From the NCBI RefSeq assembly GCF_009905375.1, contig NC_133650.1, positions 304,641,203 to 304,705,202 on the forward strand: a stretch of 64,000 nt of DNA, given 5' to 3'. The position numbers were made by a program, and so were the translations under genes. Below the pieces are notes generated by a model. The model was given only the letters and a program-made list of their open reading frames with translations, made no database searches and had not been told where the DNA came from. Positions 1 to 64,000 of the stretch are shown here, piece after piece. Numbering within the stretch: position 1 is the first letter of the stretch; each line of letters opens with the position of its first letter. The stretch is from Apium graveolens (Eukaryota; Streptophyta; Magnoliopsida; Apiales; Apiaceae).

Positions 1-1442
1 TTGCCAATGAGTGTAGAAAGTCTGATTCCAGTAAGAAAAAGTTTGAGTCTGTGGATTATAAGCAAAAATACTTCGATCTACTCAAACAAAAGGAAAGGGC
101 TTTTATTACACAAGAAAATGACTGGGCAGCAGATGGTCTAGATGAAGATGAAGATGTCAGCTATGTCAATCTAGCCCTAATGGCCAAGTCTGATGAGACA
201 GAGACAAGTTCCTCAAGCAATCATGTAATTACTACAAACCTTGCACATTTATCTAAAGCCGAGTGTAATGATGCCATAAATGACATGTCTACAGAATTAT
301 ATCATTTGCGTGTTACACTTAAGTCTCTTACTAAAGAAAATGCTAAAATCAAAGAAAATTATTTGTTTTTAAGTGAGAGGAATAATGTGCTTGAGTCTCA
401 GTTTGTTGATTTTGATAAATTAAGAATTGAGTGTAAGATTGCCAAGGAGGAATTAACTGAGTCCTTGAAAAAGGAAGAGATTTTGAAGAAGCAGCTCGAG
501 CGTGAACAAGAGGTGATTACAGCATGGAAAACATCCAGAGATGTCCATGCTCAAATCACCAAAGTTCAAGGAATTGAGTCTTTTTGTGATGAAGCCTGGA
601 AAAAGAACAAAGAGAAACTAGAACCTAATTTGGTAGATGGACTGCTAACAGATGTAGACTCGACAGATGATGAGGACTATCCGTCGGATAACAAAAAGTG
701 TTATCCGTCGAATGATGAAAATCCTCATCCGTCGGCTGTGAGCAAACCCATTAGCAAAGCCAAACTAATTAAGCTGAATGAGAAGTATGGGTCTGTTTCC
801 AAGAACTTTGTTTCAGGAGAGTCAAGTCAAATTAAGAAAGGGAAAAAGGCTAATGTTGGTCACATGACTGTCAAGCAGTTAAGTGACAGACTTGAGAAAA
901 TTGAGGTAAAAACAGAGATTAAAAGGAAAAACAATAGGAATGGTAAAGTAGGGATTAACAAACACAATAACTACACACCTGACAAATATGCTCCTAGAAA
1001 AATCTGTGTCAAGTGTGGTAGTGTAAATCATTTATCTGTTAATTGCAAATCTGCCATGCCTACTCCCATGTCTGTTCAGTCTCAATTTCCTAACATGAAT
1101 GCCATGCCTCCCATGCCTGTTAATGCTATGCCTACACAGAACATGAATGCACAGTTTGCTAATATGCCATTTGCACCTAATCCTTATTATGCTGCATATA
1201 GTATGCCACAAATGCCATTTAGCATGCCTTACTGGAATAACATGTTTACACCAAGCATGCCATTTCCTGTTAGTTATAATATGCATGATAATTCCACTGC
1301 AATGAATGGTTTCAAAGGTCCAATCCAAGTGACTAAGGATGAATCTGAAATTGCTAAGTCAAATGAGACAAGACCTAAGAAACAGAAAAAGAAAGCTAAC
1401 AAGGCAGGACCCAAGGAAACTTGGGTACCAAAATCAACTTGA
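1..1442 (+). CDS. gag: Gag C-terminal part (element A), partial
   Basis: The reading frame is open from base 3, in phase with the later ATG at position 51, and ends at TGA 1440-1442. Alignment by eye to elements B and C shows that the window begins inside the first CCHC zinc knuckle (its last residues FANEC are visible), so the ATG at 51 is internal. After that come an acidic segment, a predicted coiled coil (roughly codons 80-170), a basic stretch, a second CCHC knuckle (CVKCGSVNHLSVNC, about 1003-1044) and a Met/Pro-rich tail. Gag packages element RNA into particles. The segment at 660-740 holds three ATCCGTCG motifs. No stop or frameshift was seen in the part present. Confidence 0.85.
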   Translation, partial: ANECRKSDSSKKKFESVDYKQKYFDLLKQKERAFITQENDWAADGLDEDEDVSYVNLALMAKSDETETSSSSNHVITTNLAHLSKAECNDAINDMSTELYHLRVTLKSLTKENAKIKENYLFLSERNNVLESQFVDFDKLRIECKIAKEELTESLKKEEILKKQLEREQEVITAWKTSRDVHAQITKVQGIESFCDEAWKKNKEKLEPNLVDGLLTDVDSTDDEDYPSDNKKCYPSNDENPHPSAVSKPISKAKLIKLNEKYGSVSKNFVSGESSQIKKGKKANVGHMTVKQLSDRLEKIEVKTEIKRKNNRNGKVGINKHNNYTPDKYAPRKICVKCGSVNHLSVNCKSAMPTPMSVQSQFPNMNAMPPMPVNAMPTQNMNAQFANMPFAPNPYYAAYSMPQMPFSMPYWNNMFTPSMPFPVSYNMHDNSTAMNGFKGPIQVTKDESEIAKSNETRPKKQKKKANKAGPKETWVPKST

Positions 1443-1453
1443 TTTGATTTTGA

Positions 1454-4400
1454 TGTGTGCAGGGAAACAGAAGGAATCTTTGGTACTTGGATAGTGGTTG
1501 TTCAAGACACATGACTGGTGATTCTACCCTGCTCACAGAGTTTAAGGAGAGAGCTGGCCCAAGTATTACTTTTGGAGATGACAGCAAGGGTTATACTGTG
1601 GGATATGGCTTGATTTCAAAGGACAACGTCATCATTGTAGAGGTTTCCTTAGTGGATGGTCTCAAACACAATCTGTTGAGTATCAGCCAGCTTTGTGACA
1701 AAGGCAATTCAGTAACCTTCAACTCAGAAGCCTGTGTTGTGACTAATAAAAGAAGCAACAAAGTGGTTCTCACTGGTGTGAGAAGAGGAAATGTGTACCT
1801 AGCTGATTTCAACTCAACTAAAGCAGAAACTGTAACTTGCCTTCTCAGTAAAGCAAGTCAGGATGAAAGTTGGCTATGGCACAAAAAGCTATCTCATTTA
1901 AACTTCAAGACCATGAATGAGCTGGTAAAGAAAGAACTGGTAAGAGGCATTCCTCTAGTGGAGTTTTCAAAGGATGGACTGTGTGATGCCTGCCAAAAGG
2001 GAAGCAGATCAAAGCATCATTCAGGAAGAAACTTGATTCAACAATTAAAGAGCCTTTGCAACTGCTTCACATGGATTTATTTGGACCAGTCAATGTATTG
2101 TCCATCTCAAGGAAAAGATTTTTCCTAGTAATTGTACATGATTTCTCAAAGTTCTCTTGGACATATTTCCTAAAGTCTAAAGATGAGGCTAGTGAAATCA
2201 TCATCAATCACATAAGGCAAGTCAACAATCATCCTGATTTCAAAGTTAGAAAAATCAGGAGTGACAATGGAACCGAGTTTAAGAATTCTGTCATGAGAGC
2301 ATTTTGTGAGGAAAATGGGATTCTGCATGAGTTCTCAGCAGCAAGGACTCCACAACAGAATGAAGTAGTGGAAAGGAAGAACACATCACTTATTGAAGCT
2401 GCAAAGACAATGCTTGAAGAATCTAAACTACCAACATATTTCTGGGCTGAAGCTGTAAATACTGCATGCTATACTCAGAACATTTCTCTGGTTAATCAAG
2501 AAAGATGCATGACTCCCTATCAATTGTTCAAGAACAAGAAGCCAACTCTAAACTTTCTTCATGTCTTTGGCTGCAAATGCTATATCCTGAGAAATCAAAC
2601 TGATCAAAATGGGAAGTTCGATGCTAAAGCAGATAAAGGAATTTTTGTTGGATATGCTATTGGTAAAGCATATAGAGTCTACAATCTAAGAACCAACATT
2701 GTTGTGGAATCTATACATGTTGTGTTTGATGATAAAACGATTGAAGGACTGAAAGATGGAGATTACCATGAGAGCCTCAAATTCGACAATGTGGAGATGG
2801 TTAGTGATGACAGTGATGATGAAAGTGATCAAGAAACAGTGTCTAAGGATAATGCAGACAAATCTACTACCAATGAAGCACAAAACTCAACATCTGTCGA
2901 GTTACACAATGCTTCATCCGTCAGAAGGCAATCTGCATTATCCGTCAGGAGACAACCTGCCTCATCCGTCGGTACTCAAAATTCACCATCCGTCGGGTTA
3001 TCAAAAGAAGCAGGAGGTCAAGACAGATCACCTATAGAAAATTCCCCTTTCTCAAATCAAAGATCCACAAACTCAGGGGGAGTTTCTAGCAATCAAAACT
3101 CAATCACACATCAAAACAACATTGAGGTCTCTTCATCGAGAGCTAATCTACCTCAACAAAGGAAATGGACAAAAGATCACCCCTTTGAGCTTATCATTGG
3201 TGATGTTTCTTCTAGAGTTCAAACAAGAAGAGCAACTCAGGAAGAATGTCTATACAGCAGCTTTCTGTCAAAGGAAGAACCAAAGAAGGTAGAAGAAGCT
3301 TTATTGGATCCTGATTGGATTTTAGCTATGCAGGAGGAGCTATACCAATTTGAAAGGAATAATGTATGGAAGCTGGTACCCAAGCCTAAAGGAAAGAATC
3401 CAATAGACACCAAGTGGGTATTTAGAAACAAGATGGATGAAAATGGCATAGTAGTCAGGAATAAAGCTAGATTGGTTGCTAAGGGCTATTGTCAGCAAGA
3501 AGGAATTGATTTTGATGAAACATTTGCTCCTGTTGCAAGACCTTATGCCATCAGAATCTTCTTAGCCTATGCATCCCATGCCAATTTCAAGGTCTAACAA
3601 ATGGATGTCAAAAGTGCCTTTCTGAATGGAGATTTGGAGGAAGAAGTATATGTCAGTCAACCTCCTGGTTTTGAAAATTCAAATTTTCCAGAGTATGTCT
3701 ATTATCTTCTGAAAGCACTCTATGGACTGAAGCAAGCACCTAGAGCCTGGTATAACACTTTATCAAAGTTCCTTTTGGAAAATCACTTCACAAGAGGTAT
3801 TGTAGATAAAACTTTATTTTTCAGAAATGTTAATGGCTCTAGTATACTTGTTCAAATTTATGTAGATGATATTATTTTTGGCTCTACAGATGAGAAACTT
3901 TGCAAAAAGTTTGCCAAATTAATACAAAGTAAGTATGAAATGAGTATGATGGGAGAACTAACTTACTTTCTTGGTTTACAAGTTAAGCAAGTTAGTGATG
4001 GAATATTCATTAGTCAAACTAAATATATTTTTGATCTTTTAAAGAAGTTTGACTAATGGATTGCACATCTACAAAAACTCCCATGGCCACTGCAACTAAG
4101 CTTGAATTAAACACTACAGAAAAGTCTGTGGATATTTCAAGTTATAGAGGCATGGTTGGCTCACTTCTGTACTTAACAGCTAGTAGGCCAGATATAATGT
4201 TTGCTACATGTTTATGTGCTGGATTTAAGGCTGATCCTAGAGAATCTCACTTAATAGCTATTAAGAGAATTTTCAGATATCTCAAGGGAACACCAAACCT
4301 TGACATTTGGTATCCTAGAGATTCTGGTTTTGATCTAACTGGTTATTCAGATGCAGATTATGCAGGTTGTAGAATTGATAGAAAGAGTACAACATGAACC

Positions 4401-4802
4401 TGTCAATTTCTAGGAAACAAGCTTGTGTCCTGGTTCAGTAAAAAGCAAAATTCAGTTTCTACTTTTACAGCTGAAGCTGAATATAATACTGTTGGCAGTT
4501 GCTGTGCACAAATTTTATGGATGAAAAATCAATTGCTAGACTATGGTTTGCAAGTTGAGAGAATTCCTATTTTCTGTGATAACACAAGTGCAATTTCCAT
4601 CACTGAAAATCCAGTGCAACATTCAAGGACAAAGCACATAGATATCAAGTACCATTTCATAAGGGAACATGTAATGAATGGTACTGTGGAACTACATTTT
4701 GTTCCAAGTGAGAAGCGACTTGTAGATATCTTTACCAAGCCACTGGATGAATCCACCTTTTCAAGGCTGGTAAGTGAGTTAGGTATGCTTAATTACTCTT
4801 AA
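1454..4802 (+). pseudogene. pol: Pol polyprotein, broken (element A)
   Basis: Domains in order are aspartic protease (WYLDSGCSRHMTG, with an intact DSG), GAG-pre-integrase HHCC region, integrase ([22 protein letters not shown], giving the D,D,E triad), a variable linker with a 24-bp-phased repeat, RT (YVDD near 3861) and RNase H ([13 protein letters not shown]). Four lesions are visible against B and C: a one-base loss in a G run near 2000 (frameshift in integrase), TAT to TAA at 3595-3597 in RT, a one-base loss near 4053, and a TGA at 4395-4397 in RNase H. There is no ATG at the start. The frame opens after a TGA at 1451-1453 and is not in the gag frame. Confidence 0.9.
2892..2996 (+). repeat. 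24-bp-phased ATCCGTC array in pol linker (A)
   Basis: The core ATCCGTC (first copy ATCTGTC) starts at 2892, 2916, 2940, 2964 and 2988, exactly 24 bp apart. The bases between cores vary. In pol the array encodes five eight-residue units that each begin with Ser-Val. It lies between integrase and RT. Confidence 0.9.
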
Positions 4803-5325
4803 ATTTATCTGAGTTATTTTGCAAGTTGAAATGCAGCCAGAAAGTTAATTGATTTTTCTATTCTGGATGAAATTTTTGGATAAGTCAAAATTTACATCTC
4901 GACGGATGACCCTTATCCATCGAGTATGGTCATCCGTCGACACACCATTTGCTAATAAAAATCAATTACTTTTCTGGAATATCTTATGTATCGACATATA
5001 ACAATTTATCCTCATCCGTTGAATTGTTTTAATCTGAGCCGTTAATTCCCTGTACATTATCCATCGAGTATACTTACAGTTTGTAAGCATTACATGACGG
5101 ATAATGGGTGGAATTTTTACAGTTTATTTTTAAACGGCTATTTTAGGCAATTTCTATTGGTTAATTTACTTTACTTTATTATTTTTATCAGTTATTTTTG
5201 AGATAGTATAAAAGCTTCTTTCATTGCAATTGTTTTCTTTTATCATTCTCAAATTCAACTGCTCTAATTTCAAATCTCTCTCAAGCACCTACTCTACTTC
5301 TCTTCAAGCTTTTATTCTCTAAACA
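4803..5325 (+). promoter_or_regulatory. Pol-ORF3 intergenic region with fold-back motif and TATA box (A)
   Basis: About 520 nt separate the pol stop from the ORF3 ATG. TCGACGGATGACC (4899-4911) and its exact reverse complement (4928-4940) form a 13-bp inverted repeat with a 16-nt loop. Further motif copies follow up to about 5105. TATAAAAG lies at 5207-5214, 119 nt before the ATG, followed by a CT-rich leader. The layout repeats in B and C. Reading this as an internal promoter for ORF3 is inference. Confidence 0.5.
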
Positions 5326-8300
5326 ATGGCACCTGTAGTAAAGATTATGTCTCAAACTGGGTTCATTTATGAGAAGAACAATTTGACTGCATTGGTCAAT
5401 AAGGGTATTCAGCAATCAGAGGACTACCACAAGATGATGGACTTTGTAAAGATTTACAAGCTTAATTACGCCATGCTGGAATCACCCACAATCTTCTGTG
5501 AAGTTGTTGAAGAGATGTGGACCACTACTATCTATAACTCTACTGACAAGACCATCACTCTAACCATCAAAGGTAATGAATTCTGTATTAATAGTGATGT
5601 GATAAAAGCATGTTTCAAAATTCCTGATAACAATGTGACTTCACCACACAATGACACTGATATTATCAATATGTTTAATTCCATGCATTATGCACTTCCT
5701 ACTTCTAAACTGAGTGAAATTAGGAGAATGGGTCTTAGGAAGGAGTGGAGTTTCATGTGTGATGTAGTTACTAAGGTTTTCTCTGGAAAAATCAGTAATT
5801 TTGATTCAGTGAATATTTCCATGCTTAACATGCTATACATGCTAGTTACAGATAAATTTTATAATTTCAGTGATCTTGTTTTGTTTGAGTTAGGTTTTTA
5901 ATTAGGGGAGTTAAATAAAAGAGGTAAAAAATGTGTATTATGCTAGATTTCTTATGTTATTAGCTAACCACCTCTGTGAAGAGATTGTGCTTGAGAACCC
6001 AAACAACAAACTGGATTGTTGGGTTCAAGAGAGAAGACTCATTGCAGATTTGAACAGGGCCAATCATCACAAGGATGTGTCAATGGTCTACTTTCCTGTA
6101 ATGCAGGCACCTCAGGTAAGTGAGGTAAGTTCATCCATCTCTACAACTATTCCAACCTCCACTATTTCTTTGAATTCAGGAGTAGCTATGGCAACTGTGC
6201 CAATAACCAAACAGTTGCCTACCAAAGCCTCCAAACCTACTACTATTTCCAAAACCAAATCAAAGAAAATCCCCTCTGGTATCTCTCAAAAGATACCAGT
6301 TAAAAAATCCACCAAAGCCAAAGAGGGGAGTGTGAAGGAGGGTAAGTTAGGTGAGGGAAGGGGTGAACATCAAAGAAACCCCAAGAATAAGGTTGGAGAG
6401 TTGAGTGAATCCCAGCCTAGCCACACTGTAGTTTCCCAACAAACTGTAGTGCTTAAAAAGGACAAAAGCTCAGTTCTAGCTACATCCTCCCAAAAGGATG
6501 TGGTTATTGAACAAAGCTCTCAGCCAAGAGCACAGGCCAAAAGGGTTAGGGACACAAGCTCACCCCAAACCTATACAAGAAAGAAGAAATCTAAAACTTC
6601 TGGGGATGCACAGGGCACACACACAGTGCAAACTGGTGCTAAAGACATAGTCCCTGTACTCTCTCAAATTCAGTTTGATGTGGCTCCAATAAATGTGGAG
6701 TCACAGCCAAAATCTCTAGTTATAGAAGTACCTCATACACCATACTCACCAACAAACTCTCTGGATGTGGATATGATACACACATCAATTCCTGATTCCC
6801 CTTCTTTAACTCTGTTGGGGAAGCCAAAATCTACTACAAGTGAGCATCATCTTTTAGATGATTTGTTGGCTCACTTGCCAATTCTTTCAGAAACTATTAT
6901 GACATCTGTGCCCCAAATATCTTCAATCAGCACAGAGTCAACAATAGTTTCTCTTCCCAACTCATTCATTTCTACTCTCTCGGCGGATATTGTTCATCCG
7001 TCAAGTAGTGATTGTATCCCGACGGATAAGCCTAACAGCAGTTATCCGTCGGATAGCATTACCACTCACTCGATGGATATCACTCATCCGTCGAGTATCT
7101 CTGCACAACTTCAAACTTCAATTATTTCAAGTACAGAAGATTTAGTGGTTGTACAGTCACTCGTAGGATTGAGAGAGGAGAATGTCTTGAGTGAGAGGCT
7201 GGGTTGTTCCCAGGCAAAAGGTGAGGAAATGAGTGAAAATCTGCAATCCATTTCTTCAGGATTGGCAAAAGGGAGTGAGAGGAGTCCCACCTTAGTAGGT
7301 GAAGGTGAGGGTGTGAGGGTGGGGAGCCAGGGTGAGACCCTGATGCAACAAAAGAGAGAACATGAGAGAAAAGCAGGTATAGAGGGTATAAGGGTGGACC
7401 CAACCATTGCTCATGAGTTAATGATTGTGGATGATGCTGAAAAGGAAAGACAATTGCAGCAACATTACAAAGCTGTAATTGATAACATTTCCTTGGATGC
7501 TGACACTTTTACTCATCCTATTCCGGCCTATCAATTGTTGGCTGCTCAGGGCAATGAGGAGGCATAAAAGACTTTGAATCTGGTGCATACTTCAGAATCT
7601 CTACACAGGGATAAAGCTCATGTCAATTTAATGTCTCCTACAGCTGGTGAGCCATTTTGAAGAATTTGGAGTAAATTCTAATGATGATGACTCTATTTCA
7701 TTTGATGGAAGCATGAACTTAGGGGGGGATGAAGGCCCAAGTTCTATTCCAGATTTACCTGAATGGGCCTTGACAAAAGAGTCTACACCAGGATAATTTA
7801 ATGTCTCCTTGGTCAAACAAATCATGTCTATCCAAAAGGCCATTCAGAAGAGCTCAAATGCTGGTACCAAGGCTATTCTTCAAGCTCACCTAGATTCTCT
7901 ACATCTCATGAAGCTACATCAATTAAGACAGAATCTGAGTGTGGATGAACTCAAAAAGGATATAGCTGACTTGAAGACCTACAATTCTGAGAAGATGGAT
8001 TCAGTCATGCCATATGGTACCATGCGGGATCTATTACTGAGACTGAGAAGAGAATCAGATGCTGAAAAGAAGCTGGCCAAGTTGGAAGACAGAGTTCAAG
8101 TTATTGAAAATTCTGTGGCCACCATTCTTCAAAATCAACAGTGTCAGACCAATCTTCTCATGCAATTGGCTAAAGCACAAGGCCTGACTCCTCAACTTGA
8201 TGATAACAAAAAGGGGGAGAAAGGACCAAGTGAGGGGGAGAAGCTTCAGATATAAAACACTAAGGTAATTGTGCGATCAATTACTGTCTCAAAGCCACCA

Positions 8301-9871
8301 GTTACAGATGGTATAGATCTGATTCAAGCAGCAGCAGCAAACTTGAAAGCTGCTGAGAAAGAAAAGTTGAGTTTGATCAACTGGGAGAAGATTGATGAGG
8401 AGATACAGAAGAAGTTTGAACTTGTCAAGGAGCCAGTTAAGTCAGCCATCCATCACTCTCAAGTCAAGCAAATCAGTGTGAATGAGATGAGCATGAACTA
8501 TCTGGAAAAAGGACAATCTTCCTGCATCAAGTCTCCAAAGGCTGAAATGATTCTTAAACCAAGGGCAAACTACTCAAAATCATCCTTGAAAAACCCCTTG
8601 TATACTGTGTATGAGACATCCAAGCCTGATGAGAAGAAGCTTCTGTCAAGATCAATTATTTTCTATAAAGATCCAACTGATTTAGCTTCTAAAAAGAGGA
8701 TTGCTAAGATATTCAGAAATGGGAAGGAAATTTGTGTGGTAGCTGGACATCCTCAATTTGCTCAAGCAAAGAGAGAAGAAAAAGCCAGGTTGAAGCAGGA
8801 AAAGAAGCAAGCTATTCTAGATGCAAAGAAGGCTAAACAAAAGAAAGAGCAGATTGCTATCTTGGCCAAGCTATAGGCTGTGAATTCATCACAACAAATT
8901 CCCTCTCAATCATCTGAAGCTACTGAATCAAGGAAACATGTTGAAGAACAGAAGAAATCTCCAAGAAAGAAAGAATTGGCTAAAAGAACAAAAAGGAAAC
9001 TGGATATTGTTGACAAGGAATTGGAAGATCAATTTCCTAAGGAACCCACACCAGCTACAACTCAAGCATCAAAGCCCTCTGTGGTATTTGAAGATATAAG
9101 GGTGGTAGATCCTTACAGGAATATTCATGGTGAACCTATTGTGCCCAAGGATGAGCCAATAGAATGGGATAACATACTAATTCCTGAATTCAGTCTACCA
9201 ATCCTTAGCAAGCCAAAGAGGACAAAGTCAAGGGCAGTCAAGAAAGTGAATCTGTCACCCCTCAAATCCAAATCTGTAGTCAAAGCTCAGCCCAAAGTCA
9301 ATAAGGGAGACTACTTGTACTTGTGTGACACAAAGAATTTTCTGATCTAAACCTCTATCTGGATGAACTAGATGAAGTAAGGGGAATTGATGCATACAGA
9401 AACCTACCTGAAAGGTTAGTGTTCAAGTACAAAGGAGGAAAGGAGATTCAGTGGCCACTTCACAGGATTCTTCAAGAGAGCCAAGCTGTACTGATTAAAT
9501 TTTATTCATCCTTCAAGAAGAACTTTGGGTTCAATGCCACTGCAAGAAGACTAGTATTGAAGAAGATTGAAGAACTGAGGAGTGTTAGAGCTAAAGATGC
9601 ACTCCCAAAGACTCTAATCATCCCATACACAGGGAGAAGAGTGCATCTAAGGCCCTACTGGCTGATGGAGTTTATAGATGACAAAGGTGTGAGAAGATTC
9701 TTCATATTAGAAGACCAACTGAGCATCTCCAGCAATGAGACTCTCTTGGAAATGCAAGAAAAGCTAAATCTCTCAGAATCTGATGAACTTGAATTCCACA
9801 GGCAACTCCAAAATCAGATTGATGAAAACAACAGAAAGCTTGGAAGAAGATCCAGACCTTCAAGAAACTAG
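5326..9871 (+). pseudogene. Third ORF (env-like by position), broken (element A)
   Basis: The ATG at 5326 opens a protein starting MAPVVKIMSQTGF, shared with B and C. It has a conserved N-terminal domain of about 250 residues, a long Ser/Thr/Pro/Lys-rich middle part containing the CGACGGAT motif, a coiled-coil-like segment (about 7810-8200) and a conserved basic C-terminal domain (about 9360-9870). I see no signal peptide or strong membrane segment, so 'envelope' describes position only and the function is unknown. Breaks: AAA to TAA near 5899; an A6 run at 5926-5931 that shifts the frame; TAA at 7565-7567; a one-base insertion near 7656; TAA near 7795, 8253 and TAG at 8874-8876; and a one-base loss near 9330. 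Confidence 0.8.
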
Positions 9872-10046
9872 AAAAATCTGCTCAGGCTAGAGGAGCATCT
9901 TGAAATGACTGTGAGCTAAACTTTGCACATTTTGATTAATTGAAGCACTTTCAGTATTTTCTACTTTTTTTTAAAGCTGTATGTTTAGGATGTTTTGTTA
10001 TCATCAAGTATCTATTAATTTATGGCTACAATTCCAGTAGACATAA

Positions 10047-10058
10047 ATTGGGGAAGAT
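10047..10058 (+). other. Polypurine tract (A)
   Basis: The purine-rich stretch TTGGGGAAGAT directly precedes the LTR start TGTTGTGCATATG. It is the usual primer site for plus-strand synthesis, and the same layout is seen in B and C. Confidence 0.8.
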
Positions 10059-11077
10059 TGTTGTGCATATGTTGTGTACTTGATGATTTCATAAACAAAA
10101 CACCTAAGTAGATTTTACTTAGTGAAATAATGTAGCACTCGACGAATAAGAATTATAGTCCCGATAGATAACTCATTATAGTCCCGACAGATGATGACTT
10201 ATTATCCATCGAGTGAGTAGCTTATGTAATAATGAGTCTGTAGCACATTTCTGCATACACCTTTGTATAAATTCTGTAGTAGCATATAAGTCATGTTGAC
10301 TTTAACTAGATATGCAGAATAGGTTGATTAATTGTACATAGATGATGTCTTGTAATTCTGCATAAATGAATTGAAGTCAAGTGCCAAAATAGCTACCGAC
10401 GGATGATTAACAAAGCCATCGATGACGATCAAATGGCTATCAACGGATGTTTATATATAGCAGTCGACGGATGATCAATGAAGCCATCAACGGATGATCA
10501 TAAAGTCGACGGATAATCATGTATTCAACGGATAAAGAATTCAAACATCAGTTGACAGTGATAACTGGTCACATGCGTTGGGATGTATGCAAATGGAAAA
10601 GGAAGCCTATTAACCGGGTAATAGAGAACAAAGTAACAAAGCATTAGACCCGATAGTTTTTATAATGATTCTATCTTTTGACTTTGTAATCTTGGTAATA
10701 TATAAACCAAGAAGTAGCAAATAGAAACTAAGATCTGAGATACAAAAAGTAAGAAACATTTGTAAGCAGAATTATTAGCATTTCTCTGTATTCTCAGTAG
10801 TTCAAATTTGTAAGCAGATGTGAGCATTCTTGTACACAGAGTTCTCTCGATATAATATATATCTCTGGTGGAATTGTTTAAATCCACCAGAAAGTTTTTA
10901 AAGACTTTTGTTTTTAATTACTTATGTTTTGATTCACTTAAGTTTCTATTCCGCATTGCGCTAATCAAAACACTTATATTTATATTCGAGTTTGAACATT
11001 TTTATTTTAAGAAAAAGGTTCAAGAATTCCATTCAACCCCCTTCTGTAATTCTTGCTATATTGTTAAGGGACTAACA
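10059..11077 (+). repeat. 3' LTR of element A (1019 bp)
   Basis: It starts TGTTGTGCATATG and ends GGGACTAACA, matching both LTRs of element C apart from small differences. Motif copies in TCGACGGAT and decayed forms lie at about 10138-10212 and 10397-10533. A TATATAAA box is at 10699-10706, downstream of the motif cluster. A C-rich tract near 11037 precedes the LTR end. Confidence 0.92.
10397..10533 (+). repeat. CGACGGAT motif cluster in LTR A
   Basis: Copies of CGACGGAT and the variants CAACGGAT and CGATGACG occur on the plus strand at uneven spacing, about 170 bp upstream of the LTR TATA box. Confidence 0.75.
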
Positions 11078-11082
11078 AAGAT

Positions 11083-11307
11083 CTAGGAACTCAATATATC
11101 TATTGTATTGCTATATTCGCCTGACACTTTCCTCAACAATCCTATCTTACCAATTCCCCATCAGATCTGCTAATCCTAATTCACACTCAATTTGAACTTA
11201 AAGTGAGTATGCCTAGGTCTTTCCTATCTTATATGGCCTATCACTCCTATCTTACTCTCACCTATTCTTATTTCAGGGACCAATAACCTATTGCTCTGAT
11301 GCCAACT
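11083..11307 (-). mobile_element. Internal 5' end of element D with primer binding site
   Basis: On the minus strand the D LTR end is followed, after three bases, by TGGCATCAGAGC (plus 11293-11304). This resembles the initiator-Met tRNA primer site TGGTATCAGAGC used by many plant LTR retrotransposons. About 210 bp of untranslated internal sequence remain before element A interrupts. The D coding region, if it survives, lies beyond the left edge. The lineage is not certain; the LTR style suggests Ty3/gypsy. Confidence 0.65.
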
Positions 11308-11315
11308 TGTAACAG

Positions 11316-12417
11316 TGTTAGGAATATGTGTATTAGTTTGATGATAAGATAAACAAAACACTTAAGTAGAAATCTAGTGTTTGTAGCCTCAACGGATAAG
11401 ACCATCTTGGCTATCCGTTGAAGGAGTATCTTTACTTAGCAATAAGTTTAGTATTGTAGCACATTTCATTCTCTGGATTCATATTGTAATTCTTAGATGT
11501 TGTAGGAAATTATCAGTCATGTTGACTACTAATGGATATGCAAATAGGAGGGCTAATTGTAAATATTTCATGCCTTGTAATTTTGTATAAGTGAAGAAGT
11601 ATCAATGGATATTGAAGACCTTCAACGGATAAGAAACAAAGCTTCAACGGATGTCTCTAATGCTTCAACGGATAATATCCATCAACGGATAAGTGCTTTA
11701 ACGGATAAAGACTTCAACTGATAATGCATCAACGGATAAAGCTTCAATGGATAAAGCTTCAACGGATAAGGCATCAACGGATGAAAGCTTCAACGAATGC
11801 TTAGTTCATTAGCAGTTGATAGTGATAATTCACAAGCTGACAGAGGCACATGGGTTGACAGAGACAAACTGGAATGTGGAAGCCTCTAGGAGGAATCAAG
11901 AAAATGCAGCATTTCTATTCTGATGCAAACAAGGGAGTATTCAAAGATTCACAGATTATCCTAGATTGCATTGGATAGAGAAATGAAGAAGAAACATGTG
12001 AAGAATCTTTTTAATTGTATTTTACAGTTTTGTCTTCACTTGTAAACTTGGTGATATATAAACCAAGTAGCAGCTAGTAATTAGATAAGAATTTTCCAAA
12101 GCTGTTTAGAAATATCCAGAGAGAAAATCATCTAGTTTGTACTAGGAAGCAGCTGTGATTTAATTCTTTGAATCACAGATTTTCTGAAATAACACATCTC
12201 TGATGGAACAACAAATCCACCAGAAAAGTTGTTAAGTTCTTTGTGTTCTTTACATTTGTGTTTGAATATATATCTGTCTGTATTAGCTTCAAGCAATTCA
12301 CACACTTGTTCTTAAAAACACTTAGCCTTAGAAACTGCTCAAAACTTGAAAAAGTTTTGAGATTTACATTCAACCCCCCCTTTTGTAAATCTCATTGTTA
12401 GTCCACTGGGAATAACA
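11316..12417 (+). repeat. 5' LTR of element B
   Basis: It runs from TGTTAGGAATATG to GGGAATAACA. A motif array lies at 11603-11798, a TATATAAA box at 12055-12062 and a C8 run near 12373. The 3' LTR partner is 23128-24230. Confidence 0.95.
11603..11798 (+). repeat. CAACGGAT array in B 5' LTR (12 units)
   Basis: Twelve CAACGGAT-type units start at 11603, 11623, 11645, 11666, 11683, 11699, 11715, 11730, 11745, 11760, 11775 and 11791. Spacing is 20-22 bp at the left and settles to 15-16 bp at the right, where the unit reads AAAGCTTCAACGGAT. Some units have decayed to CAATGGAT, CAACTGAT or CAACGAAT. Confidence 0.92.
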
Positions 12418-12419
12418 AT

Positions 12420-12431
12420 TGGTATCAGAGC
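12420..12431 (+). other. Primer binding site (B), initiator-Met tRNA type
   Basis: TGGTATCAGAGC starts two bases after the LTR end. It is the standard plant Ty1/copia primer site complementary to initiator-Met tRNA. Confidence 0.93.
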
Positions 12432-12478
12432 CAGGTTCTTAACATTCAAAGAGTTTAAAGATCTATTATGCTAACATC

Positions 12479-14881
12479 ATGAGTAAGAAGGATATTGGTG
12501 TAAAGATTCCAATCCTGGAAAGAGATAACTATCATCACTGGAAAGTGAAGATGCATTTACATCTCTCTCAAGATGAAAGCTACATCAACTGCATTGAAAA
12601 TGGTCCTCACATCCCACACAAGGTGGCCACAGCTGCTACTGCTACAGTTGTTGTTGGACAGTCTATTCCCAAGCCAAAGGCAGAATGGACTGTTGAAGAT
12701 ATTGAAGAGGTCCACAAGGACAAGAAAGCCATGAACATTCTGTTTAATGGCCTGGATCAAGATATGTTTGACAATGTCATCAACAGCCAAACTGCTAAGG
12801 AAATTTGGGATACTGTGCAGCTTATCTGTGAAGGCATTGAGCAAGTTAGAGAAAACAAAATGCAGCTTCTCATTCAACAGTATGAATATTTTCACTTTGA
12901 AGAAGGAGAATCATTGAATGACACCTTCAACAGATTTCAGAAACTATTGAATGGATTAAAGCTGTATGGGAGAGTTTACCAAGTCAAGGACTCCAATTTA
13001 AAATTTCTAAGGTCTCTACCAAAGGAATGGAAGCCTATGACTGTTTCTCTAAGAAATTCTCAAGATTATAAGGACTTCACACTTGAAAGATTATATGGAA
13101 TTTTGAAGACTTATGAACTTGAGATGGAGCAAGATGAGCTGTTGGAAAAAGGAAAGAGAAAAGGAGGATCAGTTGCACTTGTAGCTGACAGTGAAAAAGT
13201 TGAAGCCAGGAATGAGGAAAAGACAATGCCAAGTCTCAAAATTGGCACAAGCAAATCAGAATCAAGCAAGGGTAAAAAGCAAGTTGCTGAGGATGAAGAC
13301 AATTCCAGTCAGGATGACTCTGATGATATTGATGAACATCTGGCCTTTCTGTCCAGGAGGTTTGCAAAGATAAAGTTCAGGAAAAATACAAAATTCACTA
13401 AGCCAAACAAAAACATGGTGGACAAATCAAAGTTCAAATGTTACAACTGTGGCATTAGTGGACACTTTGCAAGTGAGTGTAGAAAGCCAACTTCTGATAA
13501 AAAGAAATTTGAGCAAGTTAATTACAAAAAGAAGTATTTTGATTTGCTCAAACAAAAGGAAAGAGCTTTTCTCACTCAAGATGATTGGGCAGCAGATGGG
13601 GTCAATGAAGATGATGATGTGGAATATGTCAACCTAGCCCTGATGGCTAATTCTGATGAAAATGAAACTAGTTCATCAAGCAACCAGGTAATTACTACTG
13701 ATCTCTCTCAGCTTTCTAAACATGAATGCAATGAAGCCATAAATGATATGTCCAATGAATTATATCATTTGCGTATTTCCCTTAAATCACTAGCTAAAGA
13801 AAACACTAGGATCAAAGAGAATAATGTGTTTTTAAGTGATAGGAATGCTGTGTTAGAGAATCAGGTAATTGAGCTTGAAAAGATTAAACTTAAATGCTTG
13901 ACTGTTGAGAGTGAACTAGAAGAAGCTGTTAAGAAAGTAGAAATTCTTTCTAAACAGTTAGAAAGTGAGCAAGAGGTAATCAAGGCCTGGAAAACATCTA
14001 GGGATGTTAGTGTTCAAATTGCCAAGGTTCAGGGAATTGAATCATTCTGTGAGGATGCCTGGAAGAAAAACAAAAAAGAGTTAGAATTAATTGATGGATT
14101 GTCAACGGATGTGGAATCAACGGATGATGAAAGTTATCCGTTGAAGGAAGAAAAGGAGCATCCGTTGAAGGCTCATCAATTAAAACAGGCAAGTAATTTT
14201 AAAAATAAAAACCTTAATAAGAAGAATAATTCTACTCTCAAGAACTTTGTCAAAGAAGGAGCTAGCACATCCAAAGATGCCAGTAAGGTGAATATAGGAC
14301 ACATGACTATGGATCAGCTAAAAAATAGGCTTAAGTTGGTTGAGGATAAGAAGGAAACTATAAGAAAATCTAAAAGAAATGGGAAGGTAGGGATTAATAA
14401 ACATAACAATTACACACCTGATAGGTATGCTCCTAGAAAAAGCTGCGTGCATTGTAAAAGTGTTAATCACCTATCTGATAATTGTAAATCTTTTAAAAAT
14501 ACTCCCATGCCTTCAAATCCCTCCATGCCTAACATGTCTATGTCACCTCTGCATGCCATGCCTGTTATGTCTCATCAGAATCCCCATGCACATTTTATAA
14601 ACATGCCATATATTAATAATCCTTATTTTACTGCATTTAGTATGCCTCATATGCCATACAATATGCCTATGTGGAATAACATGTTTGCACAATCTATGCC
14701 TTATCAAATTCAATCAAATGTGCTAAATGATTTTGTGACTAACCCTACACTTCAACCAACCACATCTGAGATCAAGGTAGACCCAAAGTTGCCTAAGTCA
14801 AAAGATGCAGGGGGAATGAAGTCTAGGAAAAAGACTAACAAGGCTGGACCCAAGGAAACTTGGGTACAAAAATCAACTTGA
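12479..14881 (+). CDS. gag: Gag polyprotein, open (element B)
   Basis: This 800-residue frame starts at the first ATG after the primer site and ends at TGA 14879-14881. The N-terminus (NYHHWKVKMHLHL) and the following 200 residues are the copia-type gag domain (UBN2 family). A CCHC knuckle (CYNCGISGHFASEC) lies at about residues 321-334. After an acidic region comes a coiled coil (about 410-520), then a linker with four motif copies (14103, 14118, 14136, 14160), a second CCHC knuckle (CVHCKSVNHLSDNC) near 656-669, and a Met/Pro-rich tail. Gag forms the particle and binds element RNA. No frame breaks were seen. The next ORF is in another frame. Confidence 0.95.
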   Translation: MSKKDIGVKIPILERDNYHHWKVKMHLHLSQDESYINCIENGPHIPHKVATAATATVVVGQSIPKPKAEWTVEDIEEVHKDKKAMNILFNGLDQDMFDNVINSQTAKEIWDTVQLICEGIEQVRENKMQLLIQQYEYFHFEEGESLNDTFNRFQKLLNGLKLYGRVYQVKDSNLKFLRSLPKEWKPMTVSLRNSQDYKDFTLERLYGILKTYELEMEQDELLEKGKRKGGSVALVADSEKVEARNEEKTMPSLKIGTSKSESSKGKKQVAEDEDNSSQDDSDDIDEHLAFLSRRFAKIKFRKNTKFTKPNKNMVDKSKFKCYNCGISGHFASECRKPTSDKKKFEQVNYKKKYFDLLKQKERAFLTQDDWAADGVNEDDDVEYVNLALMANSDENETSSSSNQVITTDLSQLSKHECNEAINDMSNELYHLRISLKSLAKENTRIKENNVFLSDRNAVLENQVIELEKIKLKCLTVESELEEAVKKVEILSKQLESEQEVIKAWKTSRDVSVQIAKVQGIESFCEDAWKKNKKELELIDGLSTDVESTDDESYPLKEEKEHPLKAHQLKQASNFKNKNLNKKNNSTLKNFVKEGASTSKDASKVNIGHMTMDQLKNRLKLVEDKKETIRKSKRNGKVGINKHNNYTPDRYAPRKSCVHCKSVNHLSDNCKSFKNTPMPSNPSMPNMSMSPLHAMPVMSHQNPHAHFINMPYINNPYFTAFSMPHMPYNMPMWNNMFAQSMPYQIQSNVLNDFVTNPTLQPTTSEIKVDPKLPKSKDAGGMKSRKKTNKAGPKETWVQKST

Positions 14882-14885
14882 TTGA

Positions 14886-17800
14886 TTTTGTTATGTGCAG
14901 GGAAAAAGAAGGAATCTATGGTACTTGGACAATGGCTGTTCAAAACACATGATAGGAGATTTGACCTTGCTCACAGAGTTTAAGGAGAGAGCTGGCCCTA
15001 GCATAACCTTTGGAGATGACAACAAAGGATTCACTATGGGATATGGCTTGATTACAAAAGAAAATGTCATCATTGATGAAGTTGCATTGGTTGATGGTCT
15101 CAAACACAACTTATTGAGCATCAGCCAACTATGTGATAGAGGGAATACTGTTTCCTTCAATTCTGAAGCCTGTATTGTCACAAGTAAGAAGGACAATAAA
15201 GTGGTTCTAACTGGAGTTAGAAAAGGAAATGTGTACCTAGCTGATTTCAACTCTACAGATGCAGAATCCATTACTTGTCTTTTCAGCAAAGCAAGTGCAG
15301 TTGAAAGTTGGCTATGGCACAAGAAGCTATCCCATTTGAATTTCAAGACAATGAATGATCTAGTCAAAAAGGACTTAGTTAGAGGAATGCCTCTAGTTGA
15401 ATTCACAAGGGATGGACTGTGTGATGCTTGTCAGAAAGGAAAGCAAAAGAAAGTATCATTCAGTAAGAAGCTTGAATCTGCAATTGATGAACCATTGCAA
15501 CTGCTACACATGGATCTTTTTGGACCAGTCAATGTATTGTCAATTTCAAGGAAAAGATATTGCCTAGTGATTGTTGATGATTTCTCTAAGTTTTCATGGG
15601 TCTATTTTCTTGGATCAAAGGATGAAGCTAGTGAAATCATTATCAATCATATCAAGCAAGTCAACAATCATCCTGATTTCAAAGTAAGGAATATTAGGAG
15701 TGACAATGGAACTGAGTTCAAGAATTCAACCATGAAGTTGTTCTGTGAAGAAAATGGGATCATGCATGAGTTCTCAGCTCCAAGGACTCCACAACAAAAT
15801 GGTGTGGTGGAAAGAAAGAACAGATCACTAATTGAGGCTGCAAGGACAATGCTTGAAGAGTCAAAACTCCTAACTTACTTTTGGGCTGAGGCTGTTAACT
15901 GTGCATGTTACACTCAGAATATTTCTCTAATCAATCAGGCAAAAGGCATGACTCCCTATCAATTATTCAAGAGAAGAAAACCAACTTTAAACTTTCTGCA
16001 TGTCTTTGGTTGCAAATGTTACATCTTAAGGAATCAATCTGATCACAAAGGGAAGTTTGATGCAAAGGCTGATGAAGGAATATTTGTTGGTTATTCTGCT
16101 GGAAAATCTTATAGGGTCTACAATCTAAGAACCAACATTGTCATGGAATCTGTGCATGTTGTGTTTGATGATAAAAAGATTGATGGACTAACAGATGAGG
16201 GACATCATGAAGGACTCAAATTTGACAACATTGAGATATATTGTGATGATAGTGAAGATGAGAATGATGAAGAAGGCATCTCAAGAAGAATTTAGAATCT
16301 GCCTTTGGATAATGCACAGAATGCTGCATCCGTTGAAAGTCATAATTCAGCTTCCGTTGAAAGAAGCAATGCAGCATCCGTTGAAAGACAAAGTGCATCA
16401 TCCGTTGAAGTTCATAATGAAGCATCCATTGATCACAGTCAGTCAACGGATAATCAATTCACTTCATCAGTTGATAGAGCTCCCAATTTCTTTCAAAGGA
16501 TCAGTAACTCAGGGGGAGTTTCAACCAATCAACATTCTATCTTACATCATGACAATACTGAGGCAACCTCATCTAGAGCTAATCTACCACCTCAAAGAAA
16601 ATGGACCAAGAATCACCCTTTTGAACTGATCATTGGTGATGCTACATCTAAAGTGCAAACTAGAAGGGCTACTCAAGATGAATGTCTGTATAGTAGCTTT
16701 CTATCACAGGAGGAACCTAAGAGAGTGGAAGAAGCTCTATTGGATCCAGATTGGATTTTAGCAATGCAGGAGGAGCTAAACCAATTTGAAAGGAACAAAG
16801 TATGGAAGCTGGTACCCAAGCCAAAGAACAAGAGTTCTATTGACACAAAATGGGTATTCAGAAACAAGATGGATGAAAATGGCATTGTCATAAGGAATAA
16901 AGCCAGATTGGTTGCTAAAGGCTATTCTCAACAAGAGGGAATAGATTTTGATGAAACATTTGCTCCAGTTGCCAGACTTGAGGCCATCAGAATCTTTCTA
17001 GCCTATACAGCTCATGCCAATTTCAAAGTCTATCAAATGGATGTCAAGAGTGCATTTCTAAATGGGGAATTGGAGGAAGAAGTTTATGTAAGCCAACCTC
17101 CAGGATTTGAAGATCCAAACTTTCCAGACTATGTGTATTATCTGTTGAAAGCACTCTATGGATTAAAGCAAGCACCTAGAGCCTGGTATGAGACTTTGTC
17201 AAAATTCCTTCTAGATAATCACTTCACAAGAGGTACTGTTGACAAAACTCTCTTCTTTAGAAATGTTAATGGCTCTAAAATACTTGTTCAAATTTATGTA
17301 GATGATATTATATTTGGATCTACTGATGATAAGCTTTGTAAAAAGTTTGCTAAGTTAATGCAAAGTAAATATGAAATGAGCATGATGGGAGAGCTAACTT
17401 ATTTTCTTGGTTTACAAGTTAAACAAGTTAGTGATGGAATTTTCATTAGTCAAACTAAATATATTTATGATCTTTTAAAGAAGTTTGACTTAATGGATTG
17501 TTCATCTGCAAAAACTCCGATGGCCACTGCCACCAAGCTTGAATTAAACAAGGCTGAAAAGTCTGTGGATATTTCAAGTTATAGAGGCATGGTTGGCTCA
17601 CTTTTATATTTAACTGCTAGTAGACCTGATATAATGTTTTCTACATGTCTCTGTGGTAGATTTCAAGCTGACCCTAAAGAATCTCACTTAGTGGCTATTA
17701 AAAGAATCTTCAGATATCTCAAAGGGACTCCAAATCTAGGAATTTGGTACCCTAGAGAGTCTGGTTTTGATCTAATTGGCTACTCAGATGCAGATTATGC

Positions 17801-18239
17801 AGGCTGTAAAATAGACAGGAAAAGCACAACTGGCACCTGTCAATTTCTAGGGAACAAGCTTGTGTCATGGTTCAGCAAGAAGCAAAATTCTGTTTCTACA
17901 TCAACAGCTGAAGCTGAGTACATTGCTGCTGGTAGTTGCTGTGCACATATACTATGGATGAGGAGTCAACTATTTGACTATGGTTTGACTGTTGACAAAA
18001 TTCCAATATTCTGTGACAACACAAGTGCCATTGCCATTACTGAAAATCCAGTGCAGCACTCAAGAACCAAGCACATTGATATCAAGTACCACTTCATTAG
18101 GGAACATGTGATGAAAGGTACAGTGGAACTTCATTTTGTTCCAAGTGAAAAGCAGATTGCAGACATATTTACCAAGCCACTTGATGAATCAACATTCACA
18201 AGATTAGTAAGTGAGCTAGGTATGCTTAATTATTTATAA
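14886..18239 (+). pseudogene. pol: Pol polyprotein with one in-frame stop (element B)
   Basis: Domains in order: aspartic protease, GAG-pre-integrase HHCC, integrase core ([22 protein letters not shown]), linker, RT ([26 protein letters not shown] near 17296) and RNase H ([20 protein letters not shown]). The frame is open from 14886 to 18239 except for a TAG at 16293-16295 in the variable integrase-RT linker, outside any catalytic domain. The protease motif reads WYLDNGC where A and C have WYLDSGC, so the catalytic D-S/T-G is altered and activity is doubtful. There is no ATG at the start, so expression from the gag transcript must involve recoding, splicing or another route. Confidence 0.93.
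16328..16432 (+). repeat. 24-bp-phased ATCCGTTG array in pol linker (B)
   Basis: Cores start at 16328, 16352 (TTCCGTTG), 16376, 16400 and 16424 (ATCCATTG), exactly 24 bp apart and at the same place in pol as in A and C. It encodes Ser-Val-Glu-led eight-residue units. Further CAACGGAT and ATCAGTTGA copies follow at 16443 and 16465. Confidence 0.9.
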
Positions 18240-18773
18240 ATTTATGTCCTCTATATAATCTGCATTGAAGCTTGAAATGAATTTGCTGCAAGAACAAAGT
18301 TGGCTTTAAGAAAGACCTATCCTATCAACGGATATTCCCTATCCGTTGAAAGCCAAAATTGTTCTATCAACGGATGTTCATTATCCGTTGAAAGACAAAT
18401 ACATTTCTGGTAATTTTGTCCCTCAACGGATAAAATAGTGTTGATCATCAACGGATAACTATTTACCTTATTCGTTGAAGTGTCACATCAGTTACTTTCC
18501 GTAAGTCACAGCCGTTGATTTCTTTACTTAACCGTTGATACAGATATACATTGTTGTATGTATTTGTTTTAAAGGCAGTTTAGAATTTCTACAGTTTTAT
18601 TTATTCTTAAACGGCTATAATTTACTTAAAAGTATCATTTTATTTATGTTTTAATTCAAGAAAGTATAAAAGCCCATTGAACTCTTATTTTTCACTTTAC
18701 GCTTTCTTGCAATTTTCATTCTCCTTCTCTTCCAAAATTCTCAAGTTTTTCTCTGCAACCTCTACTCACAACA
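18240..18773 (+). promoter_or_regulatory. Pol-ORF3 intergenic region with fold-back motifs and TATA box (B)
   Basis: Two successive inverted motif pairs are present: TCAACGGATA 18325-18334 with TATCCGTTGA 18340-18349 (5-nt loop), and TCAACGGAT 18367-18375 with ATCCGTTGA 18383-18391. More motif copies follow to about 18545. TATAAAAG lies at 18665-18672, 109 nt before the ORF3 ATG, followed by a CT-rich leader. An internal promoter is inferred from position and conservation only. Confidence 0.5.
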
Positions 18774-21700
18774 ATGGCACCAGTAGTCAAAATTATGTCT
18801 CAAACAGGATTTGTTTATGAAAAGAATAATTTCGTAGCCTTGGTTGAAAAGAATGAAGCCCATTCTGATTATCACAAGATGATGGACTTCATCAAACACT
18901 GCAAACTGAGCTATGCAATGCTGGAAGCCCCAACCATCTATTGTGAGGTGATTGAGGAGATTTGGACAACTGCAGAGTTCAACTCCACAGATATGACTAT
19001 TGCCTTCTCTCTCAAAGGTAAGGATTATTGCATTAACTGTGATGATATACAGTCTTGCTTTAAGTTGCCTGAGAATAATGCCATGACACCACACACTGAT
19101 AAAGATGTATCTGCTATGTTAGATTCCATAGGCTATGCTTTTGATTCTGGAGTTTTCTTGGAGATGCCTTTATTAAGGTTTTCTCTGGGAAGATTAGCAA
19201 TTTTGATGCCATAACTTCATCTCTTGTTAATATGCTCTACATGTTAGTTTCTGATAGGTACTTTAATTTTAGCAACTGTGTCATGCTAGAATTAGGTTCC
19301 AGATTAGGTAACAAAGCTAATAGACCACATAACATCTACTATGCTAGATTCTTTATGTTATTGGCTAACCATGTTGCTGAAGGCTTGGTCATATCAAATG
19401 AGAATAATAAACTCAAATGCTGGGCACAAGAGAAAAGGGTCCTTGCAGACCTTTTGAGAATGAACCTCAACAGCCAGGTGCCATTGGTATATTTGCCAAT
19501 CATGAATTCACCACAGGTAAGTGAGGTAAACACTTCTATAACTCCTACTATCTCCAACCCTAGTTGCATCCTCCCAAAAGGGTGCAACTATTGAAAATAG
19601 TCCCCAACCAGGGACACAGACCAAAAGAGGGAGGGACACTGAAGCCACACATTCACCAATTAAAGCCTTTTCAAGAAAGAAGAAGGCCAAGACCCTAGTT
19701 TCCACACAAGGGGCACACACAGCACAGATACATCCACCTGTATCCGTGCCTTCACAAATTCAGCTTGATGTGATTCCAGCAAATGTGGAGTCATAGCCCC
19801 ATTCTCTCATAATAGAAACACACCAATCATCAAACTCTCCATCACCCTCTCTGGATGTGGATATGATATTCACATCAATTCCTGATTCTCCCTCATTAAA
19901 ACTCAGGGAGGAGCCCCACTCAAAACCTGATGATCATCATCTTTTAGATGATTTGTTGGATCATCAGCCAATTCTTTCAGATGTAGTTAAAGAATCTGTG
20001 TTACCTCACTTAAAATCAATTCACACAGATTCAACAATTATGTCACTTTCTATATCTACATCTTTTCCTTCTTCAACGGATATCTCTCATCCGTTGACAA
20101 GTGGTTGTTCTTCAACGGATAAGCTTAACAACAGTTATTCGTTGATACCATCAGTTTCCACTTCAACGGATACTCCCTATCCGTTGATGGTCTCTACACA
20201 CATAACAAAAACAATTCCAACTGTAGAGGACATGGCTACTGTACAATCACTTTTAGGTTTGAGGGAAGGGAGTGATCTTTTGAGTGAGAGGCTGGGTTGC
20301 TCCCAGGCAAAAGGAGAGGTTGAGAGTCACCATATGCATGCTATTTCTTCCAGCATGTCAAAAGTGAGTGAGGGGAGTGCCACCTTTGAAGGTGAGGGTG
20401 AGGGTGTGAGGGTGTGTATGAGCCAGGGGGAGCCCCTGATGCAAGAAAATAGAGAAAAAGAGAGAAAGGCAGGTACAGAAGCTATAAGGGTGGATCCAGC
20501 CATTGCGAGTGAGTCAATGAAAGTGGATGATGTAGAAAAGGAAAGACAATTTCAGCAACATTACAAAGCTGAAATTGATAACATTTCCTTGGATGCTGAC
20601 ACTTTTACTCATCCTGTTTCAGCCTATCAATTATTGGCTGCTCAGGGCAATGTGGAGGCAGAACAGACATTAAACATTGTACACACTTCAGAATCTCTTC
20701 TCAGAGACAAAGCTGCTGTTAACAAGCTGCCTTCTCAAGCTGCTGAGCCATCTGAAGAATTTGGAGTAAATTCTAATGATGATGACTCTGATTCTTTGGA
20801 TGAGAGCATGGACTTAGGGGGAGTAGCAGGCCCAAGTTCTGTTCCAGATCTTCCTGAATGGGCATGGGCAAAAGCATCAACACCAGGAGAGTTTGGTGTC
20901 ACTTTGGTCAGACAAGTCATGACAATTCAGAAGGCCCTTCAGGAGACTATAGATGCTGGTACCAAGGCAATTCTTCAAGCTCATCTGGAATCTCTGCATC
21001 TCTTGCAGTTGCAGCATTTCAAACAGAATCTGAGTGTGGATGAGCTCAAGCAGGATATTGCTGATCTAAAATCCTACAATGCTGAGAAGTTGGATTCAGT
21101 CATACCTTATGGTACTATACAAGATTTGTTGGGGAGACTGAGGAAAAAATCTGATGTTGACAAGAGACTGGCCAGATTGGAAACTAGAGTTCAGATCATT
21201 GAAGACTCTATGGTCACCATTCTTCAGAATCAACAAACTCAAACAAATCTACTCATGCAGCTGGCAAATGCACAAGGCTTGACCCCTACCCTTGATGATA
21301 ACAAAAAGGGGGAGAATAAAGGGGAAGGGGAAGGAGAGCCATCAACAACAGTTCAAATTTCTCAAGTGCTAGTTCCTGTCATCACCACTTCTCCAATTAT
21401 TCAAATCAAAGGAAAGCTTGATGGAATTGATCTAATCTAGATAGCAGCAGCTGAATTGCAAGTCAAAGAGCAAAGGAAGAAGATTGATGAAAAGATGCAA
21501 CAAATATTTGGTTCTACAACTTCTCAATCACAATCTGTGAAGCATAGCACAAAAGTGGAATCAATTATTATGGAGCTTAAGCCAGTAGGGAGGAATAAGG
21601 TTGGAGAGACTTCTTCCAAGGATCTGAAACCTATGGTTCTCAAGCCCAACAACAGATCCAATAAGGACTCTACAAAGAATCCTCTGAAAGAAGTGAATTT

Positions 21701-22940
21701 TCCTCTTCCAAAGGCTGATGAGGACAAGCTTTTGGGTAGAAGTATCTCAAAACTCAAAGAGACCATGGATGTGGCTGTAAGGAGGAACATAGCTATTATC
21801 TTCAGAGAGGGAAAGAGTATATGTGTGATGCAAGGACATCCCAAATTCTCAATAGCCAAGAGGGAAGAAACCAGAAGGTTGAAGGAAGAAGCCAAACAGC
21901 TAAAGGCTGACAAAAGAGCACAAGCAAAGCTTGAAAAATAGCTAAAGTCAAGTCAGGCTGAAGAACAAAAAGAAATTGAAGATAAAAGTGAAGATGAAGC
22001 TATGGGGGACATGGTTGATACTGATATGGAGGAAAGAAGTAAGGGAATAGAAGAATGGAAAAAAGGGAACAGAAAGAAGGTCAATGCAAAGAGAAAGATG
22101 GTAGATGAGACTGAAGAAACCCAATCAATATCCAAACCACTACCCTCTATTCCTGAACCCATTGTGCCTGACCCCTTCATGAACATTCATGGTGAAACAA
22201 TCATTCCCAAGGAGGAACCAATTGATTGGGACACCATCAAATTGCCCACCTTCCTAACCTCTTCTCCACCATCAAAGAAGCAGAAAAGAAGAATCAAATC
22301 AATACCCTCTAAAGCCTCAATCAAATTCACACAGAAGCCTAAGCCTAAGCCTCAAGCCTCTAAGGATGATTATGTTTACATCTGTGACATAAAAGAATTT
22401 TCAGACATTGAACTCTATTTGGATGAGCTGGAGGAAGTAAAGGGAATAGCTGCCTACAGACAGCTACCAGAAAGACTAGTGTTCAAATACAAAGGAGATG
22501 GGGAAAGAACCTGGCCTCTTTACAGAATTCTGAATGAAGGCTACTCTACCTTGATTAGAGTCTACTCAGCCATACAAAGGGATTCTGGCTTTACCAGGAC
22601 TGCCAAGACTGAGATTCTCAACAAGATTGCCAACATAAGGAAAACTTGGAGGGAACCCAATGCTTTGCCTAGAACATTACTCATTCAAGAAAGAGGAATT
22701 ACAATTCACAAATCACCTCATTGGCTGATGGAGTTCAGAGACAACAAAGGAGTCAGAAGATTTTTCAGAATTGAAGATCAGCTCAAGATTGCCAGTAATG
22801 AAACTCTCAAGGATATGCAATCTAAGTTAGACATCAATAAAGAAGATGAAGCTGAATTCTATAGACAACTTCAACTTCAAATAGAGGAGAATGACAGGAG
22901 GCTAGGAAAGAAAACAAGGAATCAAAGGAAAAGAAACTAA
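18774..22940 (+). pseudogene. Third ORF (env-like by position), broken (element B)
   Basis: It begins MAPVVKIMSQTGF at an ATG like A and C and ends with the same conserved basic C-terminal domain (about 22420-22940). Damage relative to A and C: a loss of about 60 bp near 19145 with frameshift, a loss of about 330 bp near 19560 with frameshift, and TAG codons near 19793, 21438 and 21939 in otherwise continuous frames (at least the first two fit CAG or CAA to TAG). The middle part carries motif copies at about 20074-20190. No membrane segment was seen and the function is unknown. It is far more decayed than gag and pol of the same copy. Confidence 0.8.
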
Positions 22941-23116
22941 TCTGCTCAGGCTAAAGGAGCACCCTTGGAAATAATGTAACTCTTCAATTCCATCTCAGCA
23001 TACACATTTTTGTAGCACTTTTGAATTTCTGCTTTATTACAGTTTATATATTTGTCAAGTATTTTGTTATCATCAAGCTAAACCCAAATTTATGCCTGCA
23101 GTTCTAGTAGACATAA

Positions 23117-23127
23117 ATAGGGGAGAT
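23117..23127 (+). other. Polypurine tract (B)
   Basis: ATAGGGGAGAT directly precedes the 3' LTR start TGTTAGGAATATG. Confidence 0.82.
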
Positions 23128-24230
23128 TGTTAGGAATATGTATATTAGTTTGATGATAAGATAAACAAAACACTTAAGTAGAAATCTAGTGTTTGTAGCC
23201 TCAACGGATAAGACCATCTTGGCTATCCGTTGAAGTAGTAGCTTTACTTAGCAATAAGTTTAGTATTGTAGCACATTTCATTCTCTGGATTCAAGTTGTA
23301 ATTCTTAGATGTTGTAGGAAATTATCAGTCATGTTGACTACTAATGGATATGCAAATAGGAGGGCTAATTGTAAATATTTCATGCCTTGTAATTTTGTAT
23401 AAGTGAAGAAGTATCAACGGATATTGAAGACCTTCAACGGATAAGAAATAAAGTTTCAACGGATGTCTCTAATGCTTCAACGGATAATATCCATCAACGG
23501 ATAAGTGCTTCAACGGATAAAGACTTTAACTGATAATGTATCAACGGATAAAGCTTCAACGGATAAAGCCTCAACGGATAAGGCATCAACGGATGAAAGC
23601 TTCAACGGATGCTTAGTTCATTAGCAGTTGATAGTGACAATTCACAAGCTGACAGAGGCACATGGGTTGACAGAGACAAACTGGAATGTGGAAGCCTCTA
23701 GGAGGAATCAAGAAAATGCAGCGTTTCTATTCTGATGCAAACAAGGGAGTATTCAAAGATTCACAGATTATCCTAGATTGCATTGGATAGAGAAATGAAG
23801 AAGAAACATGTGAAGAATCTTTTTAATTATATTTTACAGTTTTGTCTTCACTTGTAAACTTGGTGATATATAAACCAAGTAGCAGCTAGTAATTAGATAA
23901 GAGATTTCCAGAGCTGTTTAGAAATATCCAGAGAGAAAATCATCTAGTTTGTACTAGGAAGCAGCTGTGATTTAATTCTTTGAATCACAGATTTTCTGAA
24001 ATAACACATCTCTGGTGGAACAACAAATCCACCAGAAAAGTTTTTAAGTTTTTTGTGTTCTTAACATTTGTGTTTGAATATATATCTATCTGTATTAGCT
24101 TCAAGCAATTCACACACTTGTTCTCAAAAACACTTAGCCTTAGAAACTGCTCAAAACTTGAAAAAGTTTTGAGATTTACATTCAACCCCCCCCTTCTGTA
24201 AATCTCATTGTTAGTCCACTGGGAATAACA
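23128..24230 (+). repeat. 3' LTR of element B
   Basis: It is the partner of 11316-12417, with the same ends. Its motif array is at 23415-23610 and its TATATAAA box at 23867-23874. Several array units are CAACGGAT here and CAATGGAT in the 5' LTR, a C-to-T change within CG. Confidence 0.95.
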
Positions 24231-27200
24231 AACAGTCCAAATCCGGGTTCAAGATTTGGTGTCACTAAACAATCTTTACATAATATAAAGTAATATACAA
24301 TGACCCCTTAGTTCCAGATCGTTTACAGGTTATGGTATGAAACAATAATCTAACCTTCTACAATTCATAACAACTAAAAATACAGGATTAAATCCCTTTG
24401 TACTAATTCCTTTTTTTATTTTTTCTAACATCTTCATTCTCTTGCAGCGGAGATCTTTCTAAGTTCTGTTATCTACTCAAAGCTATTCACTTTTATCCTC
24501 ATTTATTTCTGAAACAAATAAGAATTTATAAAGCAAGAGTGAGCCAAAAATGCCCAACAAGTATATAACTGAGTTCCAAGCATCAATATCAAAGGAAAGT
24601 TTCTGGACAAAATCTTTAAATAATTTTAGAAAATTCTATCTATTTGAGGGAGTTGAGCGAATAAACATTGGTTTTTACCAACCCTTAATTATAAATCAAA
24701 AGTGACAAGCAATTCCCAGATTCATCTCCCAAATCAGGGTTTTGTCCGGTTTTGGAATCATAAAAATTTTCGAGAGAGAATGCCGTTAATGGCGATCAAC
24801 AATAAATTAGACTGGACACTTATTCGCACTTATATCCTGCCGATCAGCCAGTATACAGTGCAGATCTATATCTCACTATATAGATCCAGTCAGGTACCCA
24901 GGCACTATCGCCCAAGGGTCCGGTCCATCCCCGGCCCATAGGGTCCAGCTCATCACTGGCCCTCACAGTAACCATAGTATTTTGATGTCAAATCATTTTG
25001 ATTTCAAAACATCCCAATTCAGGGTCCGCAAATAACCCGGAAGAATATGTATTTGCTCAAGAGATCAATCGATAATATAGAAATAATAATGAAAAGGACT
25101 TGCATAATTAAGAGTAATTGCAGTGAAATATAAAACAATTAACTATTCTGAACTTTGAATAGGAATGAAGTATTTGTCGTATGTTACGAGAAAAGTAAGG
25201 AATACTTGCCTTTATAAGCTTTAACCATTAATATTGGTTGACATTGGTTCGACTTGAACGTTGGGCTTTATTGTCAAAACACTAGTCTACTCTGGATACG
25301 ATTCTATCCTTCATGTCCTTCGATGGGAAACTTGTTGAGCCTGACGATTGACCACTAGGCTATTCTTAGTCTGACGTCAATCCTCGGGTCTTGTGACTAG
25401 AACCTACAGGGTTGAAATACCCTAATTCAGATAATCGCTTAAGCTTAATACGATATCACTATTACTTCTACCCATACGATTTCATATTCTGACTCATATT
25501 TATATGTTTTATAGAAATACACATAGCAATTATGGTTCACATCTTCGAAACTCGGTTCGGTATTTGTTTTCGGAAAGTACGTATACTCGTTGTTTTGAAA
25601 AATAGGGTAATCGATTATTTATAAAATATCTTGTCTTAACACATAATTAGGTTTCGTAAAATTTAATTACATATCCTTGTTCGACGTCTCCGATAATTAT
25701 AGGTTACGTTCCCCTATTTTCGGAATTAATTTCATCGCCACCGTCGGCTCGCCGAAACTCATCGCCGATGGCGGTAAAATTCGTGGGTACCCGATTAAAT
25801 TCGGGTTTCCAACGCGAATCCCACCGATTTACTCGTAACCTTCAAAAATAAAAATCTGAATAATTAGGGGAATTTATTCGAAATATTTTACCAAATAATT
25901 CGAGTAAATATTTTAAATATTCACTTTGAATTTTTCAGCACCTAATCGAATAACCCACAATAATTACTCGAATTTCATCATTTATTTTGATCAGAATTTC
26001 AGAAAATAACAAAATAAACCACCAATTTCAAGCAACACACGCACGCATGTGTAACACAGAAAAAGGCAGCCAGAAAAAGGCAACCGAAAAAAGTCACACC
26101 GGGCCGGAAAATCGACCAGAGAAGGAGAAATAAAGAAAAACAGACACAGACCACTATACATACACATACGTATACATATGATCCAAACGAAAAAGGCAAT
26201 AACCAGGAGGCTGGAAATTACCGGAAACTGGTTGGAAAAAGAACTGAAACGGCGGCGATCGGAGCAACCGGGAACAGAAAGGAAGGAAAACGGGGAAAGG
26301 TTAAAGAGGGAGGGGAGAGAGAGGAGAAACATGGGAGAGGGAGAGATAGAGAGATTGAACGAAGAGAGAAACAGGAGAGAAATTGAGAGAGCAAACGTGG
26401 ACCGAGAGAGAGACTTGAGGATAAGGAGGTGAAAAGATAAGGGTACAAATTTCTATCTACTTTGGTTTCGATTTTATCCTGATAGCCTAAATTTATCCCG
26501 TAATTAATAATTTAACGAGCAATTTACGGGTAAAAATACCTCGAAAAATTACCAAAAACTTTAAAATTCCATTAATACTTAAAAACTAATAATGTGGATT
26601 TTATTTTTATTTTTATTAAATCATTTTGACTCGTAACTAACACCCGCATTTAACAATTAATCATACAAACGCGCGGGTGAGTAAAAGCCATAAAATTTCC
26701 GGAATAATTTTAAAATTCTCGAAATATTTAAAAGTTAACAGAATAAAATTTTCATGATTTTTGAAACATTTTGAAATTAAATACTGATTTTACAATTAAA
26801 TGAAATCAGAAAATCATTTAAAGATAAATAATCTATAAAATATTGATTTCTAAATTTTATAAACTCCTAAAAATAATAAATAAAATTACAAGGCAACAAA
26901 AAAATTTTAGGAACAACTTTTGCATTTATGAGAATAAATATTCAATAAAAATCATTTTTAAAGCAAAATAAATTCATACAGCTCAGTAATTAATTATAAA
27001 ATTAATCTTCGTACCGAACAAATTACACATAATTAATAATAAAGCAACACACAGCCGACAAAACCATCTCATATTTTATTTATTTAATAATTCGATGATT
27101 ATATTTATATATCGGATCCGAAAATAGATTTTTTAGCCGCTAAGTAATTATAAAGACGATACAAGTTATTACCAGATTTGGATAATTATCAAAACTGAAT

Positions 27201-27713
27201 TTCCTATAAAATACTTTATACGAAAATAAATTAATAATACCTTGCCTCTAAAGAATACGGGTTTTATTGATCTATAAAATGATTAGTGTATCGAAAATTT
27301 TATGTCGGGACTCGTACAGGTCAAACCGTACACCGGATCGAAAAAGTCAAGACACGGAAAGTGTTCGGAATCATCAGATTAGGTTAGGAAGGAGTTTTCC
27401 GAAGAGTTTCGGGTTGTAAAAACGCAAAAACGGTTGAAGTGGGATGATTTCCGATTCTAAAAAGTAATTTTATACACTACAAGAAATTTTGTTATTGCTA
27501 ATGGCATATTTTGTTGGCAAGTTAAGGAAATCCGTTGGCAAAATAGGTTCCCAACCGAATGCCAACTAAACCCAACGGTTACAGGAAACGTCGTTGGGAA
27601 GTACCTTGCTAACCGAGTTGAGTGTTCTGTTACTAAGTTAACAACAAAATAGTAACAAATTAATAACACACCACATTAACCAAAAAAACACCACATGCTA
27701 ACATAATATTTGG

Positions 27714-27835
27714 TTAGTAATTCTAGCAACAAATTTTTAACGAAAATTCTGGTTTGTAATTCTAGCAACAAATTCCTAACAAAAAATGTAGTTAGTAATT
27801 CTAGCAACAAATTCCTAACGAAAAATCTATTGCTA
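27714..27835 (+). repeat. 39-bp tandem repeat in CACTA subterminal region
   Basis: Three units containing GTAATTCTAGCAACAAAT start at 27718, 27757 and 27796, an exact 39-bp step. It is a typical subterminal repeat position for CACTA elements, where transposase binding sites cluster. Confidence 0.8.
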
Positions 27836-28260
27836 AATTTAGTAACAGAAAACTATCGGAACTTTCAATTTTTAATACTAACAGACTATTCGGTTGTTAA
27901 ATTTACTAACAAAGAACTGGTGTCCGCCTGCTCAAATAGTGTGCAATATTTTCATTTTTTGAGATGACAGATTTTCTATATCTATTCAAATGCAAATACA
28001 ATAAAACGTAACAAAGTCATTTTTTTCATATAGATAACATTTCCTTACAAACCAATCAAAAATAGGGTAAGAGCTAAATTATCAAGTAGTAAGCCCAAAT
28101 AAAATATCCAAAAACAGTCTTCAATTAGTACTGAGGCTTGAACTGGTCATTATATGATCATAGGTTAGTGTCCTTACAACATTATATTAGTGTCCTACAA
28201 CAAAATATAGTTAAGTGCAACTTGAACATACTAAAAACACCAAACATACTGATGAACTAA

Positions 28261-31179
28261 TTACTCGTTAACATTCTCGCTATCTGAATCTGAGTTAGGG
28301 GTGGTAGGGGACTAAGCTTGTGCAGAAGTAGCCTCAAGATTTTTGGCTATTTGATTCTCCATTTCTTTCATCTTATTATTCAGCACTTTTATTTCCTCCT
28401 AGCAGCTTTTGGTTTTCAGCATCAGCAAAGATTGAGCTGCAAGGAATATGATTCTTCGACTTATAAAATAGACTTTGCTATGAACCAACTCCACACACTC
28501 TCTTTTTCCTGTCAATCCCTCCTGCCGCCTCAACTTTCTCATGCAGCTCACAAAGTTTGAGAAACGTTTCCTTGCACCCAACAACAATATTCCAGCCAAA
28601 ATCAGTAATATTAGCCTAAATCAGTAATATTTAATAATATGGACACACTTGAGCATCACAAGTCATCAGCAGATATCACAAAGACAGCAACCAACTTATC
28701 CAAATCATAAACTAATTAATCTTCTTAAATAGATAGGGCTAATAAGCTCTCCCTAGCCAGGTACTCCAATTGTGCAATCTCATAGACAAACCCTTAATTC
28801 ATAACAAAGCTATCCATATACTAATATTTTAGTAACACAATTCACCTAAAGGTTCTAGATGTGTGAATCCTCACAATCTGTAATTGTTAATATTTTAGTA
28901 TCAAACTATGTATTACATATGCCTCACATACTATAAAGTTATAGTTGTGTACCTATCTTCAGGTTTCTTTATTTCAAGTACTTGCAATATTTAGATTCTA
29001 GGTAGGTTCTCTGTTCTTTTAATTAAGTATAATATTTTAATACAAAAGTCATGCTTTTATATTATCAGATAGCTTCATGAAAAAATTAGACTACTGTAAT
29101 TTGTAACTAAAAATGAGAGCCTTAATCAGTTGATACATTTTGATACACAGCAAGCACACCCTCCGCTAACATATATGAGTTGGAACTGGGCATTACAATT
29201 TCGCAAAAGAATTGCAAACAATTTTAAACCTTTGTCAACCGATTGGTTTTTTAAGCATATACTAGCATATACTAAGCTAAAAATAATTTTAAGATGGAAG
29301 GCAAAAAGCAAAGTAAGGCGCTCTGGTTAAAATCTAATTTCTATATTTTTTTACTGTCCTTTGAATAAGAATATGGACAATAGAAGTATTACCACTGTAC
29401 CTGGTTTATTATTAAAATTATTAAATAATTTCTAAAAAATTAAATGCTTATGTACTCTGTAATAAGAATCTCTAACAAAGAACAAAAATCATTAATGGAA
29501 CCACAAAAAGCCATCTCATACAAATACTTAGAGAACTCAAACCTTATGATTAAAGAGTATGGATGTGAACTCATTCATCGGAAAGAAAGAAATGATCTGA
29601 CAAGAATTTACAAACCTTATGATTACACATCTGATAAGTCTAATATCATTGATCAGTGTTTCACTGTGTGTGTTGGGGGTGAATTTTACCTTGTATACTT
29701 TCAAGAAATGTACTTAAGAGATGAACTAAAGCTATATTATAATTTTTTTTAGCAGATTACTTTCTTCTGAAACTTGGTATTTCTAGCAGCGAGGATGACA
29801 TGTATCTTGCAAATTGTCAGAGCATAGTAATAGGTATCAACCAGATTTATACTACAACTCTGGCCGACAATATATTCATATTTCTATAAGGAAAAAGGCC
29901 AACATACCTTGTTTATGTACTTCAAATCCTTCTGAATTTGTTTTGTGCCCAGTTCCTGAAAGCAATATAAGAAGAAACAGACAAGAGAAGTTAGAGTTTT
30001 CAAGCCATAGGAATTCAACAGAAGCACACCGACCAGATATACCAATTATTTCAAAAATGACACTTATTTACTAAGTTTCAAAAAGGGGGCCTCAGGCTAT
30101 GAGGCAAAGTAGGTAGTGCCTTGTCAAACCACATAAGGCGGGGCAATTCCCTGAAGCAACATAAGAGGTCAACGCATGCAAAGAAGGCACCATGGCTTTA
30201 AGAGGCTTCCCGTAAAAAAAAATTTGGCGTATTGTCCTAAATTTATATTTATAATCTTCACTTTTCAAGTACAATTACTAATTAAGTACCGGATTGTTAA
30301 AGTTGTAGGGAAATGCAAACTGAAACGAATTAAAACTTAAGAGTCATTTTCATGTAGCAGAAAATGATTTTCATGTATAATATTTTGCAGCAACTAATTA
30401 CCATGAATATTCCTGCACTTGCACGCTTATTACGACAAGTAGTCTAAACTAGAGCATACTAAACCATCCTCCTTGTTAATATTTGCACTTTGACTTTCCT
30501 TCTTCTTTTTCATAATCTGAAATATAAAAATAATACATCTATCAAATTACGCATTGTACTTAGTCAAATGCATTTATACATAGAAACAACCTGAAATTAA
30601 ATTTGAATTTAAAGTTTACCTTAGCAAAACCATCATCTCCGTCAGTTGCATCTCCATCAGTTGCACCACCGCTGCGTTTCTTTAGCACATAAATGGAGCA
30701 AAACCAACAACTTTATTACCAATATCCTCATTAGGACTTCCATCATTCTTCGTGGGCCGATAAAAGACACAAGTTAATATCCTCATCTCAAGAACTTAAC
30801 ACATATACAAAGAACCCAATTAGTTATTCTTACTTCTAAATTAACAGATTACAAATTGTGGGTAGAAGCAACATCAATGGCTTCATCTCAAGAATCCAAC
30901 ACATATACAAAGTTCAATTAGGTTAAAAACCAGATTAATTTAACAAAAAATTTGAATTATTTAAACTATTAGGTTAGGGGCTTTTTAAATGGACAGGGAG
31001 GTTTATTCGGTTACACAAAATCAACCAAAATAACAGAGCGAAAAATACATATACAAAGATTTGCCTTCCTATACACATAATAGTAATCTATATACATACA
31101 GAGAAGAAAATGAATACTAGTAAAGGAATACAGAGAAGGCACATACTAGTAAAAGATTTGCTAATTTCTTCATCTTCAT
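28261..31179 (-). pseudogene. Putative spliced TNP1-like gene remnant of the CACTA
   Basis: Reading the minus strand, short coding pieces are bounded by good splice signals. A start ATG at 31179 (MKMKKLANLLL) runs to a GTATGT donor at 31146. A Lys/Gly/Asp-rich piece (about 30690-30620) ends at GTAAAC. An AG-bounded Lys-rich piece lies near 30525-30485. ELGTKQIQKDLKYINK (29957-29909) is followed by GTATGT. Two 3' pieces (about 28600-28261) are helical and charged and end NVNE-stop. In-frame stops occur in the 3' pieces. Position downstream of a transposase C-terminus suggests the second CACTA gene. The exon chain is inferred and no domain was recognised. Confidence 0.35.
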
Positions 31180-31513
31180 TTGTAATCCACCGTTCGATTA
31201 AACTGAAGTTCGCCGCCTCTTTACAGAGTGAGGAGAGGGAGTAAAAAACCCTAGTTTGTTTGTGTCTTTGTATCTCGACCCAATCCTCTAATGTGCCTGC
31301 TTTTATATTTTCCATAAAAAAATAATTAAAATATAGTATTGGATAATGTGCTACATATGCACCATTTAAAATTACAATAATATTATATGACTATAATAAT
31401 ATTATAGTATATATTGAGATGAATTTAACATATATTGAGATGAATTTAATTTATACTATAATAATTTAATATATATTATAGTATATATTGAGATGAATTT
31501 AATAATAAAAAAT

Positions 31514-31666
31514 TTATTCTGAGAAATCGCTGTAATCATCTTCACAATAGTTACTATCTTCGGTTTTTGAAGATCCTTCTTCTTCGGATTCATATTCCGT
31601 TTCTTCTTCCGGAGTTTCATCACCATCATCTAAATCTACTCCAATTCCACTTTCATCATTTAGATG
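31514..31666 (-). pseudogene. Acidic C-terminal remnant, probably CACTA transposase (TNP2-like)
   Basis: On the minus strand about 50 residues are open to a stop at 31516-31514, rich in Asp and Glu (GIGVDLDDGDETPEEETEY is visible). Acidic tails are common at the end of CACTA transposases, and this piece lies upstream of the TNP1-like gene as expected. The rest is missing, replaced by a SIRE-type LTR fragment. The assignment rests on composition and position. Confidence 0.35.
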
Positions 31667-32780
31667 TGTTGGAATATCATTCGTGCTAATATTGAGTAGA
31701 AGTTATATTGTTATCTATATTTGTATTTTGTACTTGTAACGCTTAAAGTCTGTAAAAATGCAAAGGAGCGGACTGGAGTCTTTTTCCTAAAACAGTATCA
31801 AGCCTAAGGATTCTATCTGGAAGAAGATCAAGAATATCATGCCTTAGAAGAATTTTGAAGAAGCTTGGAGTTGAATAAATCTGTTTGGAGAAAAATGTTC
31901 TAAGTCAAGATCTCTACAAGTCACAGATTTAATGTTATAGAGAAGTCATTCGAGAACTCCAGAATGGCTTATCAAGAAGTCATTCAAACTCCAGAGAGTA
32001 CCGACGGATGACCAATGTCTACTCGATGGATGAGAAACTTCTACTCGATGGATGAGCAGTGTCTACTTAACGGATCAGCAATATCTACTCGATGGATGAG
32101 CAACATCTACTCGATGGATAAACAATGTCTACTCGACGGATAAGCCATCACTACTCGACGGATAAGAAATATCCACTGGGAGTAGAGAAGTCAGGAAAGC
32201 TACTCGAGAACTCAAGAAGATATCGACAAGTCATTCTTTCACTAAAGAACTCAGAGTTATCGACAAGTCTATATACATTCGAGAACTCAGAGATATCCAC
32301 AAGTCAAAGTGAAGATATGAAGACTAGAGATCTCGACAAGATGAAGACCTCTACAAGCCAAACTCATTATGGAGTGCTAGAGATCTCGATAAGCCTATGT
32401 ACTTATCGAGATGTTAAGTGTTCTATTAATTCAAACTGGAGATCTTGAAGTACAGTCTCAAAGTACAGAATTGCAGATCAGTTTAATATCCAAGATAAAT
32501 AATCAACAAACAATTCAACAGCTGGATTGACAAGTCTACAAAAAGCAGTTTAAAGGGTGTGCAAGATCAATGGCAAAGATTAACTGACAGAGGAAGATTA
32601 AAGTAAACACGGGATGCCAAAGATATGCTAAGCCAGAAATGGAAGATTTGTTTTTCTATAAATAGAAATGACAAGTAACAGTTTAGAAAAGTTAATAGCA
32701 TGTTTATTATCCATTGTGTAAACCAGCAAGTAACTGAGATATAAAGTTAACACTGGTCCTCTAGTTAGAAGTAACAATTT
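31667..32780 (+). repeat. Degenerate SIRE-type LTR fragment inside the CACTA
   Basis: It starts TGTTGGAATATC, similar to the B LTR start, and carries a CGACGGAT/CGATGGAT array at 32002-32163. Its tail (CTATAAATAG near 32657, then AACCAGCAAGTAACTGAG) resembles the TATA and leader region of the A/B/C LTRs. The usual C-rich LTR end is absent. It is from a third, related family. Confidence 0.6.
32002..32163 (+). repeat. 22-bp tandem array with CGACGGAT core
   Basis: Eight units start at 32002, 32024, 32046, 32068, 32090, 32112, 32134 and 32156, an exact 22-bp step. Cores are CGACGGAT, CGATGGAT or TAACGGAT, usually preceded by CTACT. Confidence 0.93.
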
Positions 32781-32784
32781 AGAT

Positions 32785-33440
32785 CAATTTGAAAATTTTA
32801 TATAATTTTTCTATTCCTGATATGCAAGATGAATTTGAAAATTTTATGCAAATTTTTTTTATTACTAAAATCGGTATAACTTAACATACATACGGTTGAA
32901 TCGTCAAAAAATCATTTAAAATATATACGGTTAATCGGCAACAAATCTCGTTTTAGGAAGTACAACTTTTCCTAGATTTTTCAATTAGTAACATGCAAGA
33001 TGAAGCTGAAACTTTTTTGTGATTTTTTCTGATGACCAAAATCAACATATCTTAACATCCATGCGGTTGGATCGTCGAAAAAATTATTTAAAAAATTATT
33101 TGGTTAATCGGGAATGAATCTCGTTATAGGGAGCATGACTTTTTCTTGATTTTTCTATTCCTGACATGCAGGATGAATTTGATATTATTTTTTGTAATTT
33201 TTTCTTAGGACTAGAATCGATATATCTTAACATATGTGCGGTTGGATTGTCGAAAAAATTATTTAAAAATTTATTTGTTTAATCGGGAACGAATCTCGTT
33301 CTAGGGAGTACGCCTTTTTCTTCAATTTTCTATTCCAAACATCCAAGATGAATTTGAATTTTTTTTGTAATTTTTTCTTAAGACTAAAACATATATATGT
33401 TAAAATCTGTATGGCTGGATCGTCGAAAAAAGCATTCACA
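32785..33440 (+). repeat. Tandem repeat of about 173 bp, about 3.7 units
   Basis: The marker CATGCAAGATGAA(TTT) recurs at 32821, 32992, 33165 and 33340, steps of 171, 173 and 175 bp. Each unit also holds a TCGTCGAAAAAA segment and a GGGAACGAATCTCGTT-like segment. Units differ by point changes and small indels. Confidence 0.8.
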
Positions 33441-34637
33441 ACTAAAATATATGTTACGCAAAACTAAACTAAACTAACAATGTTAGCAACAAAAAATTAT
33501 GATGCTTATATTATAAACTAATGTTTAGGTAGTGACATGAAAATATAATTATAAAAATTACGGAGATTGAGGTAATTAACAATCACGACACATATATAAA
33601 AAATTAAAGAGAACCAACTCATTATATCAAACTACATAACGAAATTAACATTAACAAACATATGTCTTATCAAAAAATTGTAATGACTTATACATTCGTT
33701 AGCAACATTATAAACATTTTAAGAGGTAAACCATAAACTTGCATAAAAACTAACTAAATAATTAATTGACTATATTAACAAAAGAAATCTAACTATATTA
33801 ACAAAAGAAATCTAACCATATGTAATTGATACTTTTAATTTGCTAGCGTCGAAGAGTTTGCACGAGGAAGAAGAACACTCCTGAAAAGTTTCAAAATGTG
33901 TATTGTTAGTTATTTAGTCATACAACAAGTCGTTGAAAAGTACGGGGGTGGTTAGATATGAAATTTGCTTACCAATAGATTAGTAACAGAATATATTTTA
34001 ACCGATCCAAAATCACAACGGTTTAGTATCGAAACAAGAGAAAAAACTTTTGCAACGGATCACCAACGTATTACTAACGGAATTGCCAACAGAACTACCC
34101 ACCGAAATGTCGTTGGGAGGACGTTACCAATTCCTTAGTAAACGGTTGTTATGTCGTTACAACTCCGTTGGTAAATATCCGTTGCAAGTTCATTGGTAGA
34201 TTTGTTGCTAAGTTCTGGCGGGCTATTTTCGCGCCTACTAATACTAACGAATATTTATGTTGGCATATAAACGTTAGTAAATTGTTGGCTGTTCTTTAGC
34301 ATATCATTGACTTTTCAACTTTTCTATATCCGTTAGCAATCTGTTAGAAATTGCCAACAGAATGTTTTCCATTGGTAACCTTCGTTGGTAAAACTAAGAA
34401 TTCTTGTAGTGATAATTACGTAAAAATAATCATTATTAATTCTATAAATCCTTATAAAATCACATAACAATCCAAAAATTCCCAGAAAAATACCAATTAA
34501 TTTAAAATTAAAATATCCTAATTTTATCAGACATAAACACCCAAATATTAATATCAATCATCAAATGATTCACCAAAATTTACATAATAATTATTTATTG
34601 ATAAAAAATAATTACACGATATTTCCCGGATGTTACA

Positions 34638-36089
34638 ATGACCATGAAAGTGGTGACAAGGAAGATAATTGATTAGGGAAAGCAACACAAGTATTACTTG
34701 AAGCACTGGAACTTGATTAAACCATTTGGTCGAAAACAGTTTTGATAGTAAGTCTCTTGTCAAGGTTGGTGATATTGATTATGGGATTTTACTCTTAATT
34801 TGCATCAACCATATGGGAATGATCCTCTGGGGTGGTATCATGGTATAACGATAGCTGTCTTTTTTCTGACATTCTTCACCTAGTATTTCAGAAGTTCTTA
34901 TTCATTATCTATTATCCCCGAAAGTTGAACACACAAAATTTAAAATTCAAAGTCAAACCATTATAAAAAAAATACAATAATTAAAATTAAATAAAAAGAC
35001 ACAAAATCCTATTAAACAAGTGCCACATTTCATTAACTTCACCAAAAAATCATAGTAAGCGAAATCACAAAACGTACAATCATAATAATCATATAAACCG
35101 ATTGGTTATGCAAATTTGGTTTCGAAGAACCATTAAGTTGTCGCAATTAATTTAATTCTAATTTAAACTGAAACCTATAAAAAATACACAGAAAAGTACC
35201 CTGGAGGCAATTTGAGTCCATTTATTGCTAAACTCATAATGTACTCTAACAATCAAATTCTCTTCTTCCTTGGTAATTGAGCCTATTTTCTAATTGGGTC
35301 TGAGATGTTTGTTTTTTATTGAAGTTCATTTCAAAATTCCCTTTTCTTTCATAAAGTTTACCAATATCTCATCCTCCTCTTTCGTTCATGGCCCTTTCCT
35401 TAGTACGCTATCATTTAATAACGAGTTTCCGTTGCCACTAATTTCCGATGGTGTGTTGTTAGAATGCGTCATAACAAATATGTAGACGCTAGTAAAATCT
35501 TTAGGTTTAGACTTTATTTTTTAAGTGTGCTATAAAAGTTTATAACAATTAGTTAAATGATTTATGAATAGGAATACGATGTTTTAAAATTAGGAATATG
35601 ATGTACATGATTCACTTTGTAAAACAAAAGGAGCGAGGGTCTTATAATGCTATATAATCATCACATACATATAGATTATCACACGACTGATTTTTGATTA
35701 CTGAAGAAATGATGCAACTTCTAAAATTGAGAAAACGGTTTCACAAATGCATCATTTGATTAAGAAGCATGGATAATGATGGACAACCGATGCACAAATG
35801 CAATGATGTAGTGTCGTAGAATTTCGCAAGAATCATTGTTAATCAGTTATGAGAAAAACGGACATCCATCCATTCCTTCCAAACCCTATCAGCACAAGCC
35901 ACATCTTTTTGGCAGAAACTTCCATGGTCTATTCATGAATACTTGTAAGTACGTACCATGTTAATACAAACACAAGCTTTACTTTGTTTCTTCTATTTTC
36001 ATTACTTGTATTATTGTATTAATATTATCATCTTTGCGATTCTTTACTTTTATCACATACAATTTTTATGATATATCAAATCGGATTTT
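34638..36089. other. AT-rich DNA without recognised gene
   Basis: This follows the D LTR border (candidate duplication ATGAC, untested). Short open stretches occur but none shows a recognisable domain, codon pattern or convincing splice structure. Confidence 0.5.
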
Positions 36090-36180
36090 TCACGGAAACA
36101 GTTTCCTCTCTTTAAAATAGGACATGATCTGCGTATATCTTACCCTCCCTAAATACTGTTGTTATGGGTCGAGGATCCTT
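36090..36180 (+). repeat. Degenerate TS-like SINE fragment
   Basis: The stretch TCACGGAAACAG followed by ATGATCTGCGTATATCTTAC and CCTCCCTAAA resembles the tRNA-unrelated part of TS-type plant SINEs (GGAAACAG...GGTCTGCGTACA...ACCCTCCCCAGAC). The tRNA-like head is missing. The comparison is from memory of the family pattern. Confidence 0.45.
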
Positions 36181-36420
36181 TTCCTGAAAATAAACTGAGT
36201 ATATTTGATTAGATTTTATGATTGTATACTTTTTTGACGAAGTCAACAACAATAGCTAATTATTGATTAAACTTAGGTCGCTGAGAAAAAAATTGAAAAG
36301 ATCGAAAATGATGACGCTAAACAAAGATAAAATTGAACCAAGTCGTAAAATTAAAATTGAAAGCGATTCTTTTGGTGGGTTATACGTTAAAGCTAAACTA
36401 AATAAATTGAAACTGATTCA

Positions 36421-36442
36421 ATTATATATATATATATATATT
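36421..36442. repeat. (TA)n microsatellite
   Basis: About nine TA dinucleotides in a row. Confidence 0.9.
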
Positions 36443-36655
36443 TATAAGTATAAGTAATAAAAATTTAAATTTTGTACGGACGAACAATAACTAACTAATC
36501 GGTTTATCATAATTTTAGACTTGGGTTTCAGCCTTATTATGCTACTTAAGTACCGTATATGTGGTTCTTCGTACCAAAAAAATTAAATATCCTAATTTTT
36601 TTGTTCACAAATACTTCAAAGTAGTAGCATATAGGCAATGAGCAGCTTTTATATC

Positions 36656-36700
36656 AACTAGCATAATAGCCCGTGCCTGCGAGGCACATGACGTTTCTAA
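36656..36700. repeat. Unclassified repeat head, copy 1 (GCCCGTGC)
   Basis: ACTAGCATAATAGCCCGTGC followed by CTGCGAGGCAC matches a common plant repeat start with a small GC-rich inverted repeat. A decayed relative is at 38247-38292. The class (Helitron or other) was not established. Confidence 0.4.
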
Positions 36701-38960
36701 CAATGTATCAGAAAGCGAATATTATTTCTGAAATTTCAACTTTTTTGCGGTTAAAAATAATGTATTCAATCCCTAATAATTTAATTAAAGTGTAAAAAAT
36801 TTGCACCGAAATTAATTTATACCCAATGATTACTTATACATTTAAGTAATAATTTTTATATTACATTTATTTATTTTTCATCCTTTTTCAGACTTTAACG
36901 ATTTTGCTGATAACAAATATTTTGATTGTACATGATATATGAGTTAAATATATTGTTCTTTATAATTTTTGTAGTTCCAATACATATGACCGTAACATGA
37001 TGAAAAATTATTGCATATAAAGTAGAATATGTCTCGGTCCAATCTCAAATTTCATGTGTTGAAGTGTAAGTATAATATTAATAAATTATTTGTAGTATTA
37101 TTTAGTTAGAAAAATATAGGCATACTTGCTATTCATGAACGAGATATGTACTTTAGAATATGTCATTGTGCGTGATAGTGCTAGTATCTGGTCACATATT
37201 ATTTTTCAATATAGAGACTAATGTAGCGCTATTTTAATAATTATTCATTTTGTTCATAATTGATTGTAACCTTTTTATACATATTTAGTAATCATATATA
37301 CTAGCTTTCTGCGAATAACTTTTCTAAATTCGATAATTTTTTCATAAATATTAGCACTTAAATTTTCTAGTAATCGTATATATTTTAGAGACAGATTTTG
37401 AATGAAATATAAAACAAAATTTAAAATTCGCTCTTTAAGAATTACCATTATTAAAAAACATATTCACATATTTTTCAATTTTGATACTCATTCATATTTT
37501 ATTTTAATAAAGTGCAATATGGAAAAAAGTTGATTGGGTTACAACATATTTAACTTTACCCGATCATGCGATAACTCGGACCAAATACCGAGTGTTTTTC
37601 AAAAATCGGGTCAAAAAATTAATCAGGTTAGCAATTTTGATATACATTATTTATTGACTTTGCCTAAGAAAAGTCTTTAACATATTAATTCATGTGGATG
37701 TAGGATGATATAGATACATTATCTTTTTGGTATAACGTATTCGTGGATACAATAAACAAACTTCATCTGTCCCATAATTGTGTACTTATTTGATTTTGAT
37801 CAATTGACCAAAATAAAACATTATATTTTCTTAAAATTATTATACATATACTTTTCAACAAAATAATATTTATTGAATAAAAAATACATTATAGACTTTA
37901 TTTTTTTTATATTTCGTGTAAGTGTGAACATGATAATTTGACACTATGAAGTAGTTCTAATATAAGATATCGTAGATTTTAATAAGACAATTACTTAAAT
38001 ACATATATATTGTATTATTTACCAAAAAAATGTTATGTGTTAATTTATTTATATTTTTAGTATAATGACTATCATTTATATGTTACATTTTGATCAAAAT
38101 TATTATCTGAATTGTAACTTTAATAATATAGAAGCATATAGCTAACTAAATAAATCTATGAATATGAAAGGGAAAATAAAAAAAATGTTATTTCATAAAT
38201 TGCAATAAGAAATTCAAAGACACATATTAAGTGCTTCATTTAAAGTATAAACTAACATAATAACCAATGCGAGACACGAGTTTTTTTCTAGAATTCTTTT
38301 GTGCATCATGCAATTATAATGTTCTTAGTTATTTTCTTATTTGTAAATGTTGTACAATGTCTAACGTATATTAAATACAAGTTGATTGTTTATCAACATG
38401 TATTATTTTCATATAAGAACTTACCAAATTACACAAGTTTCTAATATAGCTTATTAAGCAAAAAATATATATTCATGTTTGTGTTGTATAATTTGTATTT
38501 AATGAATGGATATAAACAGGATAGTTAGTGTACGTTTAAAATAAAACGATTAAACTTAATATGTAGAATGGCGTTACTATGTTTACAAAGAAAAAACTAA
38601 AAATTAACATATATATATATATTCAATATAGAGTTGACCAAAAATTTTGAATTTTATTGAAATAAAATATATGTACTGTTCTGTATTATAACTGAGTTCA
38701 TGACTAACTTACAATTAACTTACTCAATTTAAAAAGATTAAAAATACAGAGCTAAAGTCAGAACTACTTGCAATTATAATATAAAATAATGTAAAATTTA
38801 CACTACTGTTAATATAAAAGTTAATTTTCATGAAAAATGTTACTTTTTAAAATTCAACGTATGTATGAAAAGATGTTAGTTTTTTTATTTATACTAATGT
38901 TAACAAAGTAAGATTAAGTTATATGTGTGTCAGCATATAAATTATCGTATGTTACATTTT
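36701..38960. other. AT-rich DNA without recognised gene
   Basis: No supported ORF. It holds a decayed relative of the GCCCGTGC repeat at 38247-38292 and a lone Stowaway-like end (CTTCATCTGTCCCATAATTG, 37761-37780) without a visible partner. Confidence 0.5.
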
Positions 38961-39184
38961 TTTATTGTAAGTAACTCGCAGCCGCTACCCTTTGGGTGCG
39001 CACTGGGTAAACCCTACGGGCTCACGTAATAGCCTGCAAACCACGTGAACCAAGGTAAACCGCATTTAAGCGACATGCTCTGACTCAGGAGGCATAATCA
39101 TAAATTCTCCTCCCGTGAGATTCGAACCTGTGACCAAGAGGATAATTATCCCCTCTTTAACCAACTGAGCCGACCCTTACAGAC
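38961..39184 (-). repeat. tRNA-derived SINE with target duplications
   Basis: On the minus strand an A box (GGCTCAGTTGGTTAAAG) and a B box (GGTTCGAATCTC) are followed by a body ending GGGTTTACCCAGTGCGCACC and AAAGGGTAGCGGCTGCGAG. That last part matches the 'Angio-domain' known from many angiosperm SINEs. The flanks CGTATGTTACATTT (38946) and CGTTATGTTATATTT (39185) look like a slightly diverged target duplication. RNA polymerase III would transcribe it. It is not a tRNA gene because no acceptor stem pairs. Confidence 0.87.
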
Positions 39185-39199
39185 CGTTATGTTATATTT

Positions 39200-40860
39200 C
39201 CTAGTAAATTACGATGGTTTCAATTATTTATATGCTAAATATATGATTTATGTACATATATATATATTCATTATTAACATCTAGTGAGACAATTGATTAC
39301 TTAAATAACATGCATTTATAATTATTTAAAAATAAAATTATGTAATAAATAAATTGCAATAATTTATATATGATATTCACATTATCACTCACAAAAATCC
39401 ATAACTATTTTTTATTCGGTCGAGTACCGATCAGGGTTTTAACATAAAATTAAACTATAAATTGTAAATACTTGTTATTGATATTCATGATTTTTTTTAA
39501 GAATTCGATGAAAAAATTATAATTATATCGTTATTTAAACTATTTTTAAGTTTCTTTTATTGCGACTCTAATATTTCTTCATATAATTATTTGATAACAT
39601 TGTATACTATTCTTCTAAAATTAAATATTTTTCAATTTGATAAAATTTTATAAATATTAGTTGAACTGGTTAATTCCTTCAAATTATTGAATAATATATT
39701 TTTTCTTCAAATAGTATAAAATGCATTAAATCAAAAGCTACAATATAATATAGATATAACTTTTATTTGAATAATTTAAAATATTAAAATAATTAAAAAC
39801 ATTTGCACAATATTTTCTTGATCAATGAAAATTGCTTATCTAAAATAATTCTTTTTAAAAGGGTAGTCTTTTTCAAGTGAAAAATGAATAATAAATAGAT
39901 TTAATATATCATCGTAAATTTAACAAATCTCGCGATATCTTATATCAAATTTCGATATTTTTAAAATCGGGACAACTCTCAAAAACAATAATATGCTACA
40001 GTGGAAGTTGGTTATTTTAATACGAATAATCAATTGACTTGATCTTATAAAGACATCAAATACATTAATTTATATTAACATAAGATATTAAAATATTTCA
40101 CATTATTGGTAAGATATTCTCACCGTGCTTGTAATTTAAATTTACTAAATGTAGAATGTAACGATGTTTTTCGGCGGGTCATGTAGTCAAATTTTGAGTA
40201 TTTTTTTAACAATAGGCCAAGTTTTGATTTCAAATTCGAAATAAACTAAAATGCATTGACTCATTAAAATTCGAACTTATTTAAATATATAATACCAATA
40301 TAGATTATTTATATATAAGCGATTCTATTTTCAATATATTTTTTAAAAAAATATATGTACATTTTAACGACTTTTTATGATAAAAAAATATGTTAAAAAT
40401 ATATAAGATATATTTTCAAACTAAAAAATGATTAATAAATAAGATAATAATTCATTTATGTATTATGCCTAACTTTATATCTCGAATTAAGTTTTTTAAA
40501 ATGACCTGCTCAAATATTTTAAGTAACTATTTTTTTTGCAAAATTCAAGTAACATGCCTTTAAAGTTAAATAAAATATATTCATTTAGTAGAGTTACATA
40601 TTATGTGTATGATAAAAATCATATGTGATAATATGGTGCATGGTATGAGTTTGTGTAGGTGAATGAAATATCTTGAGTTCGATTCTCACAAATCAAATCT
40701 TTTATATAAATATTAAAAATATGGGTATTTTAATCTTTTCAATGAGACTTTTTAATCTCATAAATATTATCTTATTGTTCTCATATTATATATAGAAGAT
40801 ATAACAAAATGGTACATAGTGTTATTAAACTGTTAAACCATAAGAATTAATGGGTAGACT
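39200..40860. other. Very AT-rich DNA without recognised gene
   Basis: No ORF of note and no recognisable repeat. Frequent A and T runs. Confidence 0.5.
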
Positions 40861-40864
40861 CGTG

Positions 40865-41418
40865 ATTAAAGCATCTCCAGGGGCATTAAGTAAAACACTA
40901 GCTAAAATTTTGTTGAACATGTAAGGATTTATCCTCCAATGGTGTTAGCTATATTTATTAGTTATATCCAAAATATTATTTTATATTTAAGTTATTTATA
41001 TTTAATATAATTGAAAATAAAATATGTATTTAAATAAAAAATATTTAATAACAATATATTTTTTATATTTATAAAAATATTTTAAAGTAAATATTATAAA
41101 ATATAAATTATTACAATTATAAATATAATAACATATTTAAAAATGGAAAAAATAAAATTAACAAATATTACTTACATATATATAATTTTTAATTGAAGCA
41201 TAGTAAATATATTATTAGAATTTTTAATTTTAGTTAATAAATAAAATTTAAAAATTAATTAAGGTATATTTGTTATTAAAATATTTATAAAAGAGAATAT
41301 AGAATAGCATTAGGTTAAGTGTTATACCATATTTTAAGTACGAACTGACGTGAGGTGACTTGTATTGATTTAGATGATGGGAGTACATTCAAATCCAAAA
41401 ATTAGCCTAACAAGAGCT
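40865..41418. mobile_element. Probable MITE, split by element C near its right end
   Basis: AAGCATCTCCAGGGGCATTA (40866) resembles the GAGCATCTCCA-type MITE end. Beyond element C, GAGCTCCCGTTGGAGTGATC (54546-54565) reads as an inverted partner (…CTCCAACGGGAGCTC). Rejoined, the unit would be about 570 bp with an AT-rich core. Ends are diverged and the outer duplication is unclear. Confidence 0.4.
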
Positions 41419-42453
41419 TGTTGTGCATATGTTGTGTACTTGATGATTTCATGAACAAAACACCTTAGTAGATTTTACTTAGTGAAATAATGTAGCACTC
41501 GACGGATAAGAATTATAGTCCCGACGGATAACTCAATATAGTCCCGACAGATGATGACTTATTTATCCATCGAGTGAGTAGCTTATGTAATAATGAGTCT
41601 GTAGCACATTTTTGCATTCACCATTGTATAAATTTTGTAAGTAGTATTCAAGTCATGTTGACTTTAATTAGATATGTAGAATAGGTTGATTAATTGTACA
41701 TAGATGATGTCTTGTAATTCTGCATAAGTGAAATAAAGTCAAGTGTCAGTTTGCTACCCGACGGATAACCTACAATGAAGTCGACGGATGATCAATATCT
41801 CGACGGATGATCAATCTCGACGGATGATCATGAACCCGACGGATGAAGAATTCAAATATCAGTTGACAGTGACAACACAGTCAAATGCGTCGAGTGGATG
41901 CAAATGGAATATGGTAGCCTATTCAACTGGGTTTTCGAGAACAAAGAAGCATTGCCATTTCCATGCTATTATGAATATATTCAAAGATGCTGGAATAGAG
42001 TAATGAAGTAGCATTGTAATAAATTAGATAGTTTTGTTTTTATTATCTTGTCTTATTACTTTGTAATCTTGGTGATATATTAATCAAGAAGTAGCAAATA
42101 GAAACTAAATCTGAGAGACAACAAGAGAAACATTTGTAAGCAGAATTTTTAGCATTTCTCTGTATTCTCAGCAGTTCAATATTTGTAAGTAGCTGTGAGC
42201 ATTCTTGCACACAGGGTTCTCTCGATATATAATATATATCTCTGGTGGAATCATTCAAATCCACCAGAAAGTTTTTAAGGACTCTTATTTTTAATTACTT
42301 GTGTTTTAATTCACTTAAGTTTTATTCCGCATTGTGCTAATCAATACACTTATATTTATATTTGAGTTAGAACATTTTATTTCAAGAAAAAGTTTCAAGA
42401 ATTCCATTCAACCCCCCTTCTGTAATTCTTCTCATATTGTTAAGGGACTAACA
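41419..42453 (+). repeat. 5' LTR of element C (1035 bp)
   Basis: It runs from TGTTGTGCATATG to GGGACTAACA. Five motif copies lie at 41759, 41782, 41801, 41818 and 41837, and further copies at about 41498-41572. The TATATAAA box seen in A and B is altered here (TATATTAA). Confidence 0.95.
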
Positions 42454-42455
42454 AT

Positions 42456-42467
42456 TGGTATCAGAGC
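42456..42467 (+). other. Primer binding site (C), initiator-Met tRNA type
   Basis: TGGTATCAGAGC begins two bases after the LTR end, as in B. Confidence 0.93.
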
Positions 42468-42514
42468 AAGCTCTTAACTTACAAAGAGTTTAAAGATCAA
42501 AACAATACAGCAAG

Positions 42515-44895
42515 ATGAACAAGAAGGATGTTGGAGTCAAGATCCCTTTTCTGGATAAAGATAATTACCATCATTGGAAGGTAAAGATGCATCTTCATAT
42601 GCTTTCTCAAGATGAGGCCTATGTGGACTGCATAGAAAGAGGTCCTCATGTTCAAATGAGAGCTGCAACAGGAAACGAGCCATTAGTCCCCAAGCCAAGG
42701 CATGAATGGTCTGATTCTGACATTGAACAAGTCAGGAAGGATAAAAAGGCCATGAATATCCTGTTTAATGGAGTTGATGGAGATATGTTTGACAACATTA
42801 TCAACTACAAAACTGCCAAGGAAGTTTGGGATACAATACAGTTCATCTGTGATGGCACTGAGCAAGTTAGAGAAAACAAGATGCAGCTCCTGATTTAGAA
42901 ATATGAGCATTTCCATAATGAAGAAAGTGAGTCTCTCACTGACATCTTTAGTAGGTTTCAGAAACTACTAAATGCTCTAAAGTTGCATGGAAGGGCCTAT
43001 CAAACTAAAGATTCCAATCTGAAATTCCTTAGATCTCTTCCAAAGGAATGGAAACCAATGACAGTCTCATTAAGAAACTCACAAGACTATAAGGAGTTTA
43101 CTTTGGAGAGACTGTATGGCATCCTGAAAACCTATGAGCTTGAAATGGAGCAGGATGAAAGGATGAAGAGAGGAAAGAAGAAAGGAGGATCCATTGCACT
43201 AGTTGCTGAGTTGGAAAAGGAGAATGAAGTGAAGATGGAAGCTGTTGAATCAACTTCAAGGGTCTGTGAGAACAAGGGCAAGGGGCTTGCAGTAGAAAGT
43301 GAAGATTCATTGAGCCAAGATGACATGGAGGACATTGATGAGCACCTAACTTTTCTTTCCAGGAGATTTGCCAAGCTCAAGTTCAAGAAGAACTTTGGAG
43401 CAGCCAAGCCAAATAGAAACATGGTGGATAAATCAAAATTCAAATGTTTCAAATGTGGCTTGGCAGGGCATTTTGCCAGTGAGTGTAGGAAGTCAGATTC
43501 CAGTAAGAAAAAGTTTGAGTCTGTGGATTATAAGCAAAAATACTTTGACCTACTCAAGCAAAAGGAAAGGGCTTTTATAACACAAGAAAATGACTGGGCA
43601 GCAGATGGTCTGGATGAAGATGAAGATGTCAGCTATGTCAATCTAGCCCTAATGACCAAGTCTGATGAGGCAGAAACAAGTTACTCAAGCAATCAGGTAA
43701 TTACTACAAACCTTGCATAATTATCTAAAGCTGAGTGTAATGATGCCATTAATGACATGTCTACAGAGTTATATCATTTGCGTGTTACACTTAAGTCTCT
43801 TACTAAAGAAAATGCTAAAATCAAAGAAAAAAATTGTTTTTGAGTGAGAGGAATAATGTGCTTGAGTCTCAAGTAAGAATTGAGTGTAAGATTGCCAAGG
43901 AGGAATTAACTGAGTCCTTGAAAAAGGAAGAAATTTTGAAGAAGCAGCTCGAGCGTGAATAAGAGGTGATTAAGGCATGGAAAACATCCAGGGATGTCCA
44001 TGCTCAAATCACCAAAGTTCAAGGAATCGAGTCCTTCTGTGATGAAGCCTAGAAAAAGAACAAAGAGAAACTAGAACCTAATTTGGTAGATGGACTGCTA
44101 ACAGATGTAGACTCGACGAATGTTGAGGATCATCCGTCAGATAACAAAAAGTGTTATCCGTCGAATGATGAAAATCATCATTCGTCGGCTGTGAGCAAGC
44201 CCATCAGTAAGGCCAAACTAGTTAAGCTGAATGAGAAGTATGGGTCTGTTTCCAAGAACTTTATTTCAGGAGAGTCGAGTCAAGTTAAGAAAGGGAAAAA
44301 GGCTAATGTTGGTCACATGACTGTCAAACAGTTTAGTGACAGACTTGAAAAGATTGAGGTAAGAACAGAGACTAAAAAGAAAAATAATAGGAATGGTAAA
44401 GTAGGGATTAACAAACACAATAACTACACACCTGATAAATATGCTCCTAGAAAAATCTGTGTCAAGTGTGGTAGTGTAAATCATCTGTCTGTTAATTGCA
44501 AATCTGCCATGCCTACTTCCATGTCTGTGCAACCTCAATTTCCTAACATGAATGCCATGCCTCCCATGCCTGTTAATGCTATGTCTACACAGAACATGAA
44601 TGCACAATTTTCTAATTTGCCATTTGCACCTAATCCTTATTATGCTGCACATAGTATGCCACAAATGCCATTTAGCATGCCTTATTGGAATAACATGTTT
44701 ACACATATCATGCCATTTCCTGTTAGTCATAATATGCATGATAATTCTGTTGCAATGAATGGTTTCAAAGGCCCAACTCAAATGACTAAGGATGAATCTG
44801 AAATTCCTAAGCCAAATGAGATAAAGCCTAAGAAACAGAAAAAGAAAGCTACCAAGGCAGGACCCAAGGAAACTTGGGTACCAAAATCAACTTGA
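42515..44895 (+). pseudogene. gag: Gag polyprotein, broken (element C)
   Basis: The ATG at 42515 gives MNKKDVGVKIPFLDKDNYHH, aligned with B gag. The first CCHC knuckle (CFKCGLAGHFASEC, near 43446) and the second (CVKCGSVNHLSVNC, near 44457) are both present, with the Met/Pro-rich tail after the second. Breaks: TAG at 42896-42898, TAA at 43718-43720, an indel in an A run near 43830, a further deletion near 43875, TAA near 43960 and TAG near 44048. The final part from 44083 is open. Motif copies lie at 44113-44190. Confidence 0.88.
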
Positions 44896-44906
44896 TTTGA
44901 TTTTGA

Positions 44907-47900
44907 TGTGTGCAGGGAAACAGAAAGAATCTTTGGTACTTGGATAGTGGTTGTTCAAGACACATGACTGGTGATTCTGCCCTACTCACAGAGTTTAAGG
45001 AGAGAGCTGGCCCAAGTATTACTTTTGGAGATGACAACAAGGGTTATACTGTGGGATATGGCTTGATTTCAAAGGACAATGTTATCATTGAGGAGGTTGC
45101 TTTAGTGGATGGTCTCAAACACAATTTGCTGAGTATCAGTCAGCTTTATGATAAAGGCAACTCAGTAACCTTCAATTTAGAAGCCTGTGTTGTGACTAAT
45201 AAAAGAAGCAACAAAGTGGTTCTCACTGGTGTGAGAAAAGGAAATGTGTACCTAGCTGATTTCAACTCATCTAATGCAGAATCTGTAACTTGTCTTCTCA
45301 GTAAAGCAAGTCAGGATGAAAGTTGGCTATGGCACAAGAAGCTATCCCACTTAAACTTCAAGACCATGAATGAGCTAGTAAAGAAAGAACTGGTCAGAGG
45401 CATTCCTCTAGTGAAGTTTTCCAAGGATGGACTGTGTGATGCCTGCCAAAAGGGGAAGTAGATTAAAGCATCATTGAGGAAGAAACTTGATTCAACAATT
45501 GAAGAGCCTTTGCAACTGCTTCACATGGATTTGTTTGGACCAGTCAATGTATTATCAATCTAAAGGAAAAGATTTTGCCTAGTAATTGTAGATGATTTCT
45601 CAAAGTTCTCTTGGACATATTTCCTAAAGTCTAAAGATGAGGCTAGTGAAATCATCATCAATCATATAAGGCAAGTCAATAATCATCCTGATTTCAAGGT
45701 TAGAAGAATCAGGAGTGACAATGGAACTGAGTTCAAGAATTCTGTCATGAGAGCATTTTGTGAGGAAAATGGGATTCTGCATGAGTTTTCAGCAGCAAGG
45801 ACTCAACAACAGAATGGAGTAGTGGAAAGGAAGAACAGATCACTTATTGAAGCTACAAGGACAATGCTTGAAGAATCAAAGTTACCAACATATTTCTAGG
45901 CTGAAGCTGTAAATACTGCATGCTACACTCAGAACATTTCTCTGGTTAATCAAGCAAGGTGCATGACTCCCTATCAACTGTTCAAAAACAAGAAGCCAAC
46001 ACTTAACTTTCTTCATGTCTTTGGCTGTAAATGCTATATTCTGAGGAATCAAACTGATCAAAATGGGAAGTTTGATGCTAAAGCAGATGAAGGAATTTTT
46101 GTTGGATATGCTGTTGGTAAAGCATATAGACTCTACAATCTAAGAACCAACATTGTTGTGGAATCAATACATGTTGTGTTTGATGATAAAAAGATTGAAG
46201 GACTGAAAGATGGAGATTACCATGAGAGCCTCAAATTCGATAATATGGAGATGGTTAGTGATGGCAGTGATGGTGAAAGTGATCAAGAAACAGTGTCTAA
46301 GGATAATGCAGATAAATCTACTACCAATGAAGCATAAAACTCAACATCTGATGAGTTGCATAATGTTTCATCCATTGGGAGGCAATCTGTGTTATCCGTC
46401 GGGAGACAACCAGCTTCATCCGTCGGTACTCAAAATTCACCATCCGTCGAGTTATCAAAAGGAGCTGGAAGTCAAGATAGATCACCTATAGAAAGTTCCC
46501 CTTTCTCAAATCAAAGATCCACAAACTCAGGGGGAGTTTCTATCAATCAAAACTCAATCACACATCAAGACAATAATGAGGTTTCTTCATCTAGAGCTAA
46601 TCTACCTCAACAAAGGAAATGGACAAAAGATCACCCCTTTGAGCTTATCATTGGTGATGTTTCTTCTAGAGTTCAAACAAGAAGAGCAACTCAGGAATAA
46701 TGTCTATACAACATCTTTCTTTCCAAGGAAGAACCAAAGAAGGTAGAAGAAGCAGTGTTGGATCCTGATTGGATTTTAGCTATGCAGGAGGAGCTAAACC
46801 AATTTGAAAGGAATAATGTATGGAAGCTGGTGCCCAAGCCTAAAGGAAAGAATCCAATAGACACCAAGTGGGTATTCATAAACAAGATGGATGAAAATGG
46901 CAATGTAGTCAGGAATAAAGCTAGATTGGTTGCTAAGGGCTATTATCAGTAAGAAGGAATAGATTTTAATGAAACATTTGCTCCTGTTGCAAGACTTGAA
47001 GCCATCGGAATCTTCTTAGCCTATGCAGCCCATGCCAATTTTAAGGTCTATCAAATGGATGTCAAAAGTGCCTTTCTGAATGGAGATTTGGAGGAAGAAG
47101 TTTATGTCAGTCAACCTCCCGGTTTTGAAGATCCAGAACATGTCTATTATCTTTTGAAAGCACTTTATGGACTGAAGTAAGCACCTAGAGCCTGGTATGA
47201 CACTTTATCAAAGTTCCTTTTGGAAAATCACTTCACAAGAGGTACTGTAGATAAAAAATTATTTTTCAGAAATGTTAATGGATCTAGTATACTTGTTCAA
47301 ATTTATGTAGATGATATTATTTTTGGCTCTACAAATGAGAAACTTTGCAAAAAGTTTGCCAAATTGATGCAAATTAAGTATGAAATGAGTATGATGGGAG
47401 AACTAACTTACTTTCTTGGTTTACAAGTTAAGCAAGTTAGTGATGGAATATTCATTAGTCAAACTAAATATATTTTTGATCTTTTAAAGAAGTTTGATCT
47501 AATGGATTGCACATCTGCAAAAACTCCCATGGCCACTACAACTAAGTTTGAATTAAACACTACTGAAAAGTCTGTGGATATTTCAAGTTATAGAGGTATG
47601 GTTGGCTCACTTCTGTACTTAACAGCTAGTAGGCCAGCTATAATGTTTGCTACATGTTTATGTGCTAGATTTCAGGATGATCCTAGAGAATCTCACTTAA
47701 TAGCTATCAAGAGAATTTTCAGATATCTCAAGGGAACACCAAACCTTGGCATTTGGTACCCTAGAGATTCTGGTTTTGATCTAACTGGTTATTCAGATGC
47801 AGATTATGCAGGTTGTAGAATTGATAGAAAGAGTACAATAGGAACCTGTCAAATTCTAGGAAACAAGCTTGTGTCCTGGTTCAGTAAAAAGCAAAATTCA

Positions 47901-48248
47901 GTTTCTACTTCTACAGCTGAAGCTGAATATATTACTGCTGGCAATTGCTGTGCACCGATTTTATGGATGAGAAATCAATTGCTAGACTATGGTTTGCAAG
48001 TTGAGAGGATTCATATTTTCTGTGATAACACAAGTGCAATTGCCATCATTGAAAATCCAGTACAACATTCAAGGACAAAGCACATAGATATCAAGTACCA
48101 TTTCATAAGGGAACATGTAATGAATGGTACTGTGGAACTACATTTTGTTCCCAGTGAGAAGTAGCTTGCAGATATGTTTACCAAGCCACTGGATGAATCC
48201 ACCTTTTCAAGGTTGGTAAGTGAGTTACGTATGCTTAATTACTCTTAA
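44907..48248 (+). pseudogene. pol: Pol polyprotein, broken (element C)
   Basis: Protease (WYLDSGCSRHMTG), integrase ([14 protein letters not shown]), linker array, RT (YVDD near 47307) and RNase H are recognisable in one largely continuous frame. Stops are at 45459 (TAG), 45561 (TAA), 45897 (TAG), 46335 (TAA), 46698 (TAA), 46950 (TAA), 47178 (TAA) and 48162 (TAG). Six of these eight are C-to-T or G-to-A type against A and B. Few indels were seen, which fits decay of an element long silenced by methylation. Confidence 0.9.
46346..46450 (+). repeat. 24-bp-phased ATCCGTCG array in pol linker (C)
   Basis: Cores start at 46346 (ATCTGATG), 46370 (ATCCATTG), 46394, 46418 and 46442, exactly 24 bp apart, matching the arrays in A and B. 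Confidence 0.9.
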
Positions 48249-48770
48249 ATCTATTTGAGTTAATTTGCAAGTTGGAAAGCAGCCAAAAATTTAAATTGAT
48301 CTTTCAGTCTTGGATGAAATTTTGGCTAAGTCAAAATTTACATCTCGACGGATGACCCTTATCCATCGAGTTTGGTCATCCGTCGAAATACAATTTTCTA
48401 ATAAAAATCAATTACTTTTCTGGAATATTTTATGTCTCGACGGATATCAGTTTATCCTCATCCGTCGAATTGTCTTAATCTCATCCGTTAATTCCCTGTA
48501 CATTATCCATCGAGTATACTTACAGTTTGTAAGCATAACATGACGGATAATGGGCGAAATTTTTACAGTTTATTTTTAAACGGCTATTTTAGACAATTTC
48601 TATTGGTTGCTTTATTTCACTTTATTATTTTTATCAGTTATTTTTGAGATAGTATAAAAGTTTATTTCATTGCAATTGCTTTTCTTTTATCATTCTTAAT
48701 TCAACTGCTCTAATTTCATTCTCTCTCAAAGCACTTACTCTCTTTCTCTTCAAGCTCTTATTCTCTAACA
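48249..48770 (+). promoter_or_regulatory. Pol-ORF3 intergenic region with fold-back motif and TATA box (C)
   Basis: TCGACGGATGACC (48345-48357) and its exact reverse complement (48374-48386) form the same 13-bp inverted repeat with 16-nt loop as in A. More motif copies follow to about 48550. TATAAAAG lies at 48653-48660, 118 nt before the ORF3 ATG. A promoter function is inferred. Confidence 0.5.
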
Positions 48771-51700
48771 ATGGCACCTGTTGTAAAGATTATGTCTCAA
48801 ACTGGGTTCATTTATGAGAAGAACAATTTCACTGCATTAGTGAACAAGGGTATTCAGTAATCGGATGACTATCACAAGATGATGGACTTTGTGAAGAATT
48901 GTAAGCTCAATTATGCCATGCTGGAATCACCCACAATCTTATGTGAAGTTGTTGAAGAGATGTGGACCACTGCTACCTATAACTCTACTAATAAGACCAT
49001 CACTCTAACCATTAAAGGTAAAGAATTTTGTATAAATAGTGATGTGATAAAAGCATGTTTCAAAATTCTTGATAACAATGTGACTTCACCACACACTGAC
49101 ACTGACATAGTCAATATGCTCAATTCCATGCACTATGCACTTCCTACTTCTAAACTGAGTGATATTAGGAGAATAGGTCTTAGGAAAGAGTGGAGTTTCT
49201 TGTGTGATGTAGTTACAAAGGTTTTCTCAGGAAAGATCAGTAATTTTGATTCTGTGAATATTTCCATGCTTAACATGCTATACATGCTAGTTACAGATAA
49301 ATTTTATAATTTCAGTGATCTTGTTTTGTTTGAGTTAGGTTTTAAATTAGGGGAGTTAAATAAAAGAGGTAAAAAATGTGTATTATGCTAAATTTCTTAT
49401 GTTATTAGCTAACCACCTCTGTGAAGAGATTGTGCTTGAGAACCCAAACAACAAACTGGATTGTTGGGTTCAAGAGAGAAGGCTCATTGCATATTTGAAC
49501 AGGGCCAATCATCACAAGGATGTGCCAATGTTCTACTTTCCTGTAATGCAAGCACCTCAGGTAAGTGAGGTAAGTTGATACATCCCTACAACTATTCCAA
49601 CCTCCACAATTTCTTTGAGTTCAAGAGTAGCTATGGAAACTGTGCCAATGACCAAACAATTGCCTACCAAAGCTGCCAAACCTATTATTATTTCAAAATC
49701 CAAATCAAAGAAAGCCCCCTCTGGTATCTCCCAAAAGATGCCAGTTGAAAAATCCACTAAAGCCAAAGAGGGGAGTGTGAAGGAGGGTAAGTTAGGTGAG
49801 GGAAGGGGTGAACATAAAAGAAACCCCAAGAATAAGGTTGGAGAGTTGAGTGAATCCCAGCCTAGCCACACTGCAGTTTCCCAACAAACTGTAGTGCTTA
49901 AAAAGGACAAAAGCTCATTTCTAGCTGCATCCTCCCAAAAGGATATAGCTATTGAACAAAGCTCTCAACCAAGAGCACAAGCCAAGAGGGTTAGGGACAC
50001 AAGCTCACCCCAAATTTATGCCAGTAAGAAGAAATCAAAAACTTCTGGGGATGCACAGGGTACACACACTGTGCAAACTGGTGCTAAAGACACAGTCACT
50101 GCACCTTCACAAATTCAGCTTGATGTGGCTCCAATAAATGTGGAGTCACAGCCAAAATCTCTAGTTATAGAAGCACCTCAAACACCATACTCACCAACAA
50201 ATTCTCTGGATGTGGATATGATAAACACATCAATTCCTGATTCCCCTTCTTTAACTCTGTTGGGGAAGCCAAAATCTAGTGCAAGTGAGCATCATCTTTT
50301 ATATGATTTGTTGGCTCACTTGCCAATTCTTTCAGGAACTGTTGTGTCATCTGTGCCTAAAATATCTTCAATCAGCACAGAGTCAACAATAGTTTCTATT
50401 CCCAGCTCATTCATTTCTACTCTCTCGACGGATATTGCTCATCCGTCGAGTAGTGATTGTATCCCGACGGATAAGCTTAACAGCAGTTATCCGTCGGATA
50501 ACAAAACCACTCACTTGATGGATATCACTCATCCATCAAGTATCTCTGCACAACTTCAAACTTCAATTCTTTCAAGTGCAGAAGATTTAGTGGTTGTACA
50601 GTCACTTTTAGGATTGAGAGAGAAGAGTGTTTTGAGTGAGAGTCTGGGTTGCTCCCAGGAAAAAGGAGAGGAAATGAGTGAAAATCTGCAATCCATTTCT
50701 TCAGGATTGGCAAAAGGGAGTGAGAGGAGTTCCACCTTAGTAGGTGAAGGTGAGGGTGTGAAGGTGTGGATCCAGGGTGAGACCCTGATGCAACAAAAGA
50801 GAGAAAATGAGAGAAATGCAGGTACTGGAGCAATAAGGATGGATGTCATTGCTAGTGAGTCAATGAATGCCCAGGATGCAGACAGGGAAGGACTATCTCA
50901 ACATTCTAAAGCTGTTATAGATTCTACTTCTCTTGATGCTGAAGTATTTACTCACCCTGTTCCAGCTTATCAAATTCTAGCTGAACAGGGCAATGACAAT
51001 GCAGAAAGGATGCTCAATCTGGTGCATACCACCCAGTCTATGCAAAGGGCTAATGATGCCATCACAACTTTGCCTTCTACAGCTGGTGATGTGGACTATG
51101 AGACTGGGGGTTCAGCTGATTTCTTTGGAGATGGGAGTGGGGATAGTGAAGATGAAGCAATGGGCATAGAGGGAGAAGTAGGCTCAAGCTCAAGGTCAGT
51201 ATGCCATCATAGGCATTCTCAAAGCACTGTGATGAGCATTACTTCAAGACAACCCTGATCCAGTTAATTAATCAAATTTACACTGCTCTTCAAACCACTA
51301 CCAATTCTAGTACCAAGAAGCTCCTTCAGGCACATCTAGCCTCCCCGCAACTTCAGCAAATCCAGGGCTTCCAGCATGCTAGAGATGTGAACACCATGAA
51401 GGGTGATATTGAGGAGATGAAGAAGGCCATTTCAGATAAAATAGACTCTACATTTCCAGACACTAGAATGATTGACATCAAGAGGCAATTAAGGAAAAAT
51501 TCTGATCTTGCAACCAAGATAGAATCCTTGGATACAAGAGTGTCAGCTATGGAAGCATCTTTAACTGCCATTCATCTCCATCAAGCCCAACAGACTGATC
51601 TATTTCGAAAACTGGTAGCAGCTCAAACCCCCTCCACAACTCAACTTGATGATAACAAAAAGGGGGAGAAAGGACCAAGTGAGGGGGAGAAGCTTCAGAT

Positions 51701-53322
51701 ACAAATCAGTAAAGTAATTGTGCCTTCAATTACTATCTTAAATCCACAAGTCACAGATGGTATAGATCTGATTCAAGCAGCAGCAACCAACTTGAAAGTT
51801 GCTGAGAAGGAAAAGTTGAGTTTGGTCAACTGGGAGAAGATTGATGAGGAGATACAGAAGAAGTTTGAACTTGTAAAGGAGTCTGTTAAGTCAGCCATCC
51901 TTCACTCTCAAGTCAAGCAAATTAGTGTGAATGAGATCAGCATGAACTATCTGAAAAGAGGACAATCTTCCTGCATCAAGTCTCCAAAGGCTGAAATGAT
52001 TCTTAAACCAAGGCCAAACTACTCAAAATCATCTTTGAAGAACCCCTTGGACACTGTGTATGAGACACCCAAGCCTGATGAGAAGAAGCTTCTATCAAGA
52101 TCAATTACCTTCTATAAAGATCCAGCTGATTCAGCTTCTAAAAGGAGGATTGCTAAGATTTTTAGAAATGGGAAAGAAATTTATGTGGTGGCTGGACATC
52201 CTCAATTTGCTCAAGCAAAGAGAGAAGAAAAAGCTAGATTGAAGCAGGAAAAGAAGGAGGCTGCTCTAGGTGCTAAAAAGGCTAAACATAAGAAAGAGCA
52301 GATTGCTATCTTGGCCAAGCTACATGCTGTAAATTCATCATAACAAATACCTTCTCAACCATCTGAAGCTACTGAATCAAGGAAGCAAGTTGAAGAACAG
52401 AAGAAATCTCCAAGAAAGAAAGAATTGGCTAAAAGAACTAAAAGGAGACTGGATATTGTTGACAAGGAATTGGAAGATCAATTTCCTAAGGAATCCACAC
52501 CAGCTACAACTCAAGCAACAAAGCCCTCTGTGGTATTTGAAGACATAAGGGTGGTGGATCCGTACAGGAATATTCATGGTGAACCTACTGTGCCCAAGGA
52601 TGAGCCAATAGAATGGGAGAACATGCTAATTCCATACTTCAATCTACCAATCCTTAGCAAGCCAAAAAAGGACAAAGTCAAGAGCAGTCAAGAAAGTGAA
52701 GCTGTCACCTCTCAAATCCAAATCTATAGTCAAAGTTCAGCCTAAAGTCAATAGGGGAGACTATCTGTACTTGTGTGACATTAAAGAATTTTCTGATCTA
52801 AATCTCTATCTGGATGAACTAGATGAAGTAAGAGGTATTGATGCATACAGAAACCTACCTGAAAGGTTAGTGTTCAAGTACAAAGGAGGAAAGGAGATTC
52901 AGTGGCCACTTCACAGGATTCTTCAAGAGAGCCAAGCTGTACTGATTAAAGTTTATTCATCCTTCAAGAAGAACTTTGGGTTCAATGTCACTGCAAGAAG
53001 ACTAGTATTGAAGAAGATTGAAGAACTAAGGAGTGTTAGAGCTAAAGATGCACTCCCAAAGACTCTAATCATCCCATACACAGGAAGAAGAGTGCATCTA
53101 AGGCCCTACTGGCTAATGGAGTTCATAGATGACAAAGGTGTGAGAAGATTCTTCAGATTAGAAGACCAATTGGGCATCTCTAGCAATGAGACTCTTTTGG
53201 AAATGCAAGGAAAGCTAAATCTCTCAGAATCTAATGAACTGGAATTCCACAAGCAGCTCCAAAATCAGATTGATAAAAACAACAGAAAGCTTGAAAGAAG
53301 ATCCAGACCTTCAAGAAACTAG
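48771..53322 (+). pseudogene. Third ORF (env-like by position), broken (element C)
   Basis: It starts with the same MAPVVKIMSQTGF N-terminus and ends with the same basic C-terminal domain as A and B. Breaks include TAA at 48858-48860, the A6 run at 49371-49376 that shifts the frame exactly as in A, TGA near 49576, TGA near 51256 with a frame change, TAA near 52341 and a frame change near 52670-52745. The stretch about 50845-51645 is only loosely similar to A and B, while both sides match A closely. Motif copies lie at 50425-50545, including a perfect 9-bp fold-back (50425-50433 with 50441-50449). No membrane segment was seen and the function is unknown. Confidence 0.8.
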
Positions 53323-53498
53323 ATAAATCTGCTCAGGCTAGAAGAGCATCTTGAAAATGACTGTGAGCAAAACTTTGTACATTTTGTTATTTGAAGCACT
53401 TTTCAGTATTATCTACTTTTCTTTAAAGTTATATTTTTAGGGTGTTTTGTTATCATCAAGTAACTCTTAATTTATGGCTACAATTCCAGTAGACATAA

Positions 53499-53510
53499 AT
53501 TGGGGGGGAT
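53499..53510 (+). other. Polypurine tract (C)
   Basis: A run of seven G within ATTGGGGGGGAT directly precedes the 3' LTR. Confidence 0.82.
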
Positions 53511-54545
53511 TGTTGTGCATATGTTGTGTACTTGATGATTTCATGAAAAAAACACCTTAGTAGATTTTACTTAGTGAAATAATGTAGCACTCGACGAATA
53601 AGAATTATTGTCCCGACGGATAACTCAATATAGTCCCGACGGATGATGACTTATTTATCCATCGAGTGAGTAGCTTATGTACTAATGAGTCTGTAGCACA
53701 TTTCTGCATTCACCATTGTATAAATTCTATAAGTAGTATTCAAGTCATGTTGAATTTAATTAGATATGCAGAATAGGTTGATTAATTGTACATAAATGAT
53801 GTCTTGTAATTCTGCATAAGTGAAATGAAGTCAAGTGCCTGTTTGCTACCCGACGGATAACCTACAATGAAGTCGACGGATGATCAATATCTCGACGGAT
53901 GATCAATCTCGACGGATGATCATGAACCCGACGGATGAAGAATTCAAATATCAGTTGACAGTGACAACACAGTCACATGTGTCGAGTGGATGCAAATGGA
54001 ATGTGGTATCCTATTCAACTGGGTTTTCGAGAACAAAGAAGCATTGCCATTTCCATGCTATTATAAAGATATTCAAAGATGCTGGAATAGAGTAATGAAG
54101 TAGCATTGTAATATATTAGATAGTTTTGTTTTTATTATCTTGTCTTATTACTTTGTAATCTTGGTGATATATAACCAAGAAGTAGCAAATAGAAACTAGA
54201 TCTGAGAGACAACAAGAGAAACATTTGTAAGCAGAATTCTTAGCATTTCTCTGTATTCTCAGCAGTTCAATATTTGTAAGCAGCTGTGAGAATTTTTGCA
54301 CACAGGGTTCTCTCGATATATAATATATATCTCTGGTGGAATCATTCAAATCCACCAGAAAGTTTTTGAAGACTCTTGTTTTTAATTACTTGTGTTTTGA
54401 TTCACTTAAGTTTTATTCCGCATTGTGCTAATCAATACACTTATATTTATATTTGAGTTAGAACATTTTATTTCAAGAAAAAAGTTTCAAGAATTCCATT
54501 CAACCTCCCTTCTGTAATTCTTGTCATATTGTTAAGGGACTTATA
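53511..54545 (+). repeat. 3' LTR of element C (1035 bp)
   Basis: It starts TGTTGTGCATATG. The end reads GGGACTTATA where the 5' LTR has GGGACTAACA, so the terminal CA has mutated. The border is fixed by the GAGCT duplication that follows. The motif array lies at 53851-53936. Confidence 0.93.
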
Positions 54546-54756
54546 GAGCTCCCGTTGGAGTGATCAAAATTTTTCATATTAGGTATATTAGACTGCCACG
54601 CTACAAGAAAAAAGTCCATAGATATTGGTTTTTGGGCGATGTCTATGCTGTTTAGCAACCGATGTTGATGTCGGTGATGTCTATTCTAGACATAGGCCAT
54701 AACTCGATGTCTTTACTGGCTTAGACATCGTTTCTGGAAAAAAAACTGATGTCCAT

Positions 54757-56174
54757 TGTTAGAGCAAAAATACGCGCTAATATTCATGCAAGTATACGCG
54801 TTTGCAAGTAGTATAAGATATAAATCAGATTCGTTCCCACAGAGACTGGTTTAGGTTATGTTCAATTTATGCACCTATGCAACAATGTATGGTTATCGCT
54901 CAATGCTAAGACAAATAACAAATTGGTTTTGATTAAACTAAGAGATTATACTAAATAATATTAACTAAGAGAATTGAGGTTGAATTACTATATATGACAG
55001 ACATGGGATTCTAACTTCATTAAATACTTCATTCAATAGCCTTTTTGTTCTTAACCTTAGCATGCAATGGTGATGACACTAATCAGATAACATGAAACTG
55101 ATAAACGCCAACTTTCGTTGCACGAGTACCATTCTACCAGACATCCATAAAAGAGATAGAAGCTGAATAGGCACCAATTATATTGAGATCATATATGTCT
55201 ATAAAATTTGACAACATAATGGTTTAAGCACAAGTTATCTATCTTGATTACACAGGGCAAGTAAGATGGTTAAAATTACCTACGAATCATGCATGACACA
55301 TACATGAACCTATGCTAGCATGGCAAGTTCTAAATCCTTTAATTCACTTTCGCTTCATTAAGAATTAACACACTATCTTATATGTTAGCTACGCACATAA
55401 GACGAATAAGCACAACCAATACTAGGTTATCATACAATCACCACATACTAACGTATCAAAACAATTTAACTAAAGAATTTCATGATTAAATCCGCTAGAA
55501 CCCCACGATAACGATTAGTTCATAATCGAACTCATCGTCACTATGGGTTCCAATGAAAGCATGATAATAAACAATATGAGAGTGCTAGGGTTCAAGAACA
55601 AATCAAAAACAAGCATCCAAGTATCAACTATATTGAAGAAAATAAGAGTCTTCTTCTCCGTATCCTTCTCATGCTCTCTAGGTCTTCTTATTGCTCTCCC
55701 AGGCCTCCTTGTTGTTAAAAATGTCTTTTTATGGGTATTTATAGGCTCCAAGATGACCAGGACTCTCAAAATCTTCAATTTCGACTAAAATCAGGATTCT
55801 GGGGAGAAACCGGGCACGGGCTGAAATAGTGTTTCAGCGGCGCAGGCACGCTGCCTTTTGGCGCAGCCGCGGTGACATTCTGAAATTTTCTTAACAAATC
55901 TTCTTTTGGCCATATCTTGAGTTCTGCTCGTCAGAATTAGGCGATTTAACTGCCCACGCGAAGCTAACGAGATTCTCTGCAACTTGAGAATGGCCTAGGA
56001 TTCCAATTCTGATATGTTTTCAGCATAATTCTTTGAAAAGCTTCTTTCTTCCTTTAACTGATGCATGAAATGCAATAACGCAAAAACACATCAAAAATAC
56101 CAACAACTGAAGTCCAAAACACCAACTTAAGCCTGTAATGAAGCGTCATAAGTAGATATAAAATCCACTTATCA
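54757..56174 (-). repeat. 3' LTR of element E
   Basis: It is the partner of 60225-61665. A polypurine tract (TTTGGGGGTG in the element's direction) lies just inside at about 56175-56184. Small open frames inside it are not genes, since matching ones occur in the other LTR. Confidence 0.92.
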
Positions 56175-56184
56175 CACCCCCAAA

Positions 56185-57394
56185 CTTGAATCGATGTTTG
56201 TCCTTAAGCATAAACAGACTCAAAACTACAAAACAAACCTAATGAATGAATGCAACTGCGTGCATGCAACTAAATGATAATGCAATCGATTCCCTCAGAA
56301 TAACCATAATCAAATGAATAAGCCAATGCCTCTTAGAATGCAATGACTCAAAACAGAGCTCGAATAACTATCACAAATCAACTCACAAACCAGAAACGTG
56401 TGTGTGTGGGATGCTTAACAGAAATACTCTTGATACTAGATCAATAACCATACTTATCTTATCATCAAAACAATCACAAGTTTATAAACAGAATAGATGT
56501 TAAACGTATAATGACTCACAACACCTCCTTTCTACTAGAGTTATACAAGGATTCATGCTATTATTGAACACATAACAAATATGCTTACTTGATCGTGCAA
56601 TGAATGAGGTCCAAAAAAGACTTATACAATAATACCCATGTAGCGAGCATTAGGTTAGCGGATCCCAGACTACGAAAAGCCTTAGGTCACTAGGCACAAA
56701 GTCCCATAAGAACCTAATAACTCGAGTATTAAAGAGCCCACTCTTGATCAATTATACATAAACACATACTTTTTTTTCTTTTTTTTTCCAACAATTTCTG
56801 AATGAGTGCGTTTCGCTCCATCTCATTCAACCCTAGACTACTCATAAATTATGAGCCATCTACTAGCCATTAGACACCTAGCCTTACAACAACGAGCAAT
56901 GAAATCCTGCTTTTCTCCAGTTTAAAAATCAGTGCTTTTACATCATTACAAGAATATCACAAATTTTAAATATAACTAAGTGATTAAATCTCAACAACAA
57001 ACAAGTATGATCATGATCTACAGCAAAAGCAACCCTATAAGACTTTTTGAAAATAATTATTTCTTGAATGCAAATCAATTCATTAGGAATTAAACATCCC
57101 TCTATTTGTCATCACTAGACTCACATCAACATTAACCAATCAATCAGAAATAACTCAACCTAAGGGATTATGTTATATGCATGCACATGCAACTATATGA
57201 ACTCAAACATAAAAAAACAAACAAATATGTCCTATATGAACAATCATGCAACACTACAAATGAAATACAACTATATACAACATGAATCTATATGAACTAT
57301 ATGGACACGCACAAACTAATCCTTACATTATCACCGCTAAAATTAAAATTTTCAATGTCCTCATTGAAGGTAATAATAAGGATTTCAGGCATAC
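56185..57394 (-). other. Element E internal non-coding region
   Basis: No ORF of note. This is the 3' untranslated part between the protein remnant and the polypurine tract, with a T-rich run near 56770. Confidence 0.6.
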
Positions 57395-58990
57395 CTAGTC
57401 GTCGAAAAGATCACCCTCCTCGGGTGGAGGATCAGGTGGCCAATCAACCTCGACACCAGTGGCTCGGAAAATAGTGCCCAAAGCCTATGTCAAATCTGCA
57501 GCAAAACCATGGTGAATGTTGTGCATGGCCTCAATACGCCGAATCAACCTTCTATACCGCCCATCACCAATACCAAACCTATCAACTGTCTGTGGTGCAC
57601 GAGAGGTACCATCTGTAAGCACGAGAGGAACCGGCTGGCCACTCTCTACATCATCAAAAATATATCCCAACCCCTTATCAGGGGGTGCACCTAAGAATGC
57701 ATAACTCAAGTGATCTGGTAGTGGGTTGAGATCAAGTGTGGGAGCTTCTTCAATCGACGGTTTGAGACGCTCCTGAGAAATTTTTAGCTCTGCTAACCCA
57801 AGAGAATCAAATGGCATATCCAACTTCCTCTTCCACGGAGGTGCATTCAAAACCTGTAGTTGCTCTACCCCTTCTTCATCTTTACTATCAAACTCCCCTG
57901 TTAAGGATCTCTCTAAGGTATCTGACTTTGGCAATTGCTCAAGCTCCGAATTCACTACATAGTCGACCCACTCTATCTTAAAACATTCTACTTTAGCTGT
58001 GGGTAACTTTATTGCCTTAAACACATTAAAAGTGACCTTTTGATCGTGAACCTTCATCGTAAGCTCTCCTTTTTGCACATCGATCATAGTTCGGCCAGTA
58101 GCTAAGAATGGTCTCCCCAAGATAATGGGAATCTTCTTATCGTCCTCAAAGTCAAGATTATAAAGTCAGCAGGGAAGATGAGTTTATCCCCCTTGACCAA
58201 GACATCCTCCACTATACCTCGTGGATAAGCGATGGAACGATCAGCTAGTTGCAATGACATTTATGTTGGCTTCGGATCAGGTAGACCAAGCTTCTTGAAC
58301 AAGGGCATCAAATTGATGCTAGATCCCAAATCATATAAACACTTGTCGAATGACAAGTTTCCAATGGTGCAAGGAATAGTGAAGCTTCCAGGATCTTTAA
58401 GTTTCGGAGGCAACTTCTATTGCAGCACAGCACTGGATTTCTCCGTGAGAGAAATGGTCTCTAAGTCATCAAGCTTCACAATCTAAGAGAGAATACCTTT
58501 CATAAACCTCACATAGCTAGGCATCTGTTCAAGAGTTTCAGCGAAAGGTATGTTAATGTAAAGTTTCTTGAACACCTCCAGAAACTTCTCAAACTGCTTA
58601 TCCAGCTTTTTCTTCTGCAGCCTCTTAGGAAAAAGAGGTGGAGGATAGATCTGTTTCTCCCCTGTATTACCCTCAGGAGGAGTGTGCTCAACAGTAGTCT
58701 TCCTTGGTTCCACTTCTGCTTCCTTCTGCACTTCTTCTTCAGCCAAAACTTCAAATTCTGGAACTTGGGATTTTTAGGGCTTGCAACCTTCCCAGACCTC
58801 AATGTAATTGCTTTAACCTGCTCTTTTGCTTCCCTCTTGCCTGTAACTTCTTTATCACTAGAAAGCGTTCCTGGTAGTCGAGTCAATAAGGCGTTAGCAA
58901 TTTGTCCTCTCTGGTTCTCCAGAGTCTTGATAGGAACAGCCTGGATTTGGCATATAAGAGCCTGGTTTTTGCACATAAGCCTCAACTCCT
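57395..58990 (-). pseudogene. Athila-type protease region fused to a pol-terminal-like tail, broken
   Basis: On the minus strand a Lys/Glu-rich spacer and the segment KKLDKQFEKFLEVFKKL lead into an aspartic protease with [13 protein letters not shown] (plus about 58290-58330; D-L-G is the catalytic motif) and GRPFLATGRTMIDV. After LSYAFLG, which in Athila pol normally stands just before RT, the sequence passes directly to a tail with RFGIGDGRYRRLIRRI and then DPPPEEGDLFDD before TAG at 57397-57395. RT, RNase H and integrase have therefore been lost between these points. Several frame breaks interrupt it, at about 58140, 58420 and 58485 and at a stop near 57485. Confidence 0.75.
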
Positions 58991-59151
58991 TCAATTCAGA
59001 TTTTTCATTCGAAGATTGACTTGCATCATGAGTTTGTTGTTGAAGTTGGAGTTGTTGTCTTGGTGCAAATTGTTGTTAAAAAACTAGGAGGATTGAATTG
59101 ATTGGATCCAAACTGCTGATAAGGCTGTTGTACCACATTCTGATTGTTGCT

Positions 59152-60087
59152 CTAGCTGAAGTTAGCATGATTCCGGTTGTCAGGATGATAAGTGTCTGGA
59201 ACTGGTTGCTGCGATCTCTGAAAGTTGCTCACAAACTGAGCTGATTCACTAGATATAGCACATTGCTCCATCGCATGCCAATCTGCACCCAACTCACAAA
59301 CTCTGGTTATCTGATTAACACCATAGTTAGACAGAAAATTGATCTTCATAGACAACGCCTTTAGTTGAGCAGTGATAACCGTAGCTGTATCCACTTCAAG
59401 AACTCCTGCTACCTTGCCCTGTGGAAATCTCTGGGCTGGATACTGATATTAATTAGTAGCCATCAGTTCAATTAGATCATAAGATTCCTCATAGCTCTTT
59501 GCCCATAATGCTCCACCTGATGCTGCATCGATCATGGGTCTTGACTGTGCTCCCAAACCGTTATAGAAGAAATTGATGATCATCCAATTAGGCATTCCAT
59601 GATGAGGACACTTCCTAAGTATCTCCTTGTAGCGCTCCCATGCTTCATATAAAGATTCCCCTGATTCTTGCACAAATTGAGTAAGAGCATTCCTGATTGC
59701 AGCTGTCTTTGCCAAAGGGAAGAATTTAGTGAGAAACTTTTGAGCAAGATCATCCCAAGTAGTAATCGAACCAGCTGGTAGAGAGTGTAACCAGCTCTTA
59801 GCCTTATCCCTCAGACAGAATGGGAATAGTCTCAGCTTCACAGCATCTTCGGAAACACCGTTGAACTTGAAGGTGTCACATATCTCAATGAAATCCCTAA
59901 TATGCATATTGGGATCTTTTGTTGGAGAACCCCAAACTAGATTGAATTCTGCACCCATTGAATTATGCTAGGCTTGATCTCAAAGTTATTTGTATGATAG
60001 TTGGCCTGACAATGCTAGATTGAATGTCATTGATCTTGGGTTGAGAAAAATCCATCAAAGCTTTCGTTCGTGCTGCTGGATCTCCCA
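59152..60087 (-). pseudogene. gag: Athila-type gag, broken (element E)
   Basis: The minus-strand ATG at 60087 gives MGDPAARTKALMDFSQ, a typical Athila gag start. The retrotransposon gag domain follows (RDKAKSWLHSLPAGSITTW, then FLTKFFPLAKT), then QGKVAGVLEVDTATV and a Cys/His region with the order of a degenerate zinc knuckle. Frames change near 60040 and 59965, and a TAA at 59451-59449 interrupts the same frame before it continues to 59152. Confidence 0.82.
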
Positions 60088-60200
60088 TTGCAATGAGTAC
60101 CTGAAACACAAACAAATAAACCGTGGAAGTAAAAGAATCTGAGTCATTGAACTTTAACGACCACTGATGACAAGCACAAAAACTAAAAATTAACACCGAG

Positions 60201-60218
60201 TCCCCGGCAGCGGCGCCA
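60201..60218 (-). other. Primer binding site (E), tRNA-Asp type
   Basis: Minus-strand TGGCGCCGCTGCCGGGGA lies six bases inside the 5' LTR border. It is the characteristic Athila/Tat-type primer site. Confidence 0.88.
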
Positions 60219-60224
60219 AAAACT

Positions 60225-61665
60225 TGTTAGAGCGAAAACACGCGCTAATATTCACGCAATTATACGCGTTCACAAGTAGTATAAGATATAAATCAGATTC
60301 GTTCCCATAGAGACTGGTTTAGGTTAAGTTCAATTTATGTACCTATGCAATAATGTATGGTTATCGCTCAATGCTAAGACAAATAACAAATTGGGTTTTG
60401 ATTAAACTAAGAGGTTATACTAAAGAACATTAACTAATAGAATTGAGGTTGAATTACTATATATGACAAACATGGGATTCTAACTTCATTAATAACTTCA
60501 TTCAATAGCCTTTTTGTTCTTAACCTTAGCATGCAATGGTGGTGACACTAATCAGATAACACGAAACTGAAAAATGCCAACTTTCATTGCACGAGTACCA
60601 TTCTACCAAACATCCATAAAAGAGGTAGAAGCTTAATAGGCACCAATTATATTGAGACCCCATATGTCTATAGAATTTGACAACATAACGGTTTAAGCAC
60701 AAGTTATCTATCTTGATTACATAGGGCAAGTAAGATGGTTAAAATTACCTACGAATCATGCATGACACATACATGAACCTATGCTAGCATGGTAAGTTCT
60801 AAATCCTTAAATTCACTTTCCCTTCATTAAGAATTAACACACTATCTTATATGTTAGCTACGCACATAAGATGAATAAGCACAACCAATACTAGGTTATC
60901 ATACAATCACCACACACTAACGTATTGAAATAATTTAACTAAAGAAATCCATAATCAAATCCGCTAGAACCCCACGATAATGATTAGTTCATAATCGAAC
61001 TCATCGTCACCATGGGTTCCAATGAAAGCATGATAATAAACAATATAAGAGTGCTAGGGTTCAAGAATAAATCGAAAACAAGCATCCAAGTATCAACTAT
61101 ATTGAAAAAAATAAGAGTCTTCTTCTCTGTAGCCTTCTCATGTTCTCTAGGTCTTTTTATTGCTCTCTCAGGCTGCCTTGTTGTTAAAAACGTCTTTTTA
61201 TGGGTATATATAGGCTCCAGGATGACCAGGACTCTCAAAATCTTCAATTTCGACTTAAATCAGGATTCTGGGGCAGAAACCGGGCGCGGCCGCGCGGCCT
61301 TCGGGCGCTGCCTTGCTAAAATAGTGTTTCAGCGGCGCGGGCGCGCTACCTTCTAGCGTGGCCGCGCTGATATTCTGGAATTTTTCTGACAAATCTTTTT
61401 TGGCCATATCTTGAGTCCTGCTCGTCAGAATTAGGCGATTCAACTGCCCACGCGAAGCTCACGAGATTCTCTGCAACTTGAGAATGGCCTAGGCTACCAA
61501 TTCTGATCTTTTTTCAGCATAATTCTTTGAAAAGCTTCTTTCTTCCTTTAACTGATGTCTGAAATGCAATAACGCAAAAACACATCAAAAATACCAACTT
61601 GAGTTCAAAACACCAACTTAAGCCTGTAATGAAGCGTTCCAGGTAGATATAAAATCCACTTATCA
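60225..61665 (-). repeat. 5' LTR of element E
   Basis: It is 1441 bp long, 23 bp longer than its partner. The extra bases lie largely in a GC-rich stretch (about 61280-61315, containing GCGGCCGCGCGGCC) that is shorter in the 3' LTR. Confidence 0.92.
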
Positions 61666-62633
61666 TCCATGCATTGTTTTTTTAATAAGCTATGTTTAGT
61701 GAATAAATAATTTAATAAATAAATTACACCTATTACAACAGAGTAAACATATAATGAGCTATGTTTTTTCCACATAGACATCAAATATTTTCATTTGGGT
61801 GATGTAAAATCAGATATTAAACATCAATTTCTTTAGTGAAATGTGATGTCTATATTGGCATATAGACATTAGTTTTATCCCAAATAAAGTGATGTCTTTG
61901 TTCAATTTAGACTTGAACATGTCAGTCTTTGACATCAGTTGTTTATCTAAAAGCGAAGTATATTAATTTTTTGTCAATTTTTCTTCTTTAAAAGTGATAT
62001 CTATATTTTCACATCGATATCAGTTTTATCTCACAAAAGCTGATTTGCATTTTATTGGTTGACATCAATTTTTACACAATATAAGTAATGTATATTTAGT
62101 TATTACACTACTTACACAATACAAAAATCAAATTATTTTTAGACCAAAATAACAACCAAAAATGAATTCAATATTAACAAAAATATTCCAATATTATCAT
62201 TCTCACATTAGTGAGTAAAACAAATATGACTTGCATATTCCTATTCTATTAAAACCAAGTTGTTAATACATTGATCTATAAAAATATTTCGAGTTTGAAT
62301 TATAGCTTCTAAATGTTGCTAGAGGCAGGACATGACCCGACTTTCTTCTCTAATTGAACGCATCTATCTCGCGATCACCAACTGCACAAACATATGAAAC
62401 ATTCAGTCTATCATATCAAATGGCACAAACAATTGTAAAGTTTGAACACGAGTTGAAAATTTAAGAGTGGAAAAGGTAGAACATACTTCTTCGGGAGGTT
62501 TTGAGCAGTCAAAGGTCGACATATACACTTCAGCAGCTAAATCATATGCCCTCCGACATTCTGCTTTCTCTACACTCTGCAGAACTTAAATAGTTCAAAC
62601 ACAGATTTTAGACAGCATTAAAATATTCTGCAA

Positions 62634-64000
62634 AGTAATATCCGGGACATAGCGTGTAATTATTTTTATCAATAAATGATTATTACGTGATTATTATGTG
62701 ATTTTTGGTGAATCATCTGATGATTGGTGTTGATATGTGGATGTTTATATGTGGTAAAGTATAAGTATGTTAATTTTATTATGTCCAGAATAAAATATAG
62801 ATAATTATGGTATTTTTATGGTAAATTTTGGAATGTTATATGATTTTATATTGATTTATTAATTATTTTCTGAATAATTACAAAACTATTTCATAAAACC
62901 GGAAATCGTCTAACTTCAACCATTTTTATGTTTTTACAAACCAAAACTCTTCGGAAAACTCCTTCCTAACCTAATCTAATAATTCCGGACATTTTCCGTG
63001 TTTTGACTTTTTCGATCCGGATTATAGTTTGACCCGTACGCGTCCCGACACAAAATTTTCGATACAATAATCATTTCGATAAATCAATAAAACCCATATT
63101 CTCAAAAGACTGGATAATATTACATTATTTTCGTATAAGGTGTTTTATAAGAAGCCCGGTTTGGATAATTATCCAATACAGGTATCAAATCGGATCGTTT
63201 TTGCAGTTACTTAGCGGCTAAGCAACTAATTTATCGATCCAATACGATCCAACACAGACTAATATTCCATAATATAAATAGCCTATTTGTTATCTTATTT
63301 TATTCGTGTAATCATTATCAGTCAGTTAAAACCGATAAAATACAGAGAAAACCCAAATTATTCGTTATGTTCTTGAAAATCAAACCCTCGAAGGAAGGCG
63401 TTATCGAACTCTGATTCGGGCGTGCCATATATCAAATTGAAGCTCTCAAAAAGTACTTTCTGAATCAATCAACCATTTTAGTGTAGAAATCAAGGTGATT
63501 TTCTTATTTATTTATTTTAATTCGAATTATTTGGTAATTAAAATATGATTTTTATGTTGTTTGTGTGATTTGATGCTAGAATCATATAGATCTTTTTTTC
63601 TTGGTCATTTTGGTATATTATATGACAAATTTGGAGTTCAATAACATATAGAAAGTTGAGTTTGATTCTCGAAATCAAAAATTATGGTTCATGTGTTTGA
63701 ATATTCTTAATTGAAAATTAGGCGTTTCTTTGTTAGGGGTTATGAGATAAAATTGATTACATGGTTGTGTAGATCATGAAAAAATGAATTGATTGGTATA
63801 TATGTGATTAACGGAGATTCTTGGAACGACTTGGCTGGAATAAAATAAGCACAACGACGATAGAAACTTCGATTGAATTTTCCGGTTGATTCGTTAATTT
63901 TTTGGCTGAAATTAGGTTGTAGATGAGTTCCTCGTATCGATAAGGCGGTGTCCTGTGTATTTGGTTGATTCCTCGGTTAATACTCAGTCGCCGGAAAAAC
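62634..64000 (+). repeat. Second D-type LTR, 5' part, runs off the window
   Basis: From AGTAATATCCGGGA onward the sequence matches the reverse complement of 34637-34415 and then of 27471 leftward (for example CTCTTCGGAAAACTCCTTCC and CTTTTTCGATCCGG). It is therefore the same LTR family as D in the opposite orientation and without the CACTA insertion. The usual TGTAAC start is altered to AGTAAT. Confidence 0.8.

Follow-up and report, generated by a model that had tools for sequence, protein, structure and literature searches.

A Sirevirus-type repeated-motif box recurs in coding and non-coding modules of three celery retrotransposons and differs by one base between families

Sireviruses are known to carry short, high-copy repeated motif (RM) boxes with a CGG/CCG core, which were published in 2010 (Bousios 2010, PMC2829016). 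According to the portions of that paper available to us, most RM boxes lie in the upper LTR half, 5' of the TATA box, and in the interval between pol and the envelope-like gene; copies are reported in the LTR, in the linker domain and, for two elements, at the start of ENV (PMC2829016). Twelve distinct consensus sequences were reported among 13 elements, and most CpG-rich patches were formed by RM boxes (PMC2829016). No protein is named as reader of the RM box in the parts of the literature that we found. In maize, LTRs of the same genus contain clustered CGG/CCG palindromes described as hairpins, which have been linked to small-RNA mapping in the LTRs (Bousios 2016, as cited in the accessible text of PMC10760457). 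The closest known mechanism is the VANC target motif of the VANDAL transposons of Arabidopsis. In the sections at hand of PMC5735166 and PMC10398659, this is a 9-base motif present in many copies per element and in same-orientation arrays; its subfamilies have one-base variants (C-type and T-type), and the copies are reported to co-evolve.

The present analysis covers a window of 64,000 nucleotides of the celery (Apium graveolens) genome, in which three elements lie on the plus strand. Element A (1..11077) is cut at its left end by the window edge and retains part of gag, pol, the post-pol region, the ORF3 region and a 3'LTR (10059-11077). Element B (11316..24230) has LTRs at 11316-12417 and 23128-24230, a flanking 5-bp repeat AACAG, a gag ORF (12479-14881), pol pieces to 18239 and ORF3 pieces at 19857-21440 and 22002-22940. 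Element C (41419..54545; LTRs 41419-42453 and 53511-54545; flanking 5-bp repeat GAGCT) has only short open stretches in gag-pol, and its ORF3 region is present. Judged from their sequence, all three are Sirevirus (SIRE, Ty1/copia) LTR retrotransposons. The domain scan of gag-pol was of B only (Pfam Retrotran_gag_2, E 1.2e-20; zf-CCHC, 7.8e-7; RVT_2, 1.2e-79), and A and C are tied to B by alignment; over aligned parts A is 92.6% alike to C and 77.9% to B. The Sirevirus PPT is given as the octamer AGGGGGAG about 10 bp upstream of the 3'LTR (PMC2829016, in part); the G-rich tracts directly before the 3'LTR (TAGGGGAGAT in B, TGGGGGGGAT in C, TGGGGAAGAT in A) are near to this octamer and not identical to it. 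An extra ORF stands 3' of pol in A, B and C (5933-7567, 19857-21440 and 49615-51258); it is a putative envelope-like ORF. The ORF3 of C has relatives in celery and hogweed. The ORF3 pieces of B and C gave no Pfam match above the cut-off, one ORF3 piece gave no match to PDB sequences, and among five ORF3 relatives scanned against Pfam only P0157 matched (RVT_2, from a fused pol part). The AlphaFold model of one ORF3 relative has a mean pLDDT of 41.7.

The box is 9 bp long and reads YCGACGGAT in A and C and TCAACGGAT in B. Exact counts in the window are 15 (plus) and 8 (minus) for TCGACGGAT, 33 and 12 for TCAACGGAT, and 0 and 1 for TTGACGGAT. Sites within one mismatch of TCRACGGAT number 29 in A, 57 in B and 36 in C, of which a few in coding domains are probably due to chance. 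The modules that bear boxes are the LTR, the gag linker, the integrase-RT linker, the post-pol region and ORF3, and not a single exact core is found in protease-integrase or RT-RNaseH of A, B and C. All 17 motif-bearing modules exceeded every one of 200 dinucleotide shuffles per module, ranging from C gag (1 against a mean of 0) up to the 3'LTR of B (13 against a mean of 0.005). The stretch between B and C has 6 cores (shuffle mean 0.405, maximum 3), made up of an array at 32.0 kb and isolated cores at 27530, 34053 and 34177, and the stretch 3' of C has none. When 8-mers were ranked without reference to the motif, leaving out the 5'LTRs of B and C, the core came first in A (13 against 0.008 expected) and in C (19 against 0.008) and supplied the top two 8-mers in B (33 against 0.30; 32 against 0.24). 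Exact counts and shuffles thus confirm the initial annotation in its claim that the three elements share a motif which recurs across their modules.

Boxes of the LTRs fall in U3, 5' of a TATA-like box, where they are repeated, mostly on one strand. The 5'LTR of B (11389..11798, upstream of TATATAAA at 12055) has 14 sites within one mismatch, all of the A form, and its 3'LTR (23201..23610) has 13 exact TCAACGGAT. In C the YCGACGGAT allele occupies 41499..41844 of the 5'LTR, upstream of TATATTAA at 42076, and boxes occupy 53591..53936 of the 3'LTR. The U3 of the 3'LTR of A (10139..10533, upstream of TATATAAA at 10699) carries both alleles. A fourth array, outside the three elements (32001..32163, plus strand), has 8 boxes in exact 22-bp steps and a mixed composition (TCGATGGAT 4, YCGACGGAT 3, TTAACGGAT 1); it is perhaps a fragment of the LTR of another retroelement.

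Boxes of the post-pol region and of the coding linkers (gag, integrase-RT and ORF3) are single copies or inverted pairs, with a gap most often of 7 nt. The gag linker boxes lie at 660..735 in A (660 plus; 679, 703 and 727 minus, these three exact cores reading Y/H-P-S), at 14102..14168 in B (14102 and 14117 plus, reading STD; 14136 and 14160 minus, reading P-L) and at 44113..44164 in C (44113 plus; 44132, which is CTGACGGAT, and 44156 minus). The integrase-RT linker boxes proceed in 24-nt steps on the minus strand, at 2892..2996 in A (2892, 2964 and 2988, with CTGACGGAT at 2916 and 2940), at 16328..16451 in B (16328, 16352, 16376, 16400 and 16424, followed by 16443 on the plus strand) and at 46394..46450 in C (46394, 46418 and 46442); the exact cores of A and of B read S-V here. 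The post-pol boxes are at 4899..5067 in A (4899 plus; 4915, 4932, 5014 and 5059 minus), at 18325..18538 in B (including the inverted pairs 18325/18341 and 18367/18383, with 7-nt gaps) and at 48345..48513 in C. In ORF3 they are found at 6980..7094 in A (6980, 7019 and 7070 plus; 6996, 7044 and 7086 minus), at 20073..20187 in B (7-nt-gap inverted pairs 20073/20089 and 20163/20179, reading STD and H/Y-P-L) and at 50425..50539 in C (50425 plus/50441 minus with a 7-nt gap, 50464 plus/50489 minus, and 50515/50531, which is TTGATGGAT).

On the evidence of sequence and placement, these boxes match the Sirevirus RM. Many copies stand in the upper LTR half upstream of the TATA-like box, and the post-pol sites of A, B and C fall between pol and ENV. 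As to the palindromic CGG-CCG signature, both CGG and CCG are present and 7-nt-gap inverted pairs recur, but many copies, notably in the LTR arrays, are single half-boxes. The initial annotation knew of no described system of this kind in SIRE elements, a view which does not hold, as RM with a family-specific consensus and a CGG-CCG signature had been published (PMC2829016, in part). There are differences from RM as well. The unit here is a half-box of 9 bp that is frequently unpaired or else paired across a gap of 7 nt, whereas the RM table has short-gap palindromes, and boxes are additionally present inside gag, the integrase-RT linker and the middle of ORF3. Neither boxes inside gag and the integrase-RT linker, where two frames are used, nor a one-base allele difference at homologous sites of related families was found described in the accessible text of PMC2829016. 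Like the VANC target (PMC5735166, in part), the box is an arrayed 9-base motif with subfamily alleles. VANDALs, as described in the available parts of PMC5735166 and PMC10398659, are however DNA transposons with mainly non-coding targets and a known reader, VANC, which binds in vitro. Here the reader is putative, many copies lie in coding sequence and in either orientation, and no candidate was identified for an encoded protein with motif-binding and demethylating activity. The system may work like the VANC type, and it is not classed as a member.

Of the internal sites that can be aligned, 18 in number, all 18 have A in B, 15 have G in C and 16 have G in A; 20 aligned places had passed the motif filter, and two with B out of register were dropped. 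It should be noted here that alignment may itself have brought boxes into register and that the sites were picked by motif score. The background outside the boxes of these alignments is 60/233 and 68/233 for G-to-A or C-to-T changes going from C to B, and the probability of 15 or more of 18 sites being switched is 1.0e-6 at a rate of 0.27 and 2.1e-4 at a rate of 0.4. A Fisher test was entered by hand with 22 G/4 A for A (3/29 sites left out as chance) and 0 G/50 A for B (rounded down from 57), so that its direction alone is usable. C and B differ at 47/180 box positions, the switch included, and at 528/1310 positions outside; the box is only moderately conserved between them. The DNA-level co-change is a single split of A/C against B, that is, one comparison and not a replicated correlation. 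A switch at essentially all sites, as first proposed, stands for the 18 aligned sites, although A carries both forms: TCAACGGAT occurs at 5014 and, alternating with the G form, at 10440, 10487 and 10525 in its 3'LTR. Nor is C uniform, with TTAACGGAT at 48483 in its post-pol region, and the first base of the A/C word is often C (CCGACGGAT 7 times in A and 11 in C). The two forms are not freely mixed within A, B and C, except that A has both.

The wider sample consisted of protein relatives, in which the DNA box is deduced from the reading frame. The peptide of a pair with a 7-nt or 10-nt gap is found in 43 of the best 120 of 232 gag relatives, including celery, hogweed and carrot entries, and among the gag relatives listed that of the 7-nt pair occurs 35 times against a mean of 0.1 in residue shuffles; from these peptides, the paired box is widespread among gag relatives. 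In at least five celery ORF3 relatives (P0156, P0160, P0166, P0170 and P0175) both P-S and P-L are present. Together with the two forms in A, this realises only in part the outcome that would have spoken against the initial annotation, variants mixing freely within single elements. Among hogweed ORF3s covering the box region 11/12 are without the box pattern, and integrase-RT linkers of relatives come from P0121 and P0071, both of celery. Linkage of gag and ORF3 alleles by neighbouring locus tags was limited to one pair, P0056/P0180, in which P0056 has no box peptide. The gag tree suggests that P-L is older than P-S, with states typed by eye and a weak rooting. No relative of the two proteins tried was found in viral contigs, where the exact inverted-pair pattern has four loci of one pair each, taken as chance. 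Bacterial genome contigs gave one related locus (L005), an apparent plant contaminant. This more distant plant element carries, 3' of pol, another repeated word around GGGTCGACCC, in line with expectation for RM boxes.

Within the 12 ORFs of A, B and C the coding cores exceed 2000 synonymous-codon shuffles per element, with 8 against a mean of 0.18 (maximum 2) in A, 13 against 0.385 (maximum 5) in B and 5 against 0.075 (maximum 2) in C. The 17 exact minus cores are read in two frames, 12 as P-S/P-L (gag, ORF3) and 5 as S-V (integrase-RT linker). The same box stands in coding and non-coding modules, and its base differs at homologous sites. Selection on a nucleotide-level element, as proposed earlier, is upheld by these results. 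In A, B and C the 9-mer is conserved, and in its flanks about two or three positions reach 0.6-1.2 bits and the remainder 0.0-0.6 bits. Outside the boxes CpG observed/expected is 0.022 in B, 0.063 in C and 0.086 in A (0.91 and 0.68 in two other stretches). Synonymous shuffles, weak flanks and this CpG scarcity point to selection on the DNA as a binding site, which, among the binding, pairing and copying put forward in the initial annotation, fits best. We consider it probable, at roughly 60%, that the 9-mer is an RM half-box acting in cis as a DNA site for a putative sequence-specific reader protein. Each element lineage would track the preference of one such reader, a host factor or an element-encoded protein. 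After a shift in this preference, the new allele would have become fixed in the boxes of transposing lineages, either site by site or through turnover of short repeats, and coding copies would be tolerated at the least-constrained protein stretches. Boxes are not clearly protected from post-insertion change (4/117 against 23/986 in B; 2/72 against 33/961 in C), so selection on transposing lineages would be the simpler account.

An unlikely alternative is that plus and minus copies pair in the genomic RNA, either locally, forming hairpins with a 9-bp stem and a 7-nt loop, or at long range, for packaging, export or silencing evasion, the family switch being compensatory. Pairing accounts for the inverted pairs. 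Of 8 box segments folded, 7 fold better than every one of 200 shuffles (z -3.8 to -8.9), plus-then-minus copies most commonly start 16 nt apart (9/26, counted over 9 to 40 nt), and four pairs that align across A, B and C (660/679, 4899/4915, 6980/6996 and 7070/7086 in A) change from G-C in A and C to A-U in B; maize Sirevirus palindromes also attract small RNAs (Bousios 2016, via the same part of PMC10760457). It does not fit the densest cluster, the same-strand array in U3 of B, which was the one LTR array folded and has the same allele yet does not fold (z +1.18; 183/200 shuffles fold equally well or better), unlike the maize hairpins. Moreover, 5'LTR copies, standing upstream of TATA, would be missing from the 5' portion of the RNA, the post-pol pair 4899/4915 retains a C-A mismatch in both A and C, and G-U wobble should make mixed states tolerable.

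Concerted evolution without function, in which template switching, slippage or gene conversion spreads the box within one element, is more doubtful. The spacing is regular, with steps of 24 nt in coding linkers, of 15-16 nt within the LTR array of B and of 22 nt in the array at 32 kb, and resembles slippage; boxes of the 32 kb array have flanks in common, and tandem repeat formation has been reported for VANDAL motif evolution (PMC5735166, in part). Low flank information weakens this mechanism, as any copied tract would measure about 12 bases at most and pass between inverted and distant copies, and long-tract copying was set aside since flanks beyond about two bases carry little information. 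Further, RT-RNaseH and protease-integrase are without any exact copy, and box positions are common to the families. It is very improbable that the protein repeats (STD, YPL/YPS, SVE) were selected with the box as a by-product, for although 9/9 exact plus cores in the 12 ORFs read S-T-D or P-T-D and the peptide pattern is widespread among relatives, boxes are lost in synonymous shuffles, minus copies use two frames, and identical copies in LTRs and the post-pol region contradict this reading. Equally remote is methylation-driven CpG decay from CG to CA at the first CpG in B, which the base spectrum rejects as cause of the family switch: the elements are strongly CpG-depleted, A shows such decay (first CpG TG 3, CA 4) and LTR-pair differences inside boxes are transitions (6/6), but decay should give TG and CA equally and strike both CpGs, whereas the switch in B is one-directional (first CpG CA 44, TG 3, CG 0; second still CG in 41/47), and if P-L is ancestral in most gag linkers, for which rooting is weak, the A/C change created a CpG. 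Decay may explain the mixed sites of A overall, of which the three in the 3'LTR are all CA.

With the box taken as a site for a reader protein, its likely use would be to keep the element active, whether as an enhancer or as a landing pad for VANC-like anti-silencing; a role within the protein is less likely. A still more specific form of this reading, for which VANDAL is the analogy and which we hold as a tentative and rather unlikely one, is a VANC-like system of celery-family Sireviruses, in which an element-encoded reader, with ORF3 or gag as candidate, would recognise the box element-wide, coding sequence included, block silencing and co-evolve with the box. Two families have one-base alleles at homologous sites, some of them in genes where the protein cannot explain them, and with this allele pair affinity methods could test what reads the box. 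Should the VANC-like reading be true, sister families in one genome would use different 'dialects'; given an element-encoded reader, anti-silencing through sequence dialects would no longer be confined to one group of DNA transposons and would reach the abundant LTR retrotransposons.

The window contains three mutually related Ty1/copia elements of the Sirevirus (SIRE) lineage, namely element A (1-11077), which is truncated by the left window edge, element B (11316-24230, flanking repeat AACAG) and element C (41419-54545, flanking repeat GAGCT). A aligns with C over 7.7 kb (92.6% alike) and with B over 4.8 kb (77.9% alike). In the protein relatives search a celery (Apium graveolens) entry matched the gag ORF of B over its full length with 94% identity, and the window is plant DNA. 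It had been claimed in the initial annotation that a short motif recurs across the modules of the three elements, and the motif scan bears this out. At up to one mismatch to TCRACGGAT, the 9-bp box occurs 29 times in A, 57 times in B and 36 times in C, and box-rich modules are of five types: LTR U3, gag linker, integrase-RT linker, post-pol region and mid-ORF3. The exact core was found in neither the protease-integrase nor the RT-RNaseH region of A, B or C. In an unsupervised 8-mer ranking the core took first place in A and in C, and the first two places in B.

The two alleles compared here, TCGACGGAT and TCAACGGAT, differ in one base of the box, the R of TCRACGGAT; A and C carry YCGACGGAT and B carries TCAACGGAT. 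The proposed coordinated switch between families was confirmed with some mixing: at 18 alignable internal sites B has the A base in 18/18, whereas G is found at 16/18 in A and 15/18 in C, a count in which sites were chosen by motif score and the aligner possibly forced boxes into register. These are 20 aligned places minus 2 with B out of register, LTR sites being left out. The probability of at least 15 of 18 sites being switched is 1.0e-6 at the background rate of 0.27 for the same change and 2.1e-4 at a rate of 0.4.

A wider sample was obtained by seeking box pairs in protein relatives through their peptide readings, S-T-D for the plus copy and (Y/H)-P-L or P-S for the minus copy. A pair with a 7-nt or 10-nt gap was present in 43 of 120 gag relatives among the matches listed (of 232 in all), with celery, hogweed and carrot represented, and the 7-nt form occurred 35 times among these matches against a mean of 0.1 (maximum 2) in 200 residue shuffles. 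End states of the gag pairs among the matches listed were P-L (28), P-S (18) and Q-L (6), the last of which would correspond to TCAACTGAT. The carrot-containing gag clade has P-L then P-S in 5/7, and 7 gags, mostly from hogweed, have no clear state. A Rhizophagus irregularis 'interaptin-like' protein (P0015), 54% identical to the B gag, has H-Q-L states. The pair pattern was seen in 10/51 ORF3 relatives; some from celery carry P-M-D...H-P-S, the reading that CCGATGGAT would give, and the pattern was not found in 11/12 hogweed ORF3 relatives covering the region. Five of the 31 ORF3 relatives covering the box region (P0156, P0160, P0166, P0170 and P0175) contain both P-S and P-L. Such mixing in ORF3 and gag, like the hogweed proteins with no pattern or no clear state, counts against an allele strictly shared by the whole set.

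Coding cores numbered 8 in A, 13 in B and 5 in C, as compared to means of 0.18 (maximum 2), 0.385 (maximum 5) and 0.075 (maximum 2) in 2000 synonymous-codon shuffles of 12 window ORFs, outside all of which lies the integrase-RT linker of C. Because synonymous shuffling abolishes the coding copies, the box acts at the DNA or RNA level. The 17 exact minus cores fall in two reading frames, 12 in one and 5 in another. Box flanks in A, B and C mostly hold 0.0-0.6 bits, with two or three positions near the core reaching 1.2. Unlike these, the flanks in a tandem array outside the elements (32001-32163; 8 boxes in exact 22-bp steps, mixed alleles) are common to its copies. TCGACAAGTC- and TCGAGAACTC-like words recur around this array and TATAAA lies downstream. 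Between C and B, 47/180 box positions (switch included) differ versus 528/1310 outside boxes; box conservation is not extreme.

The simplest reading, to which we give a probability of roughly 60%, is that the box could be a protein-binding site, since the family's allele is borne alike by boxes in same-strand arrays, by single copies and by inverted pairs; a putative sequence-specific protein would read it in each arrangement. RNA hairpins are the next explanation. They account for the inverted pairs, and 7/8 folded box segments beat all 200 shuffles, but the U3 array of B does not fit a hairpin (z +1.18). For a binding site, the closest worked-out mechanism is that of VANC, the reader of Arabidopsis VANDAL transposon motifs. 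VANDAL motifs resemble the boxes in being 9 bases long, in forming same-orientation arrays and in having one-base subfamily variants, and the encoded reader lowers methylation (PMC5735166; PMC10398659). A VANC-like reader encoded by the element itself appears unlikely. The ORF3 searches yielded no candidate reader: the scanned ORF3 pieces had no Pfam match above the cut-off, the one piece tried had no PDB sequence match, and the predicted structure model of an ORF3 relative was unusable. In sunflower, CG methylation of SIRE elements is reportedly lowered in their central part (PMC12844716), which is suggestive only.

CpG decay was rejected as the source of the B switch, as the first box CpG in B is changed one-sidedly (CA 44, TG 3, CG 0) and the second is still CG in 41/47 words. 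In A the first CpG shows ordinary two-sided decay (TG 3, CA 4), which may be the origin of its mixed sites, although only CA is seen at the three in the A 3'LTR. Once an element has inserted, its boxes and the remaining sequence change at about equal rates (B, 4/117 vs 23/986; C, 2/72 vs 33/961), these being small numbers. The CpG observed/expected ratio outside boxes is 0.086 in A, 0.022 in B and 0.063 in C; two other window stretches have 0.91 and 0.68. Boxes hold 48/58 of the CpGs of B, which is partly built in as the box itself contains CpG. Since CpG is scarce outside the boxes and yet the boxes persist where CpGs do not, we read this as selection on transposing copies.

Isolated CAACGGAT/ATCCGTTG cores lie at 27530, 34053 and 34177, away from the array and from A, B and C. 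Minus-strand ORFs are enclosed by two direct repeats (54756-56174 and 60224-61665, 91.7% identical), and 54756-61665 is perhaps another LTR retrotransposon; the minus-strand ORF at 59449-59958 between them is gag-like by eye. Overlapping direct copies occupy 32805-33431 in steps of ~171 bp (79-81% identical). Inverted similar stretches at 27110-27474 and 62879-63244 (81%), and at 34444-34636 and 62635-62859 (73%), suggest another dispersed repeat. Two viral contigs (L001 and L002) have one inverted TCAACGGAT pair each with a 7-nt gap, and CGGAT words lie nearby at matching distances; the contigs are probably related and the box match is probably due to chance.

The initial annotation knew of no described system of this kind in SIRE elements, which does not hold. 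For the repeated motif (RM) of Sireviruses, Bousios et al. (2010, PMC2829016) list 12 distinct consensus sequences in 13 elements; the boxes they report occupy the LTRs and the domain preceding ENV, and two elements also have them where ENV starts. Because placement, copy number and CGG core fit the RM, the boxes are, by this resemblance, known in kind. A distant plant element (L005, JAILAS010000055.1) repeats another palindromic word after pol, GGGTCGAC, 6 times on either strand. Its contig, filed under a Eubacterium MAG, carries a plant Sirevirus-like RT end and a further reading frame, and is apparently plant contamination in a bacterial assembly. In the open-licence literature no description was found of gag-internal and integrase-RT-linker boxes, nor of families that differ by a single base at nearly all of their boxes.
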